Of a stretch of 64,000 nucleotides of DNA, positions 1 through 64,000 are shown piece after piece (position 1 is the first letter of the stretch; each line of letters starts with the position of its first letter). A program made the translations under genes and the position numbers. Source of the stretch: Algoriphagus sp. CAU 1675 (lineage in GTDB: Bacteria > Bacteroidota > Bacteroidia > Cytophagales > Cyclobacteriaceae). The notes under the pieces were generated by a model that searched no databases, was not told the DNA's origin, and saw only the letters and a list, made by a program, of their open reading frames with translations. The stretch lies in contig NZ_JARHUI010000003.1 in the NCBI RefSeq assembly GCF_029222925.1, forward strand, positions 541,721 through 605,720, written 5' to 3'.

Positions 1-519
1 AAATTGTCTTGGCTTGGGTTCAGGTACACCAGTTGGGTTTATTAAGTTTAAAGTCAATACTTGGTCAGGGCGATTAGAAGCCACATGAAGAGCCACCTCT
101 CCTCCCATTCCATTCCCTGCAAGATGAAATCTGGATAGATTAAGTTTCTCCGCCAATCTCAAAACAAGCTGGCTATAGTCATCCATTCCATATCGCATCA
201 ACTCATCTGGACCTGTCAAACCATGACCCGGCAAATCCAGAGATATTGTCAGAAAATATGGGCTCAATTCTGCTTGCCAAGCTTCCCAGGTATGCAAGGA
301 GGAAAAACTTCCATGGATCAAAAATATAGGTTCCCCTTTGCCCTTGATCCTTACATGTAAATTGACTCCATCTACATCGATGAAATGGGATTCCGCAGTG
401 CTGTATTTTTCAATCAGGGACTCGGAGGGTATATCATTTTTATAAAGCAACAAGAGGAAAAAAATCAGGCTCAAAGCCAGGCCCAAGAATATTTTTCCGA
501 TTAGTTGAATCAACTTCAT
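1..519 (-). CDS. Alpha/beta hydrolase, partial, nucleophile replaced
   Basis: The 5' part (173 residues) of an alpha/beta-hydrolase fold protein; the 3' end lies beyond the left edge. The reading frame is open from an ATG at 519. Residues 1-26 form a hydrophobic N-terminal anchor or uncleaved signal. The oxyanion-hole motif LIHGS and the family motif DLPGHG are present. At the nucleophile elbow, where relatives have G-N-S-M-G-G, this protein reads G-N-G-M-G-G, so residue 137 is Gly (codon GGA) instead of the catalytic Ser. It is therefore probably a non-hydrolytic member or one with an altered mechanism. The gene is divergent from the Nramp-like gene, with an 84-nt gap. The family assignment is firm; the function is unknown. 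Confidence 0.8.
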   Translation of the reverse strand, partial: MKLIQLIGKIFLGLALSLIFFLLLLYKNDIPSESLIEKYSTAESHFIDVDGVNLHVRIKGKGEPIFLIHGSFSSLHTWEAWQAELSPYFLTISLDLPGHGLTGPDELMRYGMDDYSQLVLRLAEKLNLSRFHLAGNGMGGEVALHVASNRPDQVLTLNLINPTGVPEPKPRQF

Positions 520-603
520 AATTGAAAAGCAGGAATGAAAGGATAAGGGAGGGAATAGCAAATATTCTTCCTAAAACATTATTTTGCCGAAAAAGAATAA
601 AAA

Positions 604-1836
604 TTGAGAATTAAAGCCTTTTTCGAAAACATTGGTCCCGGGCCGATCATAGCCGCAGCATTCATCGGTCCTGGTACTGTCATGGTTTGCACCCTCGCAG
701 GATTCAATTTTGGATTTTCCCTACTCTGGGGTTTGGGACTATCCATTATTGCTACTGTTATTCTTCAGGAAATGGCAGGAAGAATTGGACTGGTAACTGG
801 AATGGACCTGAGTCAATTGATCCGAAATGAAAAAGGACATCCAATCTGGAAATTATTTCAAATGCTGATTATCTTAATTGCAATCGTGATTGGAAATGCA
901 GCCTATGAATCAGGAAATATAACCGGTTCAAATCTCGGACTCAGTACCCTTTGGAAAGCTCCAGTCATTCATTCCGGCTATTTCGAATTTCAAACAGGCA
1001 ATTTCATTCTGGGTGCTCTTGCGTTTTCACTTCTCTGGTGGGGTTCTTATAAGGTCTTGGAAAGAATATTGGTCACCCTTGTAATCCTGATGTCCCTGGC
1101 ATTTCTCAGCTCAAGTATTCTTACTTCCCCCGATTGGGGACAAGTCCTCAAAGGATTTATACCTGAATGGAGCCCTGAAAAAATTACCACAGTTGTTGGA
1201 CTGATAGGAACTACTGTGGTGCCCTATAATCTATTCTTGTATGCAAGTTTGGCTAAAAACAAATGGCAGAAGGAGGAAAAAATCCCCATTATGCGTCGGG
1301 ACATCATACTTTCCGTCATTCTCGGCGGGATAGTTTCTATGGCAATAGTGATAGTCGGCTCAGCCAATACCAGTACTGAAATTAGCGGAGCCCAGGATGT
1401 GGCCTCTGGACTGGAAATGATCTTTGGATCATTTGCCAAATATCTAATGGGAATTGGATTGCTTGCTGCCGGATTGACTTCATCCATTACTGCACCCCTT
1501 GCGGGTGGATTGGTTATTTGTGGAATTATGGGATGGAACCAAGAAACTCGCTCCAAAGCCATGCGGTTTTCTATGGGTTTTATTGTTTTGATGGGACTGA
1601 TATTTTCTTCTTTCGGAATCAAACCTGTACAATTAATTTCACTGGCACAGTTGGCAAATGGAATACTCCTTCCAGTAATCAGCGGATGGATCATCTGGAA
1701 AGCAAGTCAAAAATCCCTGATGAAATCACATAAAAACTCAGGACTCCTCCTGACAATTTCTATTCTTATTTGGCTGATCACCTTGGCCTTAGGTTTAAAG
1801 GGTATTGGTTCTGTAGTTGGATTCAATATTTTTTAA
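604..1836 (+). CDS. Nramp-family transporter homologue lacking canonical metal motifs
   Basis: Integral membrane protein of 410 residues with about 11 hydrophobic helices, of the SLC11/Nramp (MntH) family. Canonical Nramps use DPGN in TM1 and MPH in TM6 to bind Mn2+ or Fe2+. Here the matching positions read GPGT (residues 22-25) and VPY (206-208), so the substrate may not be a transition metal. The start is TTG: an in-frame TAA at 598-600 closes the frame upstream, and the next ATG (Met26) would cut TM1. The protein is slightly shorter than typical MntH. The following sigma gene starts 61 nt downstream. Family is confident, substrate unknown. Confidence 0.82.
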   Translation: MRIKAFFENIGPGPIIAAAFIGPGTVMVCTLAGFNFGFSLLWGLGLSIIATVILQEMAGRIGLVTGMDLSQLIRNEKGHPIWKLFQMLIILIAIVIGNAAYESGNITGSNLGLSTLWKAPVIHSGYFEFQTGNFILGALAFSLLWWGSYKVLERILVTLVILMSLAFLSSSILTSPDWGQVLKGFIPEWSPEKITTVVGLIGTTVVPYNLFLYASLAKNKWQKEEKIPIMRRDIILSVILGGIVSMAIVIVGSANTSTEISGAQDVASGLEMIFGSFAKYLMGIGLLAAGLTSSITAPLAGGLVICGIMGWNQETRSKAMRFSMGFIVLMGLIFSSFGIKPVQLISLAQLANGILLPVISGWIIWKASQKSLMKSHKNSGLLLTISILIWLITLALGLKGIGSVVGFNIF

Positions 1837-1897
1837 TGGTACTTTTTTTCAGTCAATACTAAACCCTAATGGCCTAACCGGGTCTAACCCTGCAGCC

Positions 1898-2443
1898 ATG
1901 CATATCAGTGATCAGGAAATCCTTCAACTCATCCAGAACCCTAAAAGTAAAGAGATAGGGTTTCGTCAGTTGATTCAGTTGTATCAAAAAAAAGTTTATC
2001 AATTAATCCGCCGCATGGTTTTGATCCATGAAGACGCTGATGACCTGACACAAAACACATTCATTAAGGCGTATCACCATTTGGATAAATTCAAGGGCAA
2101 CTCAAGCCTATTTACTTGGTTATATCGAATTGCAACCAATGAAGCACTGAGTTTTCTAGAGAAGAAAAAAAGAAGGTATTTCCTCTCTGTTGATGACCAC
2201 TTGGAAAAACTTGAATCTTACCTGGATCAACCCGGAACATTAAGTGGGGATGAGATTCATAAAAAGCTTCAAAAAGCTTTGTTGAAACTACCGGAAAAGC
2301 AACGCCTGGTTTTCCACTTGAAATACGAAGAGGATTTGAACTATGAGGAGATTTCCAAGATTACAGATACCAGTGTGGGTGCTTTAAAGGCCAGTTATCA
2401 TCATGCTGTCAAAAAAATTGAACATTTCCTGCAAGAGGACTAA
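1898..2443 (+). CDS. ECF-type RNA polymerase sigma factor
   Basis: Sigma-70 family protein of 181 residues with only regions 2 and 4, typical of extracytoplasmic-function sigma factors. Region 2 includes the DADDLTQNTFIKAY segment and a WLYRIATNEALS stretch that contacts the -10 element; region 4 carries a helix-turn-helix around LNYEEISKITDTSVGALKASYHHA. The start at 1898 is preferred because the longer frame from 1817 runs back into the Nramp gene and adds no conserved sequence. A small membrane protein follows after 34 nt and then a Spy-like periplasmic protein, so this is probably a self-contained envelope-responsive regulon head. Its target promoters cannot be read from the window. Confidence 0.9.
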   Translation: MHISDQEILQLIQNPKSKEIGFRQLIQLYQKKVYQLIRRMVLIHEDADDLTQNTFIKAYHHLDKFKGNSSLFTWLYRIATNEALSFLEKKKRRYFLSVDDHLEKLESYLDQPGTLSGDEIHKKLQKALLKLPEKQRLVFHLKYEEDLNYEEISKITDTSVGALKASYHHAVKKIEHFLQED

Positions 2444-2477
2444 ACCAAACAGGATAAGAACAGTCTAAAAACCAGAT

Positions 2478-2843
2478 ATGAGCAAATTACCCGAACATAA
2501 AGTCTCGTTTGAAATTCCTGAAGGATATTTTGAAGACCTACCAGAAAAAATCATGGCTAAATTGGAGCCCAAGCCCGACTATTCTTGGTATAAATGGGCT
2601 GCTGCTGCACTAATTCTCATCTCTCTGGGGATTTACCAGTTAGATATTTTCCAAAGTCAAGATGAATACTTAGCTATGGAAGAGGAAGTAGAGCTATACA
2701 TAGAGTCCAACTATTGGACAGCAGAAGACATTTTGGGGATGACTGAAAACCCGGAAGAAATCCTCAATGAAATTATATTGGAAGAAACTCCTTTCTCCCA
2801 AGATCTATGGGAAACCGAGGATCAAAATCTATTTGACTTATGA
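2478..2843 (+). CDS. Small single-pass membrane protein, putative anti-sigma partner
   Basis: Protein of 121 residues with a cytoplasmic-type N-terminus (SKLPEHKVSFEIPEGYFEDLP), one transmembrane segment around residues 39-57 and an acidic C-terminal tail. I recognise no catalytic domain and no zinc-binding HxxxCxxC motif, so it is not a ZAS-type anti-sigma factor. Its place directly after an ECF sigma gene, its single membrane span, and an ATGA overlap of 4 nt with the next gene make a membrane-bound sigma regulator the best guess. That role is inferred from position only. Confidence 0.65.
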   Translation: MSKLPEHKVSFEIPEGYFEDLPEKIMAKLEPKPDYSWYKWAAAALILISLGIYQLDIFQSQDEYLAMEEEVELYIESNYWTAEDILGMTENPEEILNEIILEETPFSQDLWETEDQNLFDL

Positions 2844-3280
2844 AAAAACTAACGCTTATCTCTCTTTTCTACTTACTGTTAATTGGCGTTTCTTTTGCCC
2901 AGCGACCCGGACAGGAAATTGACAGGGAAAGACTTCAAGCTGCAAGAGTGGCTTTCATTACAACCCGCTTGGACTTAAGTCCTGAACAAGCCGAGAAATT
3001 TTGGCCTGTTTTCAATGAATATGACAACCAAAGAGAAAGTAATCTCAAAAAACTGGCAGCACTTAACCCGGGGAGAGACGTGACTCTTTCAGAAGAAGAA
3101 GCGAAGAAGAATGTACAACAGCGATTTGAAATCCAAAGACAGATGATTGCCGATGAGGAAAAATTTGTTTTGGATATCTCGAAGACGATCAACTACAATC
3201 AAATTCTCAAGTTAAACCGGATAGCCAGAGACTTCACCCGGCACATTTACCAGCGCCAAAGACAAAGAAATACTCCATAA
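2840..3280 (+). CDS. Spy/CpxP-like periplasmic protein
   Basis: Protein of 146 residues with a clear signal peptide (residues 1-20, cleavage after SFA). The mature part is almost wholly helical and charged, with an LSPEQAEKFWPVFNEYD segment that matches the LTxxQ-type repeat of Spy/CpxP periplasmic proteins, and Gln- and Arg-rich helices. In the known families these act as chaperones or stress sensors that feed back on envelope regulators. It overlaps the preceding small membrane protein gene by 4 nt, so it is translationally coupled to the putative anti-sigma factor. A sensor role is inferred. Confidence 0.72.
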   Translation: MKKLTLISLFYLLLIGVSFAQRPGQEIDRERLQAARVAFITTRLDLSPEQAEKFWPVFNEYDNQRESNLKKLAALNPGRDVTLSEEEAKKNVQQRFEIQRQMIADEEKFVLDISKTINYNQILKLNRIARDFTRHIYQRQRQRNTP

Positions 3281-3282
3281 AA

Positions 3283-3304
3283 AAAGTCCCCAATTGGGGA
3301 CTTT
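3283..3304. terminator. Bidirectional terminator
   Basis: Perfect stem AAAGTCCCC/GGGGACTTT with an AATT loop, A-rich on the left and T-rich on the right. It sits between the convergent Spy-like gene and mscL and can end both transcripts. Confidence 0.85.
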
Positions 3305-3308
3305 GTAT

Positions 3309-3737
3309 TTACTGCTGTTTTTTCAACAAATCTCTGATTTCTTCCAAAAGAACTTCTGATTTAGGAGGAGCTGGAGGCGGAGCAGGTTCGGCCTTCTTCT
3401 CTTCTTTTTTATTCATTTTATTGATGCCCTTTATAGCCAGAAAAATAACAAAAGCGATGATGGCAAAATCCACCACATTCTGGATAAACATCCCATAGTT
3501 CATGGTAACTGCAGCGGTTACAACTTCTCCCGCATCATCCAATACTGCATCCCTCAGGACAATATTTAGATCCTTAAAATCCATCCCTCCAACAAGTAAA
3601 CCGATTGGAGGCATTACAACATCATTTACGAAAGAGGAAACAATTTTTCCAAAAGCTCCTCCGATAATCACACCGACAGCAAGGTCAATCACATTTCCCC
3701 TGACGGCAAACTCTTTGAATTCTTTTAACATTCCCAT
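3309..3737 (-). CDS. mscL: Large-conductance mechanosensitive channel MscL
   Basis: Protein of 142 residues, normal length for MscL. The N-terminus ([31 protein letters not shown], split here as helix S1 plus TM1) carries the conserved [20 protein letters not shown] signature. TM2 lies around residues 80-105, and the C-terminal part is charged and helical with a proline-rich linker ([11 protein letters not shown]). It forms a homopentameric pore in the inner membrane that opens under hypo-osmotic tension. Monocistronic; ends at the shared terminator. Confidence 0.95.
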
Positions 3738-3920
3738 AGTTTAAAAGTTGATGGTTAATAGATACAGTAATTTTCCAATAATTTAATTCTAAACCAAACC
3801 CAAAGTTTAGTACCTCCTAATTTTTATAGGTTTTAATAGGATTTATTTCTTAAACATAACATCCGGAATTTCTTTAAGCCCTTTTTGATTAAACTTGCAA
3901 ACCATTCTAACTAGAAGATT

Positions 3921-5966
3921 ATGCAAGCACCAAAGGCTAAAAAAATAGAGAAAGTACTGGAGATTCACGGACATAAACGAATAGACCCTTACTATTGGAT
4001 GAGGGACAGAGAAAATCCTGAGGTCATTGAATACCTTGAACTGGAGAACAACTATCTAAAAGCCCAAATGAAGGACACAGCGTCTTTTCAGGAACTTCTT
4101 TTTGAAGAGATGAAAGGCCGAATCAAGGAGGATGACCAAAGTGTACCCTATTTCAAATCAGGATATTATTGGTATGCCCGATATGAAAAAGGGGGCGAAT
4201 ATCCGATCTATTGCAGGAAAATGGGTTCCTTGGACGCTGAGGAAGAAATCCTCCTCAATGTAAACGAACTAGCCCATGGAAAAAGCTACTTCCACGTAGC
4301 AGGAATTTCCGTTAGCCCTGATCAAAAAATAGTAGCTTTCCCTGTAGATGATGTTGGAAGAAGAATATACACGATCCAATTCAAAAACCTGGAAACAGGA
4401 GAATTGCTGAGTGAATCCATTCCCGAGATTACAGGTAATATGGCTTGGGCAGCAGACAGCAAGCACCTTTTTTATTCCAAACAAGACCCGGAAACGCTCA
4501 GATCCTTTCAGATTTTCAGGTATGAATTTGGTAGCGGTTCAAACTCAAGCGTGCTGATTTTCGAGGAAATTGACGAGGAGTTTACTTGCCAGGTTCATAA
4601 ATCGAAATCAGAAGAATATCTCTTCATCCACTCTGAAAGCACCATTTCTTCAGAAATGCACTTTTTAAAGGCTAATGACCCAACTGGTGAGTTTAAGACT
4701 TTACAGGAAAGAATTCCCTATTTGGAATATGCTGCAGATCATTACAAGGATCATTTTTGGATCAGGACCAATGATCAAGCCCAAAACTTTAAAGTGGTAA
4801 AAGCACCCGTTTCAAATCCACAAAAAGAAAACTGGGAAGACTTCATCCCTCATCGGGAGACGGTATTGATCGAGGATTTTGACATCTTTTCCGGATTTTT
4901 TGTAAGCCAGGAACGGTCAAATGGTTTGACTCAAATCCATATTCTCCCTTGGGATGGAAGCCCGGGTCATGCGCTTCATTTTGAAGATGAAACCTACACC
5001 GCCTGGATAAGTACCAACCCAGAATATGAAACCGAAATATTGAGGTTTGGCTATAATTCTCTGGTATCTCCCTCCTCGGTCTTTGATTACCACATGGTCA
5101 CTAAGGAAAAAACCTTACTGAAGCAACAGGAAGTTATGGGTGGCTATAATCAGGAGGCTTACCATTCAGAGCGCATCTGGGCCAAGGCGCAAGATGAGGT
5201 AATGGTACCTGTATCCTTGGTTTACAAAAAAGAACTATTCAAAAAGGACGGAAGTAATCCACTGTTACTTTATGCCTATGGATCTTACGGATTTAGCATG
5301 GATGCCTACTTTAGCAGCAACAGGCTAAGTCTTTTGGACCGTGGTTTTGTTTTTGCCATAGCTCATATTCGAGGAGGAGAGGATCTGGGAAGACATTGGT
5401 ATGAGGAAGGGAAACTACTTAAAAAGAGAAACACATTCACGGATTTCATCTCCTGCGCAGACTACTTGATTCAGGAAAATTATACATGTCCATCCCATCT
5501 TTACGCAATGGGAGGAAGTGCCGGCGGCCTCTTGATGGGTGCCGTCATCAATTTCAAACCTAAATTGTTCAATGGAGTAATTGCCTCTGTTCCGTTCGTG
5601 GATGTGGTTACCACCATGCTGGATGAAAGCATTCCTCTTACTACCGGAGAATTCAAAGAATGGGGAAATCCCAAAGAGCAAGAGTTTTATGAATACATGC
5701 TCTCTTATTCTCCCTATGACAACATAGAGGAAAAAGATTACCCGAACCTGTTGGTTACTTCAGGTCTGCATGATTCTCAGGTTCAATTTTGGGAACCAAC
5801 CAAATGGGTGGCCAAGCTCCGAGACCTGAAAACAGACAACAATTTATTACTGCTTCATACAAATATGGAGGCGGGACATGGAGGTGCGTCAGGTAGATTC
5901 AATTCCTTGAAAGAACTGGCCTTGGAATATGCCTTTCTTTTAAAACTTGAAGGGAAAATTGGCTAA
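3921..5966 (+). CDS. Oligopeptidase B-like S9A prolyl oligopeptidase
   Basis: Serine peptidase of 681 residues with no signal peptide, so cytoplasmic. The N-terminal two thirds form a seven-bladed beta-propeller (starting HGHKRIDPYYWMRDRENPEV), which gates access for short peptides. The C-terminal alpha/beta-hydrolase domain holds the triad Ser533 (in GGSAGG), Asp618 (in GLHDSQV) and His653 (in AGHGG). Length and the DPYYWMRD start match oligopeptidase B (PtrB), which cleaves small peptides after basic residues; a prolyl endopeptidase specificity cannot be excluded from sequence alone. It stands alone, with 183 nt upstream that include a possible -7 element at 3890-3897. Confidence 0.88.
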   Translation: MQAPKAKKIEKVLEIHGHKRIDPYYWMRDRENPEVIEYLELENNYLKAQMKDTASFQELLFEEMKGRIKEDDQSVPYFKSGYYWYARYEKGGEYPIYCRKMGSLDAEEEILLNVNELAHGKSYFHVAGISVSPDQKIVAFPVDDVGRRIYTIQFKNLETGELLSESIPEITGNMAWAADSKHLFYSKQDPETLRSFQIFRYEFGSGSNSSVLIFEEIDEEFTCQVHKSKSEEYLFIHSESTISSEMHFLKANDPTGEFKTLQERIPYLEYAADHYKDHFWIRTNDQAQNFKVVKAPVSNPQKENWEDFIPHRETVLIEDFDIFSGFFVSQERSNGLTQIHILPWDGSPGHALHFEDETYTAWISTNPEYETEILRFGYNSLVSPSSVFDYHMVTKEKTLLKQQEVMGGYNQEAYHSERIWAKAQDEVMVPVSLVYKKELFKKDGSNPLLLYAYGSYGFSMDAYFSSNRLSLLDRGFVFAIAHIRGGEDLGRHWYEEGKLLKKRNTFTDFISCADYLIQENYTCPSHLYAMGGSAGGLLMGAVINFKPKLFNGVIASVPFVDVVTTMLDESIPLTTGEFKEWGNPKEQEFYEYMLSYSPYDNIEEKDYPNLLVTSGLHDSQVQFWEPTKWVAKLRDLKTDNNLLLLHTNMEAGHGGASGRFNSLKELALEYAFLLKLEGKIG

Positions 5967-5980
5967 AGTACCCGAAATTA

Positions 5981-6018
5981 AAAGCAGGTTTTGTCAAATT
6001 AGGGCAATTTCCTGCTTT
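5981..6018 (+). terminator. Possible terminator hairpin
   Basis: Arms AAAGCAGG and CCTGCTTT enclose a second small stem (AAATT/AATTT). There is no long T-run after it, so it may be a weak terminator of the oligopeptidase gene or a processing hairpin. Confidence 0.35.
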
Positions 6019-6074
6019 CATCATTAATAAGTTTTGGTCAAAAAATCACATTTCCTAAATCATTTCAGGCCAAG

Positions 6075-6104
6075 TTTAAGAAAAAGGATTTTTTTCTAAC
6101 TTTG
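6075..6104 (+). promoter_or_regulatory. Bacteroidetes-type promoter of mgsA-pfkA
   Basis: A perfect -7 element TAACTTTG at 6097-6104, matching TANNTTTG, is preceded after 18 nt by TTTA at 6075-6078, one base off the -33 TTTG. The predicted transcription start is near 6111, giving a leader of about 18 nt before the mgsA ATG at 6129. Confidence 0.6.
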
Positions 6105-6128
6105 GCGCAACCTATTAAACGATTATTC

Positions 6129-6512
6129 ATGAAAATTGCTTTGATCGCCCATGATGGCAAAAAAGCCGACATGGTTCATTTTTTGAGTGGATTTCGAGAT
6201 GCTCTGCATCGTGCCGATGTAGAACTTGTAGCCACAGGTACTACGGGGTCCCACATAGAAAAAGCAGGCTTCAAAGTTCAGCGTTTACTTTCTGGACCAC
6301 TTGGGGGTGATGCTCAAATTGCCGCAATGGCAGCTCAGAAAGAATTAGACATGGTAATCTTTTTTAGGGATCCCCTTGACAAACACCCGCATGAGCCAGA
6401 TGTTCAAATGCTAATGAGAATTTGTGACGTTCACAATATTCCCTTGGCCACCAATCTTGCTTCTGCTGAACTTATGTTTAAAGCTTTAACTCAAACCATA
6501 AATGGAGCCTAA
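6129..6512 (+). CDS. mgsA: Methylglyoxal synthase
   Basis: Protein of 127 residues that converts dihydroxyacetone phosphate to methylglyoxal and phosphate, a bypass that relieves sugar-phosphate build-up. Seen motifs are the N-terminal LIAHDGKK, the phosphate-binding GTTG, the GPLGGDAQI loop with the catalytic Asp, and [15 protein letters not shown] with the conserved His. The ATG at 6129 is preferred; a TTG nine codons earlier overlaps the promoter -7 element. The gene overlaps pfkA by 11 nt, so both are translated from one message. A methylglyoxal synthase coupled to phosphofructokinase links upper glycolysis to its overflow valve. Confidence 0.95.
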
Positions 6513-7488
6513 AACCATCAAAAAGATTGGAGTGCTTACCTCTGGAGGAGATTCTCCGGGAATGAATGCTGCAATCCGTGCAGCCGTCCGTGCTGGATTT
6601 TATTACAACCTTGAAATGTATGGAATCTACCGGGGCTACGAAGGATTGATCCAAAATGACATCAAAAAACTCGATTCCAAAAACATCGCCCATGTATTGG
6701 AAAGAGGGGGAACTTTTCTCAAATCTGCCCGAAGCGCTGAATTCAGAACACCAGAAGGAAGGAAAAAAGCCTATGACAATCTAAAAAGCCATGGTATTGA
6801 TGCCTTGGTAGTAATTGGTGGAGACGGTTCCCTGACCGGTGCTCACCTGTTTTATCAGGAGTATGGAATCCCTGCAATAGGGCTTCCAGGCACTATCGAT
6901 AATGACCTTTCAGGTACAGACTCAACCATAGGCTTTGATACTGCTTGCAATACAGCAATTGAGGCAATCGATAAGATCCGTGATACAGCGACTTCGCATG
7001 ACCGCTTGTTTTTCGTAGAAGTAATGGGAAGAGATGCCGGATTCATTGCTATAAATGCGGGAATCGGATCTGCTGCTGCGGCAATTTTGATCCCTGAGAA
7101 GAAAATGCCAATCGAGGATTTGGTTGAAAAACTCAAAATTCGAAGCAAGGCAAAAAAAGCCTCCAATATTGTGATCGTAGCTGAAGGAGGTAAAAGTGGC
7201 GGAGCAGCCGAAATTGCAGAAAAAGTTAAAAAACACCTTCCTTATTATGACATCAAAGTAACCATCCTAGGGCACCTTCAAAGAGGGGGAGCTCCAAGTT
7301 CCTTTGACAGGTTGCTTGCCTCAAAACTGGGTGTGGCTGCTGTAGAAGGTTTGCTTCAAGGAAAATATGATGTTATGGCTGGATTGATCAACAACAAGGT
7401 AGTCTATACCCCTATCAAAAAAGCCATCGTTGACGATAAATCGGTAGATGAGGAAGATTTCAGGGTAGCCAAAATTCTTTCTACCTAA
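6502..7488 (+). CDS. pfkA: ATP-dependent 6-phosphofructokinase
   Basis: Protein of 328 residues, the usual length of bacterial PfkA. It phosphorylates fructose 6-phosphate to the 1,6-bisphosphate in the cytoplasm. Seen: ATP loop [23 protein letters not shown] with Gly rather than the Asp of pyrophosphate-dependent enzymes, PGTIDNDL with the catalytic Asp, MGRDAGF for substrate binding and [14 protein letters not shown] near the C-terminus. These features mark the ATP-using type. The gene is translationally coupled to mgsA upstream and is followed by a strong terminator. Confidence 0.96.
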
Positions 7489-7514
7489 CCCAAAGCTTAA
7501 TTCGGAAAACAAAT

Positions 7515-7546
7515 AAAAAATGGAGGCTTTGTGCCTCCATTTTTTA
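7515..7546 (+). terminator. Terminator of mgsA-pfkA
   Basis: Stem AAAAAATGGAGGC/GCCTCCATTTTTT with a short TTTGT loop, followed by more T residues, 27 nt after the pfkA stop. Confidence 0.9.
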
Positions 7547-7669
7547 TTTGTAATAACCTGATTTATATCAACTTATAGAATCCAAAAAATCAGAAAAAGT
7601 ACCATATTTTTTCTTGAATTTTTACTAAAATCTTTATCTCCTATCGTCACTTTTAAACAAGAGATAGTC

Positions 7670-8116
7670 ATGAAAGCATTCCTAAAAATCATCAGCATCG
7701 TCCTTCTATCCGGTCTTTTGATTGGATGCAAAACTTATCGGTCCATTGAGAACGTAACTATCAAGGATGATCCCCAGCTCACAAATAAAGAGAATTTGGT
7801 TCGCCAATTAAAGGGCGTAGAAAAGAATGAGAAAATTCAGGTTTACCTAAACAATGGAAAGTATTTCAATTTGGAATATCAATCCCATACAGCCGATAGT
7901 CTGCACACCATACTTCATCAAAAAGCCAAGGCAAATCCAGACCTAAAAAGTTCAGCCACAATTAACATCTCACTTGAAGAGGTTGACCGTATACTGGTAT
8001 GGAGGACAAATTATGTTTTATCAATCGGTGTTCCAGCGGGATTGGTCATAGGTTTCTTTATTTATGCTTCAACATGGGAATATAGTTTAGGGTCTGGTGA
8101 TTGGACATGGGATTAA
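7670..8116 (+). CDS. Putative lipoprotein of unknown function
   Basis: Protein of 148 residues. The N-terminus (MKAFLKIISIVLLSGLLIGCKTY) is a lipoprotein signal with lipobox LIGC, acylated at Cys20. The middle part has predicted strands around KIQVYLNNGKYFNLEYQ, and a second hydrophobic stretch occurs near residues 125-141. I do not recognise a family. It is monocistronic between two terminators. A cell-envelope location is well supported; no function can be assigned. Confidence 0.7.
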   Translation: MKAFLKIISIVLLSGLLIGCKTYRSIENVTIKDDPQLTNKENLVRQLKGVEKNEKIQVYLNNGKYFNLEYQSHTADSLHTILHQKAKANPDLKSSATINISLEEVDRILVWRTNYVLSIGVPAGLVIGFFIYASTWEYSLGSGDWTWD

Positions 8117-8150
8117 TTTTGAAAGCCAAATTTTCCAAATCCTAAGAAAA

Positions 8151-8187
8151 AAGCCTCCCTGAAATGATTTCAGGAAGGCCTTTTTAA
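8151..8187. terminator. Terminator between the convergent lipoprotein and GH13 genes
   Basis: Stem built from GCCTCCCTGAAAT and ATTTCAGGAAGGC with one mismatch, A-run on the left and TTTTT on the right. It can act on both strands. Confidence 0.8.
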
Positions 8188-8219
8188 GAAGTGTTGCCCA
8201 ATTGGAAACTACCCCATCA

Positions 8220-9773
8220 TCAATCTTTCAGGTAAACTCTGCTGGAATTGGGTTTTAGACTTAGTTTGCCTGAAACATTTACCCCATCCCCCAATCCAAA
8301 AATCACTTTATCAAAACCCTCAGGGATTTGAATTTCTACTTCCTCAGACCCCATATTGTGAACCACAAATATTTCTTGGTTTCGGAAAGTTCTAAAATAG
8401 GCCATTACAGGTTCCGGAAATTGAGAATCCGGCAATTCTAGTGATCCAAGAGCCAAAGCAGGATACATACTCCTAAGATGGATCAGGGTTTTGTAATGGT
8501 TGAAGAAGGACTTTGGATCCTTCTTTTGAATTGCCAATGGAACCACTTCCTTGTCTGTACTATATCTTGGTTCAATCCATGTTGCTCGGCCTTGATCCTT
8601 TTCCTTGACATCCCATAAAAAAGGCTCTCGGATATATTCATCAGGTTTCAAGCCTTTCATCCCGATCTCTTCCCCATAATAAATATAAGGTGCCCCCGGC
8701 ATGGTCATCATAATCGCAATAGCCTGCTTTTGTTTTTGGGGGTCTGAACCAAGTTCGTTCAATAATCTTGGCTGATCATGATTGGAAGAAATCGTAGCAT
8801 CGATAAAATCCGAAGTTATGCCTTCATAAAAATCGATGATTTCTTTTTGCTTTTTTGCCAAAAGCATGCCGTCTTCGGTTTTGAAGGCATCCAAAAGAGT
8901 ATAATGAAAATCAAAATTGAACAGGGCCGGTAAGCCTGGTAAATAGGGAGCTACAATTTCCTTTTTGTCATAAACCTCCCCTACCAAATACACATCAGGT
9001 TTGATCTTTTCCATTTCAGCTCTGAACTCCTTCCAAAAGGCATGGTTATCCAAAGGTCGGTCATCTGGAAAAATATGCTTTGCAGCATCCAATCTAAAAC
9101 CATCAACCCCCACTTCTTCCAACCAAAATCTCCCGATCTCATAGATTTCCTCCCTGACTTTTGGATTATCGAAATTCAAGTCCGGCATGCCTCCCCAGAA
9201 AAATCCATAGTAATAATCCTCTCCCATACCCGGATCATGCCATTGTTGAATATTATCCGAGTCCAAGGTTACAACCTTTTTGTTCAAATAATCCGCAATC
9301 GTGTCTTTTTGGGCCCAAACATAATAATCCCGGTAAGGGTTATCCCTTCCCTCCTTAGAAGCTAAAAACCATGGATGCTGATTGCTGGTATGGTTGATGA
9401 TCATATCAATGACAATCTTTATATCCCGTTGGTGTGCTTCCTTTAGAAGAGTTTTGAAATCCTCCATCGTACCATAATCCGGGTGAACAGCTTTGTAATC
9501 CGTCACATCATACTTGTGATAAGTCGGGGAAGGCATTATAGGCATCAACCAGATTGCATTTGCACCTAATTCCTTTATATAGTCCAGATTTTGGGTAACT
9601 CCATTAAAATCCCCAATTCCATCCCCGTCGGAATCATAAAAAGACTGCACAAAAATCTCATAGGTGACTCCAGCTTTTGGCCAATAATTTTTCAATTCAG
9701 GCGATTCATTGGTTTTGCAGGAGCTTATTGCAAAAACGGCCAATAAAGAAGTGCTCAGAATGGTTTTTTTCAT
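8220..9773 (-). CDS. GH13 alpha-amylase family lipoprotein
   Basis: Protein of 517 residues that acts on alpha-1,4/1,6-glucans or oligosaccharides. The start at 9773 gives a lipoprotein signal with lipobox ISSC (Cys19); the longer frame from 9827 would bury it. The catalytic (beta/alpha)8 barrel shows the GH13 regions: calcium-type loop DSDGDGIGDFNG (48-59), DMIINHTS, GFRLD with nucleophile Asp229, GEVYD with acid/base Glu266, and SNHDQPR with Asp333. Closest known types are SusG-like or oligo-1,6-glucosidase/neopullulanase-like enzymes. It lies downstream of fba with a terminator between, so it is probably transcribed separately, as part of the LacI-associated glucan locus. Confidence 0.9.
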   Translation of the reverse strand: MKKTILSTSLLAVFAISSCKTNESPELKNYWPKAGVTYEIFVQSFYDSDGDGIGDFNGVTQNLDYIKELGANAIWLMPIMPSPTYHKYDVTDYKAVHPDYGTMEDFKTLLKEAHQRDIKIVIDMIINHTSNQHPWFLASKEGRDNPYRDYYVWAQKDTIADYLNKKVVTLDSDNIQQWHDPGMGEDYYYGFFWGGMPDLNFDNPKVREEIYEIGRFWLEEVGVDGFRLDAAKHIFPDDRPLDNHAFWKEFRAEMEKIKPDVYLVGEVYDKKEIVAPYLPGLPALFNFDFHYTLLDAFKTEDGMLLAKKQKEIIDFYEGITSDFIDATISSNHDQPRLLNELGSDPQKQKQAIAIMMTMPGAPYIYYGEEIGMKGLKPDEYIREPFLWDVKEKDQGRATWIEPRYSTDKEVVPLAIQKKDPKSFFNHYKTLIHLRSMYPALALGSLELPDSQFPEPVMAYFRTFRNQEIFVVHNMGSEEVEIQIPEGFDKVIFGLGDGVNVSGKLSLKPNSSRVYLKD

Positions 9774-9817
9774 ATTTGGACTTTTAGATTTATTGAATAC
9801 GAAGTCTATTAAAAAAG

Positions 9818-9845
9818 AAAAAGCCACTTCAATCAGTGACTTTTT
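9818..9845 (-). terminator. Terminator of fba
   Basis: On the minus strand the stem AAAAAGTCACT/AGTGGCTTTTT has one mismatch and is followed by TCTTTTTT. It separates fba from the downstream GH13 lipoprotein gene. Confidence 0.8.
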
Positions 9846-9865
9846 CTATTATTGACGAATACGTA

Positions 9866-10927
9866 TTAGTTTCTGTTTACTGCATTCAGCATATCAAATG
9901 CCATCTCCAGTCTCTTCACAAAGTTCTCTTCACCTTTGCGAAGCCATACTCTAGGGTCGTAGTATTTTTTGTTTGGACTATCTGGTCCTTCTGGGTTACC
10001 CAATTGTGTCTGCAAATAGCCTTCGTTCTTTTTATAATAGTTCAATACTCCTTCCCACATTGCCCACTGCATATCGGTATCGATATTCATCTTAATTGAA
10101 CCATAGGAATTGGCTTCACGGATTTCTTCAACAGATGAACCGGAACCACCATGGAACACAAAGTTCAAAGGCTTGCCTGTGGTACCATATTTCTCGTTGA
10201 TAAAGTCCTGGGAATTTTTCAAAATAATAGGTTTCAAACTCACATTACCGGGCTTGTAAACCCCGTGCACATTTCCAAATGCTGCTGCAATGGTAAACAA
10301 ATCTCCGATCTGCTTCAGATTTTCATAAGCATAGGCAACTTCCTCAGGCTGTGTATACAATTTGGAGGAATCCACGTCGGTGTTGTCCACGCCGTCTTCC
10401 TCACCACCAGTCACACCCAATTCAATTTCAATTGCCATTTGCAGCTTTTCAAACTCTTTGAAGTACTTGCAGGAAATCTCAACGTTTTCATGTAAAGGCT
10501 CCTCTGAAAGGTCAAGCATATGTGAACTGAACAACGGTCTTTTATAAGCTTCATAGTAAGCTTTTCCAGCCTCCAACATTCCATCTATCCAAGGCAACAA
10601 TTTCAGAGCAGCATGGTCTGTATGAAGAATGACCGGTACTCCATAAGCCTCTGCCATTTGATGTACATGGTGGGCCCCGGAAATAGCTCCGGCAATACTT
10701 GCCTGTTGCTTGTCATTTGGAAGACTTTTCCCGGCAAAAAACTGAGCGCCTCCATTTGAGAATTGTATGATTACAGGTGAATTCACTTTCTTGGCGGTCT
10801 CCAATACTGCATTGACGGAGTTAGTTCCGATTACATTGACAGCTGGCATGGCAAACTCATTCTCTTTCGCATAGGCATAAAGTTCTCTGAGTTCCTGACC
10901 GTACTTTACTCCAGGTTTAAATTTCAT
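9866..10927 (-). CDS. fbaA: Class II fructose-bisphosphate aldolase
   Basis: Protein of 353 residues, length of class IIA (FbaA-type) enzymes. It cleaves fructose 1,6-bisphosphate to dihydroxyacetone phosphate and glyceraldehyde 3-phosphate with a zinc cofactor. Seen: VILHTDHAA with the catalytic Asp and a zinc His, IEIELGVTGGEEDGV with the acidic residues of the active site, and the FHGGSGSS phosphate loop. It begins only 17 nt after the large secreted GH13 gene on the same strand, with no terminator between, so a glycolytic enzyme appears to be read from the glucan-utilisation transcript. It may also have an internal promoter inside that upstream gene. Confidence 0.95.
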   Translation of the reverse strand: MKFKPGVKYGQELRELYAYAKENEFAMPAVNVIGTNSVNAVLETAKKVNSPVIIQFSNGGAQFFAGKSLPNDKQQASIAGAISGAHHVHQMAEAYGVPVILHTDHAALKLLPWIDGMLEAGKAYYEAYKRPLFSSHMLDLSEEPLHENVEISCKYFKEFEKLQMAIEIELGVTGGEEDGVDNTDVDSSKLYTQPEEVAYAYENLKQIGDLFTIAAAFGNVHGVYKPGNVSLKPIILKNSQDFINEKYGTTGKPLNFVFHGGSGSSVEEIREANSYGSIKMNIDTDMQWAMWEGVLNYYKKNEGYLQTQLGNPEGPDSPNKKYYDPRVWLRKGEENFVKRLEMAFDMLNAVNRN

Positions 10928-10944
10928 GTTTGAGTTAGGTTTGG

Positions 10945-13743
10945 TTATTTTTTACTAAAGCGCTTATGAAGCACTCTTTTATTGTCGAATGCTTCAAAGA
11001 TATAAATACCCGTCTTAAAATTATCTAAATCGAATTCTAAAATCTGCTCGTTACCTGTACTTTGTCCTAAAATGAGGACTTTTCCAGTCATATCCACAAT
11101 CCGGTAATTTGCTGAAAGCATACCATCAGGCAGTTTTACCATCAATTGTTTACTGGTCGGATTGGGGTAAATCTTAAAATCTATCTTAGGGTCTATTTCC
11201 TCTGAAATTGCGGTCACAAAATCCTCCTGAACAATCTGGCTATCCGGAACAGGAAGCGCTTTACTTGTGAAAAGAAAAAATTCTGAAGGCCTCAAGTTGA
11301 ATTTTACGGTAGTATTTGTAACAATCAGCTCCTCTCCTGTAAAGTAATTGTACCAAGTTCCTACATATGGAAATGCCAATGGGATATTACCTACATTTCC
11401 AAGGCCAAAATTCCCGTGCATGACCACATCCATTTCGGGATGTTCTAAAATTATGGATTTCACATTACTGCTTAGAGTCAGAGTGGTTTTCTCTGGCAAA
11501 CTGAATACCTCGTGCTCCTTTTTGAGCTCAATCATCTCTTGATATAGCTTAAAAAGTCGAGCCCTTTGAGGATCATCCAAATAATTCCATCGGGTAGGCT
11601 TAATACCCAAGCGATCATTATTTAACTCAAGGTCGTATCCAAACTCTCCAAATTGCCAAATCATTTTAGGGCCTGGAATAGCAAAATAAAATGCTGTCAA
11701 TAGCTGATTACGATTCACTGCATTTTGTAGTCCTCTCAAATCAATTGGGGACCGCAACCCAAAATTGAGAGTTTCCCACATAACTCTCTCTTCATCATGG
11801 CTTTCTTGATAGGCAATCAAATTTGGATTATTCCAACCCCTATTTTTAAAATAGGCCCAATCAAAATTTTTGGTTTCACCTTTGGCTAATTCCCGAAAAT
11901 CAGAATTCATATTTCCCCAAAACATCAGTCCGTAATCTGCCAATTCTTTTTCTTCGGAATTTTGAGAAAGGTGCTCCAAAATCACATAGGCATTAGGGTG
12001 ATGAATCTGGATTGCATCATAGATTTGTTTCCAAATCTTGATCCGACTCGCATCGTACTGAGACCACAAGTCCACATTATCTTGGGAATTGAACTGAGTA
12101 AAGCCTTTACTCAAATCAAATCTAAAGCCGTCTATCTTGTATTCGCTCAACCAATAATGGTTCACTGAATCCACAAAAGCACGAGTGTGCTCACTCTCAT
12201 GATTGAAATCATACCCCACATTATAGGGGTGCCTCGCTACCCTATTGAACCATGGATTTGCTGAAGTAGGTGCTCCATAATCTCCTTCATTGTACAACCG
12301 AACCATTGGATTTTGTCCAAAGGCATGGTTCAATACCATATCCAAAATCACCACAATCCCTTTTCCATGAGCTTCATCTATCAGCCGCTTTAAGTCATTC
12401 TTTGTTCCGTAGTATTTATCTGGAGCGAAGAAAAATGAAGGATTGTAGCCCCAGGATAGATTTCCTTCAAATTCTGTAACTGGCATCAGTTCAATCGCAT
12501 TGATTCCCAAATCCGCCAAGTAATCCAAACGATCAATTACTGCCTGATAGGATCTCTTTTCATCAAAATCCCGAATCAGCAATTCATAAATCACCAAGTC
12601 CTGCGGCAAAGGTTTTTCATATTCAAGGTTTTTCCATGGATATTCCTCCTGAGCTGTTTGAAGATACGATGCCTGAAACTGGGTTTTCCCCAAAGGGTAG
12701 GATTTCAATCCGGGATATCTTCCTTGCTGAATAATCTCCTCGTCATGGATGGGATCAGAAACTTTATCGGAAAAGGGATCCCCAATTCGAATTAAGGACT
12801 CCACTAAATATTGAAAAATGTATTCTTCTTTGGGCTGAAGTTCTGAAACTTTGATCCAAAAAACCTCTCCATCAGGCGTTTTATTCAATTTATAGTCAGG
12901 TAAAACTTGCCAATTGTTGAAATCTCCAATTACATGAACTTGCTTTTTCCCAGGCGCATGTAAGGCCAAAATCACCTCCGTATCAGACAAATAATTTATC
13001 CCTAAACGTGCTCCTATTGGCAATTCAGCGACCTCAGACTTGTCAAAAACATGAATATTGATCGATTGAGAATCTGAGTTGCTACCCGATAATGCCTTGG
13101 CATTTAAATGAAATGTTCCGGCCTCACTTGCTGTGAAATCATAGGAATGCACCAATACTTGGTCTTCCCTACTCACTTCCGATCCTCCCAGTTCAAAAGA
13201 AATGGTAGATAAGGAAGATGCTTCTGCTTTGAATGAATAGGTCTCACCAACTTCCATTGAAATGCTGGATGTTTCTGGCTGTGTTATTTCAACTGAAAAC
13301 CCCTGAGCCAAATCCACAAAAAAATCGGAATTGGAAGCGGTCTTTCCTTCTTTGGTTCCATCAACATTTCGAAAAACTAATCCCAGCCTATAAATAGTCG
13401 CTCCTGTAGGGTTTTCAAAAAATTGGTCAGGAACCAGTTCATAAGTATACAGATTTGCCTGACCGGAAACTTTGTTCATCTTTGCCTTCGAGTTTTCAGT
13501 TCCCCAATCAAAAGGAACAATTGCCCAAGATGTCGAATTGGGCCCTTCTGTAACCGCACCGATATGAATATAGATATCGCAATTGCAATCCTTCAATGCA
13601 GAAGTTCCCTTTGATGCATCGTAAATCAATTTTACTGATTGATTTGAATATGGACTACTTGGCTCTGTAGTCAGTTGAGCTAAAGCGCTAGCGCTTACCT
13701 GTAAATAAAAAAAGATTAATAGGGGTCGTAAAATTCTTTTCAT
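10945..13743 (-). CDS. Secreted GH13 glucan hydrolase with T9SS sorting domain
   Basis: Protein of 932 residues. Start 13743 gives a good signal peptide (cleavage after SALA); 13776 would extend it. Order: N-terminal beta domains (about 20-235), a CBM48/early-set type module (about 240-340, with the KQVHVIGDFNNW motif), the GH13 barrel (about 370-810) and a C-terminal T9SS type A domain starting at IYPNPTSKQLMV. Catalytic residues are Asp543 (GFRFD), Glu590 (ILEH) and Asp650 (ESHDE). The protein should be exported by the Sec and type IX systems and either anchored at the cell surface or released, where it debranches or cuts starch-like glucans. Its promoter region holds the LacI-type operators. 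Confidence 0.9.
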   Translation of the reverse strand: MKRILRPLLIFFYLQVSASALAQLTTEPSSPYSNQSVKLIYDASKGTSALKDCNCDIYIHIGAVTEGPNSTSWAIVPFDWGTENSKAKMNKVSGQANLYTYELVPDQFFENPTGATIYRLGLVFRNVDGTKEGKTASNSDFFVDLAQGFSVEITQPETSSISMEVGETYSFKAEASSLSTISFELGGSEVSREDQVLVHSYDFTASEAGTFHLNAKALSGSNSDSQSINIHVFDKSEVAELPIGARLGINYLSDTEVILALHAPGKKQVHVIGDFNNWQVLPDYKLNKTPDGEVFWIKVSELQPKEEYIFQYLVESLIRIGDPFSDKVSDPIHDEEIIQQGRYPGLKSYPLGKTQFQASYLQTAQEEYPWKNLEYEKPLPQDLVIYELLIRDFDEKRSYQAVIDRLDYLADLGINAIELMPVTEFEGNLSWGYNPSFFFAPDKYYGTKNDLKRLIDEAHGKGIVVILDMVLNHAFGQNPMVRLYNEGDYGAPTSANPWFNRVARHPYNVGYDFNHESEHTRAFVDSVNHYWLSEYKIDGFRFDLSKGFTQFNSQDNVDLWSQYDASRIKIWKQIYDAIQIHHPNAYVILEHLSQNSEEKELADYGLMFWGNMNSDFRELAKGETKNFDWAYFKNRGWNNPNLIAYQESHDEERVMWETLNFGLRSPIDLRGLQNAVNRNQLLTAFYFAIPGPKMIWQFGEFGYDLELNNDRLGIKPTRWNYLDDPQRARLFKLYQEMIELKKEHEVFSLPEKTTLTLSSNVKSIILEHPEMDVVMHGNFGLGNVGNIPLAFPYVGTWYNYFTGEELIVTNTTVKFNLRPSEFFLFTSKALPVPDSQIVQEDFVTAISEEIDPKIDFKIYPNPTSKQLMVKLPDGMLSANYRIVDMTGKVLILGQSTGNEQILEFDLDNFKTGIYIFEAFDNKRVLHKRFSKK

Positions 13744-13867
13744 GAAGGTTAAAATCCAGAAGAATTTTATCAGCATGACATGGGAAATTCTTCAAATGAG
13801 ACCCTCAAATTATGGTTTGAAATAAAGAAAAATCAATAGTTGGAAACTGAAAATCAAATAAAATCTT

Positions 13868-13896
13868 AGTGCAAACGTTTGCAACATCGATTGCAC
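13868..13896. promoter_or_regulatory. Two overlapping LacI-type operators
   Basis: The perfect 14-bp palindrome TGCAAACGTTTGCA (13870-13883) overlaps a second imperfect one, TGCAA-N6-TTGCA (13880-13895), whose half GTGCAATCGAT, read on the minus strand, recurs exactly at 15093-15103. The CG-centred symmetry is typical of LacI/GalR operators. The site lies in the 284-nt divergent region between the secreted GH13 gene and lacI, where it could control both. A weak TTTG-N18-TATTTTCA promoter for lacI is at 13914-13943. Confidence 0.7.
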
Positions 13897-14027
13897 AACT
13901 CAAAAAAAATTTATTTGTAAACTCCTTTAATTCAGTATTTTCAAAAAATACACCAGAAAAAGCGCATTTATGAATCGTTAATGAAGGACATTTTCATTAA
14001 AATTCAACATAACCAATTACTTGTTTT

Positions 14028-15065
14028 ATGAAGTTAGGCCAAGCTACGATCAAAGATATTGCAAAGGAACTCAATGTTTCTTCGTCTACAGTTTCAAGGG
14101 CATTGAAAGATTACCCTGGAATTAGTGATGAAACAAAGAGAAAAGTGAAAGAGCTGGCCGAAAAATTAAATTACCGTCCCAATGCAATCGCTCTTTCCCT
14201 GCGCAAAAGTCGCTCTTATACAATTGGGGTAATAATTCCGGAAGTAGTTCATTTTTTCTTTTCAACTGTAATAAGTGGCATTGAAGAAGTAGCCTATTCC
14301 CGCGGATACAATGTAATTCTGTCTCAAACCAATGAAAAAATTGGGAGGGAAAAATCAAGTATTGAAACTATGCTGTCCAATCAAATTGATGGATTTATGG
14401 TTAGCTACTCAAAAGAGACTGAAAATTTTGACCATTTCACCAGGCTTTTGGATCAGGGTTTTCCGATTATTTTTTTTGATCGATCTACTGACATTCCAAA
14501 TGCAATCAATATTATGGTGGATGATTACAAAGGGGCATTTGATGCCGTATCTCATCTAATCGAACAGGGTTATCAGAAAATCGTGCATTTGGCAGGCCCA
14601 AAAAATTTAAAAATCAGTAAGGAAAGAGAACGAGGCTATCGGGATGCCCTGAAAAATTATGGAATGGAAATACAGGAGGAGTATATTGTGGAATGTCCAG
14701 TTGGTTCCGATGAAGAAAGTAAGGAAATAACAACCAACCTTCTGACAACACTTCCTGAAAAGCCTGACGCTTTTTTTGCCAATAACGATATGGCGGCCGT
14801 TGGAGCAATGGCTGCAGCCAAATCACTGGGATTCAAAATTCCTGAGCAAATTGGCATTGTAGGTTTCAGCAACTGGCAGTTCTGCTCGATGGTTGACCCA
14901 AGTCTTTCTTCCGTTTCCCAGCCCGGTTTTAGAATGGGAGCCAGAGCCACGGACATGCTTCTGGATATCATAGAAAAGAAGTTGGACCCACAGAAAATCA
15001 CCGAGCCCATTACTTTAGATACCCAACTTTTGATCAGGAATTCTTCTTTAAGAATAAAATCCTGA
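14028..15065 (+). CDS. LacI-family transcriptional regulator of glucan use
   Basis: Protein of 345 residues with the standard LacI layout. The N-terminal helix-turn-helix and hinge (ATIKDIAKELNVSSSTVSRAL, then LNYRPNAIALSLR) bind DNA; residues from about 62 form a type 1 periplasmic-binding-like sensor core (IGVIIPEVVHFFF to VGFSNWQF) for a sugar ligand. Flanking genes encode GH13, GH31 and a sugar MFS transporter, and operator-like palindromes precede both arms, so it most likely controls alpha-glucan or maltose utilisation and itself. The effector is unknown. No signal peptide; cytoplasmic. Confidence 0.92.
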   Translation: MKLGQATIKDIAKELNVSSSTVSRALKDYPGISDETKRKVKELAEKLNYRPNAIALSLRKSRSYTIGVIIPEVVHFFFSTVISGIEEVAYSRGYNVILSQTNEKIGREKSSIETMLSNQIDGFMVSYSKETENFDHFTRLLDQGFPIIFFDRSTDIPNAINIMVDDYKGAFDAVSHLIEQGYQKIVHLAGPKNLKISKERERGYRDALKNYGMEIQEEYIVECPVGSDEESKEITTNLLTTLPEKPDAFFANNDMAAVGAMAAAKSLGFKIPEQIGIVGFSNWQFCSMVDPSLSSVSQPGFRMGARATDMLLDIIEKKLDPQKITEPITLDTQLLIRNSSLRIKS

Positions 15066-15092
15066 AAAAATTTCAAAAAATGTAAAAAAATA

Positions 15093-15107
15093 GTGCAATC
15101 GATTGAA
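15093..15107. promoter_or_regulatory. LacI-type operator upstream of GH31 gene
   Basis: GTGCAATCGATTGAA with a perfect 10-bp core CAATCGATTG (15096-15105). Its left half GTGCAATCGAT is identical to one half-site of the operators upstream of the secreted GH13 gene. It is 145 nt upstream of the GH31 start. Confidence 0.6.
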
Positions 15108-15211
15108 TAGGGCAAAAATATTCCCATTCCTATTTTTCTTTTTTAACTCAGTCTAAAAAGTGCCAATAGAAGCACTCAACGCGATTTTTATGATTCACAA
15201 TCGTTTCTAAA

Positions 15212-15244
15212 TTAGCGCAAATCGAATTTTTGATTTAGCGCAAA
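15212..15244 (+). repeat. Direct repeat TTAGCGCAAA x2 before GH31 gene
   Basis: TTAGCGCAAA occurs at 15212-15221 and 15235-15244, 23 nt apart start to start, ending 5 nt before the GH31 start codon. A possible promoter TTTA-N18-TAAATTAG (15186-15215) overlaps the first copy, so the repeats lie over the transcription start and leader. Confidence 0.5.
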
Positions 15245-15249
15245 CCAGA

Positions 15250-17688
15250 ATGAAAAAGTCAAGTACCCCTGTGACAATTACACAGAATTCCTCCAGGTTT
15301 TTAAGCATGGGAAAGGTGTTGGAATGGAAGCAAACTGAAACTGGAATTTCAGGAATTTCTGAAAATGGTTTTTTCAAATTAAGTGTATATGAGGAAGGCA
15401 CAATCAGAATTCAAGCCAGCAGACATCAAGACTTTGACCCAAATCCCTATTCAGTAGTTTCCTCTCCTAAGAAAACTCAGTTCACACTTAGGGAAAAATC
15501 CGGTAAACTCCATCTTGAAACTTCAAAACTGAATTTACAGATCAACCTTCTCAACTTTTCAATTCAGTACTTTTCAAATGATGGCAAGCTACTCAACGCC
15601 GATGACCAATTGGGAATTGGGTGGATTGGTACCGAAGTCTCTTGCTTTAAACAGGTACAGGAAAATGAGAAATTTATCGGTTTGGGTGAAAAAACGGGAA
15701 ATCTAAATCGAGCCGGAAAAGCATATACAAATTGGAACACCGATTATTTTGCTTACGGAGTTGGAGATGATCCACTTTACATGAGTATCCCATTTTATTT
15801 GGGTATTCATGAAAACGGGACCTATGGGATATTTTTTGACAATACACACCAATCTGTTTTCAACTTTGGAGCCTCCAATAATCGCTTCATCTATTTTAGT
15901 GCTGTAGATGGGGATATGGATTATTATTTTATTCATGAACCCTCCGTCTCAGGAATCATCAGCAAGTATACTGAGCTCACTGGCAGAATGAAACTTCCTC
16001 CAAAATGGGCCTTGGGCTATCAGCAGTGCAGATATAGTTATTATCCAGACAAAGAGGTCTTAACCCTCGCAAGTACTTTCCGGGACAAAAACATTCCAGC
16101 AGATGTAATCTATCTTGACATCCATCATATGGAATCATACAAGGTTTTTACGTTTGACGGGGTAAAATTTCCAGATGCAAAAGGAATGATCAAAGCCCTT
16201 AAATCCAAAGGCTTCAAGGTGGTGGTAATATTGGATCCGGGCATCAAAACAGAAAAAGGATACCTTCCCTATGATGAGGCAAAGAAAAAAGACTTGTTCG
16301 TCAAATATCCTGATGGCTCCGAATATCAAGCCCAGGTATGGCCGGGATGGTGTGCCTTTCCTGATTTTACCAAAGAGAAAACACGTTCTTGGTGGGCAGA
16401 AAAAATGGAGTTTTACATTGAGGCAGGAGTGGATGGTTTTTGGACTGACATGAATGAGCCAGCAAGCTGGGGCCAATTTACTCCCAACCTAATCGAATTC
16501 GACTTTGAAGGACAAACAGCCTCCCATCGAAAAGCGCGCAATATTTACGGAATGCAAATGGCCAAAAGCACACAAGAAGGGTCCCTTTTGCACAAAAAAG
16601 ATGAAAGACCATTTGTGCTTACCAGATCTGGTTTTTCAGGAATACAACGATTTGCAGCTGCCTGGACCGGTGACAATGTTTCCAGTGACGAGCACATGTT
16701 GGCTGGAGTTCGCCTAGTCAACAGTTTGGGCTTAAGCGGAGTAGCATTTTCGGGTTATGATGTGGGCGGTTTTGCAGGGGAAGCGTCAAAAGGCCTTTTT
16801 GCACGCTGGATCAGTATTGGGGCTTTTGCACCCTTCTTTCGCTCCCACTCTATGATCAACACCAATGATTCAGAACCTTGGTCGTTTGGAGAGGAAGTAG
16901 AAGAAATCTCAAAAAACTATATTCAACTGAGATACAAGTTATTACCTACAATTTATTCAAAATTTTATTTAAGCACATTATCAGGATTGCCAATCAGTGC
17001 CAGCTTGGCAATAGACTACCCTTCTGATCCAAAAATCTTCCAGACCGCCTATCAAAACCAGTATTTATTCTGTGATAGTTTCTTGATCGCACCAGTAGAA
17101 AGTACAAAAGAAATAGCGAAGGTTTATTTGCCTAAAGGAAGTTGGTATTACTTCTACTCCGATGAAATTTATGATGGGGAAAGGGAAATCTACCTAGATA
17201 CTCCTCTCAGCTATCTACCGGTATTGATAAAGTCCGGTAGTATTTTCACCTCTCAGTCAACTGTCTTCAACAGTGAAGAAAAGCATGATGGAATCCTACA
17301 AGTTCATGTATATCAAGGGGCAGAAGGCAGCACCTTTGTTCACTATGAAGATGATGGACGAAGTCACCGCCATGAAAAAGGAATTTATTTCAAAAGGGAA
17401 ATCAAATTGGATACTGATTCCCTGAGTTTGGTTTTCGGAGAGGCTGAAGGCCAGTACAAAAGTGATTACGATAAGCTCAGAATATATTTCCACGGCTTTA
17501 GCTCAGAGGTAGTCAATCTCAACGGTAAATCCATAAAGTTAAAATCAGAAAATCATGCCTTTCTAGGCAGGTTGACAGAGTTTGACCCACTTCCCGAGCA
17601 TAATCACCCCTATTATGAAATTCAGGATTTAAAGTATCTTGAAGCTGAGCATAGTAGCGAAAAAATAGAAATAACCGGGCTTTTCTGA
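15250..17688 (+). CDS. GH31 alpha-glucosidase
   Basis: Protein of 812 residues, no signal peptide, so probably cytoplasmic. GH31 enzymes release glucose from non-reducing ends of alpha-glucosides. The N-terminal beta-sandwich (to about residue 240) precedes the (beta/alpha)8 barrel, which holds the nucleophile Asp400 (in WTDMNEP) and the acid/base Asp475 (in WTGDN). The C-terminal beta domains follow, with FVHYEDDG near the end. It is followed after 29 nt by the sugar transporter gene, suggesting that imported malto-oligosaccharides are hydrolysed inside the cell. Likely under control of the LacI-type regulator encoded just upstream. An alpha-xylosidase activity is possible but less likely given the neighbours. 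Confidence 0.9.
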   Translation: MKKSSTPVTITQNSSRFLSMGKVLEWKQTETGISGISENGFFKLSVYEEGTIRIQASRHQDFDPNPYSVVSSPKKTQFTLREKSGKLHLETSKLNLQINLLNFSIQYFSNDGKLLNADDQLGIGWIGTEVSCFKQVQENEKFIGLGEKTGNLNRAGKAYTNWNTDYFAYGVGDDPLYMSIPFYLGIHENGTYGIFFDNTHQSVFNFGASNNRFIYFSAVDGDMDYYFIHEPSVSGIISKYTELTGRMKLPPKWALGYQQCRYSYYPDKEVLTLASTFRDKNIPADVIYLDIHHMESYKVFTFDGVKFPDAKGMIKALKSKGFKVVVILDPGIKTEKGYLPYDEAKKKDLFVKYPDGSEYQAQVWPGWCAFPDFTKEKTRSWWAEKMEFYIEAGVDGFWTDMNEPASWGQFTPNLIEFDFEGQTASHRKARNIYGMQMAKSTQEGSLLHKKDERPFVLTRSGFSGIQRFAAAWTGDNVSSDEHMLAGVRLVNSLGLSGVAFSGYDVGGFAGEASKGLFARWISIGAFAPFFRSHSMINTNDSEPWSFGEEVEEISKNYIQLRYKLLPTIYSKFYLSTLSGLPISASLAIDYPSDPKIFQTAYQNQYLFCDSFLIAPVESTKEIAKVYLPKGSWYYFYSDEIYDGEREIYLDTPLSYLPVLIKSGSIFTSQSTVFNSEEKHDGILQVHVYQGAEGSTFVHYEDDGRSHRHEKGIYFKREIKLDTDSLSLVFGEAEGQYKSDYDKLRIYFHGFSSEVVNLNGKSIKLKSENHAFLGRLTEFDPLPEHNHPYYEIQDLKYLEAEHSSEKIEITGLF

Positions 17689-17717
17689 GCAAAGGCCAAA
17701 CAATCGACAAACCCAAT

Positions 17718-19043
17718 ATGACCCAAAACCAAATAAAACTGAGTTTTTGGCAAATCTGGAATATGAGTTTCGGATTTCTCGGAATTCAATTCGGCTTCGC
17801 CCTTCAGGGTGGATTTATGTCCCGTATTTTCCAAACCTTAGGAGCAGATAAAGACACAATCCCTTTCCTTTGGATAGCAGCTCCTCTAACAGGATTATTG
17901 GTACAGCCCATCGTTGGCTATCTAAGTGATCGAACATGGCATCCCAAGTTTGGAAGAAGGAAACCTTTCTTTTTTGTGGGAGCGGTTCTGAGTACTTTTG
18001 CGCTTTTTCTCGCACCATACTCTTCGGCACTTTGGATGGCTGCAGGTGCACTTTGGATTTTGGATGCCTCCATCAATATCAGTATGGAGCCCTTTAGAGC
18101 CTTGGTTGCGGACAAACTTCCTGATTCTCAAAGATCCTATGGATTTGTAGTTCAGACTTTGATCATCGGAATCGGAACCTGGGTTGCCTCCAATTTACCC
18201 TGGCTAATGACCCAATTAGGAATCCCAAATACTGCTCCAGAAGGCGTGGTACCGGATTCAGTAAAATACGCATTTGGAATTGGGGCCTTGGTACTTTTTA
18301 TCTCTATCCTATATACCATCTTGACTACAGATGAATATCCCCCGGATGATCTGGAGGAGTTTGAAAGAGAAAAAGCCGCAAACAAGGGACTCTTTGCTGG
18401 TATTTCGGAGATTTTTGAAAATATATCAGGTATGCCAGCTGTGATGAAAAAACTCGGAATAGTCCAGTTTTTTTCATGGTTTGCTTTTTTTACCATGTGG
18501 AGTTTTGCGACTCCTGCAATCACCGAACATGTATTCGGTGCAACTGATCCGGCTTCAGCAGCCTACAATGACGCCGCTGATAATGTAGGCAGCTACATGG
18601 GGACTTATGGACTTATATCCATGTTTTATGCGCTGATATTGGCATTTATTGCTAGCAAAATCAAAATTAACCGAAGATTGTTGCACCTGACCAGTTTGAT
18701 TTTGGGAGGCTTTGGATTCATTTTGATCTACTACATCCAGGAGCCTTGGATGCTTCATATTTGTTTCGCTTTGGTGGGAATTGCCTGGGCCAGCATCTTA
18801 TCAATGCCTTATGCCATGCTTTCCAGCTCGGTAAACCCCAAAAAAATGGGGGTTTATATGGGAATATTCAACATGTTTATTGTTATCCCTCAGATTGTGG
18901 CAGCAATTGGTGGGGTCAATTTCCTGTACAAAAACCTCTTTGGAGAAGAGGTGATCAATACGATGCTGCTAGCTGGTACCTTTTTGATCTTGGCTGGATT
19001 AGCCAACCTATTGATCACAGACAAAAAAGCCATTCACGACTGA
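17718..19043 (+). CDS. MFS sugar transporter (maltose/SLC45-like)
   Basis: Membrane protein of 441 residues with about 12 hydrophobic helices. The loop GYLSDRTWHPKFGRRKPF between TM2 and TM3 is the MFS signature in the form found in SLC45-like and bacterial maltose-type permeases. It is co-directional with the GH31 alpha-glucosidase (29-nt gap) and followed by a strong terminator, so the two form an import-and-hydrolysis pair. The substrate, maltose or malto-oligosaccharides, is inferred from neighbours. Confidence 0.87.
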   Translation: MTQNQIKLSFWQIWNMSFGFLGIQFGFALQGGFMSRIFQTLGADKDTIPFLWIAAPLTGLLVQPIVGYLSDRTWHPKFGRRKPFFFVGAVLSTFALFLAPYSSALWMAAGALWILDASINISMEPFRALVADKLPDSQRSYGFVVQTLIIGIGTWVASNLPWLMTQLGIPNTAPEGVVPDSVKYAFGIGALVLFISILYTILTTDEYPPDDLEEFEREKAANKGLFAGISEIFENISGMPAVMKKLGIVQFFSWFAFFTMWSFATPAITEHVFGATDPASAAYNDAADNVGSYMGTYGLISMFYALILAFIASKIKINRRLLHLTSLILGGFGFILIYYIQEPWMLHICFALVGIAWASILSMPYAMLSSSVNPKKMGVYMGIFNMFIVIPQIVAAIGGVNFLYKNLFGEEVINTMLLAGTFLILAGLANLLITDKKAIHD

Positions 19044-19058
19044 TTTTAGATTATCGAT

Positions 19059-19092
19059 CAAAAAGCCGGTCTTTTTCAAGTCCGGCTTTTTA
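19059..19092 (+). terminator. Terminator of GH31-MFS operon
   Basis: Stem AAAAAGCCGG/CCGGCTTTTT with a 12-nt loop, followed by TACTTTT, 16 nt after the MFS stop. Confidence 0.88.
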
Positions 19093-19114
19093 CTTTTGTG
19101 CCAAAGCAGACCCC

Positions 19115-19975
19115 ATGAAGAAACTACGAATAACCGGAGTACCTGAACATTTTAATTTCCCTTGGAAAAATGTAGTAGCTAGGCAACCCTTTCTGGAAAA
19201 TGGAATCGAACTGATATGGATAGACGAATCACGTGGTTCTGGTCAAATGAATAAAGCCTTAAGGGAAAATGAAACTGACTTGGCCATTGTCTTGACAGAA
19301 AGCTTCCTCCAGGATTTCGAAGCAGGTAACCCTTCCAAACTAATAGGATTTCATGTTTTATCGCCTTTGATATGGGGAATCCACATTTCAGGAAAAAGTA
19401 AGGTAACCAACCTTCATGACCTTCATTCCTATGATTTTTTAATCAGCCGCCCGGGTTCAGGATCCAATTTAATGGGCTATGTTTTAGCTCAAAGAGAGGG
19501 CTGGCCGGAAAATCAGCTAAATTTCAAAATAGTATCAAATCTTCAAGGTGCTTTAAAGGAAATGGAAAACGGAAAGGCCGAAATGTTTCTATGGGAAAAA
19601 TACACAACAAAACCCTACGTAGATTCCGGAGACATGAAGCGTATCGGCGAGATTCCAAGCCCTTGGCCATGCTTTGGAATAATTGCAACTTCTAAGGCGA
19701 TTCAGGAGTATGCAACCCTTATATACGATCTTCGGGACTTAGTTTATCAAGAATCCAAAAGGCTTCAATCCAGTCCAGAAACCACAAAATCAATTGCGGA
19801 AAACTATCAATTGGAACAGGAAGATGTAGAATCTTGGCTGGGCCAAACAAAATGGGCAACCAATTCGGAAATCAATCTTGAAGTATTGAAAAACTCCATA
19901 AACAGAATGCTTGAACTGGGAATTTTGAAGAAAAACCTGAATCCACAGGATTTCCTAAGCCTCGGTGGGCTTTAA
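19115..19975 (+). CDS. Cytosolic PBP-like (type 2 substrate-binding fold) protein
   Basis: Protein of 286 residues. The frame is open further upstream into the MFS gene, but ATG 19115 lies just after the terminator and gives the natural N-terminus MKKLRITGVPEHFNFPW. It resembles type 2 periplasmic-binding-protein domains of the ThiY/SsuA kind (segments DLAIVLTES, LISRPGSGSNLMGYVLA, EMFLWEKYTT), but there is no signal peptide or lipobox and no ABC transporter nearby. Similar soluble PBP-like proteins (Ca3427 type) are known from fungi and bacteria without a firm role. The 3' end overlaps the convergent histidine kinase gene by 21 nt. Confidence 0.7.
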   Translation: MKKLRITGVPEHFNFPWKNVVARQPFLENGIELIWIDESRGSGQMNKALRENETDLAIVLTESFLQDFEAGNPSKLIGFHVLSPLIWGIHISGKSKVTNLHDLHSYDFLISRPGSGSNLMGYVLAQREGWPENQLNFKIVSNLQGALKEMENGKAEMFLWEKYTTKPYVDSGDMKRIGEIPSPWPCFGIIATSKAIQEYATLIYDLRDLVYQESKRLQSSPETTKSIAENYQLEQEDVESWLGQTKWATNSEINLEVLKNSINRMLELGILKKNLNPQDFLSLGGL

Positions 19976-21922
19976 TTCAGGCTCCAAGACTTTCAATGGG
20001 ATTTGTACGGAGACTTTTGTTCCTAAACCCAACTTGCTCTCTATAGTCAATTCTCCTCCCAACAGAGAGACAAATTCTTTACATACCTGCAAGCCCAATC
20101 CTGATCCTTTTTCTTTATTAGTTCCTAGTTGGGAACTGGTTATGGCATATTCCCCTTTTAAAATTTGGTCTATTTGCTCTTGGGACATTCCCGTACCTGA
20201 ATCAACTACACTCCAGCTTAAAGAATTTTGATTCCAATTGGATACTATTTGGACTTCTCCACCTCTTCTCGAAAATTTGACCGCATTACTAATGATATTC
20301 CTAACCACAACTTCAATCAAATCCTTATCTGCAAAAATCTCTTCTTTAGAAGGCATTTGAAAATCCAGACTGATTTCCTTAGCCTTAAACTGATGATCCA
20401 AAAGTCTAATGGTGTCATCAACGATTTCTCGGAAATCTATCTCTGAAGAATTCACCTTAAAGCCCTCCATTTGAGTTAGAGACCATTTTAAAGTATTATT
20501 CAATGTTAAGTAAACCGAATCAATATCCTTTTTCAGATCACTCAAAATTTGCTGAAACTCTTCCTTTTGTAAATGTCCAGCAAGAACCAAGTCTATGATG
20601 GCCTTGACCTGCCCAACAGGCCCCATCAAATCATGGCCGATTATTGAAAAAAGTTTGTTCTTGGTCTGATTGATGGATTCAAGTTCTTGCGATTTCGCTT
20701 CCAAATCAAGATTTTGATCATTGATCATCTGTTTTTGATCAATCAAATCCCTATTGATTTTTTTGATGTTTCGATACAATCTGCCGAGCCATATCACCAA
20801 AGCCAAAATCAAAATAGCAGCTATGCTGACCACCCAAACAATCCTTTTTATAAACTTCAATCGGTTGGCCTGGTTTTCATTTTGTGCCATTAAAAGTTCT
20901 ACCTCCGATTTTTGAAGGTTCTCTTGGAACATTCCCTGCATCAGGGCAATTCTGTCTCTATTGGACTGCGTAATCAAAGAATCACTGATGGCCAAATATT
21001 CACTTTGATGTTCATAGGCTTTTGGAATATTTCCCCTCATTTCGTAGACCAATGCCAAATACTTATGGCTTTTGGAGAGTTCGTCCAATAAATGGTGGGA
21101 TTTCGAAAGTTCAATTCCCTCATTTAGAACAGTTTCGGCTTTATCCAATTCACCAAGCAGGCGGTAAGTATTCCCAAGCCGATGCAATACACTGGCTTTA
21201 AAAGTGGTAAGATTTTGAACACGAGCCATCTCCAAGGACTGTTCATAAATATCCGCTGCTGATTCAAGTTCTCCTTTTGCAAAAAAAACATCTCCAATCA
21301 CTCTATTGGAAAAAGAGGTCAAATAAGGAGAGCCTTCACTTACATTCACATGAATTGCTGCATTGGCATAATAAAGGGCAGAATCAAGTTCTCCCATTTG
21401 GGTAAAATTAAACGCAACATTATTCAAGCTCCTGATCTGAGTGGCTATATCACCAGATTTTGAACTGATTTCATATGCCATTTTAAATTGCTCAATGGCC
21501 TTTGGGAAATTTTGCTGCTCGTAATAGAGCGCTCCCATATTGTTCAATACCCTTGCAGCTGCAGTTTGGTCATCGGCCCTCATCGCCAGTTCATAGGCAT
21601 CCTCTGAGTAATCAAAAGTTTTTCTCCATTGACCTTTCCGGTAATATATCCAACCAATATTCTCTTTTGCCTTGGCTTCTTGGGAAATCAAACCAAGTTC
21701 TTGTGATAATTTCTCAGCTTCGATGGAATATTGAAAAGCAAGATCTTGCTGTGTCTCCCGAATATTGGTTGCAAGAATATTTAGGATTCTTACCCGCTCT
21801 TCCCCCACTGACTTTTCCAATTTCTCAGTGAGACTATCCAAATTAGGTCCTTGGGCAAATGCCGTAACAAGAACAAAAAGAAAAAATGAAAGAGTTAGAA
21901 GAGAAAATCTAATTGGCTTCAC
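19955..21922 (-). CDS. TPR-containing membrane sensor histidine kinase
   Basis: Protein of 655 residues. Signal peptide (1-23), then about seven tetratricopeptide repeats (to about residue 330) predicted in the periplasm, one transmembrane helix near 356-378, a coiled coil, a HisKA domain with phospho-acceptor His430 (in IIGHDLMGPV) and a HATPase domain with N box NIISNAVKFS, G1 VVDSGTGMS and G2 GSGLGLQV. There is no receiver domain and no response regulator gene beside it, so it is an orphan kinase whose partner is elsewhere. TPR-type kinases of this build are common in Bacteroidota. The input signal is unknown. Confidence 0.9.
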   Translation of the reverse strand: MKPIRFSLLTLSFFLFVLVTAFAQGPNLDSLTEKLEKSVGEERVRILNILATNIRETQQDLAFQYSIEAEKLSQELGLISQEAKAKENIGWIYYRKGQWRKTFDYSEDAYELAMRADDQTAAARVLNNMGALYYEQQNFPKAIEQFKMAYEISSKSGDIATQIRSLNNVAFNFTQMGELDSALYYANAAIHVNVSEGSPYLTSFSNRVIGDVFFAKGELESAADIYEQSLEMARVQNLTTFKASVLHRLGNTYRLLGELDKAETVLNEGIELSKSHHLLDELSKSHKYLALVYEMRGNIPKAYEHQSEYLAISDSLITQSNRDRIALMQGMFQENLQKSEVELLMAQNENQANRLKFIKRIVWVVSIAAILILALVIWLGRLYRNIKKINRDLIDQKQMINDQNLDLEAKSQELESINQTKNKLFSIIGHDLMGPVGQVKAIIDLVLAGHLQKEEFQQILSDLKKDIDSVYLTLNNTLKWSLTQMEGFKVNSSEIDFREIVDDTIRLLDHQFKAKEISLDFQMPSKEEIFADKDLIEVVVRNIISNAVKFSRRGGEVQIVSNWNQNSLSWSVVDSGTGMSQEQIDQILKGEYAITSSQLGTNKEKGSGLGLQVCKEFVSLLGGELTIESKLGLGTKVSVQIPLKVLEPELKPTEA

Positions 21923-22026
21923 AGATTCGGGTTTACCTATAGAACTATAAACATATAGATTTTTTTCCGTGAAACTAAACAGTGTTATGACTATTTATTG
22001 GAATATTCATATTTCTACTTAAAAAT

Positions 22027-22809
22027 TTATTTAAGCTTTTCCCAGTCCCATTCTTTATTCATTTGGGAAATAGCATGATGGGCTGTCAAATCGTATTTAC
22101 AAGGAACAATGGAAACAAAATTATTGGCAATAGCCCACTCATCATTATCCTCTCCCTGGTCAAAATTGACAAAATTCCCAGCCATCCAGAAGTATTTTCT
22201 TCCTGTTGGGTCATAGCGTTCGGAAAACTCTTCCTGCCATTTTGCATCCGCTTGGCGGCAAACTTTCACGCCTTTAATCGCTTCGTTTCTTTTTGGAGGA
22301 AAGTTCACATTTAGGGCAATCCCTTTGGGAATCCCATTTTCCAGGACTTGACCTGCTATTCTTTCGACCCAACTTTCCACATGAGAAAATTCAGCTTTTG
22401 AGGAATAATCACAAAGACTAAAACCGATTGATGGATAGCCTTCCAATGCTCCCTCAATTGCCGCTGACATGGTACCGGAATACAATACGGAAATTGACGT
22501 ATTTGAACCATGGTTAATTCCACTAACGACCAAATCCGGAGTTCTGTCTTTCAACACATAGTGTTTTGCCAATTTCACACAATCGGCGGGAGTTCCACTG
22601 GATTTAAAGGCCAAAACACCTTCAAAAATATCCTCATCATAGAGCCTCAAGGTTTCTCCAATGGTGATAGCATGCCCCATCCCTGACTGAGGGCTGTCGG
22701 GAGCTACAACCACCACATCACCAAGATTTTTCATTATAGAAACAAGAACTCGAATACCTTTGGAGGTAATCCCATCGTCATTGGAGACGAGAATTAATGG
22801 TCTTGACAT
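22027..22809 (-). CDS. surE: 5'/3'-nucleotidase SurE
   Basis: Protein of 260 residues, normal for SurE, a metal-dependent phosphatase of nucleoside monophosphates associated with stress survival. Metal-binding residues are visible in LVSNDDGITSKG, APDSPQSGMG and VSGINHGSN. The start codon overlaps the stop of the upstream gene as TAATG, so the two are translationally coupled. Confidence 0.95.
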   Translation of the reverse strand: MSRPLILVSNDDGITSKGIRVLVSIMKNLGDVVVVAPDSPQSGMGHAITIGETLRLYDEDIFEGVLAFKSSGTPADCVKLAKHYVLKDRTPDLVVSGINHGSNTSISVLYSGTMSAAIEGALEGYPSIGFSLCDYSSKAEFSHVESWVERIAGQVLENGIPKGIALNVNFPPKRNEAIKGVKVCRQADAKWQEEFSERYDPTGRKYFWMAGNFVNFDQGEDNDEWAIANNFVSIVPCKYDLTAHHAISQMNKEWDWEKLK

Positions 22810-23456
22810 TAGTTTTTATTCAATTCGTTGTAATAAGCCGTTATCCGAAGCAAATCTCCACGTTTGTCGTGCTCCAACCTGTTTTTTCTCATGAACAGGT
22901 TTATCTCTTCTTCATGGCCTGACAATAAATTAAAAAGATCTTTCTTCTTCAAACTATAGCGCTGTATCTGGTTGTTTTTGAAAAAATAGTAATTGAATGC
23001 CAGTCTATACCCAACCATAGTTTGCGGTCCCCAAAAAGGATTCATCCCCATCCCCATCATGCTATTATAAGGCCCCATATTTCTGGAATCGGTGGCAATA
23101 TATTCCCTACAAAGAAGCGCAATATCATCGCCTTGAGTCAAGATTTCAAAAAATATAGGAGTTTCGTAGTCCCCATTCAACGAATAGGGCAAACTATAAA
23201 ACTTTCTGATACCTCCATAAGTCTCATCCAAAATCTCAAAAGAGGTAACATTGGATGCCGTGAAAGTTGAAATCCGGTCAGTTTGCAATTGGACTAGGTT
23301 GTTGTCCAAATCATATTTGACAAGTCCAGAATAAGTCTGTCCCTCCGTTCCAAATATGGTTCCCTTATGCCAAATTTGAGACGGAAACTGATTTTGGGCA
23401 AGCACGTAAATGATTCCCCAAAAGAGCAATGAAACGGTAAGAGCTGCTTTTTTCAT
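22809..23456 (-). CDS. Secreted protein of unknown function upstream of surE
   Basis: Protein of 215 residues; the start at 23456 gives a clean signal peptide (MKKAALTVSLLFWGIIYVLA, then Q); ATG 23468 would add four residues. The mature part is rich in strands and aromatic residues, with a Met-rich patch (NSMMGMGMNPF) in the middle. I do not recognise a family. It is translationally coupled to surE (TAATG), but a shared role is not evident. Confidence 0.68.
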   Translation of the reverse strand: MKKAALTVSLLFWGIIYVLAQNQFPSQIWHKGTIFGTEGQTYSGLVKYDLDNNLVQLQTDRISTFTASNVTSFEILDETYGGIRKFYSLPYSLNGDYETPIFFEILTQGDDIALLCREYIATDSRNMGPYNSMMGMGMNPFWGPQTMVGYRLAFNYYFFKNNQIQRYSLKKKDLFNLLSGHEEEINLFMRKNRLEHDKRGDLLRITAYYNELNKN

Positions 23457-23526
23457 GGTAACTAACATGCTTGGTTTTACGGTTTAAGTCCTATTTAGTT
23501 TCCCAATTCAAATACCTAAATTGAAC

Positions 23527-24771
23527 TTATTTCAGGATGTTGTGCCCCATTTTATCCCGCTTTGTTTTAAGGTATTTTTCGTTGTGGGGGTTCGGAGAGA
23601 TTTCTATCGGAACCTGTTCTACAATTTCCAACCCATATCCGATCAATCCTACCCTTTTTTGAGGGTTATTGGAGATCAATCTAATCTTGCACACTCCCAA
23701 ATCTCTCAATATCTGGGCACCAACTCCATAATCCCTACTATCCATTGGCAAACCCAGAGCGAGATTAGCCTGGACAGTATCCATACCCTGCTCCTGAAGT
23801 TTGTAGGCTTTAAGTTTATTGATTAATCCTATTCCCCTACCTTCCTGGTTCATGTATAATACAACGCCTTTGCCTTCTTTTTCGACCATTTTCATGGCCG
23901 CATGCAACTGAGGACCACAATCACATCTGCAACTGCCGAAAATATCCCCAGTCATACAAGAAGAATGCACTCGAACCAAAACAGGCTCGTCCTTTTCCCA
24001 GGTACCCTTAATCAAGGCCAAATGAAGCTCGTTGGTATTGATTTGTCTAAAAGCGATGAGATCAAAATTACCCCAAGCAGTAGGCAATTCCACACCGATT
24101 TCACGCTTGATCAAAGATTCATTTTTAAGTCTGTATGCAATCAGATCCTTTATGGAAACTAACTTCAGGTTAAATCTTTTCGCAACCTCAAACAAATCTG
24201 GAAGTCGGGCCATGGTGCCGTCTTCATTCATGATTTCCACCAAAACACCTGCTGGTGCCAATCCCGCCAAACGGGCAAAGTCTATGGCGGCTTCTGTATG
24301 ACCTGCTCTTCGAAGTACTCCCCCTCTTTTGGCTTTCAAAGGAAAAATATGCCCGGGTTTTCCAAGTTCGGAAGGATGAATGGTATCGTCAATTAGGGCT
24401 TTGATTGTTTTCGCTCGGTCTGAAGCGGATATACCGGTTGTACAACCATGACCGATCAAGTCAACCGAAACAGTAAATGGAGTTTCGTAGGCAGCAGTAT
24501 TTTGTCCGACCATCAATTCTAGGCCTAATTGATCACAGCGGTCCTCAATCAAAGGAGCACAGATCAATCCACGTCCATGAGTAGCCATGAAATTGATGAT
24601 TTCTGGAGTTACCTTTTCGGCAGCACAAATAAAATCCCCTTCATTTTCACGGTCCTCATCATCTACTACGATGATAACTTCTCCGTTCTTTATTGCTTCT
24701 ATTGCGTCCTCAATGGGATCTAACTGATGTTTAGCCACAAGATTTGGGTTTGAATTAATTTGGAAAGGCAA
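23527..24771 (-). CDS. ribBA: Bifunctional DHBP synthase / GTP cyclohydrolase II
   Basis: Protein of 414 residues for riboflavin synthesis. The N-terminal half (about 15-215) is 3,4-dihydroxy-2-butanone-4-phosphate synthase, with [10 protein letters not shown] at 37-46 and the RRAGHTEAA segment. The C-terminal half is GTP cyclohydrolase II with the zinc-binding [17 protein letters not shown] and the EGRGIGL loop. Both active sites look intact. No neighbouring rib genes and no visible FMN riboswitch in the 51 nt before dnaG, which lies upstream on the same strand. Confidence 0.95.
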
Positions 24772-24822
24772 ATTTACATGCTTTCCATTCTAAAACAGGA
24801 AGAGACCGAAGAAAGTTTGGTT

Positions 24823-26760
24823 TTAACCAATCACAATGCCGAGTTCCTTATCGATTTCTACCTGTACTTTTTTCAAGGCAAAATAAATTTCCTGAAGCTC
24901 AATGACTTGTTCGTCGTCCAATTTTTCTAACTCGGCATTCTTGATTTTCAACTTTGCTTCTTCCATCATCTTCTGCACAAATTTTCGTTTGAGTCGAAGG
25001 ATGGTCTTAAACCCAGTAAGGGTCAAATCATCAGTTTCAGAAGAAATAATAATCTGATGCTTTTCAGTCCAATGTGTGGAAACCTCATGACGTGGAGTGA
25101 TCAAATCAATGATTTCCTTTTTCACTTCCTGATCATTGACTGAAAGAAAAAAGTCAGAGCCCGGGATTTCATTTTGGGAAAGTCTTGCCCGATATAAATC
25201 GAGTATCCTCGCATAAATGGGAGTGTCAAACTGTAGTTCCTCTGTTTCCGAAAGTAAGTATTGGCAAAGGTGGATTTCCTGTTCATCCAGTTTTTTCCAG
25301 CCATAATTGACCAATAGTCGGATCATTTCCCGCTCCTGCAGTCTAAGAATCTCAGAAAAAGAGGTTTCTTTCTCAACAGGAAGTAATTCTTCAAGAGCTG
25401 CTTCGGCTTCAGCATTCTCCTTTTCCTTGAAATAGGAATCCTTCTGAACCTTCAGAAGGGATTTATTCAGCTCGGCATGAATGATTTCTTCCTCTATTTC
25501 CAGCAAGCCTGATGCTTCTTTGGCATAAACTGATCGGATGATAGGATCCGGGATCTTTCCTATACTTTGAACTACCTCTTTTATAAGCTCGGCTTTACGA
25601 ATGGGGTCATGAGCAATATCATCCTTATAAAGTCCGATTTTGAAGCCTATAAAATCTTTGCTGTTTTGATTGAGGTAATCTTGAAAAGCCTGGGAACCAA
25701 CTTTTCTGGAATAGCTATCCGGATCTTCTCCTTCCGGAAAAACCACAGCTTTCACATTAAGTCCACCTTCAAGAAGTAAGTCTATTCCCCTCAAAGAGGC
25801 CTTGATCCCTGCCGCATCTCCGTCATAGAGAACGGTGACCTGGTCTGTAAAACGCTTGATCAGTTTAATCTGACCTTCTGTCAAAGAAGTTCCGGAAGAT
25901 GCAACGACATTCTCTATCCCTGACAAATGCATGGAGATCACGTCAGTATATCCTTCTACTAAATAGCAATTATCCTTATCACGAATTGCTTTTTTGGCTT
26001 GGAACATGCCATAGAGCACATCACTTTTATGATAAACCGCAGTCTCCGGGGAATTGATATACTTGGGTTGGTTTTTGTCCTTGGTCAGTATCCTGGCACC
26101 AAAACCAATGGGTTTTCCGCTAATATTATGAATAGGAAAAATAACCCTTCCCCTAAATCGGTCATAGAGTCTTTGGGGGTCTCCTTCCTTTTGCAATACC
26201 AAACCTGCTTTCAACAAAATATCCTCTTGAAAACCTGCAGCTTTAGCAGCTTTCAGCAAATTATCCCATCCTTCCAGAGCATATCCCAGATCAAATTTTT
26301 CTATGATTGAAGGATTAAAGCCCCTCTCCTTGAAATAGCTCAATCCAATGGATCTCCCCTCTTCAGTTTGTAAATTTTTGACAAAAAAATCCCTGGCAAA
26401 TCCCAAGGCAATCAAAAGACTTTCTCGCTCACTTTGGGCTTGCTCTTGCTCCGGAGTCCTGGTTTCATCCTCTTCAACCTCTATTCCGTACTTTCCCGCC
26501 AAATGTCGGATTGCTTCCTGAAAACCAATCCCTTCAATATCCATAATAAACTGGATAGGATCCCCTGCTTTTCCACAACCAAAGCATTTGTAAATCTGCT
26601 TGGCAGGAGAAATTGAAAATGAAGGCGTCTTTTCACCATGAAATGGACAGCAGGCCCAAAGGTTCTGCCCTTTTTTTTTGAGTGGCACATAGTCAGAGAC
26701 AATCTCTTCAATGTCCATTCTTTCTTTTACTTTATCTGTGGTGATTTTACTGACGCTCAT
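24823..26760 (-). CDS. dnaG: DNA primase
   Basis: Protein of 645 residues that makes RNA primers at the replication fork. The N-terminal CHC2 zinc finger (CPFHGEKTPSFSISP then CFGCG) is followed by the primase core and a TOPRIM domain with LVEGYTDVISMH and LYDGDAAGIKA. The C-terminal part is divergent and helical, as expected for the helicase-binding domain. It lies 51 nt upstream of ribBA on the same strand, and its 159-nt upstream region is shared with the divergent mrp gene. Confidence 0.95.
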   Translation of the reverse strand: MSVSKITTDKVKERMDIEEIVSDYVPLKKKGQNLWACCPFHGEKTPSFSISPAKQIYKCFGCGKAGDPIQFIMDIEGIGFQEAIRHLAGKYGIEVEEDETRTPEQEQAQSERESLLIALGFARDFFVKNLQTEEGRSIGLSYFKERGFNPSIIEKFDLGYALEGWDNLLKAAKAAGFQEDILLKAGLVLQKEGDPQRLYDRFRGRVIFPIHNISGKPIGFGARILTKDKNQPKYINSPETAVYHKSDVLYGMFQAKKAIRDKDNCYLVEGYTDVISMHLSGIENVVASSGTSLTEGQIKLIKRFTDQVTVLYDGDAAGIKASLRGIDLLLEGGLNVKAVVFPEGEDPDSYSRKVGSQAFQDYLNQNSKDFIGFKIGLYKDDIAHDPIRKAELIKEVVQSIGKIPDPIIRSVYAKEASGLLEIEEEIIHAELNKSLLKVQKDSYFKEKENAEAEAALEELLPVEKETSFSEILRLQEREMIRLLVNYGWKKLDEQEIHLCQYLLSETEELQFDTPIYARILDLYRARLSQNEIPGSDFFLSVNDQEVKKEIIDLITPRHEVSTHWTEKHQIIISSETDDLTLTGFKTILRLKRKFVQKMMEEAKLKIKNAELEKLDDEQVIELQEIYFALKKVQVEIDKELGIVIG

Positions 26761-26919
26761 AAGGATTTAATCGAGGCAAAGTTAAGATTAGAGAGGAATT
26801 AGACGACGTATCGAAGAACTATTTGCACCTTAACACAGTTTTTAAACCATCTTTAAAGCCCTCCGGTTTCTCAAACCGCGATATATGCTCTAAATTGCGA
26901 AAAATTTGAAATTTCTTAC

Positions 26920-28014
26920 ATGTCAGTTACCAAAGAGGCAATACTAAAAACCTTATCAAGAGTTCAGGATCCTGATTTAAAAAGGGACTTGGTGAGTCTT
27001 GGAATGATCCAAAATATAAACATAGAGGGAGATTCGGTCAGTTTCAAAGTAGTATTAACCACTCCTGCATGTCCCTTGAAAGAGGTAATCAAAAACAATG
27101 TACTAGAAGCCCTAGAGGAGGATTTTGGTCAGGGAATTACCTGGGATATAGACATGACTTCACAAGTGACTACAGTTCGTGACGCCACTCCTATTCTTCC
27201 TGAAGTAAAAAATATCATCGCTATTGCCTCCGGTAAAGGTGGAGTGGGAAAATCCACTACCTCTGTGAACCTCGCTGTGGCACTGGCTGAACTGGGTGCT
27301 AAGGTTGGACTAATTGATGCCGATATTTCAGGTCCATCTGTACCCACCATGTTTAATGTGGAAGGTGAACAGCCAGCTGTAAAGAAAGTAGGAGATAAAA
27401 ATGTAATAATCCCGGTGTCTCAATACGGGGTAAAACTAATGTCAATAGGCTTCTTGACTCCAACTGATTCAGCGGTAGTCTGGAGAGGGCCTATGGCTAG
27501 TTCAGCTTTAAGGCAATTCATTTCCGATGTAGATTGGGGTGAATTGGATTACCTTTTGATAGACCTTCCTCCGGGAACCTCTGATATTCATCTTACCATG
27601 GTACAAACAGTACCGGTAACGGGTGCGGTTATTGTGACTACTCCCCAAAAAGTGGCTTTGGCAGATGCCAACAAAGGTCTTTCCATGTTTAGACAGCCAC
27701 AAATTAATGTTCCCGTTTTAGGTGTTATTGAAAATATGGCTTACTTTACACCTGAAGAACTTCCAGACAACAAATACTATCTATTTGGAAAAGAAGGGGG
27801 TAAAAAATTGGCTGAAAAATATCAAGTCCCTTTCCTTGGTGAAGTTCCAATTATTCAGAGTATCAGGGAAAGCGGTGACACAGGTTATCCTGCTGTACTG
27901 AAAAATGGATTGACAAAAAGTGCCTATATGGAATTAGCAGAAACAGTGGCCAGACAAGTGGCCATTAGAAATGCATCCACAGAGAAAACCGAAATTGTAG
28001 AAATTAAAGCATAA
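26920..28014 (+). CDS. mrp: Mrp/ApbC-type Fe-S cluster carrier ATPase
   Basis: Protein of 364 residues. The N-terminal MIP18 (DUF59-like) domain (residues 1-80, with LTTPACPLK) is followed by a P-loop NTPase domain with deviant Walker A SGKGGVGKSTT and IDADISGPS. These proteins bind and deliver iron-sulfur clusters to target enzymes in the cytoplasm. The next gene, an Nfu scaffold, starts 4 nt after its stop, so the pair is an Fe-S delivery operon. Confidence 0.93.
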   Translation: MSVTKEAILKTLSRVQDPDLKRDLVSLGMIQNINIEGDSVSFKVVLTTPACPLKEVIKNNVLEALEEDFGQGITWDIDMTSQVTTVRDATPILPEVKNIIAIASGKGGVGKSTTSVNLAVALAELGAKVGLIDADISGPSVPTMFNVEGEQPAVKKVGDKNVIIPVSQYGVKLMSIGFLTPTDSAVVWRGPMASSALRQFISDVDWGELDYLLIDLPPGTSDIHLTMVQTVPVTGAVIVTTPQKVALADANKGLSMFRQPQINVPVLGVIENMAYFTPEELPDNKYYLFGKEGGKKLAEKYQVPFLGEVPIIQSIRESGDTGYPAVLKNGLTKSAYMELAETVARQVAIRNASTEKTEIVEIKA

Positions 28015-28018
28015 AGAA

Positions 28019-28267
28019 ATGCAAGCTGAATTGAGAGAACAAATTGAATTCGCATTGGATACTATCAGACCCTATTTGGAGGCTGATGGAGGAAACGTTC
28101 GAATCGTAGAATTGACTGAGGACCGCGTACTAAAAATCGAAATGTTAGGCTCTTGTGGATCTTGCCCAATGTCTTCAATGACTTTAAAAGCCGGTGTAGA
28201 GGACGCTATCAAAAGAGCCATCCCTGAAATCACTAGGGTAGAAGCCATCAATCTTACTATGGCTTAG
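28019..28267 (+). CDS. NifU-like C-terminal domain Fe-S scaffold (Nfu)
   Basis: Protein of 82 residues comprising only the NifU C-terminal domain. The CGSCPMS motif supplies the CxxC pair that holds a 4Fe-4S cluster between two subunits. Conserved RPYLEADGGNVRIVEL at the start fits the family. Starts 4 nt after mrp and should be translated with it. Confidence 0.93.
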   Translation: MQAELREQIEFALDTIRPYLEADGGNVRIVELTEDRVLKIEMLGSCGSCPMSSMTLKAGVEDAIKRAIPEITRVEAINLTMA

Positions 28268-28278
28268 AATTTAATTTA

Positions 28279-31200
28279 ATGAAAAAAAATACTGTTTTTT
28301 TATCCAAAGCTCTAATGCTCCTTTTGGGAGCTATTTTTGCCTTTAAACCTTCTTTTTCTCAGGATTTCACCACAAGTCCCTTTCAAAATTACTCCAGCAT
28401 TTCCCAAAAAACTGACCATGCCCACCATGAAAAATGTGGACACCAGATTTTGGAAAATTTTCTGGAAAAGGAAATGGGGTATTTTGGAAGCAAAGGATTT
28501 TTTGAAGATTGGATTAATACAAAAATTGAGGCTAGAAGAAATCAGCCCGAAATACTAGCAAAAACGCAGGCTGGGCCACGGTTAATACCCGTTGTAGTCC
28601 ATGTCATTCATACAGGAACTTCAGTAGGAGTTGGAGCAAACATTCCCCTTTCACAAATTGAGGCTCAGATTAGGATTTTAAATGAAGACTTTAGAAGATT
28701 AAACCCTGATGCAAATAAAACTCCAGCCGAGTTTTTACCTGTAGCGGCTGACTCCAACATAGAATTTGTTCTGGCCAAACAGGACCCAAACGGACTTCCA
28801 ACATCTGGTATTGTCCGGCTTCAGGGACCAAAAAACACTTATAACCCGGAAGATGCTACTCTAATCGGGCAAATTTCCCAGTGGAATCCTGATGAATACA
28901 TGAATCTTTGGGTGGTTCCTTTGGAACAGCCTTATATCGGCTATGCTTCTTTCCCAATTTCTAACTTACCAGGTCTAAATTTCCCTGCTGCCTCGGCAAT
29001 TACAGACGGAGTAACTGTAGATTATAGATTTTTCGGAACCGGAGGAAGTGCCGTGAGCGCATCCCTCGGAAGAACAGCTACTCATGAAGTGGGACATTAT
29101 TTTGGTTTGAGACATATTTGGGGAGATGGAGGTTGCGGTATTGACGATTATGTCGCCGACACTCCCGAACAGGATGCTTCCAACAATATCTGCAACAGTA
29201 ATCCTTCGAGATTCAGTTGTGGTTCCAATGACATGATCCAAAATTTCATGGATTATACGCCAGATGCCTGTATGAACCTGTTCACATTGGGTCAGGTGGA
29301 ACGATTTGATGTAGTTCTCGCTAACAGTCCGCGTAGAGTTACATTGGTCAATAACCGAGCTACACAAGAACCTACCCTACCAGATCTGGATTTGGCTATC
29401 ACAAAAATCATAGAGCCCGGAGCCTTTGTTTGTGATCCCACAATAACGCCTTCAATAGAAGTATTGAATGCCGGAAAGAATACCCTTACCTCCGCAAGGA
29501 TCCAAATCCGAAGAAACAGTCAACTCTTGGAAAACAAGCAGGTTACTTTCAACCTTGCCACTGGTGAAAAAACCGAGGTTACTTTCACAAGTTTTGATTT
29601 AGCACTTAGCCAAAACCTTATTGAATTTTCAATTGACCAAGTAAATGGTCAACAGGATCAAAACCCTGAAAATGACCAAGCTTCAATCAGCCCATTATTC
29701 CAAACAGCTGTTAACCTCCCGCTTAATGTTGATCTTGGGAATATCCCAGGAAGTTGGAGCATTGAAAATCCAGATGAGCAGTTTACTTGGGAACCAATCA
29801 ACCTGACCATTTCAGGAGAAGCACAGGACTTGATCTACATCAGAAACTATGAATATGAGGCTCCTGGAGCTATGGATTATTTTGTTTCGCCGGTAATCAA
29901 CCTTGCTGAAAACCCAAATGCCCAGCTTGTATTTGAGGTAGCTCACGGTCCTTATGACCAAAGTGGATTCCAAGACGCATTGATTGTTGCTGTTTCCCAA
30001 GATTGTGGAAATACTTTCGACCTAGTTAATGCCACTTACAATAAATCAGGGCAATTTCTGGAAACATCGAGTCCAACTTTAGAGGAATATATTCCGGCTT
30101 CAAACGGTGAATTCAGAACTGAATTGGTGAACTTAAGTCCATTTGCCGATTTGGGTCAGGTCAGAATCGCCTTTATCAATCTAAATTCCTACGGAAATAA
30201 TATTTACCTAAAGAATATTCACATTCTTCAAAACGAGGAGTTTAAATATGAATTGACGCTAGATAAACTATTAATTCCCACCCCAATCTCAGACGGAAAA
30301 TACGAAAGTGAGGAAGTTCAAATAACCAATACAGGTAACCTTCCTGTTAGTCAGTTTGTCTTCACTAAAGTGATCAATAAGGGAGGTTCTCAGGCCTATT
30401 TGGCAAGTGGATCGACAGTTGAACCAGGTGAAACATTTGTTCTTGGAGGAGGAAATAGTACCCTCACTGGGTTGAATAAAATTGAAATGGGTACAATTTA
30501 CCCCAATTTCGATCAAAACGGAGGAAACGAAAGCAGTTTGACCCGATATACTGTGGAGGACCTTGAAACAATTCAGGTTCCTTGGAGACAGAATTTCAAC
30601 AATTCCAGTACCCTCAGTCCTTGGATTTCAATCAACCATGAAAGTAATCTCAGCTCATGGGAGATATTCTCGGTGAGTTCAGGTACAGGCCCGAACAATG
30701 TTGCTCGTTTGGCAAATATCCAATCAGGCCAAAGTTATTGGTTAGGCAGCCCCCTGTTTGACTTGTCTGTAAGCAGACAGGCTAGTTTGTTCTTTGACTT
30801 GGCAGCTGGAGAAGTCAGTCCGACAACTCGTCTACAAGTCTTGGCCAGCGAAGATGGTGGAGAAAATTACGAAGTGGTTTGGGAAGCTGCAGGAACTGCC
30901 CTATCCACGGTTTCCGCAGGAGCTGCCAATCCAAATTCTTCTGGGGATTATGTGAGAAACTATATAAATCTTACAGATTTTGCAGGAAGTGGAAAAACAA
31001 CTGTTCGTATTGCCATCGTTTTAGATGGTGGAATGGAATCAGATTCCCCGGTTTACATTGACAACCTGGAATTGTTCCTCAATGCAAATCCATCACCGGT
31101 AATCCCTACTGAAGGTATGTCGGTTTTATATCCAAACCCAGCAATTGATTATTTCAATCTGGCATTCAATTTGGCTCAATACGAAACAGTTACCATTCAA

Positions 31201-31359
31201 ATAGTATCCTCAACCGGAGCAATAGTTCATGAGGTGGAATACCCACGAACACTCAATCAAACTTATACATTTAGTACTGAGCTTTTCCCGAAAGGATTAC
31301 ACATCTTAAAAATCACCAGTGAAAGTCTAAGGGAAACGAAAAAACTATACATAAAATAA
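28279..31359 (+). CDS. Secreted M43-type zinc metalloprotease with T9SS domain
   Basis: Protein of 1026 residues. Signal peptide (about 1-27), propeptide, then a metzincin catalytic domain of the pappalysin/cytophagalysin type with HEVGHYFGLRH, giving zinc ligands His269, His273 and His279 and catalytic Glu270, and a downstream Met (NFMDYTPDACMN). Long beta-rich regions (about 370-930) follow, including repeated MAM-like or jelly-roll segments. The C-terminal T9SS sorting domain begins LYPNPAIDYFNLAF. It is probably an extracellular protease. It begins 11 nt after nfu but functionally unrelated, and is followed by a terminator. Confidence 0.92.
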   Translation: MKKNTVFLSKALMLLLGAIFAFKPSFSQDFTTSPFQNYSSISQKTDHAHHEKCGHQILENFLEKEMGYFGSKGFFEDWINTKIEARRNQPEILAKTQAGPRLIPVVVHVIHTGTSVGVGANIPLSQIEAQIRILNEDFRRLNPDANKTPAEFLPVAADSNIEFVLAKQDPNGLPTSGIVRLQGPKNTYNPEDATLIGQISQWNPDEYMNLWVVPLEQPYIGYASFPISNLPGLNFPAASAITDGVTVDYRFFGTGGSAVSASLGRTATHEVGHYFGLRHIWGDGGCGIDDYVADTPEQDASNNICNSNPSRFSCGSNDMIQNFMDYTPDACMNLFTLGQVERFDVVLANSPRRVTLVNNRATQEPTLPDLDLAITKIIEPGAFVCDPTITPSIEVLNAGKNTLTSARIQIRRNSQLLENKQVTFNLATGEKTEVTFTSFDLALSQNLIEFSIDQVNGQQDQNPENDQASISPLFQTAVNLPLNVDLGNIPGSWSIENPDEQFTWEPINLTISGEAQDLIYIRNYEYEAPGAMDYFVSPVINLAENPNAQLVFEVAHGPYDQSGFQDALIVAVSQDCGNTFDLVNATYNKSGQFLETSSPTLEEYIPASNGEFRTELVNLSPFADLGQVRIAFINLNSYGNNIYLKNIHILQNEEFKYELTLDKLLIPTPISDGKYESEEVQITNTGNLPVSQFVFTKVINKGGSQAYLASGSTVEPGETFVLGGGNSTLTGLNKIEMGTIYPNFDQNGGNESSLTRYTVEDLETIQVPWRQNFNNSSTLSPWISINHESNLSSWEIFSVSSGTGPNNVARLANIQSGQSYWLGSPLFDLSVSRQASLFFDLAAGEVSPTTRLQVLASEDGGENYEVVWEAAGTALSTVSAGAANPNSSGDYVRNYINLTDFAGSGKTTVRIAIVLDGGMESDSPVYIDNLELFLNANPSPVIPTEGMSVLYPNPAIDYFNLAFNLAQYETVTIQIVSSTGAIVHEVEYPRTLNQTYTFSTELFPKGLHILKITSESLRETKKLYIK

Positions 31360-31363
31360 CTTA

Positions 31364-31398
31364 AATAAGCCGAGGATAAATTCTTCGGCTTATTTTTT
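31364..31398 (+). terminator. Terminator of the M43 protease gene
   Basis: Stem AAATAAGCCGA/TCGGCTTATTT with a loop of about 12 nt, ending in TTTTTT. Confidence 0.85.
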
Positions 31399-31481
31399 GC
31401 CTTTCCAAGCCAAGTGTTCAGAAATCCATTTTGTAGGGTTTGGATTTCCCGCTTATCTTTAACCGTCGCAAAAAATCTTCA

Positions 31482-32246
31482 ATGAGTTCATTTACCGATT
31501 CCCTCAAGAAAGTATTGATCAATATCCTAATCATCCTTTTAGTATCCGGATTATTGGGCTTTTTGTTTTTGAAAATTTACCTTCCCATGCAAACCAAACA
31601 TGGAGAAACCGTATCCGTACCTGATCTTTCTGGATACTCTTTTGAAGATGCAGTTTCTATTTTGGATCGGTCTGGACTGGAATTCAGAGTTTCCCCAGAT
31701 TCCGGATTTAGCACAGATGAAAAACCTTTGGCTATTTTAAAGCAGATACCAGCCCCCAACGAACAAGTAAAAACTGGCCGGAAAATCTATTTGACTTTGA
31801 ATGCCAGAAATGCTCCCATGCTAAAAATGCCAAATCTGGTCAACACTCCACTTAAAAATGTACAGGAAATCCTGTCAAATATGGGACTTGAAAGAGGCGA
31901 CATTATCTACGTTCCAGATATCGGAATTAATGTGGTATTGGAGCAAAAATACAGAGGTGTGGATGTTCCTGAGGGTTTTGAGATTCCAAAAGGTGCTAAA
32001 ATTGATCTTGTTGTCGGTGATGGTCTTGGAAATCAAATCCTTACTGTACCAAATTTCGTTGGAATGGATGAAATTGACGCCGAATTTTTGATCTTGGGAT
32101 CCGGATTACGTGTGGGCCAGAAAAGTTTTGTCGAAAATGACACCGTAGCGGTAGGAATCGTTTTCAGACAATCTCCACCAGCTGAAATGCAGGTAAAAAC
32201 CGGAGAATTGATTGATCTTTGGATATCAAAAGATCCGAACTTATAA
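31482..32246 (+). CDS. Membrane-anchored PASTA-domain protein
   Basis: Protein of 254 residues from ATG 31482 (the frame from TTG 31440 adds 14 residues without support). One transmembrane segment near residues 15-35 is followed by three PASTA repeats (SVPDLSGYSFEDA, KMPNLVNTPLKNV, TVPNFVGMDEIDA starts) facing the periplasm. PASTA modules bind peptidoglycan or muropeptides in PknB kinases and class A/B PBPs; here no kinase or transpeptidase is attached. The next gene (secreted T9SS protein) starts after 9 nt, so they are probably an operon. Confidence 0.88.
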   Translation: MSSFTDSLKKVLINILIILLVSGLLGFLFLKIYLPMQTKHGETVSVPDLSGYSFEDAVSILDRSGLEFRVSPDSGFSTDEKPLAILKQIPAPNEQVKTGRKIYLTLNARNAPMLKMPNLVNTPLKNVQEILSNMGLERGDIIYVPDIGINVVLEQKYRGVDVPEGFEIPKGAKIDLVVGDGLGNQILTVPNFVGMDEIDAEFLILGSGLRVGQKSFVENDTVAVGIVFRQSPPAEMQVKTGELIDLWISKDPNL

Positions 32247-32255
32247 AAGCAAAAA

Positions 32256-34088
32256 ATGAGAAAAAGCTTCTACATATTTTTTTCCTGTTTATTGACCTCC
32301 ATTTTTTGGTCAAATTCCCTAAGGGCTCAATTTGTAGAGTTCAGCCCTTTACCTAATAATACAGTAAAGAAACAAAAGAATCTGAGTACGAAGTACAGAA
32401 TTCAAAGTTTACTTCCTATTCCTTTTTGGGACGATTTTTCCAATGGTTTGGATACTCAAATATGGGAAAATGAAGGGGCTTCTTATTCAGAAACCATAGG
32501 CATAGAAACGCCTTCATTAGGGGCAATCCTATTCAATGGAGTCGATGAAAACGGAACCCCCTACTCTAGAGCTATCCGGGATCAGGGAGAGGCGGATTTC
32601 CTTACTTCAGGTACATTTGATTTCAGTGCACTTCCGAATTCGGAGAAAGAGACGGTTTATCTGAGTTTTTTCTGGCAAGGAGGAGGCAAGGCTGAATTAC
32701 CGGATGAAAACGATAAGCTGGTACTCCAATTTTTGAATTCCGATAATCTTTGGATTAGCATTTGGGAGCAAAAAGGTGGTTCAGAGCTGGATCCGACGGT
32801 TTTTAAACAGGAAATGATTCAGGTTACCGAAGAATTTCAGCATTCTGGTTTCCGGTTCCGTTTTTTTAACCAAGGAAGACAGTCTGGCCCATTTGACAGT
32901 TGGCTTTTGGACTATGTTTTTCTCGGGAAAAACAGATCAGAGGGAAGCACAAGTTATTTGGACAGAAGTTTGACGAAACCCAATTATTTTAGAATTGGAG
33001 AATTTGGAGCTTATCCTTTTGAACTATGGGCTCATAGTACTCCAGTCAATTTAAGTAGAATTTCCAACCAGTTTTTGAATCTTCAGGACAGGTTCCGTGC
33101 AATGGAATACACCATAACCATGCGAGATACTTTATCCGAAAGTGTGTATGCTGTCAACTTGAACACCCCATTCAATCCTGTCCCGAATATTCTTGAAAGA
33201 AGGGATTTTGAAAGCAGGATATTTGAAGATATTCCAGAGGGCAATACAGAAACCACACTTGAAATCACAACATTCCTGACTTCAGGCGACAAGTATTATT
33301 ACGAGTTAAATGGACTTGACACGGTGTTTTATGAAAGTGTGGACTTTCGAATCAATGACACTGTAAAAACCTATTTCCCTCTCAAGGACTTTTTTGCCTA
33401 CGACAACGGATCTGCTGACTATGCTGCAGGCATTAATCAAAAATCCGGTTATCTGGCAGTTAAGTATACTACCCAGGACCCAATTTACCTCAAAGGGATT
33501 TCTATCAATTTCACCAATCCACTCCAAGCCAACCAGGCAATTGATATTTTGGTTTGGAATGACTTGGATGAAGAGCCGATTTTCCGAAGGGAGGATTTAA
33601 TTCCTGTTAAGGACTCTCCTGAGGATTTTATTTACTATCCTTTGGAGGAGAACATCCAGGTAACCGGGGATTTTTACATAGGTTTTGCTCAGTTTACCGA
33701 TGATTTTATTCATGTGGGCTTGGACAAAACAACAAACAAAGGAGACAAAATTTTCTATAATGTAGTTGGTGCCTGGGCTCAAAATGAGGAAGTTGAAGGT
33801 TCCCTGATGATACGTCCCCATGTGAGCCTTACCGCCCCCTATGAGGAATCATCCCTTCCTGGAGAAAATTTGAGAATATTTCCCAATCCGGTAGAATCAG
33901 TTTTAAATGTTATTGGAACCTACCAAAACCTTCGGGTATTTGATTCTTTTGGGCGTGAGATTTTCCCAGAAAGAGAGGAGAGACCCAATGGAGAAATCAT
34001 TAACTTTATCGGACATAAACCGGGGATTTATGTGATCAACCTTATTGGGAAAGATGGCCCCGATTCAATCAGAGTTTTAGTAAGATAA
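32256..34088 (+). CDS. Secreted T9SS-sorted protein of unknown function
   Basis: Protein of 610 residues with a signal peptide (1-24, ending LRA then Q) and a C-terminal type IX sorting domain starting IFPNPVESVLNV. The middle is beta-rich with an early FWDDFSNG segment typical of extracellular jelly-roll-like regions in Bacteroidota; no catalytic motif was recognised. It is placed between a PASTA protein and a rhodanese in one co-directional run with gaps of 9 and 2 nt. A surface role is likely; function unknown. Confidence 0.8.
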   Translation: MRKSFYIFFSCLLTSIFWSNSLRAQFVEFSPLPNNTVKKQKNLSTKYRIQSLLPIPFWDDFSNGLDTQIWENEGASYSETIGIETPSLGAILFNGVDENGTPYSRAIRDQGEADFLTSGTFDFSALPNSEKETVYLSFFWQGGGKAELPDENDKLVLQFLNSDNLWISIWEQKGGSELDPTVFKQEMIQVTEEFQHSGFRFRFFNQGRQSGPFDSWLLDYVFLGKNRSEGSTSYLDRSLTKPNYFRIGEFGAYPFELWAHSTPVNLSRISNQFLNLQDRFRAMEYTITMRDTLSESVYAVNLNTPFNPVPNILERRDFESRIFEDIPEGNTETTLEITTFLTSGDKYYYELNGLDTVFYESVDFRINDTVKTYFPLKDFFAYDNGSADYAAGINQKSGYLAVKYTTQDPIYLKGISINFTNPLQANQAIDILVWNDLDEEPIFRREDLIPVKDSPEDFIYYPLEENIQVTGDFYIGFAQFTDDFIHVGLDKTTNKGDKIFYNVVGAWAQNEEVEGSLMIRPHVSLTAPYEESSLPGENLRIFPNPVESVLNVIGTYQNLRVFDSFGREIFPEREERPNGEIINFIGHKPGIYVINLIGKDGPDSIRVLVR

Positions 34089-34090
34089 AA

Positions 34091-34387
34091 ATGGAAGATA
34101 TCAACGTAGCAGAGCTAAAAGAAAGACTGGAAAAGAAAGACAAATTTGTTTTCCTAGATGTCCGGGAAGAATGGGAATATGAAGATGATAACCTCGGGGC
34201 TAAAAACATTCCACTGGGAGACCTTCCCCATCGACTGGATGAGCTTGAAGATTTCAAAAACGAAGAAATCATCATTCATTGTAGAAGCGGAGCCAGAAGT
34301 GGAAATGCCAAGAAATTTTTGGAATCGAGAGGTTTTTCCAAAGTACGAAACGTTCTCGGTGGAATCTTGGCTTACAGAGCATTATAA
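34091..34387 (+). CDS. Single-domain rhodanese-like protein
   Basis: Protein of 98 residues, one rhodanese module. DVREEWEYEDDNLGAKNIPLGDLP is the N-terminal part, and the active-site loop IIHCRSGARSG supplies the catalytic Cys that carries persulfide sulfur. Cytoplasmic, no signal peptide. Starts 2 nt after the preceding stop, so it is co-transcribed with the secreted protein gene, and ends at a strong terminator. Confidence 0.92.
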   Translation: MEDINVAELKERLEKKDKFVFLDVREEWEYEDDNLGAKNIPLGDLPHRLDELEDFKNEEIIIHCRSGARSGNAKKFLESRGFSKVRNVLGGILAYRAL

Positions 34388-34407
34388 AAACTCCTTCGGG
34401 AGTTTTT
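34386..34407. terminator. UUCG-tetraloop terminator
   Basis: Stem AAAAACTCC/GGAGTTTTT closed by TTCG, starting at the rhodanese stop codon, followed by CTCTTTTT; also usable by the convergent M50 protease gene. Confidence 0.9.
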
Positions 34408-34413
34408 CTCTTT

Positions 34414-35523
34414 TTAAGTAAAAATAAAAGGCCTAGGAGAGAAACATAGGAAAAATACCACTATGGCTATCCAGCCGATCACTTTTCTGGAGGTATTGAG
34501 AGGTCTCAGGCCTGATACTTCGGGATGATTGATCCCCATGACTCTTCCCAATAAAAAGCCAAAAAATAACCAACCCTGATACCCTTCCAATTCAGGTTTC
34601 AAATAAATCAAAGCATACTGAGCAGCAGCCAGGGACAAGACCAAGGTCCATTTAGTTTGGGAAGAAAGTCCAGATCGATGGTAACAGATGTATAAAAAGA
34701 AAATATAAAGGGGTATCCTGAACACCAATTCATTATAGGGGGCATAGGGACTGATCATTCCCAACCCTGCATAACCAAGAAAAGCTGTAAACCCGACCTG
34801 GGAAATCATTCTATGATGCTTGGGAAAAAGTCCGAAGATGACATGGCCACCATCCAATTGCCCTATAGGAAGCAGGTTCAAGGCTGTAAAAAACAAAGCC
34901 AGATACCCCGCAAATAAAAAAGGATAATGAATCAATTCAGACATGTCCGGCATACGTTCAGGATCAGCCAAAGTCTTGCTCATCATCCAAAAAAGAAGGT
35001 TCTCCCCCAACTCAAAATTGAGCACTTCCTCCCCATATCCTTGAAAATCAGGATCAGCATATTCGGGATGAATGCTATAAATATAATCTGATTCAGGAAG
35101 GTGAGTAAACCCGTAGGACAATACCCCTAAGGCAATGACAAAACCGGCCAATGGTCCCGCTACTCCGATGTCAAAAAATTTCTTTCTGGAATTTACGAAT
35201 CCCTTCATTCGGATAATAGCACCAAAAGTCCCAATAGAAGGAGCCCCGATAAAACCCAACCAGGCCGGGATAAAGAATGGTAAGGAGCACTTGACCTTAT
35301 GGTGGATGGAGGTAAACAAATGCCCCATCTCATGGATGAACAGAATTCCTATAAACGGAACAGAAAATGCCAGGGATTTCAGGAAGTATTCCCAAGTTAA
35401 AGCATCCTCCCCACTCACCATTATAGATTTTCCGTAAACCCACTCCCCACCTGCCAAAGTAGTAGCGAGAATGGTCAGTAGCAAAAAGAGTCCGTGACGA
35501 AGATATTCTTTCTTACTATACAT
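34414..35523 (-). CDS. M50 site-2-type intramembrane protease
   Basis: Polytopic protein of 369 residues. HEMGH (His64, Glu65, His68) in a membrane helix and LLPIGQLDGGH in a later helix form the zinc site of S2P-type proteases. Several hydrophobic helices flank them, and no PDZ domain is seen. Known members cut transmembrane regulators such as anti-sigma factors or degrade signal peptides. Its gene overlaps the upstream HAD phosphatase gene by 8 nt. The substrate is unknown; the putative anti-sigma protein at 2478 is one candidate but unproven. Confidence 0.87.
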   Translation of the reverse strand: MYSKKEYLRHGLFLLLTILATTLAGGEWVYGKSIMVSGEDALTWEYFLKSLAFSVPFIGILFIHEMGHLFTSIHHKVKCSLPFFIPAWLGFIGAPSIGTFGAIIRMKGFVNSRKKFFDIGVAGPLAGFVIALGVLSYGFTHLPESDYIYSIHPEYADPDFQGYGEEVLNFELGENLLFWMMSKTLADPERMPDMSELIHYPFLFAGYLALFFTALNLLPIGQLDGGHVIFGLFPKHHRMISQVGFTAFLGYAGLGMISPYAPYNELVFRIPLYIFFLYICYHRSGLSSQTKWTLVLSLAAAQYALIYLKPELEGYQGWLFFGFLLGRVMGINHPEVSGLRPLNTSRKVIGWIAIVVFFLCFSPRPFIFT

Positions 35524-36145
35524 GCTTTAAATAATCAAAAATAACCTCTGGGCCAGTGACATGCACAGCCTGAATCCCAACCGATTCCGCTCCCCTCACA
35601 TTGGCTTCCAAGTCATCAAAAAACATCACCCGGTCAGGAGTGGTCTTTAAATCAGAAAGCATTTTTTCATAAATCTCAGGCTGGGGTTTGGCCAAACCCA
35701 TCTCATGGCTAAAGAACACCCAATCAAAAATGGGGTCAAAATTTTTAATTCCATGATCTCTCTGTAGAATTTCATTTACTCCGTGAATATGGACGAGGTT
35801 GGTATTGCTCAATACACCAACTTGATAAAAGTTCCTTAGTTTCTTTACCAAGTCCAAACGCTCTGCTGGAATTTTTCCAAGAAGGTTATTCCAGAGTTGA
35901 TCCACTTTTTCATCTTCCCAATCCTGTTCAAAATATTGATTCACCTCAGATCGAAATGTATTGGAATCAATAAGTCCTTTTTCGTAGGCCAAATGAAAGT
36001 CCGTCAGATAAAATTTATCAACTTTTTCATGAATATGAAGTGGTAGCTCCGCTTTGATTAAATCCAAAGCCCGCTGATAATCAATATCTACGATTACGTT
36101 TCCAAGGTCAAAAATTAAAAAGTCAACATCTGGTGATTTTTTCAT
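35516..36145 (-). CDS. YihX-like HAD phosphatase
   Basis: Protein of 209 residues from ATG 36145 (an ATG at 36175 would add ten). It is a HAD subfamily IA hydrolase with motif I FDLGNVIVDIDY, close to that of E. coli YihX (alpha-D-glucose-1-phosphatase), motif II VLSNTN, the motif III Lys in GLAKPQPEIY, and motif IV MFFDDLEANV. The sugar-phosphate substrate is inferred from the resemblance. The 3' end overlaps the M50 protease gene by 8 nt, so the two are co-transcribed. Confidence 0.85.
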   Translation of the reverse strand: MKKSPDVDFLIFDLGNVIVDIDYQRALDLIKAELPLHIHEKVDKFYLTDFHLAYEKGLIDSNTFRSEVNQYFEQDWEDEKVDQLWNNLLGKIPAERLDLVKKLRNFYQVGVLSNTNLVHIHGVNEILQRDHGIKNFDPIFDWVFFSHEMGLAKPQPEIYEKMLSDLKTTPDRVMFFDDLEANVRGAESVGIQAVHVTGPEVIFDYLKHV

Positions 36146-36246
36146 CCGAAAGATTGGTTGTGAATATGCCTTCAAATATGTAACATTGCACTCCCAAAAC
36201 CAAGATTTAAAGTCATTAGAGGATAAAGATCGAAGTTTTACCCCCC

Positions 36247-36320
36247 GGGCCTATAGCTCAGCCGGTTAGAGCATCTGACTCATAATCAGGGGGTCCCTGG
36301 TTCGAGCCCAGGTGGGCCCA
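36247..36320 (+). tRNA. tRNA with CAT anticodon, probably tRNA-Ile2
   Basis: A 74-nt cloverleaf without encoded CCA. Acceptor GGGCCTA/TGGGCCC, D arm GCTC/GAGC, anticodon loop CTCATAA, T arm CCTGG TTCGAGC CCAGG, discriminator A. Anticodon CAT reads Met codons, or AUA if modified to lysidine. The acceptor pairs C4-G69 and C5-G68 match those that E. coli TilS recognises in tRNA-Ile2, whereas elongator tRNA-Met has U4-A69 and A5-U68, so Ile2 is preferred. Followed by a terminator. Confidence 0.85.
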
Positions 36321-36323
36321 CAG

Positions 36324-36356
36324 AGCCATCCATATTTATGGATGGCTTATTTTTTT
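36324..36356 (+). terminator. Terminator after the tRNA gene
   Basis: Stem AGCCATCCATA/TATGGATGGCT with a 2-nt loop and a run of T starting 4 nt after the discriminator base region. Confidence 0.88.
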
Positions 36357-36472
36357 AAAGAAAACCATCAAACTTGATTTTTTTAGCGGACAGGGTCAGA
36401 TTCCTTTTCACTTCCTAACCATGGATGTCAGTCTTTTCGTAATTTGAGCCTAAGATTTTCCTATTTTCCAAA

Positions 36473-37384
36473 ATGGCTCATCACCATAACCACCACCATC
36501 ATTCGTCTGAAAAGGGCTTAAAGACGGCCTTCTTCCTAAATCTGGCATTTACGATACTGGAGATATTCGGCGGAATTTGGGTGAATTCCATCGCCATTCT
36601 TTCGGATGCCATCCATGATTTAGGTGATTCCATTTCCTTAGGATTGGCCTGGTTTCTGGACAGAAAATCAAAACAGGAAGCAAATGCAAGCTTTTCATTT
36701 GGCTACGGAAGATTTTCTCTTTTAGGTGCTCTGATCAATTCCTTACTATTGATTGGTGGATCAATTTTTATTATTTCTGAAGCCATACAACGATTTGCCA
36801 ACCCGGAACCAAGCAATGCCCCCGGAATGATAGGTTTTGCAATCCTTGGAATTACAATCAATGCCTATGCAGCTTGGAAGGTAAGTCGTGGAAATTCCCA
36901 AAACGAAAAAGTAATCAGTTGGCATTTGATAGAGGATGTGCTGGGGTGGGCTGCAGTATTTATTGCCGGAATTGTCATGTACTTTTATGAAGTTCCTTGG
37001 CTGGATCCTGCATTGTCTTTGGCAATTTCAATTTTCATCCTTTGGAATGTATTCAAAAACCTCAGAGAAACGACATATATCTTTTTGCAGGCTGTACCCG
37101 AAAATATTTCACTGGAAGAGTTGAAAGCAAAAATCTGTGCACTTCCCCATGTAGAATCCATGCATCACACCCATTTATGGTCACTTGAAGGCTCCAACCA
37201 CGTGTTTACTGCTCATATTCGTATGCAAAACATCCATACCTTAGAGGAGCTTAGAAATGCAAAAGAAGAAGTCAAATCCATTTTAAAGACCTACCCTTTC
37301 AGCCATTATACAGTGGAATGGGAACTTGAAAATGAACCTTGCAGCATGATGGAGGAAAGCCATCATCACCATCAGGACAAATAA
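36473..37384 (+). CDS. Cation diffusion facilitator (zinc-type exporter)
   Basis: Membrane protein of 303 residues with six helices and a C-terminal cytoplasmic ferredoxin-like domain (from about residue 205). The metal site is HxxxD in TM2 (SDAIHDLGDS) and HxxxD in TM5 (WHLIEDVLG), the four-residue set typical of Zn2+ exporters such as ZitB/ZnT. Both ends are histidine-rich (HHHNHHHH at the N-terminus, HHHH near the C-terminus), probably a metal-buffering feature. It exports Zn2+ or similar ions from the cytoplasm against protons. The 3' end overlaps the convergent glycosylase gene by 13 nt. Confidence 0.92.
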   Translation: MAHHHNHHHHSSEKGLKTAFFLNLAFTILEIFGGIWVNSIAILSDAIHDLGDSISLGLAWFLDRKSKQEANASFSFGYGRFSLLGALINSLLLIGGSIFIISEAIQRFANPEPSNAPGMIGFAILGITINAYAAWKVSRGNSQNEKVISWHLIEDVLGWAAVFIAGIVMYFYEVPWLDPALSLAISIFILWNVFKNLRETTYIFLQAVPENISLEELKAKICALPHVESMHHTHLWSLEGSNHVFTAHIRMQNIHTLEELRNAKEEVKSILKTYPFSHYTVEWELENEPCSMMEESHHHHQDK

Positions 37385-37959
37385 TCCAAAACCACCTTTC
37401 GCAACTCGGGAACAAGTTCCTCTTCAAACCAGGGATTTCTCCTCTGCCAGAGTCTGTTTCTCGGAGAAGGATGGACTAATGGAAAAAACTCGGGCAAATA
37501 AGTTGCAAAGGATTTTACTGTTTCAGTTAAGGTCCTTTTTTTATTTTTTTCCAAATAATGTGTCTGGGCATAAGAACCAATCAAAAGAGTAAGTTTGACC
37601 TCTGGCATCGTTTGGCGCAAAACTTCGTGCCATGTAGATGCGCATTCCGATCTGGGTGGCAAATCCCCGCTTTTTCCCCGCCCTGGATAACAAAATCCCA
37701 TAGGCATAATGCCGAATACCTCCGGATCATAGAAAGTCTCTCGATCCACATCCAACCAGCGTCTCAACTCCTCTCCGCTGGGATCATTCCAAGGAATTCC
37801 AGTTGCATGAACCTTAGTCCCAGGAGCCTGCCCAATGACCAAAATTTTACTTTTTGGACTGATGGATAAAACCGGTCTGGGGCCCAAAGGCAGATGCTTT
37901 TCGCACAGCCTACAATCCCGAACTGCCTTGAGCAAATTTTCTGAATGTTGCATATTCAT
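37372..37959 (-). CDS. Fe-S type uracil-DNA glycosylase family protein
   Basis: Protein of 195 residues of the uracil-DNA glycosylase superfamily. Motif GQAPG (about 45-49) and HPSPRN near the C-terminus frame the base-binding pocket. Cys16, Cys19 (CRLC) and a later pair (GFCYPG and SECAS, separated by 15 residues) form the CxxC...C-x15-C arrangement that holds a 4Fe-4S cluster in family 4/5 enzymes. It probably removes uracil from DNA, though narrower members exist. Convergent with the CDF gene. Confidence 0.85.
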   Translation of the reverse strand: MNMQHSENLLKAVRDCRLCEKHLPLGPRPVLSISPKSKILVIGQAPGTKVHATGIPWNDPSGEELRRWLDVDRETFYDPEVFGIMPMGFCYPGRGKSGDLPPRSECASTWHEVLRQTMPEVKLTLLIGSYAQTHYLEKNKKRTLTETVKSFATYLPEFFPLVHPSPRNRLWQRRNPWFEEELVPELRKVVLDYLS

Positions 37960-38238
37960 CGATTACCCTGAATACAAAATTATCAACATTGAAGTTCAGC
38001 TAACCGTATTTCAGCTCAATATTGAGAGTTCATCAAATCATTTTTAAAAACTCATCAACCTTTTTTCTAATCCAAACATGATAAAATCAGGCTGATCCAC
38101 AAACAGAGAATTTAGAGGTATTTGGTAAATTGATAGAAAGTCCATTGAAAATCAGGATGATAAAACAATTGATATTGTTCTAGGTTTCAAATAGACAAGT
38201 TCTCCAGTCACGTTCTTCATAATTTATCCTAGTATCCT

Positions 38239-38823
38239 ATGAAAAACACAACTACTTTTCTTTTGCTTCAATTGTTTATACTCACTGGATGTTTTACTCA
38301 AAGAGACTACATCACCGAGTATGATTACAATTACCAGGGTGCTTTCAAGCGGTATAAAACCTTTGCATTTGTAGAGCCAACTGAAAAAGACACCAGTCTT
38401 ATCTCACCTGTATTGAACGCAACAATAGGTGCAAGATTGGGCTCCCAAGGCTTCCGGGAGAACAAGGCAAAACCAGATTTATTGGTCAGTTACAAGGTTT
38501 TTATGGATTCCATTCGATACAGAGGATATGTGCAACCTGAGTTTGATTATTGGCTGAAAAGAAGAGGCGTTGAAACCCTAGAAGATGAGCCTAAACCCAT
38601 AGAAGATCTTGAAAAAGATGAAACCTACAACCAAGTCAAATACAAAGAAAATAACGGGATGTTGGTCATCTTTGTGATCGACTCTAAACGTGATAATACC
38701 ATTTGGCAGGGATATACAGCTGCTAAATTTGACTTAGATTCTCCCAATATACAGTCCGAAATAACCCGTGCAGCCTACAGAGTTATGAATGAATTCAAGG
38801 TGGTCAATCGGTTTTTAGAATAA
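38239..38823 (+). CDS. DUF4136-type lipoprotein
   Basis: Protein of 194 residues. Lipoprotein signal with lipobox LTGC (Cys18). The mature part matches DUF4136-like envelope lipoproteins in having FKRYKTFAFVEP near the start and a final NGMLVIFVIDSKRDNTIWQGYT strand followed by a helical tail. Function unknown. The 279 nt upstream contain no gene or clear signal that I can identify. Confidence 0.78.
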   Translation: MKNTTTFLLLQLFILTGCFTQRDYITEYDYNYQGAFKRYKTFAFVEPTEKDTSLISPVLNATIGARLGSQGFRENKAKPDLLVSYKVFMDSIRYRGYVQPEFDYWLKRRGVETLEDEPKPIEDLEKDETYNQVKYKENNGMLVIFVIDSKRDNTIWQGYTAAKFDLDSPNIQSEITRAAYRVMNEFKVVNRFLE

Positions 38824-38836
38824 AGCCAACTAAAAC

Positions 38837-38867
38837 AAAAAAATCCGGGCTAGTCCGGATTTTTTTG
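38837..38867. terminator. Bidirectional terminator
   Basis: Stem AAAAAATCCGG/CCGGATTTTTT with a loop around GCTAGT, between the convergent DUF4136 and TolC-type genes. Confidence 0.88.
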
Positions 38868-38885
38868 TTTTTAAAGTTCCAATAT

Positions 38886-40226
38886 CTATCCATCTACTTC
38901 CAATGTACCTAGCGCAAACTTCATCAATACTTCTTGGAAATACAGTCTATACACTGCCTGAGCTTGATCCGCCTGTGCACTCACCAATTGCTGATTTGCG
39001 GTAGATAGATCCACAAAATTAGATAAACCCAAACGGAAACGTTCCTGGACTGAATTTTTAGCCTCTTGGGCAGCTAATACCTGAATACCGGTATTCTCCG
39101 CCTTTTGAACTGCAGCCTGATAATTTTGCCAGGCAAGCCTTACCTCCTGATATACTTTCCTATCCAACGCCTTTTCCTGCAGCTGTTGATTTTGATAGGC
39201 AACTTTGGCCCTACTATAGTTCAAACGACTCTGGAAATTGGAAAAAATAGGAATAGTTAGAGTCAGACCAACTGTATTCTGTGGGTAAATTTGAAACAAC
39301 TGCTCACTAAAGCTTCTATTGTCCAAGGAAGTAAAAAAGGTACTGTAATTGTAAAAGGCATTAACTCTGGGGAAATACATGGCTTTCATTCCCTGCATGT
39401 TCTTTTTCGTGGAATTGACTAAAAGCTCTTGTTGCTTCAGGTCTTTTCTATTCGAAACAGCTAAATCATAAAGTTCCCCCAATGGCGTTTCTTTAAACAA
39501 TTGCTCGGAACCACCTAGATCAACCGCTTCCAATTGAGGAACCACTTGAGGATCCAGCTGCAAATATTCTGAAAGACTCCATAGGTCATTTTCCAACTGA
39601 AGTTGAGCGTCAACCTTTACAGATTGAACTCTGGCTACTTCTGATCTTTGGTTGTACAAATCGGATACAGTTCTTAACCCTGCATCCACAAAGCCTTCAA
39701 TTTGGGCCAATTGCTGCATTTGGTTTTCCAGGTTTTCACTGGCTATGCGCAAAAGCTCCTGATCCAGTAAGACCTGAAGATATCGCTGAGCCACATCAAA
39801 AACCACTTGTTGTCTCGCTCTTTCCAACCCATTTTCACCTGCCTCAAATGCCATTTTTGCTGATTGGGTATCCAATATTCTTTTTCCAGCATTAAAAACC
39901 GGCATGTTGAGACTCAAACCACCTGAAACAATTTCATTGGTCACGTTGGTCACTACGATCTCCCCTTCTATCTGTTGGAACTGCTGTCCGGTCTGTCGGG
40001 CAAGGTTGGAATTAATTCCTACAGAAGGCAAATGAGACAAAACCGCTACTTGTTTGGTTTTCTTCAGAATCTCAATATTATTCTGCTGGATCTGGTAGTC
40101 CAAATTGGCTTTCAGTCCCAACTCAACAGCTTCACCAAAATTCAACATCAGAGTTTCCTGGGCATAAATCGAATTCCCCAAAAAAGCATTTACACTAATG
40201 ATTATTAACAATTTATATAATTTCAT
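38886..40226 (-). CDS. TolC-family outer-membrane efflux channel
   Basis: Protein of 446 residues from ATG 40226, which gives a signal peptide MKLYKLLIIISVNAFLGNSIYA (22 residues). The mature part has the two-fold TolC pattern of long coiled helices and short strands (LNFGEAVELGLKANLDYQ and a second half from about 240). It should form the trimeric outer-membrane exit duct of a tripartite exporter. The start lies inside the end of the upstream ATPase gene (14-nt overlap), so ATPase, permease and channel form one unit. The matching adaptor is not adjacent; the HlyD-type protein lies at the other end of the cluster. Confidence 0.9.
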   Translation of the reverse strand: MKLYKLLIIISVNAFLGNSIYAQETLMLNFGEAVELGLKANLDYQIQQNNIEILKKTKQVAVLSHLPSVGINSNLARQTGQQFQQIEGEIVVTNVTNEIVSGGLSLNMPVFNAGKRILDTQSAKMAFEAGENGLERARQQVVFDVAQRYLQVLLDQELLRIASENLENQMQQLAQIEGFVDAGLRTVSDLYNQRSEVARVQSVKVDAQLQLENDLWSLSEYLQLDPQVVPQLEAVDLGGSEQLFKETPLGELYDLAVSNRKDLKQQELLVNSTKKNMQGMKAMYFPRVNAFYNYSTFFTSLDNRSFSEQLFQIYPQNTVGLTLTIPIFSNFQSRLNYSRAKVAYQNQQLQEKALDRKVYQEVRLAWQNYQAAVQKAENTGIQVLAAQEAKNSVQERFRLGLSNFVDLSTANQQLVSAQADQAQAVYRLYFQEVLMKFALGTLEVDG

Positions 40227-40887
40227 CTCTTTCAATTCTTCCATCCAATAAATTAATCAACCTAGTACCATAGTCGGCATTTTCCCGGGCATGAGTGGCC
40301 TGAATGATAGTAGTTCCTTCTTTATGTAATTCCTGAAAGACTTCCATGATTTCTTTAGCCTGAGCAGAATGTAAATTACCTGTCGGCTCATCCGCCAACA
40401 AAACCCTTGGCCTCCCAGCTATTGCTCTGGCAATTCCAACCAACTGTTGTTGTCCTCCAGAAAGTTGGGCAGGAAACAGGTCTTTTTTTGCGACCATGTT
40501 AAACCTATCCAATAAATCAGCTATAATACTTTTCCGCTCGGCTGAGGAAACATTTCTATAAAGCAAAGGAGTCTCTATATTTTCATAGACCGTCAACTCA
40601 TCAATCAGGTGATAAGCTTGAAAAATATACCCAAACTCGCTTTTATGAAGCTTGGATAGATCCTTATCGCGCATTTTCCTGATGTTTTGGGTTCCATATA
40701 AATAACTGCCCTCATAATCTGAATCCAGTAGTCCGAGGATATTCAGTAAAGTAGATTTTCCGGCACCACTAGGTCCCATTAAGGTGATGAATTCACCTTC
40801 AGAGATGGTTAAATTGATCCCCTTCAGGATAAAAACCCGCTGAAAACGGGATTCTATAAATTTGTCAATTTCATTTAACTGAATCAT
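40213..40887 (-). CDS. LolD/MacB-type ABC ATPase with altered D-loop
   Basis: Protein of 224 residues. Walker A GPSGAGKST (38-46), Q-loop Gln90, signature LSGGQ (142-146), Walker B LLADE (163-167) and switch His (QATHA) are present. Two deviations stand out: the usual GNLDS D-loop reads GNLHS (His173 for Asp), and [10 protein letters not shown] reads QQQLVGIARA. It ought still to bind ATP, but its coupling may differ. It powers FtsX-type permeases; the adjacent permease is 14 nt upstream. Confidence 0.9.
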   Translation of the reverse strand: MIQLNEIDKFIESRFQRVFILKGINLTISEGEFITLMGPSGAGKSTLLNILGLLDSDYEGSYLYGTQNIRKMRDKDLSKLHKSEFGYIFQAYHLIDELTVYENIETPLLYRNVSSAERKSIIADLLDRFNMVAKKDLFPAQLSGGQQQLVGIARAIAGRPRVLLADEPTGNLHSAQAKEIMEVFQELHKEGTTIIQATHARENADYGTRLINLLDGRIERDEII

Positions 40888-40901
40888 TGCATTGATCGGT
40901 T

Positions 40902-43301
40902 TTAATCATTTTTAAGTGTCTCTGATGGGTTCAGGCTATAAACTTTCCAGCTTCGGTAAGCAATGGTTCCAAAAGCCAATACCAAAACGATCAGAATTGC
41001 CAATAAGTAAGGGATTACTCCAACCTCAGCCTGATTTGCAAATTCAGATAGCCAAGAGTCTGTAAACCAAATCCCAAATCCTACAGCAAGTAAAGCGGAA
41101 ATGCCCAATAGCTTCAAAAAGTCGGCTGAAAGAGCAGTCAGTACATCTCCTTGGGTAGCCCCAAGAACTTTCCGAATTGAAATCTCGCGTGTTCTCCTTA
41201 AAGCCACATAACTAACCAGACCAAAAAGCCCCATACAAGCTATCAAAACCACGATCCCCGAGAACACTCCAAATATCAATCCTGAGCGTTGCTCTGATTG
41301 GTATTGCTGCTCATAGGCTTGGTCCACAAACTGGAAAGTGAAGGGTCTATCTGGCCAAATACCTTCCCAGGTCGCTTTAAGTTTATTGAGGTTACTTTGT
41401 ACATCTCCCTCTGGTAATTTTACCAAAAAGACATTGGCTTGATTAGGGTCCAGAAAAACTGCTAAGGGATTGACTTCATAATGTAAAGAATTGAAATAAA
41501 AATTCTTTACAACTCCTTTGATCCTTGCCATGCTGCCTCCAAAATTCACCCGCTTCCCGATTGCTTCTTCAGCTGACCACCCCGTGGCTTTCAAAGCAGA
41601 TTCATTTATTAAAACCGGAAAATCCACTCCCTCTTCATAGGCTTGACTTCTATTCAAGTCATTTCGATTTAAATCTACTCCAGCCAACAATTCCAATCCG
41701 ATGGTCTTTGAAAGATCCTGGTCAACTGAGTATCCGGTAATCATGAATTCTCCCTGAAAGTCTCCTCCAGGAAAAACTTTATATCCTGCTTTAATGAAAA
41801 CAGGCATGTCTGAAGCTATTGATGCTGAAACCGCGGCTCCGCTTCTGATCATTTCCTGCTTTGCGACCTCCACAGAGCCTTCCATTGAATTAGTATAATT
41901 TAAAGCGATTAAGTGCTCCTTCTCATACCCCAAGTTTACATCTTGCATAAAATTCAATTGGCTTTTCACTACAAAGGTGGCAATCAATAAACCTGTAGAA
42001 ACAAAAAACTGAAATACAACCAAGCTCTTTCTTACCCATGCAGTTCCTCCGGTTTTCACTTTATTTCCAAGAGCTTTAATCGGTTGCATTCCCGCTAATA
42101 ACAATGAAGGATAGAATCCGGCCAATATTCCGATAATCAGAACCAAGAAAATTAAAAATAAAATTCCCCCAGGAGTCAATAGCAAATCCGTTTTTAACTG
42201 AAATCCAACCAAATCAGATAAGCGGCTTCCCAACATAAAAACACACAGAATACTCAAACCCGTAGCTAAAAAACTCAAGATCATAGACTCTGAAACAAAC
42301 TGCCCAAATAACTGCACCCGCTCAGCCCCCATCACTTTTCTCAAACCCACTTCCTTGTTCCGCTCGGTTGCTTCGGCTGTAGCCAGATTCACATAATTGA
42401 TTACACCAATTGCGATAAGTAAAATGGCAACCACTCCAAATATGTATAAATATCGAACGTCTGACCCAGGTTTAATTGAACTCAAAGATTGATCCCCCAA
42501 ATGGATTTCTGTCACTGGTTGGGTTAGAAAAGAGGTCTTAAAGCCATATTCCTCTTGAATATCCCCCAGATACTTTTCTACCATTTGAGGAAGCTTCGTT
42601 TCAAATTCAGCTCTATTGGAACCTTCTTTCAATTTGACATAGGAATAGTAATTACTGGGAGACCACTCTGGATTTTTCCCATGCCGATGAGTTTTAAAGG
42701 AAGCTAGAAAATCAAAATCCAAATGGCTATTACTTGGAAAATCTTCCATTACACCTGTCACTAAATATTCCTTTCCGTCAATTTTAAGTGCATTTTGAAA
42801 GGCAGCTTGAGCAAATCCAAAATACCGCTTAGCTGTAGATTCAGTAAGTACTAGTTGGTTTGGCTCATCCAATACTTTTGCCCCATCTCCTACCAAAAGT
42901 TCAAAATCAAATACCCTGAAAAAATTTTCGTCCACAAATGCAAAACTTTTTTCTTCTTGGCTTCCCTGTCCCCCATCCACAACCACGGATGAAAAAATCC
43001 CCAAATCAAAGACCAGTGTTCCCGTCTCTACTTCTGGAAATTCATCAATCAAAACCGGAATTAAAGAAGAAGGCGTACTTCCAACCAACTGCGTTTCTCC
43101 ATTGGCAGCAAACTCCTGATTGAGTTTGTATATTCTCTCAGCCCCTGAATACATTCTGTCATAGTTCCACTCATGATGAATAAAGAGTGAAATGGATAAA
43201 AAACCGACAATGGCTATTGTCAATCCCAATAAATTTATTCCAGTATAAAGCTTCCGCTTTTTTAGGTTTCTATAAGATATCTTCAAATAATTTTTCCACA
43301 T
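40902..43301 (-). CDS. FtsX/MacB-like ABC permease, paralogue 1
   Basis: Protein of 799 residues. The N-terminal anchor (WKNYLKISYRNLKKRKLYTGINLLG) is followed by a periplasmic MacB-type domain, a first block of three or four helices (about 285-430), a second periplasmic domain and a final helix block (from about 680) containing REISIRKVLGAT and ending LNPSETLKND. Proteins of this build work with a LolD/MacB-type ATPase in mechanotransmission rather than classic transport. It heads the permease-ATPase-TolC unit and has its own sigma-54-like promoter and palindrome upstream. Confidence 0.92.
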   Translation of the reverse strand: MWKNYLKISYRNLKKRKLYTGINLLGLTIAIVGFLSISLFIHHEWNYDRMYSGAERIYKLNQEFAANGETQLVGSTPSSLIPVLIDEFPEVETGTLVFDLGIFSSVVVDGGQGSQEEKSFAFVDENFFRVFDFELLVGDGAKVLDEPNQLVLTESTAKRYFGFAQAAFQNALKIDGKEYLVTGVMEDFPSNSHLDFDFLASFKTHRHGKNPEWSPSNYYSYVKLKEGSNRAEFETKLPQMVEKYLGDIQEEYGFKTSFLTQPVTEIHLGDQSLSSIKPGSDVRYLYIFGVVAILLIAIGVINYVNLATAEATERNKEVGLRKVMGAERVQLFGQFVSESMILSFLATGLSILCVFMLGSRLSDLVGFQLKTDLLLTPGGILFLIFLVLIIGILAGFYPSLLLAGMQPIKALGNKVKTGGTAWVRKSLVVFQFFVSTGLLIATFVVKSQLNFMQDVNLGYEKEHLIALNYTNSMEGSVEVAKQEMIRSGAAVSASIASDMPVFIKAGYKVFPGGDFQGEFMITGYSVDQDLSKTIGLELLAGVDLNRNDLNRSQAYEEGVDFPVLINESALKATGWSAEEAIGKRVNFGGSMARIKGVVKNFYFNSLHYEVNPLAVFLDPNQANVFLVKLPEGDVQSNLNKLKATWEGIWPDRPFTFQFVDQAYEQQYQSEQRSGLIFGVFSGIVVLIACMGLFGLVSYVALRRTREISIRKVLGATQGDVLTALSADFLKLLGISALLAVGFGIWFTDSWLSEFANQAEVGVIPYLLAILIVLVLAFGTIAYRSWKVYSLNPSETLKND

Positions 43302-43369
43302 AAGAAAAAGGAATAAGCATCAAATGATCCTCGATCTAAATTTTACAAATCGAATTCGTAACAGTTATC

Positions 43370-43384
43370 CCTACTTTCGTGCCA
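43370..43384 (-). promoter_or_regulatory. Sigma-54-like promoter of permease 1
   Basis: On the minus strand TGGCAC-N5-TAGG. The -24 part is a perfect match to TGGCAC; the -12 part keeps its G but lacks the following C. Predicted start near 43359, about 58 nt before the permease 1 ATG, and 69 nt downstream of the palindrome at 43453. Confidence 0.55.
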
Positions 43385-43385
43385 T

Positions 43386-43422
43386 AAAAAAAGCCCCTAT
43401 TTTTCACATAGGGGCTGTTTTT
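43386..43422 (-). terminator. Terminator of the DUF1080-Gfo/Idh unit
   Basis: Stem AAGCCCCTAT/ATAGGGGCTG with a TTTTCAC loop; on the minus strand it ends in a run of T. It insulates permease 1 from the oxidoreductase gene. Confidence 0.82.
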
Positions 43423-43452
43423 CATAATATTCTCTAGAAATAACTCGAACAT

Positions 43453-43474
43453 TTTCGTCCGCAAGCGGACGAAA
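43453..43474. promoter_or_regulatory. Palindromic activator-type element, copy 1
   Basis: A perfect palindrome: arms TTTCGTCCGC and GCGGACGAAA separated by AA, preceded by CTCGAACA. It is not followed by a T-run, so it is not a terminator. The same element, with few changes, recurs at 50760, 55293 and 62781, always 66-70 nt upstream of a sigma-54-like motif. Confidence 0.65.
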
Positions 43475-43489
43475 GACATCTGGTCTTAT

Positions 43490-44842
43490 TTAGAATTTTC
43501 TGTATTTACCATGCAGGTATTGATTGGCCTCTTTTTCCTCAAACTTTGCTTTTTTGCTATCCCAATGAAGGGTTTGATTAGGAAATCTTCCTGCAATCAC
43601 CCCCAACAGAATGGTCTCTGTCAATCTAGAAGCATAGGAAAATGGTGCGGAGGTTTCATCCTTACCCAAAATCGCATCCACAAATTGATGGTAATGCTTC
43701 TTACTCTCAGAATCATAATCTTTAACAGGCTTGCCCAAGTTAAATTTCTCAATGTCCATTTCCTTATATTCCCCATCTACGATCAAGCGAGGAAGTTGCT
43801 GGAAATGAGGCAATAACAACCTTCCCTTTTCACCCATAAACATCGCACCCTGATCAGGAAGCTGGTCTCCATTTGGCAATTTCAAATCCTCATGCTCAGC
43901 AGGAGCACCTGACCCATCATACCACACCCATTTCAATGTTTCAGCAGTATAAGGAGTACTTGGAAACTCATAGGTTACAATATTATGCTCTGGGAATCCA
44001 TATCCTGTCGGTTGGCGACATTCATTGACAATGGTTCTTGGCACATCCAATTGTAAGGCATTGTATGGGGTATCAAAAATATGAACCCCCATATCACCCA
44101 AGGTTCCACAACCAAAGTCCAACACCTTTCTCCAGTTACCCGGATGATATTCCCCTTCCTTGTAAGGCCGCTCTGGAGCAGTACCCAACCAAAGGTTCCA
44201 ATCCAAGTTTGAAGGAACTGGATCACTTCCTACTGGAGTTGGCTCATCAGTTCCCCAATTTTTTGGAGACCAAGCACGAACAGTATGTACTTTCCCGATG
44301 ATTCCCGACTGAATCAAAAGGGTCGCCAGTTTATAGTCATAAAAAGAATGAACCTGGATTCCCATTTGAGTGACCAATTTTTTCTTCTCGGCTAATCTTT
44401 TCATTTCCCTAGCCTCTGACACGTGATGGGTCAATGGCTTCTGGCAATACACCGGTTTATCCATGTGCATGGCCATTAAGGAAGCAGGAGCATGGGTGTG
44501 ATCTGGGGTAGAAACCACCACAGCATCAATCTCATCTTCCATTTCTTTCAGCATTTCCCTGTAATCTGCATAGGTTTTTGCATTCGGGAACAAAGCTTTT
44601 GCTTTGGCAACCATATTGGAATCAACATCACAAAGAGCCACTACATCAACTGCCTCATGGGATGAAATGGCATCCAAATCAGCCATTCCCATCATTCCTA
44701 AGCCAATGTGGGCAGTTCTGATTCTACCGTTTGCCGTTTTGATTTCAGATAAAAGAGATGGTGCCAAAGCGGCACCAAGCAAACCAATACCACTTCTTTT
44801 AACAAAGTCTCTCCGGTTTATGCTGACTATTTTCTTGCTCAT
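43490..44842 (-). CDS. Tat-exported Gfo/Idh/MocA oxidoreductase
   Basis: Protein of 450 residues with a twin-arginine signal (NRRDFVKRSGIGLLGAALA). The NAD(P)-binding Rossmann fold (IRTAHIGLGMMG) is followed by the family motif CQKPLTHH, with the catalytic Lys, and a C-terminal beta-sheet domain. Several family members oxidise sugars at C3. The upstream gene (11-nt gap) is a DUF1080 hydrolase, so the pair fits the known 3-keto-glycoside degradation scheme. It ends at the terminator at 43386-43422. Confidence 0.88.
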   Translation of the reverse strand: MSKKIVSINRRDFVKRSGIGLLGAALAPSLLSEIKTANGRIRTAHIGLGMMGMADLDAISSHEAVDVVALCDVDSNMVAKAKALFPNAKTYADYREMLKEMEDEIDAVVVSTPDHTHAPASLMAMHMDKPVYCQKPLTHHVSEAREMKRLAEKKKLVTQMGIQVHSFYDYKLATLLIQSGIIGKVHTVRAWSPKNWGTDEPTPVGSDPVPSNLDWNLWLGTAPERPYKEGEYHPGNWRKVLDFGCGTLGDMGVHIFDTPYNALQLDVPRTIVNECRQPTGYGFPEHNIVTYEFPSTPYTAETLKWVWYDGSGAPAEHEDLKLPNGDQLPDQGAMFMGEKGRLLLPHFQQLPRLIVDGEYKEMDIEKFNLGKPVKDYDSESKKHYHQFVDAILGKDETSAPFSYASRLTETILLGVIAGRFPNQTLHWDSKKAKFEEKEANQYLHGKYRKF

Positions 44843-44853
44843 TTTTGGATCTA

Positions 44854-45528
44854 TTATTTTGACGTTAATTCTTTAATTCTGATGTTTTTAAATCGGACCA
44901 CATCCCCATGACCCAGGAAACCGATATGACCAGTGGATCTTTCGAGGCCAGGATGATCTTTCCCATCCAAAGTCCCATTTTTTGATGCTTCCAAATAGTC
45001 TCCTTCCAAAATAGTCTCACCATTGAGAATGATCTTGATTTTTGGATGCTCAACGATGACTTCCTCTTGGTTCCATTCCCCAACTGGTTTCAAGTATCCT
45101 TTTTTAGCGGCAATAACCCCATAAACAGAACCATGGTATTGATATTCGTGAAGCTGGGAATATTTTTCCGCCGTATTATCCAAAATCTGGAGCTCCTTGC
45201 CTTCATAGGCCGCATCCCCTTCCAAAGGAGCATGGATTCCTAATCCATTATTGGCTCCTGGTGTCAATTGGAACTCAAAACGAAGAACAAAATTCCCATA
45301 TTCCTTTTCTGTATAGAGGTTACCTCCGCCCGTCCCTTTGGGATCAATGACAATCATCCCGTTTTCGGCCCTATAGGAAGTTTTGTTTCCTACCCAACCA
45401 TCCAAATTAGTTCCGTTAAACAACTGGGTAAAACCTTGCTCACTGCCAAGACTTTGAGCAGAAACGCTAAAAGTGGGAATGACAAAAACCGCAAGGATAA
45501 TTACGGCATTAACCAATTTTTTCAGCAT
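44854..45528 (-). CDS. DUF1080 3-keto-disaccharide hydrolase-like protein
   Basis: Protein of 224 residues with a signal peptide (1-24, SVSA then Q). It is a concanavalin-like beta-sandwich of the DUF1080 type, with GFTQLFNGTNLDGW at the start and GHIGFLGHGDVVRFKNIRI at the end. Characterised relatives hydrolyse 3-keto-disaccharides. Its 3' neighbour is a Tat-exported Gfo/Idh/MocA dehydrogenase, 11 nt away, the enzyme class that makes or consumes 3-keto sugars. The pair is interleaved in the exporter cluster without an obvious functional link. Confidence 0.85.
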   Translation of the reverse strand: MLKKLVNAVIILAVFVIPTFSVSAQSLGSEQGFTQLFNGTNLDGWVGNKTSYRAENGMIVIDPKGTGGGNLYTEKEYGNFVLRFEFQLTPGANNGLGIHAPLEGDAAYEGKELQILDNTAEKYSQLHEYQYHGSVYGVIAAKKGYLKPVGEWNQEEVIVEHPKIKIILNGETILEGDYLEASKNGTLDGKDHPGLERSTGHIGFLGHGDVVRFKNIRIKELTSK

Positions 45529-45735
45529 AGAAAAAGGTCGTTTTAATAGTATTCAGAAAATAAACTTTCAGACAAGATAAGGCTCTCATCGGAATTTTAC
45601 AGTATCTGACTTATTAAAAAAAATTTATTATTTGGTCAGTCTTTTCTGTTTTTTTCAAAATTCGAAAAATAAAAATACCACCAACCAAGCCTCCATTTTC
45701 TTCAATAGAATGTTCATGAATGGATCGGCACATTG

Positions 45736-48147
45736 CTATTCATCCTTCAAGACCTTTGCTGGGTTTTTCTTGGCCGCAGCTAAAGAATGTACTCCGACAA
45801 TTACCAAACATAGAATCAATACACTCAAACCTCCAATTACAAAAAGTAGATACGGCATATCAATCTTGTAATTGAATCCATTTAGGTATTCCCGGGAAAG
45901 ATAATAAGTAGGAATACTGGCCAATAAAAAGGAAATACCGATCAATAGAATATAATCTTTGGAAATCAGACTAAGAATTTGAAAAAGACTAGCTCCCAAA
46001 ACTTTCCTAACGCTGATCTCTTTCATACGCTGGGTAATCGTAAAGGAGGATAATCCAAACAAGCCCATTCCTGAAATGAGCAAGGCCAAAAAGCAGGCAA
46101 AGCCCAATACATTTCGAATCCTAAAATCCTCCTCATAAAATCTATTCATTTCCAGGTCTAAAAATTTGAAGTCAGGTGTTTCGTAAGGATAAACTGCCAA
46201 GTATTCTGCTTTCAGGCTCTCAATCATTTCCGATAGGTTTCTCCCTTCAGCGAGCTTGGCAGAAATCACGTTTTGGTATTCGGGATTTTGAATCAAAACC
46301 ATAGGCAGAATTCCTACTTTCAGACTTGATGAGTTAAAGTCATTAACCACTCCCACAATGGTCTGGCTTTTCCCTCCAAAGTCCACCTGTTTACCTACCG
46401 CTTCCTCAGGAAGTTTCCATCCCACCTCTTTTAAGAATTGCTGATTGACCAACAATTCTGAAGAGTGGTCTCCAAGATTTCGACCTGAAAGTAAGTTCAA
46501 GCCATTGACTGCAATAAATGAACTGTCAATATTCTTTACCTGGGTAAAAAATTTAAGCTCTGTAGTATCTTTGGGAACACTGATATCCGAGGTCCATAAT
46601 CCAGTCGAAGAAACTGGATCTCCACTTAGGCTACTTCCTAGGATGTAAGATTTTTGAGCCAATCTTTCCCTAAGCTGGGTAGCCCTTTCCACTCCTGACC
46701 TAAAAGGAAGATAGGAATAGACTACCATATCATTGTTGAATCCAACAGGATGGCTGGTCACATAGCGAATCTGGAAACTAACAATCAGTACCAAAATGAT
46801 GAAAGCGATAGAACTTGAAAATTGAAGGATGCTCAAGTTTTTTCTTAGAAAAACCCCAATCGAAAATTTCCCCGTCATGACCTTTTCCCCTTTTAAGGCC
46901 CGATGAGGCTGATAATTTGAAAGCACCAGCGAAGGATAAATACCTGCTATCAGTGTGATTCCAACTGTAAATAGGAACAAAAACAGAAAGTTATTCCCTG
47001 AAAAATAATCCATTGTGAAATTTTGAGGCAGATAACTCTGGAAGGTTTTAAAGATCAATTCTGAGAGAATTACCCCAAGTAGGGCCGCTATTAACACCAT
47101 CAAATAGGTTTCTGCCAAAAACTGGAAAACCAACTGGCTTTTACCTCCTCCCAGGGTTTTTCGGATTCCGACTTCCTTAGCCCGGCCAATGGCATGTGCG
47201 GTTTCCAAATTGATAAAATTGAGACAGGCCAGAACCAAAATTATTCCTCCAACTACAAGAAGTCCCTTGAGTAATGCTTTGGAAATCCCTCCATTGGAAT
47301 AGGAATCCGAAAAATGCATTTCGTAAAGTGACTCAAAGTCAAAAGTAGTCTTGCCGTCTTCCTCCTGATCAGCATAATACTTTTGCTCAATTGCCCTAAG
47401 GCCAAGTTTTAGTGACTCTACCTGCGCTTCCGGATTTTTCTTGAAAAACAACTGACTACTGGAGTTAACGTTATTCCAGCTACCCAGATTATACAAACTC
47501 TCCTTTTTATTTCTCTGGGCTGTGACATAGGAAATAAATTCCCGATAGGTTAATTCTGTATTTTCTTTAAAATCTGAAACTACACCGGAAACGGTGACAA
47601 AAATAGAATCCACATCTACAAAAAGCATTTCCTTTCCAAGCACCTGGGCAGGTGATAAACCTGGAAAGTAGGATTTCATACTTTCCTCTGTGATGACCAC
47701 CTGATTGGGTTCGGAAAGTGCTTCCTTAGGATTCCCGGAAAGCCACTCTCTGGGAAAAAGCCGGAAAAACCCCTCATCAGCAAAAGTCACATGATTTTCC
47801 CTCCCAAAAACCTGATTGCTTTCCGGTAAAGCAATCAAGGTTTGATACAAAGTATACAACCTTCCTGATTGCTCAACTCCTGCTACTTCATCCCTTAGTA
47901 CCTCACCCAAAGGTCCCGGAGCTCCAGGAGAACTATACTTCATTGCACCAAAATCAGTGGTAGTCATCACTCTAAAGATCTGATCTCCATCCGGGTGAAA
48001 CCTGTCAAAACTATGGGCATGCCAAACCACATTGAAGATTAGGAAACAAATGGAAATACCCATTGCCAGTCCCAAGACATGTATGATAGTCCTGACCCTG
48101 TTTCGAAGAATATTCCTAAAAGCGATTTTGAAATAGTTTTTTAGCAT
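45736..48147 (-). CDS. FtsX/MacB-like ABC permease, paralogue 2
   Basis: Protein of 803 residues with the same layout as paralogue 1: N-terminal anchor (KNYFKIAFRNILRNRVRTIIHVLG), two large periplasmic domains, helix blocks near 280-440 and from 680, KEISVRKVLGAS and the C-terminal motif KNPAKVLKDE. It is the most divergent of the six in its termini. It begins 53 nt after paralogue 3 with no promoter between, so both are likely to share the promoter at 50680. Confidence 0.9.
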   Translation of the reverse strand: MLKNYFKIAFRNILRNRVRTIIHVLGLAMGISICFLIFNVVWHAHSFDRFHPDGDQIFRVMTTTDFGAMKYSSPGAPGPLGEVLRDEVAGVEQSGRLYTLYQTLIALPESNQVFGRENHVTFADEGFFRLFPREWLSGNPKEALSEPNQVVITEESMKSYFPGLSPAQVLGKEMLFVDVDSIFVTVSGVVSDFKENTELTYREFISYVTAQRNKKESLYNLGSWNNVNSSSQLFFKKNPEAQVESLKLGLRAIEQKYYADQEEDGKTTFDFESLYEMHFSDSYSNGGISKALLKGLLVVGGIILVLACLNFINLETAHAIGRAKEVGIRKTLGGGKSQLVFQFLAETYLMVLIAALLGVILSELIFKTFQSYLPQNFTMDYFSGNNFLFLFLFTVGITLIAGIYPSLVLSNYQPHRALKGEKVMTGKFSIGVFLRKNLSILQFSSSIAFIILVLIVSFQIRYVTSHPVGFNNDMVVYSYLPFRSGVERATQLRERLAQKSYILGSSLSGDPVSSTGLWTSDISVPKDTTELKFFTQVKNIDSSFIAVNGLNLLSGRNLGDHSSELLVNQQFLKEVGWKLPEEAVGKQVDFGGKSQTIVGVVNDFNSSSLKVGILPMVLIQNPEYQNVISAKLAEGRNLSEMIESLKAEYLAVYPYETPDFKFLDLEMNRFYEEDFRIRNVLGFACFLALLISGMGLFGLSSFTITQRMKEISVRKVLGASLFQILSLISKDYILLIGISFLLASIPTYYLSREYLNGFNYKIDMPYLLFVIGGLSVLILCLVIVGVHSLAAAKKNPAKVLKDE

Positions 48148-48200
48148 GTCTTATACAGAATAATATTTAAAAACTTGAAACAGGCCCTCATCTCTTTTCT

Positions 48201-50645
48201 TTATTCATCCTTGAGCGTTTCCACTGGATTTAATCTGGTGGCTTTCAAGGCTTGAAAAGCAACAATCAAAAGCGTAAAAATCACTCCTCCTACAACTAAT
48301 AGCACAAAACTCACCCAGGAAGGCCATTCCTTAACTGCAAATTGGGAAAGCCAAGACTGCATCAGATACCCGCTTAAAGGAATAGCTACAAACACCCCGA
48401 TCAAAGTGATACTCAAAAATTCCTTTCCGAACATCCAGGATATCCCCCATTCCGAAGCTCCCAATACTTTCCGGATCCCGATTTCCTTGGTTCTTCCAGC
48501 TATCGCAAGAGCCACCATGGCAAACAAGCCCATGGAAGCAATCAAAATGGCGATTAAGGCTGCCATTAATACCATCTTCCCCAATCTTTCATCATTTGCA
48601 TATTGGGACTGAACTGTCTCATCCAAAAACCTAAATTCAAATGTCTCCCCGGGGAAGTTTTTGTTCCACTCCCCTTCTAGCATGGCTTTGGTTCTTTCAA
48701 AATTCCCCGAATTCAACTTAACCAATACTCTAGGGTTGGTATTGGATCGGATCATCAAATTGGAAATACCGCTCAAAACTGCATCAGGTGATTTGGCAAA
48801 AAGAATTGGCTCTATCGGTGAATAAAGAGAAGCATGATGGTAATCCTTGACCACCCCAACTATCTGATGGGAATCAAAACGAGATGCATGCAACTGTTCG
48901 GCTAGAGGGTCTTCCCAGTTCAAAGCTTTGGCAAAGGTTTCATTGATCACCATGGCACTACTGTCCATTCCAGGATCGGGATTCAACCCTCTTCCTTCCA
49001 CCAATTCCAACCCAAGGGTTTCCAAATAGTCTCCACCTACAAAATTCACATAAAAATCAAACAGACTTCCGTCTTCCCTAGGAAATGAAACTCGCCAAAA
49101 GGCATTATCCCCATAGGTTCCGACTGAAATTGCTGTGGATAACACCTCGGTTTGGGAAGACAACACTTGCCTGAAGGACTCAGCTTTCGAAAAACTCTCT
49201 TTAAGCGATTTTACAAAGCTCGTGGAGGGAACATCTGGAATCTCAATTACAACAACTTGCTCCTGATTGAATCCCAATTCGAAGTTTCGGATCGCATTCA
49301 TTTGATTGACCATGATCAGAGTAGACGCGATCAGTAAAAAGGAAATGAAAAATTGAAAAGCTACCAGACCTTTTCTCAAACCCTGCTTCCCAAAATGGAT
49401 TGAAAGATTCCCTTTTAAAACCTTGATTGGTCTGAGTCCGGATAGAAAAAATGCCGGATAGGCACCAGCCATAGCAGTGATCAACAGAATCAAACCTGCC
49501 AATATCCCCAATTGTATAGGTCCATAAACCAGATTCAGCTCTTTTTCGAAAAGGGTATTAAAAGTTGGCAAAATCAATTCAGCCAAAACAACTCCCAAAA
49601 TTGTGGCGGCCAAGGTGGTCAAAAATGCCTCCGTTAAAAACTGAAAAATCAACTGGGGAAAATTGGCCCCCATGGTCTTTCTAACTCCTACTTCCCTAGC
49701 GCGTGTAGTCGCCCTTCCGATGGCCATGGTGGTAAAATTGATACAGGCAATCAGCAATACCAAAAATGCAATCCCTGCCAAAATCCAAAGTAAAGAGGCC
49801 TTGGTGGTTTCCAACCCACCGTTTCCAGCGGCTTCGGAAAAATGCATTTCCGAGATCGGAACCAAAGAATAATAGAATTCCCCAGGCACATATTCTTCCC
49901 CGAGGGATTTTTTCATCAGGGCCTCCATACCCCTGTGGATACTAGCCACCTGGTCCTCAGATTGAAGCTTGACAATATTACTGCCCCATACATTATACCA
50001 AGAATTCATACCTTCCTCATCTGTGAAAAAGTCCATATTTTCTATTGGCATCAACATATCAAACCTCAAAGAAGAATTGGCCGGAACATCTTCCAAAAGT
50101 CCACTCACAACATACTCTTGGTAATTTTCACCCATTTTCATTCGAATCGACTTTCCGATCGGATTTGCCTCTCCAAAATATTTTTTAGCCAAAGCCTCTG
50201 TGACCAAAACGCTGTATTTATCCTTCAGCTGAGTGGATGGATCTCCCTGCAACAACTGAAAATCAAAAATTTTCAGAAAATCGGGGTTAACCATCAAAAA
50301 CGGCTGATTCTGGGAGCTCTCGTCCGGTAGTTTTGCCTGAACCGCACTTCCTACCATACCCGAAATCGCCTCAATTTGTGGAAATTCATTTCGAAAGGTT
50401 GGCTCCAAAATCATGGGAGATGAAAAAGATTCCGTCATTTCTCCATCCACCATTTCATGGCTTTTTACCCGGTAAATCCGCTCACTTCCGGGATGGAAAT
50501 TATCAAAGCTCAATTCAAACTGGACAAAAAAGAGAATCAGAATTCCAACTCCAATACCCAGAGACAAGCCAATCAAATTGATACCGGTATGCAACTTGTA
50601 TTTTAGAAGATTTCGAAATGAAATTTTAAGGTAATTCTTGATCAT
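48201..50645 (-). CDS. FtsX/MacB-like ABC permease, paralogue 3
   Basis: Protein of 814 residues from ATG 50645, which gives the family start MIKNYLKISFRNLLKYKLH; ATG 50657 would add four residues. Two FtsX-type halves as in the others, with REVGVRKTMGAN, KEIGIRKVLGAS and an end RLNPVETLKDE close to paralogue 1. It is first in a permease-permease unit without an ATPase of its own. Sigma-54-like motif and palindrome lie upstream. Confidence 0.92.
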   Translation of the reverse strand: MIKNYLKISFRNLLKYKLHTGINLIGLSLGIGVGILILFFVQFELSFDNFHPGSERIYRVKSHEMVDGEMTESFSSPMILEPTFRNEFPQIEAISGMVGSAVQAKLPDESSQNQPFLMVNPDFLKIFDFQLLQGDPSTQLKDKYSVLVTEALAKKYFGEANPIGKSIRMKMGENYQEYVVSGLLEDVPANSSLRFDMLMPIENMDFFTDEEGMNSWYNVWGSNIVKLQSEDQVASIHRGMEALMKKSLGEEYVPGEFYYSLVPISEMHFSEAAGNGGLETTKASLLWILAGIAFLVLLIACINFTTMAIGRATTRAREVGVRKTMGANFPQLIFQFLTEAFLTTLAATILGVVLAELILPTFNTLFEKELNLVYGPIQLGILAGLILLITAMAGAYPAFFLSGLRPIKVLKGNLSIHFGKQGLRKGLVAFQFFISFLLIASTLIMVNQMNAIRNFELGFNQEQVVVIEIPDVPSTSFVKSLKESFSKAESFRQVLSSQTEVLSTAISVGTYGDNAFWRVSFPREDGSLFDFYVNFVGGDYLETLGLELVEGRGLNPDPGMDSSAMVINETFAKALNWEDPLAEQLHASRFDSHQIVGVVKDYHHASLYSPIEPILFAKSPDAVLSGISNLMIRSNTNPRVLVKLNSGNFERTKAMLEGEWNKNFPGETFEFRFLDETVQSQYANDERLGKMVLMAALIAILIASMGLFAMVALAIAGRTKEIGIRKVLGASEWGISWMFGKEFLSITLIGVFVAIPLSGYLMQSWLSQFAVKEWPSWVSFVLLVVGGVIFTLLIVAFQALKATRLNPVETLKDE

Positions 50646-50679
50646 GGGTAGTTGCACTTTTTTTGATTCATTCCCTTAT

Positions 50680-50694
50680 TCTAGGATTATGCCA
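50680..50694 (-). promoter_or_regulatory. Sigma-54-like promoter of permeases 3-2
   Basis: On the minus strand TGGCAT-N5-TAGA. The -24 GG and the -12 G are kept; the following C is missing. Predicted start near 50669, 24 nt before the ATG at 50645, and 66 nt downstream of the palindrome copy at 50760. Confidence 0.45.
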
Positions 50695-50759
50695 GAAAAA
50701 CCAGCCCAAAATGGCTAAAAAGGCCACTTTCCCTCCAATTCTATTTTCAATTCGAACAA

Positions 50760-50781
50760 TATTGTCCGTCATCGGGCAATC
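50760..50781. promoter_or_regulatory. Palindromic activator-type element, copy 2
   Basis: Degenerate copy: arms TTGTCCG and CGGGCAA (one mismatch) around TCAT, preceded by TTCGAACAA as in copies 1 and 4. It lies between the divergent permease 3 and bestrophin genes. Confidence 0.5.
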
Positions 50782-50849
50782 CCAATTTCCTGACTCTTTT
50801 TAATTCTGAAAATTTGACCAGAATTCCCTAGCTTACTATAAAAAACGGC

Positions 50850-51836
50850 ATGTACGCAAATAGGCATTATAGCTTATGGATGACGGTGCGTTGGTCCAAA
50901 AAATCCTTGGTCAATGGATTGATTTATTCCGCCATTATCGTCATCCTCTATGAAATCACCAAAATTCCTTTTTCCCTGCCTTGGCAGCCTATTTCTGTAA
51001 TAGGTGTAGCAGTGGCCTTTTTCTTGGGTTTCAAAAACAACTCTTCCTACGACAGGGCCTGGGAAGCGCGCAAAATCTGGGGGGCAATCGTGAACGACAG
51101 CAGAACCTTTGCAACAGCCATCCTGTCTTTACCCAATCAGGAGGTTCCTTCCTCTTGGAAAAAAAAGATGATCTTTCGGCATCTGGCCTGGCTAATTTCC
51201 CTAAAACATGCCATGCGGAAAGGGAAGCCTTGGGAGCACAATCTCCCGGTCGAAAAAATGGTCTTTACTCCAGGTTTTAAGGAAGAAATGGCCAAAGGAT
51301 TGGTTGAAGAGGTCAACAGATACCTTTCTGAGGAAGAACTTAAATCCCTTCACTCCTATACGAATATGCCCAGCCAACTACTCAAAAACCAAAGTTTGGA
51401 TCTTGAGAAACTCCATTCGGATAAAGGGATTAGTGAATTTAAACAAGTCTGGATTCATCAACTGATCTCCCGTTTTTACGATCACCAAGGGAAGAGTGAA
51501 AGAATAAAAAACTTCCCTTTTCCCAGACAATATGCCTCCACAGGTCTTTGGATTAACTACATCTTTTGTGCCTTGATACCTTTTGGGCTTTTGGACATTT
51601 TTGAGCAGTCCACAGAACTGCATTACTATATGACTGTTCCATTTTCAGGAATTATCATCTGGATTTTCTTTTTGGTAGACCGAATCGGGGACTATTCAGA
51701 AAACCCATTCGAAGCCGGTTACAACGATATACCGATTTCATCCATTACCCGGGTTGTAGAAATTGACCTTTTGGAAATGTTGAATGAAAAAGACATCCCC
51801 AAACCTTATCCAGTCGAAAACGGATTTTTGATGTAA
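50850..51836 (+). CDS. Bestrophin-like anion channel
   Basis: Protein of 328 residues of the bestrophin/YneE (UPF0187) family. Four hydrophobic helices, with the family segment FKNNSSYDRAWEARKIWGAIVNDSR after TM2 and FPFPRQYASTGLWINYIFCALIPFGLLD before TM4. Bacterial members form pentameric channels. It is the only gene pointing right inside the exporter cluster; its start is 69 nt beyond palindrome copy 2, which could act divergently, although no plus-strand sigma-54 motif is seen. Start is ATG 50850. Confidence 0.88.
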   Translation: MYANRHYSLWMTVRWSKKSLVNGLIYSAIIVILYEITKIPFSLPWQPISVIGVAVAFFLGFKNNSSYDRAWEARKIWGAIVNDSRTFATAILSLPNQEVPSSWKKKMIFRHLAWLISLKHAMRKGKPWEHNLPVEKMVFTPGFKEEMAKGLVEEVNRYLSEEELKSLHSYTNMPSQLLKNQSLDLEKLHSDKGISEFKQVWIHQLISRFYDHQGKSERIKNFPFPRQYASTGLWINYIFCALIPFGLLDIFEQSTELHYYMTVPFSGIIIWIFFLVDRIGDYSENPFEAGYNDIPISSITRVVEIDLLEMLNEKDIPKPYPVENGFLM

Positions 51837-51840
51837 CCCA

Positions 51841-51873
51841 AAAAAGGAGAAGCCACTTGAGCTTCTCCTTTTT
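51841..51873. terminator. Bidirectional terminator
   Basis: Stem AAAAAGGAGAAGC/GCTTCTCCTTTTT with a 7-nt loop, between convergent bestrophin and permease 4 genes. Confidence 0.9.
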
Positions 51874-51892
51874 AATAATTGTGGTTTTCAGT

Positions 51893-54319
51893 TTATTCGT
51901 TTTTGATGCTTTTAACTGGATTGGCCCAAGCCGCCTTGAGGGTTTGAGAGGTCACAGTCAAGGCAGCAATTAAACCAGCAATCAGCCCTGCCCAGAGAAA
52001 AACGGTCCAATTGATCCCTGTACGATATGCAAAATCATCCAGCCATTCGCTCATTCCAAACCAAGAAACCGGAATAGCTATTAGAAATCCAATCCCAACC
52101 AATTTGAGAAAGTCCTTTCCCAGCAAAATCAGGATATTGGAGGTTTCCGCCCCCATCACTTTTCTGATTCCAATTTCCCGGGTTCGCTGCTCAGTTGCAA
52201 AAGTCACCAATCCTAAAAGCCCCAAAACAGAAATAACGATAGCCAAGGTTGAAAAGAAAGAGAAAATGGTTTTTACCCTGGCCTCGGCCTCATATTGCCT
52301 ATTGAATCCTTCATCCATAAAAAGAGGTTCAAAGGGAAAATCAGGCCTAAATTCAGTCCATTCTTCCCTTAAAAATGCAAGAACTTCATCCCGCTTTTCC
52401 GAATCAATTCGAATACTTACCTGATTGCTTCTGTCCTGGGATATCAGGAAAACAATTGGAACTATTGGCTGGTGGAGGCTTTCAAAATGAAAGTCCTTCA
52501 TGACCCCTGTCACAAACCCCCTTCTTCCCCCATACAAAAATTGCTTTCCAACTGCTTCTTCAGGGCTATTCCAACCAATTTCCTTTACCGCAGTCTCATT
52601 AAGGATAAAAGCCTCGGTAGAATCGCTGGCTCTCTCAAAATCAAAATCCCTTCCTGAAATGATCGGGATTCCATAGGTTTTGATAAAGTCATGACCTACA
52701 TGGATATCCGCAATACGGATATTCAATTGGCTCATTTCCCCATTGACTTCAGCTGTAGCACCCTGGGAATCCAACAATCTCCCAGATGGCACTCTGCTGG
52801 AAATACTTACTGCCTGGATCCCGGGGTGATTTTCCAAACGGTCTTTGATTATCCTGTAATTATCATTGATTTTCGAATTACTGGGTAAGACTACCATATC
52901 CTCTTTCTTGAATCCCAGATCCTTATTTTGCATGTAATTCAGCTGCCTAATCACTACCAGAACCGCTACAATTAGAACAACAGAAATAGCAAATTGGCCG
53001 ATAACAAGTAATGCTCTGAATTTTTCATGACCCTTTCCGGCTTTAAATGCTCCTTTCAACACTTTGGCTGGTGAAAAACCTGAAAGAAATAAGGCTGGGT
53101 AGCTTCCTGATACCAAGCCAACAAACACCACCAAACCAAATATCCAAAGCAGATAATCGGGGTGTTGGAAAAAGTTTATGCTTAAGGGCTTTTCCGCAAA
53201 ATCAGAGAAAACGGGTAAAAACAGGAATACCAAAATCAGGGCTAAAACTAAGGACAAAAACGTCATCACAAAGGACTCACCCATAAACTGTTTCACAAGC
53301 AAGGTCTTATCTGCCCCCATCACTTTTCTTAACCCTACCTCCATGGAACGGAGCGAGGAGCGGGCGGTAGAAAGATTCATGAAATTGATACAGGCAATTA
53401 ACAGAATAAACAATGCCACTGCCAGATAGATATATACGTAATCAATATTCCCATTAGGCTCAATTTCTGAGTCAAGGTTTGAATTCAAGTGGATATCTGC
53501 TATTGGCCAAAGAAACAACTGGGTTCCTTTTGAATAAGGAATCCCCGCACTGGTTTCACCCATATGCCTGTCAATCATAGAAGGCAGCTTTTCTTCAAAA
53601 TTTTCAGGATCTACCCCTTGGGCCAATTTGATATAGGTGGAAAAATTATTGGATCCATAATTTGACATAAAAGCATCCTGACCTCCATAAAACTGAACAA
53701 CTGGAAGCATGGAAGCCAAGAAATCAACATGAAAATGGGAGTTCTCAGGCATATCTTCCATGACTCCCCTCACCTGCATGGTGAATTCCATCCCCGCAAT
53801 TTCAAGGATCAAATCCTTCCCAATAGCAGACTCATTTCCAAAATACCGGTCGGCTGTACTTTTAGAAAGGATAAGTCCATCGGCTTCAGTCAGGGCTTTT
53901 TTGGATTCCCCTTCCAAAATCTTCCAGGAGAATACATCAAAAGCTTCGGGATCTGCAAAGAAAAAACGATCTTCTACAAAAGCATTGGAACCGGACTTAA
54001 TTAGCGGATCAGCATTCATCAGGCGGGCTGATACTTCCACATCCTCTGGAAAATCGGTATCAATCAAATTGGCAAAAGGCGGAGCGGTATGTCCCAAATG
54101 AAGGCTAATTTCCCCATCTGGGTTAAACCATGCCCTGGAAACCCTGTAAATCCTCTCAGAATCAGGGTAATGCTTGTCGTAGCTTACCTCATATCGTACA
54201 TAAAGTAGAATGACTATACTAACGGCCATGCCAACAGCCAAACCAAATAAATTGATCAACACATAAAGTGGATTCTTTTTGGCATTTCTTATGACAATTT
54301 TGAAGTAGTTTTTAAACAT
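51893..54319 (-). CDS. FtsX/MacB-like ABC permease, paralogue 4
   Basis: Protein of 808 residues: N-terminal anchor FKNYFKIVIRNAKKNPLYVLINLFG, two periplasmic domains, helix blocks near 290-430 and from 680, MEVGLRKVMGAD and REIGIRKVMGAE loops, and the end WANPVKSIKNE, close to paralogues 5 and 6. It follows the DUF2807 gene on the same strand after 160 nt, with a terminator-like hairpin between, so read-through from the DUF2807 promoter would be partial. Confidence 0.92.
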   Translation of the reverse strand: MFKNYFKIVIRNAKKNPLYVLINLFGLAVGMAVSIVILLYVRYEVSYDKHYPDSERIYRVSRAWFNPDGEISLHLGHTAPPFANLIDTDFPEDVEVSARLMNADPLIKSGSNAFVEDRFFFADPEAFDVFSWKILEGESKKALTEADGLILSKSTADRYFGNESAIGKDLILEIAGMEFTMQVRGVMEDMPENSHFHVDFLASMLPVVQFYGGQDAFMSNYGSNNFSTYIKLAQGVDPENFEEKLPSMIDRHMGETSAGIPYSKGTQLFLWPIADIHLNSNLDSEIEPNGNIDYVYIYLAVALFILLIACINFMNLSTARSSLRSMEVGLRKVMGADKTLLVKQFMGESFVMTFLSLVLALILVFLFLPVFSDFAEKPLSINFFQHPDYLLWIFGLVVFVGLVSGSYPALFLSGFSPAKVLKGAFKAGKGHEKFRALLVIGQFAISVVLIVAVLVVIRQLNYMQNKDLGFKKEDMVVLPSNSKINDNYRIIKDRLENHPGIQAVSISSRVPSGRLLDSQGATAEVNGEMSQLNIRIADIHVGHDFIKTYGIPIISGRDFDFERASDSTEAFILNETAVKEIGWNSPEEAVGKQFLYGGRRGFVTGVMKDFHFESLHQPIVPIVFLISQDRSNQVSIRIDSEKRDEVLAFLREEWTEFRPDFPFEPLFMDEGFNRQYEAEARVKTIFSFFSTLAIVISVLGLLGLVTFATEQRTREIGIRKVMGAETSNILILLGKDFLKLVGIGFLIAIPVSWFGMSEWLDDFAYRTGINWTVFLWAGLIAGLIAALTVTSQTLKAAWANPVKSIKNE

Positions 54320-54417
54320 CAGGATTGTGGATTAAGATGAAAACATATACCCGTACTTGGAAAAGAAAAACAATGAAAGCTGTAGAAGAGCCTATAATTG
54401 AACCAGACTAAAAAAGA

Positions 54418-54450
54418 AAAGTACCGATTAATGACGCTAATCGATACTTT
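54418..54450 (-). terminator. Hairpin after the DUF2807 gene
   Basis: Stem AAAGTA-C-CGATTA / TAATCG-A-TACTTT with one internal mismatch and a 7-nt loop. On the minus strand it is followed by TTCTTTTTT, as expected for a terminator. Confidence 0.75.
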
Positions 54451-54479
54451 CTCTTCATTCTACTGGGTTGTTAGTGATT

Positions 54480-55172
54480 TTACTTTTTGATCAGCTTGGT
54501 GGATCCGCTCATTGCGATCCCTCTCATTTCAGGATTACCTCGGTAGTAAATATTACCAGATCCGGAAGAAGCTACTTTCATGCTTTCTTGAACGGAAATC
54601 CAAGTTTCACCAGAACCGGATTTACCTATTTTCACGGAACCTGCTACCAAATCAATTCCCTCAAAATCTCCGGAACCGGACTGTCCAACTTCCAATTCCT
54701 CAACTTCTCCACCTTCAATTTGAACATCTCCCGAACCGCTAATGCCCACGCTCAATTTGCCTGCATTGAGATCCTGCATCTTGATCAAGCCTGATCCTGA
54801 AACTCCAATAGCCATCCGATCTGTAGTGACGTCAGACTCTACAAAAATGGCCCCAGAACCAGAAGCACCTAGACCTTCAAGGTCTCTTACAGTGACATAA
54901 AAAGTAAGATCCACATTGCGGTAATTCCCTCTTTCCAAACCCAATTTCAGTCTTCCGTCATTTACTTCCGTGATCACCTTATCCAAGGCTATGTTTCCGG
55001 ATTCGACCCGAACTTCGTCCCTGTTTCCGATTTTCACATATACCTCCCAACTTCCTCCGGATTCAATTTTGGTGAAATTTCCCGGAGTTCGGGTTTCTGT
55101 CCCCTGAGCGTTGACTGTGTAGCCCATTAGGAATAAAAGAAAGATTAGAGCAGTGGTTTTGATAGTTTTCAT
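54480..55172 (-). CDS. DUF2807 (head-GIN type) secreted beta-helix protein
   Basis: Protein of 230 residues with a signal peptide (1-22, TVNA then Q). The mature part consists of short repeats ending in GSGS or SGSG (LGASGSGAIFVE, VGISGSGDVQIE, VGQSGSGDFEGI and so on), giving a right-handed parallel beta-helix as in the DUF2807 putative adhesin family. Function is not known. Here it sits inside the permease cluster with its own palindrome and sigma-54-like promoter, so it is probably a periplasmic or surface component of the same response. Confidence 0.87.
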   Translation of the reverse strand: MKTIKTTALIFLLFLMGYTVNAQGTETRTPGNFTKIESGGSWEVYVKIGNRDEVRVESGNIALDKVITEVNDGRLKLGLERGNYRNVDLTFYVTVRDLEGLGASGSGAIFVESDVTTDRMAIGVSGSGLIKMQDLNAGKLSVGISGSGDVQIEGGEVEELEVGQSGSGDFEGIDLVAGSVKIGKSGSGETWISVQESMKVASSGSGNIYYRGNPEMRGIAMSGSTKLIKK

Positions 55173-55208
55173 AATTTTTTGAGATATAGATTGGTATTAC
55201 ATATTATT

Positions 55209-55223
55209 CCAGAGACTATGCCA
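55209..55223 (-). promoter_or_regulatory. Sigma-54-like promoter of the DUF2807 gene
   Basis: On the minus strand TGGCAT-N5-CTGG. The predicted start near 55198 is 26 nt before the ATG. The palindrome copy at 55293 lies exactly 70 nt upstream. Confidence 0.5.
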
Positions 55224-55292
55224 AGAGAAAAAAACCAGCTTTTTAAGCGCTATTGCCACTTTCCATAAAAAGAACTGTCCGACTTATCTAAG

Positions 55293-55314
55293 TTTCGACC
55301 GTATGCGGACAAAC
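55293..55314. promoter_or_regulatory. Palindromic activator-type element, copy 3
   Basis: Imperfect copy: TTTCGACCG and GCGGACAAA around TAT, agreeing with copy 1 at 17 of 22 positions. A further half-site CTGTCCG is present 18 nt to the left. The remaining part of this 329-nt gap (55315-55443) holds nothing that I recognise. Confidence 0.55.
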
Positions 55315-55443
55315 ATTCCAAACAAAAACTGGGGGGCCTTCCTAAAATTCAAGCCTTTCATTTCTTGGACTTTAAGCTCTCTAAGTATTAGATGCAGTCG
55401 GATTTTAAAAGGTTGCATTCAAAACCTAGGTAAATCAAATAGA

Positions 55444-55467
55444 AAAAGGTCCCTTGAGGACCTTTTA
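55444..55467 (-). terminator. Terminator of permeases 6-5
   Basis: Stem AAAAGGTCC/GGACCTTTT with a CTTGA loop; on the minus strand it ends in TTTTTCTATTT. It closes the HlyD-ATPase-permease-permease unit. Confidence 0.85.
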
Positions 55468-55501
55468 TATTACAGAGTGCTTCGCTTTTCTAAATACCTT
55501 G

Positions 55502-57952
55502 CTATTCACTTTTCAATGAGTTCACTGGATTGGCTGTTGCAGCTTTAATTGACTGGTAACTCGTAGTCAGCAAAGCAATTACAACAGCAAACAACCCCGC
55601 CCCTAAAAACACCTGCCAGCCTAATTCCTGTTTAAATTGATAGTCCTTTAACCATTGATTCATAATCCACCATGCGATTGGAGAAGCAATCAAAAAGGCA
55701 ATCACTACCAGCTTGGTAAATTCCTTGGAAAGCAACACGATAATGCTTCCAATAGTCGATCCCAATACTTTTCTAATTCCGATTTCTTTGGTTCTCTGTT
55801 CAGCTGTAAATGCTGTCAAGGCAAACAAACCCAGGCAGGCAATAAGAATAGCAAAACCGGCAAAAATCCCAAAAACCTTTCCTAAACGAACTTCGGATGC
55901 ATACATTTTTCCAAATCGGTCATCCAAAAAGGAGTAAGTAAAAGGCTGACCCGGGGCCAATTCCTTCCACTTAGCACCAATTAACTCAACAACATCATTT
56001 GTATTGGCGGAATTGAAGCGGAAGGAAGCTATCCCCCTTGGGCGATTACTCAAGAAAATCATGACAGGACCAATGTTCTCCTTCAAGGATTCGAAATGAA
56101 AATTCTCCACCACCCCGACCACTGTTTTTCCCTGCAAATTGTCCAAGTTCAATTCGTCAAAATCTGCCAAAGCGTAAATTCTTTTTCCAACAGGGTCCCC
56201 ATCAAAATTGAAGTTACGGGCAGCGGTTTCGTTCAGAATCACTGCATTGGAATCAGAAGGAAAGTCCAAGGAGAAATTCCTTCCTTCCACAATATTCATC
56301 CCCATAGTTTCTATGTAATCAAAATCAACTGCCCAGTTTTGAAGACTCACTAGATTTTCGGTTTGCTTTGGGTCTTTTCCTTCCGACCACCATGGAGAAT
56401 CACTCCTCCAAGTACCCGAAACTGGCAAATACCCTGTAATTGTCCCTGCATCAATCATACTGTTGGCCAAAATTTCTCTTTTGAATGTTTCAACTTGGTC
56501 CCCCAATGCATAGACATCATCCACAGTGATGATTTGTTCCTTATTGAAACCTATTTTTTTGTTTTGGATATAATTCAGCTGGTTGAAAACCGCAATGGTG
56601 GCAATGATCAGAATAATGGAAATAGAAAACTGAAACACCACCAATGAGCTGCGAATAATCCCACTTTTCAAACCTAAGGACATATTTCCCTTCAAAATGC
56701 TGATCGGCTTAAAACCGGAAAGGAAGAAAGCAGGATACGTACCCGCTAAAAAGCCAACAGCTATGGCCCCAAATATCAAAACTCCATAAAACCCACCGGC
56801 AGCAAATGGAATTTGAAGAGATCGGCCCGATAATTCATTAAAAACAGGAAGTAAAACCCCTACCAAAGGAATTGCAATCAGGAAGGACACTCCACTCAAA
56901 AGAATGGATTCCATTAAAAACTGACGGATCAAATGGGATCTGTAGGAACCCATTACTTTTCGAATCCCTACCTCCTTAGCCCTATTGGAGGATCTTGCAG
57001 TGGAAAGGTTCATGAAGTTGATACAGGCTATGATCAAAATAAACAGTGCAATGGATATAAAAAGGTATCCATAGGTTAAGTTGAAATTAGGTTCAAACTC
57101 ACCTAGAAAATCACTTTTAAGGTGGATATCATTCAAGGCCTGGAGATTGAACTCAACCTTGTCCCCATTGCCATTCATGGCCTCAATGGTTGCACCCTCT
57201 CCAAACAAATGACTAAGTTCGGGTTCAAAATACTTTTTGATCAGAGAAGGAAATTTTGCATCCATTGCCTCAGGGCTAGCACCTTCTCTCAGCTTGACAT
57301 ACGTTTGAAAATTATTACTTAACCAAGTGTTGCTTTGAGCCTCCTCCAATCCTTCTGCTGCCAACAAAAAACCAAAATGAAAATGGGTATTCTCTGGAAA
57401 ATCCTGATACACTGCCGTAATTCGAAAATCTAATCGATTGTCGAAATTGAGGAATTTTCCTACTGCACTTTCTCCCGGAAAATACTTTTCTGCAATACGC
57501 TGACTGATCGCCATAGTATTGGGCTCGGCAAGCGGGTTTTCCTGGTCCCCTTCTAAAATGGGCTGTTCAAAAACCTTAAAAAAATCCTTTCCTGCCCATA
57601 CCGCATCATTTTCCTTGATGCTCTCATCCTCCTTCTTTACCAGATAAGAGCCCTGCTGTCTGAAATGGACTGCAGCTTCTACTTCTGGAAACTCCTCCGG
57701 CAAGGTCTCCGCCATAGGAGCGGGTGCATATACCATATCCCAATTATGCCCCCCAAAAATGATGTCACCATGGATCCTATAAATCCGGTCTGAATCTTTG
57801 AAGTGCTTGTCATAACTGAGTTCATTGATAACAAAAAGAGTAATGATCATACAAACTGCCACCCCTACGGACAATCCCAGTATATTGATGAAGGTGTAAA
57901 ACTTATGCTTCATCAGGTTTCTAAATGCTATTTTGATGTAATTTTTAAACAT
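55502..57952 (-). CDS. FtsX/MacB-like ABC permease, paralogue 5
   Basis: Protein of 816 residues: FKNYIKIAFRNLMKHKFYTFINILG anchor, two periplasmic domains, helix blocks near 290-430 and from 690, KEVGIRKVMGSY and KEIGIRKVLGST loops, end ATANPVNSLKSE. It is the closest paralogue of number 6 by its C-terminus. It begins 125 nt after permease 6 on the same strand; no promoter-like element of the cluster type lies in that gap, so it is probably the last gene of the HlyD unit. Confidence 0.92.
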   Translation of the reverse strand: MFKNYIKIAFRNLMKHKFYTFINILGLSVGVAVCMIITLFVINELSYDKHFKDSDRIYRIHGDIIFGGHNWDMVYAPAPMAETLPEEFPEVEAAVHFRQQGSYLVKKEDESIKENDAVWAGKDFFKVFEQPILEGDQENPLAEPNTMAISQRIAEKYFPGESAVGKFLNFDNRLDFRITAVYQDFPENTHFHFGFLLAAEGLEEAQSNTWLSNNFQTYVKLREGASPEAMDAKFPSLIKKYFEPELSHLFGEGATIEAMNGNGDKVEFNLQALNDIHLKSDFLGEFEPNFNLTYGYLFISIALFILIIACINFMNLSTARSSNRAKEVGIRKVMGSYRSHLIRQFLMESILLSGVSFLIAIPLVGVLLPVFNELSGRSLQIPFAAGGFYGVLIFGAIAVGFLAGTYPAFFLSGFKPISILKGNMSLGLKSGIIRSSLVVFQFSISIILIIATIAVFNQLNYIQNKKIGFNKEQIITVDDVYALGDQVETFKREILANSMIDAGTITGYLPVSGTWRSDSPWWSEGKDPKQTENLVSLQNWAVDFDYIETMGMNIVEGRNFSLDFPSDSNAVILNETAARNFNFDGDPVGKRIYALADFDELNLDNLQGKTVVGVVENFHFESLKENIGPVMIFLSNRPRGIASFRFNSANTNDVVELIGAKWKELAPGQPFTYSFLDDRFGKMYASEVRLGKVFGIFAGFAILIACLGLFALTAFTAEQRTKEIGIRKVLGSTIGSIIVLLSKEFTKLVVIAFLIASPIAWWIMNQWLKDYQFKQELGWQVFLGAGLFAVVIALLTTSYQSIKAATANPVNSLKSE

Positions 57953-58077
57953 GGCTCAGTTTATTTGAGATAGGTATCTTTTGAATCCAGAGCAGGTATC
58001 AAACTCCTGTCTAAGGCTTCTTTTTAGTTTTTATCGTTTTAGGAGAAATTCTCCCAATTCATGCTTTACTACTCTTC

Positions 58078-60438
58078 TTATTCACTGCGAAGAGAAGTCA
58101 CCGGGTTAGCAGTGGCAGCTTTGAAAGCCTGATACCCCACTGTCAAAAGTGAGATCAGTACCAATACCAATCCAGCACCGGCAAAAATCCACCAGTTCAA
58201 ATCCGTCCTAAACGCATAGCTTTCCAACCAGATATTGGAAAAATACCAAGCAATAGGAGATGCAATGACAATTGAAATTAGAATCAAGCCCACAAAATCT
58301 CTGGACACCAAAGACAAAATCCCAAAGGTTGATGCTCCCATTACTTTGCGTACACCGATTTCCTTTTTCCTCTTCTCTGCTGTAAATGCAGCCAATCCAA
58401 ACAATCCCAAGCAGGAAAGGAAAATGGCAGAAGCACCGAAATAGTTGGCAAGTTTGAGTGTTCTCTGTTCGGATGCATAGAGGCTCTGATAATCCTCATC
58501 CATGAATTTGTAATTCAAGGTTTGACCGGAGATACCTTCATAGACTTGACTAATTCCGGCAATGGTTTGAGCTTGATTTTCGGATTCTATCCGAATCAGG
58601 ATTTTTTGGGCAAAATCCGAGTCGTATTTCAGAAAAGCCGGCTTGACTGTTTCTTTCAAGGACTCAAAATGAAAATCCTTGATCACTCCAATTACCTCCA
58701 TATCATTACCCCAAAGGTTAACGATCTGACCTACAGGATCCAGAAAACCAATGGTTTTTACAGCGGCTTCATTGAGGATGATTTTGCTTTGTTCCTCTCC
58801 GAAATCAGGTGAAAAGGACCTTCCTTGAAGAATCTGAAATCCCATAGTCTCAATGAGTCCCATATTGACTGTAATATTCTCAAATTTTATTTGATCTTCA
58901 GGATCTTTTCCATCCCAACTTAAACCAATGGTAGAACTTGACAAACCCACCAATGGATGAGAAAGACTTGAGGCATTGGAAACACCGGGAACAGTTTTTA
59001 CCTGCTCCAATAAGGCCTCCAATTTTTGCGGATCTACTGAGGAGGAATTGAGTTCCAACAAATGAGCTTGATCATATCCCAAGTTTTGGCTTTGTACAAA
59101 AGACATCTGCTTCCCTAAAACAGCGATTCCAATGATCAATAGCAAGGAAATTCCAAATTGAAAAACAACCAGTCCTTTTCTGGCCAGGAGCTCTCCGAAA
59201 CTCCCTTTCACATTGGATTTCATAACTTCCACTGGCTTAAACCTGGATAAATAAACGGCTGGATAAATCCCTGCCATCAATCCGGTTACCACCCAAATTC
59301 CAAATAAAATCAGGGTCACATCGAGTTGAAATGCAAGCTCCAAAGATTTGGAAGTAAGTTGATTGAAAAGTGGCTGCAGAAGAAAAGTCGCTAACAATGC
59401 CAAAAGCAATGCGAATAAAGATAACATCAGGGACTCTGTGATAAATTGGGTAAAAAGTCCACCCCTGCTGGCACCCATTGACTTCTTTACCCCAATTTCT
59501 TTTAAGCGGCTCATGGATCTGGCAGTAGTCAGATTCATGAAATTGATACAGGCGATGAGAAGGATAAATACCGCAATCCCTGAAAATATCCTCACATAGG
59601 AAATCCTTCCACCTGCTATCTTTCCCTCTTCATAGCTTCCATAGAGGTAGGTATCTCCAAATGGCTGGACAAAAGCCGAAACATTGGATTGAGCATTCTT
59701 GGACTTTATAAAGCCGTGGATTTGCTCATTAAACTGCTCCACATCACTTCCTTTCCTGAGCAAAAGGTGTATTGAGGAGTTAAAATTATCCCAATGTGCA
59801 CCATCCCCCAGCATTTTTAGAAAGTAAGGGAAAGCCAGTAGGTATTCGGGTTTTCGGATGTCCAAATCACCATAATCCCGATAAACACCCGTCACCTCCA
59901 CTTCATTTTGAAAATCAAACACCTGCCAGTGAAGTGACTTACCCAACGCCTGGGCCGGACTTCCAAACAACTTGGAGGCAAGTGATTCAGACAATACCAC
60001 TGAATTAATTCCGGTAAGTGCATTTTCCTTGCTACCGGCTAAAAAATCTATATCAAAAATCCCAAAATAGTCCTGATCAACGAAGTAGCCTTCAGCCTCC
60101 ATACTGTTCTCACCGCTTTCAAACATCACTCCATCGATGTAAGGAGAAAGTCCAGTAGCCAATTCAACCTGCGGAAACTCTTCCTTTAAGGCCTCTGCCA
60201 TTGGGGCTGGTGTATAATCAATAGTAATCAGACCATTGGCATTGTTATGATTGGTAAGCACAGAATAGATCCTGTCGATCTTGTTGTGGTATCGATTGAT
60301 ACTGAGTTCATCTTTGACCCAAAACATGATCAAAACAACCGTTGTAAGACCTGTAGTCAGACCAAAAAGATTAATAAGGAAAATGTGCTTGTGCTTCAAA
60401 AAGCCCCTAAAGGCCAAAAGAATCTGATGGCGTAACAT
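58078..60438 (-). CDS. FtsX/MacB-like ABC permease, paralogue 6
   Basis: Protein of 786 residues, the shortest of the six. N-terminal anchor LRHQILLAFRGFLKHKHIFLINLFG, two periplasmic domains, loops KEIGVKKSMGAS and KEIGVRKVMGAS, and end ATANPVTSLRSE. It follows the ATPase gene after 252 nt in which I see no cluster-type promoter, no strong terminator and no gene, so it probably continues the HlyD-ATPase transcript. Confidence 0.92.
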   Translation of the reverse strand: MLRHQILLAFRGFLKHKHIFLINLFGLTTGLTTVVLIMFWVKDELSINRYHNKIDRIYSVLTNHNNANGLITIDYTPAPMAEALKEEFPQVELATGLSPYIDGVMFESGENSMEAEGYFVDQDYFGIFDIDFLAGSKENALTGINSVVLSESLASKLFGSPAQALGKSLHWQVFDFQNEVEVTGVYRDYGDLDIRKPEYLLAFPYFLKMLGDGAHWDNFNSSIHLLLRKGSDVEQFNEQIHGFIKSKNAQSNVSAFVQPFGDTYLYGSYEEGKIAGGRISYVRIFSGIAVFILLIACINFMNLTTARSMSRLKEIGVKKSMGASRGGLFTQFITESLMLSLFALLLALLATFLLQPLFNQLTSKSLELAFQLDVTLILFGIWVVTGLMAGIYPAVYLSRFKPVEVMKSNVKGSFGELLARKGLVVFQFGISLLLIIGIAVLGKQMSFVQSQNLGYDQAHLLELNSSSVDPQKLEALLEQVKTVPGVSNASSLSHPLVGLSSSTIGLSWDGKDPEDQIKFENITVNMGLIETMGFQILQGRSFSPDFGEEQSKIILNEAAVKTIGFLDPVGQIVNLWGNDMEVIGVIKDFHFESLKETVKPAFLKYDSDFAQKILIRIESENQAQTIAGISQVYEGISGQTLNYKFMDEDYQSLYASEQRTLKLANYFGASAIFLSCLGLFGLAAFTAEKRKKEIGVRKVMGASTFGILSLVSRDFVGLILISIVIASPIAWYFSNIWLESYAFRTDLNWWIFAGAGLVLVLISLLTVGYQAFKAATANPVTSLRSE

Positions 60439-60690
60439 AACTTGAATTTTTGGATTTTTTCCTTGGGATGTACTTTTAGAAAACGGGAAAAGCCCTAGTA
60501 ATTGGAATCTGATTTACCGTTAATTTTCAAATCCCATAGGCATAGTCTGACAAGGCATAAGGAAATCCAAGTCTCCCTGATGCCCACCATTCGGTACTGG
60601 GGAAGTCTCCACAAATCAGAAACCTTACTCCTTAAACCCAGCAAAACAGGAGTGAACTATCCCTTCTCGCTAAAAATCTAAGGGGTTGAA

Positions 60691-61389
60691 TTATACGTGA
60701 AACTGCTCGCGAATATTCTCGGTAACTACCTTACCATCGAAGAGATTGATCACTCTATGCGCATAATTGGCATCATAGGGTGAGTGAGTTACCATCACAA
60801 TGGTAGTCCCTTCATTATTCAGCTCTTCCAATAGCCTCATCACTTCTTCCCCGTTTTTGGAGTCCAAATTACCAGTAGGTTCATCCGCCAGAATTACAGA
60901 AGGCTTGGCAACAATAGCCCGGGCAATAGCCACACGCTGCTGCTGACCTCCGGAAAGTTGCTGAGGAAAGTGATTTCTCCTGTGCATGATATTCATGCGT
61001 GTCAAAACTTCCTCTACCCTTTTTTTTCGTTCATCGGCAGGAATCTTCAAATACAGAAGGGGCAACTCCACATTTTCAAATACTGTAAGTTCATCGATCA
61101 AATTGAAGCTTTGAAAAACAAAGCCAATATTTCCTTTTCTGAGGGAAGAGCGCTGTCTTTCAGAAAATTTAGAGACTTCCTGGTCCAAGAAATAATAAGC
61201 TCCTTCATCGGGGTTGTCCAAAAGTCCTATAATGTTTAGCAAGGTGGATTTTCCACAGCCGGATGGACCCATAATAGCTACAAACTCACCTTTTTTAACT
61301 TCAATTTGGATTCCGTCCAAGGCGGTTGTTTCAACTTCCTCCGTCGTGTACAGTTTCCGGAGATTGACAGTCTTGATTACATTAGTCAT
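60691..61389 (-). CDS. LolD/MacB-type ABC ATPase
   Basis: Protein of 232 residues with canonical motifs: Walker [10 protein letters not shown] (41-49), Q-loop FVFQ, signature [14 protein letters not shown], Walker [10 protein letters not shown]-loop GNLDS and switch His (MVTHS). Unlike the ATPase at 40213 it has no deviations, so it may be the main motor for several of the permeases. It follows the HlyD-type adaptor gene after 18 nt. Confidence 0.94.
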
Positions 61390-61407
61390 GTTTGAGTAGT
61401 TAATGGT

Positions 61408-62658
61408 TTATCTCAGTTCTAATACTTCATTGTTTCCAAAATTCTCATAGCCGGAGACGATGACTTTCTCTCCTTCCACCAATCCTTCCAATACCTCATA
61501 GTATTCCGGATTTTTCCTTCCCAGACGGATGGTTCTTTTTTCTGCATTTCCGGTTGTTGGATTGATCACAAATACCCAATTGCCACCGGTATCCTTGAAA
61601 AATCCTCCAGTTGGCAAAAGCAAACTCTGCTCACTATCTCCCAATTCCAAGCGAATCCTCACACTTTGTCCTCTACGGATTCCCTGAGGACTTTCCCCCG
61701 TAAAAGCCATATCCACCTCAAATCGTCCATTAGTGATCGTTGGATACAGTTTTATGATTTCAAGTTCATGTTCCTGGCCACTTAGTGTAAACTTCCCTCT
61801 TAAACCTTTTCCTATACGAGGCAGATACAATTCATCAATTGGTACTCTCACCTTAAATTCATCCAGAATATCTATTTGTCCATATCTCTGCCCTGAGTTG
61901 ATGGCCTGTCCTATTTCAATTTGTTCCATAGCCAGCTGTCCAGCAATTGGAGCAGTGATGACAAGGTTATTTAAAATTCTCCCTACTCCGTTTAGAGAAG
62001 CTTGCATGCGGTTCTCGGACTGACGAAGTTGATTCAATTGGATAGATCGGGCTATCGAATCATTTTTATAAGAAGTATAGGTGAGTTTCCTGCGCTTCAG
62101 GTTGTATTCATATTGCTCTTTGACTTCCTCAAACTCACGATCAGAAACCAGTTTCTTTTCATGAAGCTCCTTGAAACGTTGGTATTGGGGCTCTAGCAAA
62201 CTGATTTGATAATCTATTTCTGCCAATTGGCCCTGCTGGTTCAAATCATTTTGATCCAAGAGCAGACGGGTCTGCCGAAGATTATTGATTTGCTCATAAA
62301 GCATAGTTTCCCTTTGCATCACATCCAATTGAAGATTGGAATTAGTCAGAGCCAAAATCGTATCTCCCCTTTCAACCAAAGCACCTGACTCCCGAACTAC
62401 ATTTGCCACCATTCCCCCCTCTATCGCATCCAGATAAAAAGTCTGTGCCGGTTCAATTTGACCAGAAACCAAAATGTAATCTGTAAACTCCCCAGTTTTA
62501 ACCGAGGCAATACTCAACCTGTCCTCTTCCACGTTCATCGTAGAGCGATGATCTGCAAAGCCCAATTGGTAAACAACTCCGGCAAGCAAAACGACTCCGC
62601 CAAATCCCCACGCAATCCGTTTCAGGGTCCAAGTCTTCTTTTCAATTTTTCTATCCAT
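61408..62658 (-). CDS. HlyD/MacA-type periplasmic adaptor
   Basis: Protein of 416 residues. Cytoplasmic N-terminus, one membrane anchor (about 15-33), a lipoyl-like domain (from IASVKTGEFTDYILVSG), a long coiled-coil hairpin (about 105-225), the second half of the lipoyl domain (LVITAPIAGQL) and beta-barrel plus membrane-proximal domains. Such adaptors join an ABC transporter to a TolC duct. It is first in the adaptor-ATPase-permease-permease unit and has a sigma-54-like promoter and palindrome just upstream; the only TolC-type gene seen is 22 kb away at the other end. Confidence 0.92.
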   Translation of the reverse strand: MDRKIEKKTWTLKRIAWGFGGVVLLAGVVYQLGFADHRSTMNVEEDRLSIASVKTGEFTDYILVSGQIEPAQTFYLDAIEGGMVANVVRESGALVERGDTILALTNSNLQLDVMQRETMLYEQINNLRQTRLLLDQNDLNQQGQLAEIDYQISLLEPQYQRFKELHEKKLVSDREFEEVKEQYEYNLKRRKLTYTSYKNDSIARSIQLNQLRQSENRMQASLNGVGRILNNLVITAPIAGQLAMEQIEIGQAINSGQRYGQIDILDEFKVRVPIDELYLPRIGKGLRGKFTLSGQEHELEIIKLYPTITNGRFEVDMAFTGESPQGIRRGQSVRIRLELGDSEQSLLLPTGGFFKDTGGNWVFVINPTTGNAEKRTIRLGRKNPEYYEVLEGLVEGEKVIVSGYENFGNNEVLELR

Positions 62659-62696
62659 ATTACTAATGCCATCATTCTTTGGCTATTCCTTTTATG

Positions 62697-62711
62697 CCAA
62701 ATGATGTGCCA
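62697..62711 (-). promoter_or_regulatory. Sigma-54-like promoter of the HlyD unit
   Basis: On the minus strand TGGCAC-N5-TTGG, matching the sigma-54 consensus TGGCAC-N5-TTGC at all fixed bases except the last. Predicted start near 62686, 28 nt before the ATG. Palindrome copy 4 lies exactly 70 nt upstream. Confidence 0.65.
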
Positions 62712-62780
62712 TGAAGAAAAAGGCTTTTTGAGGGCTTTTTGCAGGTTTTACAAAAAATGGCACCTACAAGTCTCGAACAA

Positions 62781-62802
62781 TTTCGTCCGCCAGCGAACAA
62801 AG
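62781..62802. promoter_or_regulatory. Palindromic activator-type element, copy 4
   Basis: Arms TTTCGTCCGC and GCGAACAAAG around CA, preceded by CTCGAACA. About 26 of 31 positions are identical to the copy at 43444-43474 including the left flank. It lies between the divergent HlyD-type and NtrC-type genes. The rest of this 329-nt gap holds only a single half-site (ACGTCCG near 62869) and no other gene. Confidence 0.65.
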
Positions 62803-62987
62803 ATGAATCAAACTGAATTTTTTATTCTTAACTTTTGATGACGGGGAATGTAAAAAAAACCGGTCAAAAACGTCCGAAAATGACCCTTTTTTGAAATTTA
62901 CGCCTCATAAAATATTTCGGCAGGCTTTTGGAACAAAGGATTGCATCTGAAAAAAGGACAATTAATTCATGATTTAAACCATTTATA

Positions 62988-64000
62988 ATGAACGAGCAAA
63001 GAATTGGTAAAATCCTGATCATAGATGACAATGAAGATCTTCTAAAAGCAGCGAAAATTTTTTTGAAAAGGCATTTTGCACAAGTAGATACAGAGACCAA
63101 TCCGGACCTGATTCCTATCCTTATTCATAATGAACAATATGATGTCATCTTGTTAGATATGAATTTCACTAAAGATGTGAGTTCGGGACAGGAAGGCTTT
63201 TATTGGTTGGACCGAATTCTGGAACTTGACCCCTCTGCAGTGGTAGTATTGATCACAGCCTATGGGGATGTCAACCTAGCCGTAAAAGCGATAAAAGAAG
63301 GAGCAACAGACTTTGTCCTAAAACCCTGGGAAAACGAACGCCTACTGGCCACACTCAATGCTGCCCTTCAGTTGCGACAGAAAAAATTGGAAATAAACCT
63401 CCTAAAAGACCAACAACAAACCCTCCAACAGGATATTGACAATAAATTCAGGGACATTATCGGTCAAAGCCCTTCAATGCAAAAGGTTTTTGAAACCATT
63501 GAGCGAGTTGCAAATACAGATGCAAATGTCTTGATTTTAGGAGAAAATGGAACCGGAAAGGAACTGATAGCAAGAGCCATTCATAGGCACTCCAGAAGAA
63601 ACAGGGAAACTTTTGTGGGTGTGGACCTCGGATCTATTACCCAAACCCTGTTTGAGTCTGAATTATTTGGACATAAAAAAGGCGCATTTACAGATGCTAA
63701 AGAAGACAGGGCAGGAAGATTTGAGCAGGCGCACAAAGGAACCCTGTTTTTGGATGAAATCGGAAACCTTCCCTTGCCTTTACAGGCCAAGTTATTGGCA
63801 GCTCTTCAAAACCGTCAAGTGACACGGGTTGGTGCCAACCGAGCAGTTGATGTCAATATCAGGTTGATCTCTGCTACAAATATGCCCATTTACGATATGG
63901 TCTATGACAACAGCTTCCGTCAAGATCTTTTGTACCGTATCAATACCATTGAAATCCTGCTCCCTCCACTCCGAGAGCGGGTGGATGACATTCCTTTGCT
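62988..64000 (+). CDS. NtrC-type sigma-54-dependent response regulator, partial
   Basis: The first 337 residues; the gene runs past the right edge. Receiver domain (1-115) with acidic pocket IIDDNED, phosphorylation site Asp57 (LLLDMN), Thr90 and Lys112; then a AAA+ activator domain with Walker A GENGTGKE (185-192), the sigma-54 contact loop GAFTDA (232-237; GAFTGA in most activators) and Walker B GTLFLDE (251-257). A Fis-type DNA-binding domain is expected beyond the window. Divergent from the HlyD-type gene, it is the obvious candidate to bind the four palindromes. A partner histidine kinase may follow outside the window. Confidence 0.93.
   Translation, partial: MNEQRIGKILIIDDNEDLLKAAKIFLKRHFAQVDTETNPDLIPILIHNEQYDVILLDMNFTKDVSSGQEGFYWLDRILELDPSAVVVLITAYGDVNLAVKAIKEGATDFVLKPWENERLLATLNAALQLRQKKLEINLLKDQQQTLQQDIDNKFRDIIGQSPSMQKVFETIERVANTDANVLILGENGTGKELIARAIHRHSRRNRETFVGVDLGSITQTLFESELFGHKKGAFTDAKEDRAGRFEQAHKGTLFLDEIGNLPLPLQAKLLAALQNRQVTRVGANRAVDVNIRLISATNMPIYDMVYDNSFRQDLLYRINTIEILLPPLRERVDDIPL

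What the first reader, a model, noticed from the sequence alone, without database searches (positions are those of the whole stretch)
43370..62802. Four-copy palindrome + sigma-54-like promoter array that wires the whole exporter cluster
Seen directly: a 22-nt palindrome (perfect copy at 43453-43474 with arms TTTCGTCCGC/GCGGACGAAA) recurs at 50760, 55293 and 62781, three times preceded by TCGAACA. In each case a TGGCAY-N5-NNGR motif follows on the minus strand at nearly the same distance (69, 66, 70 and 70 nt) and sits about 25-60 nt before a start codon. All four lie in front of transcription units of one 24-kb exporter cluster: permease-ATPase-TolC, permease-permease, DUF2807-(permease) and HlyD-ATPase-permease-permease. 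The fixed geometry is that of NtrC-type enhancer sites plus sigma-54 promoters, and an NtrC-type regulator gene begins at 62988. The inference is one regulon controlled by this regulator.
Basis: partly seen in the sequence, partly recalled or inferred. Interest (0 to 1): 0.88.

Follow-up and report, generated by a model that had tools for sequence, protein, structure and literature searches.

The report
Sigma-54 enhancer cassette controlling exporter genes
Four gene units of an exporter cluster in an Algoriphagus-type bacterium each carry the same rigidly spaced switch (a protein-binding array and a sigma-54-type promoter about 80 bases away), and the switch recurs before exporter genes in relatives that keep the neighbouring regulator, so it looks like one regulon.

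Summary
All four palindromes and TGGCAY-N5-NNGR boxes are where stated; operator centre to TGGCAY is 79, 76, 80 and 80 nt. They are four of the five places with <=2 core mismatches in the 3.81-Mb genome, so no REP-like repeat. A profile built from other genera ranks sites 1, 4 and 2 first to third genome-wide (E 2.5e-14 to 4.8e-12); site 3 only fifth (E 0.003). The cassette lies upstream of the orthologous regulator in 78 of 80 relative loci. Of 24 same-genus genomes, the 14 with a >=90% identical regulator are exactly those with cassette matches at E <=1e-15. Spacing is near-rigid: 121 of 122 at 74-84 nt, while box-to-start varies from 16 to 233. Best reading: an NtrC-type regulator drives RpoN promoters of MacB/FtsX exporters. 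Binding, transcript starts and signal are untested. Sigma-54 control of such permeases was predicted in 2025 (PMC12316311); I found no report of this operator or regulator.

The parts
43446..43474 (-). Operator 1: half-sites CGTCCG 43471-43466, CGGACG 43461-43456, TGTTCG 43451-43446 (F0, R10, F20)
43388..43424 (-). Terminator-like hairpin with T-tract inside the operator-promoter spacer of site 1 (after the Gfo/Idh-type gene); ends approximate
   Evidence: whole spacer: MFE -18.2, z -3.9
43369..43384 (-). Sigma-54-type promoter 1, TGGCAC-GAAAG-TAGG
38886..43301 (-). Unit 1: MacB_PCD/FtsX permease (40902-43301), ABC ATPase (40213-40887), TolC-type protein (38886-40244)
50753..50781 (-). Operator 2: TGCCCG 50778-50773, CGGACA 50768-50763, TGTTCG 50758-50753
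50679..50694 (-). Sigma-54-type promoter 2, TGGCAT-AATCC-TAGA
45736..50657 (-). Unit 2: two MacB_PCD/FtsX permeases (48201-50657 and 45736-48147)
55276..55315 (-). Operator 3 (second arrangement): TGTCCG 55311-55306, CGGTCG 55301-55296, reversed third half-site CGGACA 55281-55276 (F0, R10, R30)
55208..55223 (-). Sigma-54-type promoter 3, TGGCAT-AGTCT-CTGG
51893..55172 (-). Unit 3: DUF2807 protein (54480-55172) and MacB_PCD/FtsX permease (51893-54319); that the permease is co-transcribed is inferred
62774..62802 (-). Operator 4: TGTTCG 62799-62794, CGGACG 62789-62784, TGTTCG 62779-62774
62696..62711 (-). Sigma-54-type promoter 4, TGGCAC-ATCAT-TTGG
55502..62658 (-). Unit 4: HlyD-type adaptor (61408-62658), ABC ATPase (60691-61389), two MacB_PCD/FtsX permeases (58078-60438, 55502-57952)
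62988..64000 (+). NtrC-type regulator, 462 aa (REC, Sigma54_activat AAA+, Fis-type HTH); gene runs to position 64376, beyond the window, and is followed by a histidine kinase with two predicted TM helices

Best explanation
A two-component system controls the exporter cluster. The kinase encoded after the regulator (two predicted transmembrane helices with a very short loop) senses an envelope or membrane signal and phosphorylates the NtrC-type regulator (inferred). Regulator dimers bind an array of TGTYCG half-sites set 10 bp apart: one full inverted pair (F0/R10) plus half of a second pair (F20, or R30 before DUF2807 genes) (array shown, binding inferred). Assembled there, the regulator loops about 80 bp of DNA and activates RpoN polymerase held at TGGCAY-N5-NNGR promoters before each of four units: permease-ATPase-TolC, permease-permease, DUF2807-permease and HlyD-ATPase-permease-permease (mechanism inferred from the family). 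The same cassette stands in front of exporter genes across Cyclobacteriaceae and kin.
For: Four of the five places with <=2 core mismatches in the genome are at this locus; 96 composite hits (<=2 mismatches) at 74-84 nt against 0, 3 and 0 in three controls in window plus 80 loci; a G 13 nt after the T of TGGCAY in 97% of 46 non-HlyD sites, not selected for; third half-site at exactly +20 in 126 of 166 distinct sites, also not selected for; among 122 distinct operators 121 have the nearest TGGCAY at 74-84 nt, SD 1.18 (1.44 with the one outside), against SD 36.2 for box-to-start; cassette upstream of the regulator in 78 of 80 loci; co-occurrence 14/14 against 0/10; 46 of the 56 non-training outside hits before exporter homologs; other-genera profile; RpoN present; F0-R10 pair retained beside regulators of 54-71% identity in other families, e.g. 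L229, L246, L223.
Against: No binding, transcript-start or mutant data. The 10 regulator-less genomes are mostly incomplete, small drafts that also have only 1-2 weak permease matches, so co-occurrence cannot fully separate regulator from exporters. One of the 14 genomes with regulator and cassette (G004) gave no RpoN match. The paralogous regulator has nearly the same recognition helix. C at the usual -12 place is mostly absent, and the regulator has GAFTDA where the family is described with GAFTGA (motif in a passage of PMC7057263). Site 3 scores low with the other-genera profile. Near-canonical TGGCACGN4TTGCW is not enriched in the genome (8 places, reversed control 11). In several distant loci no lattice was found.
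Confidence: 0.85

Rival explanations
1. The operators are bound by, or shared with, the paralogous NtrC-type regulator encoded elsewhere (C10:185703-187082), so the neighbouring regulator is not the sole or main activator.
For: Recognition helix LGLTRASLYRRLEKYGL against LGLTRSSLYRRLEKYGL; similar half-sites, read by eye, upstream of the paralog.
Against: 10 same-genus genomes keep a 61-62% identical paralog and RpoN but have no cassette match better than 1.1e-6. Weak hits in four of them all precede one M16-protease-like gene with the third half-site at +22, not +20, which hints at a separate regulon.
Confidence: 0.1
2. The palindrome is the operator of an unrelated factor (for example a PadR-type repressor) that overlaps sigma-54 promoters driven by another activator.
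For: One of 60 outside hits precedes a PadR-like gene (21.7 bits, under the Pfam cut-off of 27).
Against: No PadR-like ORF was recognised by eye among ORFs of >=100 aa around the cluster (not searched with a PadR model); the near-rigid 80-nt upstream position and the half-site array suit an activator; co-occurrence follows the NtrC-type gene.
Confidence: 0.03
3. The palindromes are REP-like repeats, terminators or RNA elements without a role in activation.
For: The perfect copy is also a hairpin; a terminator-like hairpin lies beside it at site 1.
Against: Not repeated through the genome; no Rfam match in the window other than one tRNA; fixed distance to TGGCAY and half-site lattice.
Confidence: 0.01

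Closest known systems
NtrC-family enhancer sites with sigma-54 promoters (NtrC, PspF, NorR, NifA)
   Same: Regulator domains, inverted half-site pair, upstream position of roughly 100 bp, GG-N10-G promoter; enhancer position and GAFTGA seen in passages of PMC7057263
   Different: -12 box mostly TGG, TGA or AGR instead of TGC; near-rigid spacing over many different targets; partial second dimer site
CbrB subsites F1-R1-R2 in Pseudomonas putida (PMC6296734, passages)
   Same: Three subsites on one helical face, mixed orientation, before sigma-54 promoters
   Different: CbrB subsites are 20-25 bp apart with variable spacing and no palindrome; here 10-bp steps and a strong palindrome
Vibrio qrr enhancers under LuxO (PMC4740811, passages including part of the abstract)
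   Same: Sigma-54 enhancer geometry compared over many genes
   Different: qrr enhancers are described as tolerant of the helical repeat (10-11 bp indels); in the 80 loci here no peak one turn away was seen; a one-turn shift appears only in more distant families
Predicted sigma-54 control of COG0577 (FtsX-type) permeases in Bacteroidia (PMC12316311, passages)
   Same: Same type of target, same sigma factor, same class
   Different: In the passages I saw, no regulator, operator or geometry is given for these permeases
Bce-type modules of Firmicutes: intramembrane-sensing kinase plus translocator (PMC3023708, start of abstract in a search listing)
   Same: Kinase with two TM helices and a short loop linked to an ABC transporter; that both transporters are FtsX-type is recalled
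   Different: Response regulator here is NtrC-type; exporter is of the tripartite Gram-negative kind

Membership tests
Sigma-54-dependent promoter | GG at -24, then N10, then G | tested here: met
   TGGCAY and the G at all four sites; elsewhere TGGCAY was a search criterion, but the G (97% of 46 non-HlyD and of 80 HlyD rows) was not
Sigma-54-dependent promoter | GC (TGC) at -12 | tested here: not met
   C right after that G in only 17% of 46 non-HlyD and 11% of 80 HlyD rows; in HlyD rows a C follows one position later in 83% (TTGGCA); 0 of 4 window sites have C at the usual place. So 'sigma-54-type', not filed as canonical
Sigma-54-dependent promoter | RpoN encoded in the genome | tested here: met
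   One PF04552 match, E 1.9e-57; 36 of 38 genomes, missing in G004 and G034
Sigma-54-dependent promoter | Transcription needs RpoN and starts at the predicted place | not testable with these tools
   needs RNA data
NtrC-family bacterial enhancer-binding protein | Sigma54_activat AAA+ domain and HTH | tested here: met
   PF00158 E 2.2e-67, PF02954 E 1.9e-16, PF00072 E 1.1e-17
NtrC-family bacterial enhancer-binding protein | GAFTGA loop | tested here: inconclusive
   sequence reads GAFTDA; that such variants occur in active members is recalled, not tested
NtrC-family bacterial enhancer-binding protein | Binds an upstream site of dyad symmetry | tested here: inconclusive
   the site exists at a suitable place; binding not shown
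MacB-type tripartite exporter | FtsX/MacB_PCD permease, ABC ATPase, HlyD adaptor, TolC partner | tested here: met
   All 6 permeases, both ATPases, the HlyD and the TolC-type protein match Pfam; that they assemble together is inferred
ADOP permease family TIGR03434 | score over curated cut-off | tested here: not met
   254.6 bits against 622.3 for the one window permease scanned; 0 of 38 genomes over cut-off

The most novel reading that the evidence does not exclude
A portable activation cassette in which a 10-bp half-site lattice and a near-invariant ~80-bp loop form one fixed unit: the regulator needs a set helical phase and length without the usual freedom of enhancer position, the spacer can host the upstream gene's terminator, and copying the cassette recruits new exporter units into one regulon.
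Probability: 0.35. Interest if true: 0.72.

Novelty: new variant of a known kind. Interest (0 to 1): 0.58.

Why it matters
It names a likely regulator, operator and target set for a large family of MacB/FtsX permeases in Bacteroidota, lets the regulon be read in related genomes with a short profile, and offers some 166 distinct natural examples of one sigma-54-type enhancer at near-constant length, a useful test set for DNA-looping models.

Tried and rejected
REP-like repeat: rejected. Canonical TGGCACGN4TTGCW promoters as a guide: 8 places with one mismatch, none exact, reversed control 11. Fifth own-genome site C11:413186: F0/R10 half-sites and TGGCAC at 83 nt, 23.7 bits, 23.3 with the other-genera profile, before small ORFs, one TM2-type by eye; among loci L112-L151 only its own locus encodes that TM2-type protein; left open. 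Palindrome at C10:178128 (2 mismatches) lies inside an ORF: taken as chance. Own-genome places with the third half-site at +22: 3, control 1; only one has a TGGYAY box within range; not resolved. Spacer similarity among the four window sites: five of six pairs score above shuffles, one does not, so shared ancestry or a shared AT pattern may add to the constancy of length. The class-level survey covers 198 genomes, 13 (own included) with a regulator at E<=1e-150; my upstream check could not place the regulator in 8 of 32 loci given and found no lattice in several others.

Literature: nine searches listed no paper that I recognised, by title and start of abstract, as treating this regulator or operator; two searches returned nothing and one search was useless because its terms matched common words. 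This says nothing beyond that open-access library.

Recount: between the submissions I found that loci fetched by name and genomes without names overlap, so sites were counted twice; one search gives distinct counts (189 became 166; 139 became 122), and filled gaps in the Pfam tests. Confidence lowered from 0.86 to 0.85 for the missing RpoN match in G004.
Full report
1. The observation. The four elements are present as described. The perfect palindrome TTTCGTCCGC-aa-GCGGACGAAA lies at 43453-43474, with diverged copies at about 50760, 55293 and 62781. On the minus strand TGGCAY boxes begin at 43384, 50694, 55223 and 62711, with -12 quads TAGG, TAGA, CTGG and TTGG. In the whole 3.81-Mb genome the core (16 specified positions) occurs at 43 places with up to 3 mismatches (reversed control 93), but at only 5 places with up to 2; four of these are the window sites and the fifth lies inside an ORF.

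2. Units. Gene order and domains suggest four minus-strand units: permease-ATPase-TolC; permease-permease; DUF2807-permease; HlyD-ATPase-permease-permease. All six permeases match MacB_PCD and FtsX, both ATPases ABC_tran. A bestrophin-like gene (50850-51836, plus strand) and a pair for a Gfo/Idh-type oxidoreductase and a 3-keto-disaccharide hydrolase-type protein (43490-45528) lie inside the cluster and are not clearly part of the regulon. The regulator (462 aa; receiver, sigma-54 AAA+, Fis-type HTH) starts at 62988, and a histidine kinase follows it beyond the window. The kinase has two predicted TM helices at residues 10-28 and 37-55 of the listed ORF; calling it intramembrane-sensing is inference, and the same simple scan gave two helices cleanly in only 27 of 80 relatives' kinases (it splits the hydrophobic stretches in others).

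3. Relatives. One scan with the regulator gave 80 loci (the best 80 of 267), labelled Algoriphagus, other Cyclobacteriaceae, Fulvivirga, Marivirga and others. In the 560 bp upstream of the regulator, operator plus TGGCAY at 74-84 nt is present in 66 of 80 (<=2 mismatches), 76 of 80 (<=3) and 78 of 80 (<=4); the misses are L102 (only 390 bp available) and L111. In one search, 81 hits carry a HlyD homolog as next gene (window and double counts included). Over window and loci the composite gives 96 hits (<=2 mismatches) against 0 at distances 52-62, 3 at 95-105 and 0 with the reversed core; with <=4 mismatches 131 against 10, 5 and 1. Non-HlyD hits mostly precede permease, DUF2807 or ATPase genes, some only 29-40% identical to window permeases; six had no ORF found or no match.

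4. Operator anatomy. Across 189 composite sites the first half-site TGTYCG (F0) and its inverted partner (R10) are followed by a third TGTYCG at exactly +20 in 145; 13 others have a reversed CGRACA at +29/+30, and 31 fit neither. These include duplicates of the same genomes and a few chance hits; by distinct operator the counts are 126, 12 and 28 of 166. Ten of the 13 reversed cases are DUF2807 promoters, window site 3 among them; three precede permeases. Five Fulvivirga-type sites (L104-L108), read by eye, carry further half-sites at about +30 and +40. The simplest reading is two dimer sites 20 bp apart, the second one half preserved.

5. Geometry. Of 122 distinct operators (<=2 mismatches) with a TGGCAY at 40-130 nt and a following ORF, 121 have the nearest one at 74-84 nt (SD 1.18; 1.44 with the one outside), whereas box-to-start ranges from 16 to 233 (SD 36.2; starts picked automatically) (before removal of duplicates 138 of 139). 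No peaks one helical turn away were seen in the 80 loci; the peak at 92 is the -12 box reading TGGCAT/TGGCAC. In two distant families the boxes lie at 92/93 and 71/72 from the two tandem pairs, one turn off; one search prints each of its distances one too large relative to this convention.

6. Profile scans. R1 (59 sites, the window's four included) gives the window sites E 7.6e-18, 9.9e-17, 4.3e-13 and 2.7e-10 in the own genome, the next distinct place 1.8e-4. Because R1 contains these sites, R2 was built from 31 sites of other genera: it ranks sites 1, 4 and 2 first to third (2.5e-14, 1.1e-13, 4.8e-12), while site 3 is fifth (0.0034), behind C11:413186 (2.1e-4) and level with C1:380274 (0.0036). 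R2 is not wholly independent: its sites were picked with a core motif drawn from the window. Site 3 rests mainly on its match to the DUF2807-type arrangement in other Algoriphagus genomes. Both scans scored only 150 of over 2,300 first-look candidates.

7. Regulon and co-occurrence. Of 38 genomes (own included) 25 had R1 matches at E<=0.01; only 98 candidates per genome were scored, so counts are lower bounds. All 14 same-genus genomes with a >=90% identical regulator have best R1 E <=8.5e-16; the 10 others, with only a 61-62% paralog, have best E 1.1e-6 or none. RpoN is found in 36 of 38, but not in G004, one of the 14. The 10 have one or two weak permease matches, so exporters, regulator and cassette are absent together. 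Among 14 genomes of other families the best match is 3.3e-6 (G033, beside its own regulator's contig region). I fetched the 60 best listed R1 hits outside the own genome: 50 directly precede homologs of window exporter genes (13 HlyD, 29 permeases, 5 ATPases, 3 DUF2807), 9 precede proteins of about 310 aa with a signal-like start (one 70-residue start tested, no Pfam match) and 1 a PadR-like gene. Four of the 60, all among the 50, are identical to R1 training rows, and 13 lie in DNA already held among the 80 loci. What follows those 10 genes was not examined.

8. Terminators in the loop. Of 80 distinct non-HlyD spacers 29 fold with z below -2, typically A-tract, GC hairpin, T-tract; of 79 HlyD spacers 5 do. 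HlyD units diverge from the regulator and so have no co-directional upstream gene; orientation at the other sites was not tabulated. In the window this is clear at site 1 (about 43388-43424). I infer that the upstream unit's terminator sits inside the enhancer-promoter loop.

9. Known and new. Sigma-54 control of FtsX-type permeases in Bacteroidia is already predicted (PMC12316311, passages). A Flavobacterium transcript map with one mutagenised promoter supports sigma-54 promoters in this phylum (PMC9723704, passages). I recognised no report of this regulator, its operator or its geometry in nine searches of the open-access library. I rate it a new variant of a known kind.

10. Shown and inferred. 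Shown: presence, clustering, conservation, geometry, co-occurrence, target genes. Inferred: binding by this regulator, RpoN dependence, looping, kinase signal, exporter substrate.

Noticed in passing
L140, L137, L139, L141 (genomes G005, G006, G008, G002): In genomes lacking the exporter regulator, these weak cassette matches all precede the same M16-protease-like gene (named by eye), with the third half-site at +22 instead of +20; possibly the regulon of the paralogous regulator.
   Followed up: partly
G000:C11:413186-413288 (L116): A possible fifth site in the window's own genome: CGTTCA/CGGACA half-sites and a TGGCAC box at 83 nt, before small ORFs, one TM2-type by eye.
   Followed up: partly
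window about 43388-43424, and spacers of 29 of 80 non-HlyD sites in relatives: Terminator-like hairpins lie between operator and promoter.
   Followed up: partly
L014 / L225 (G000:C10:185703-187082): A 63%-identical paralogous NtrC-type regulator with its own related kinase (34% identical) and an almost identical recognition helix, not next to exporters.
   Followed up: partly
L223 (regulator locus of G033): In another family the regulator-HlyD intergenic region has half-site pairs with TGGCAC boxes facing both ways, suggesting autoregulation there.
   Followed up: no
window 62862-62885: A further inverted element GGTCA...CGTCCG...TGACC near the regulator's start, with a similar CGGACG block in several Algoriphagus relatives (read by eye).
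   Followed up: no
regulator, at the motif KKGAFTDAKE: The loop reads GAFTDA instead of GAFTGA.
   Followed up: no
window 43490-45528: A Gfo/Idh-type oxidoreductase and a 3-keto-disaccharide hydrolase-type gene sit between two exporter units with no cassette of their own seen.
   Followed up: no
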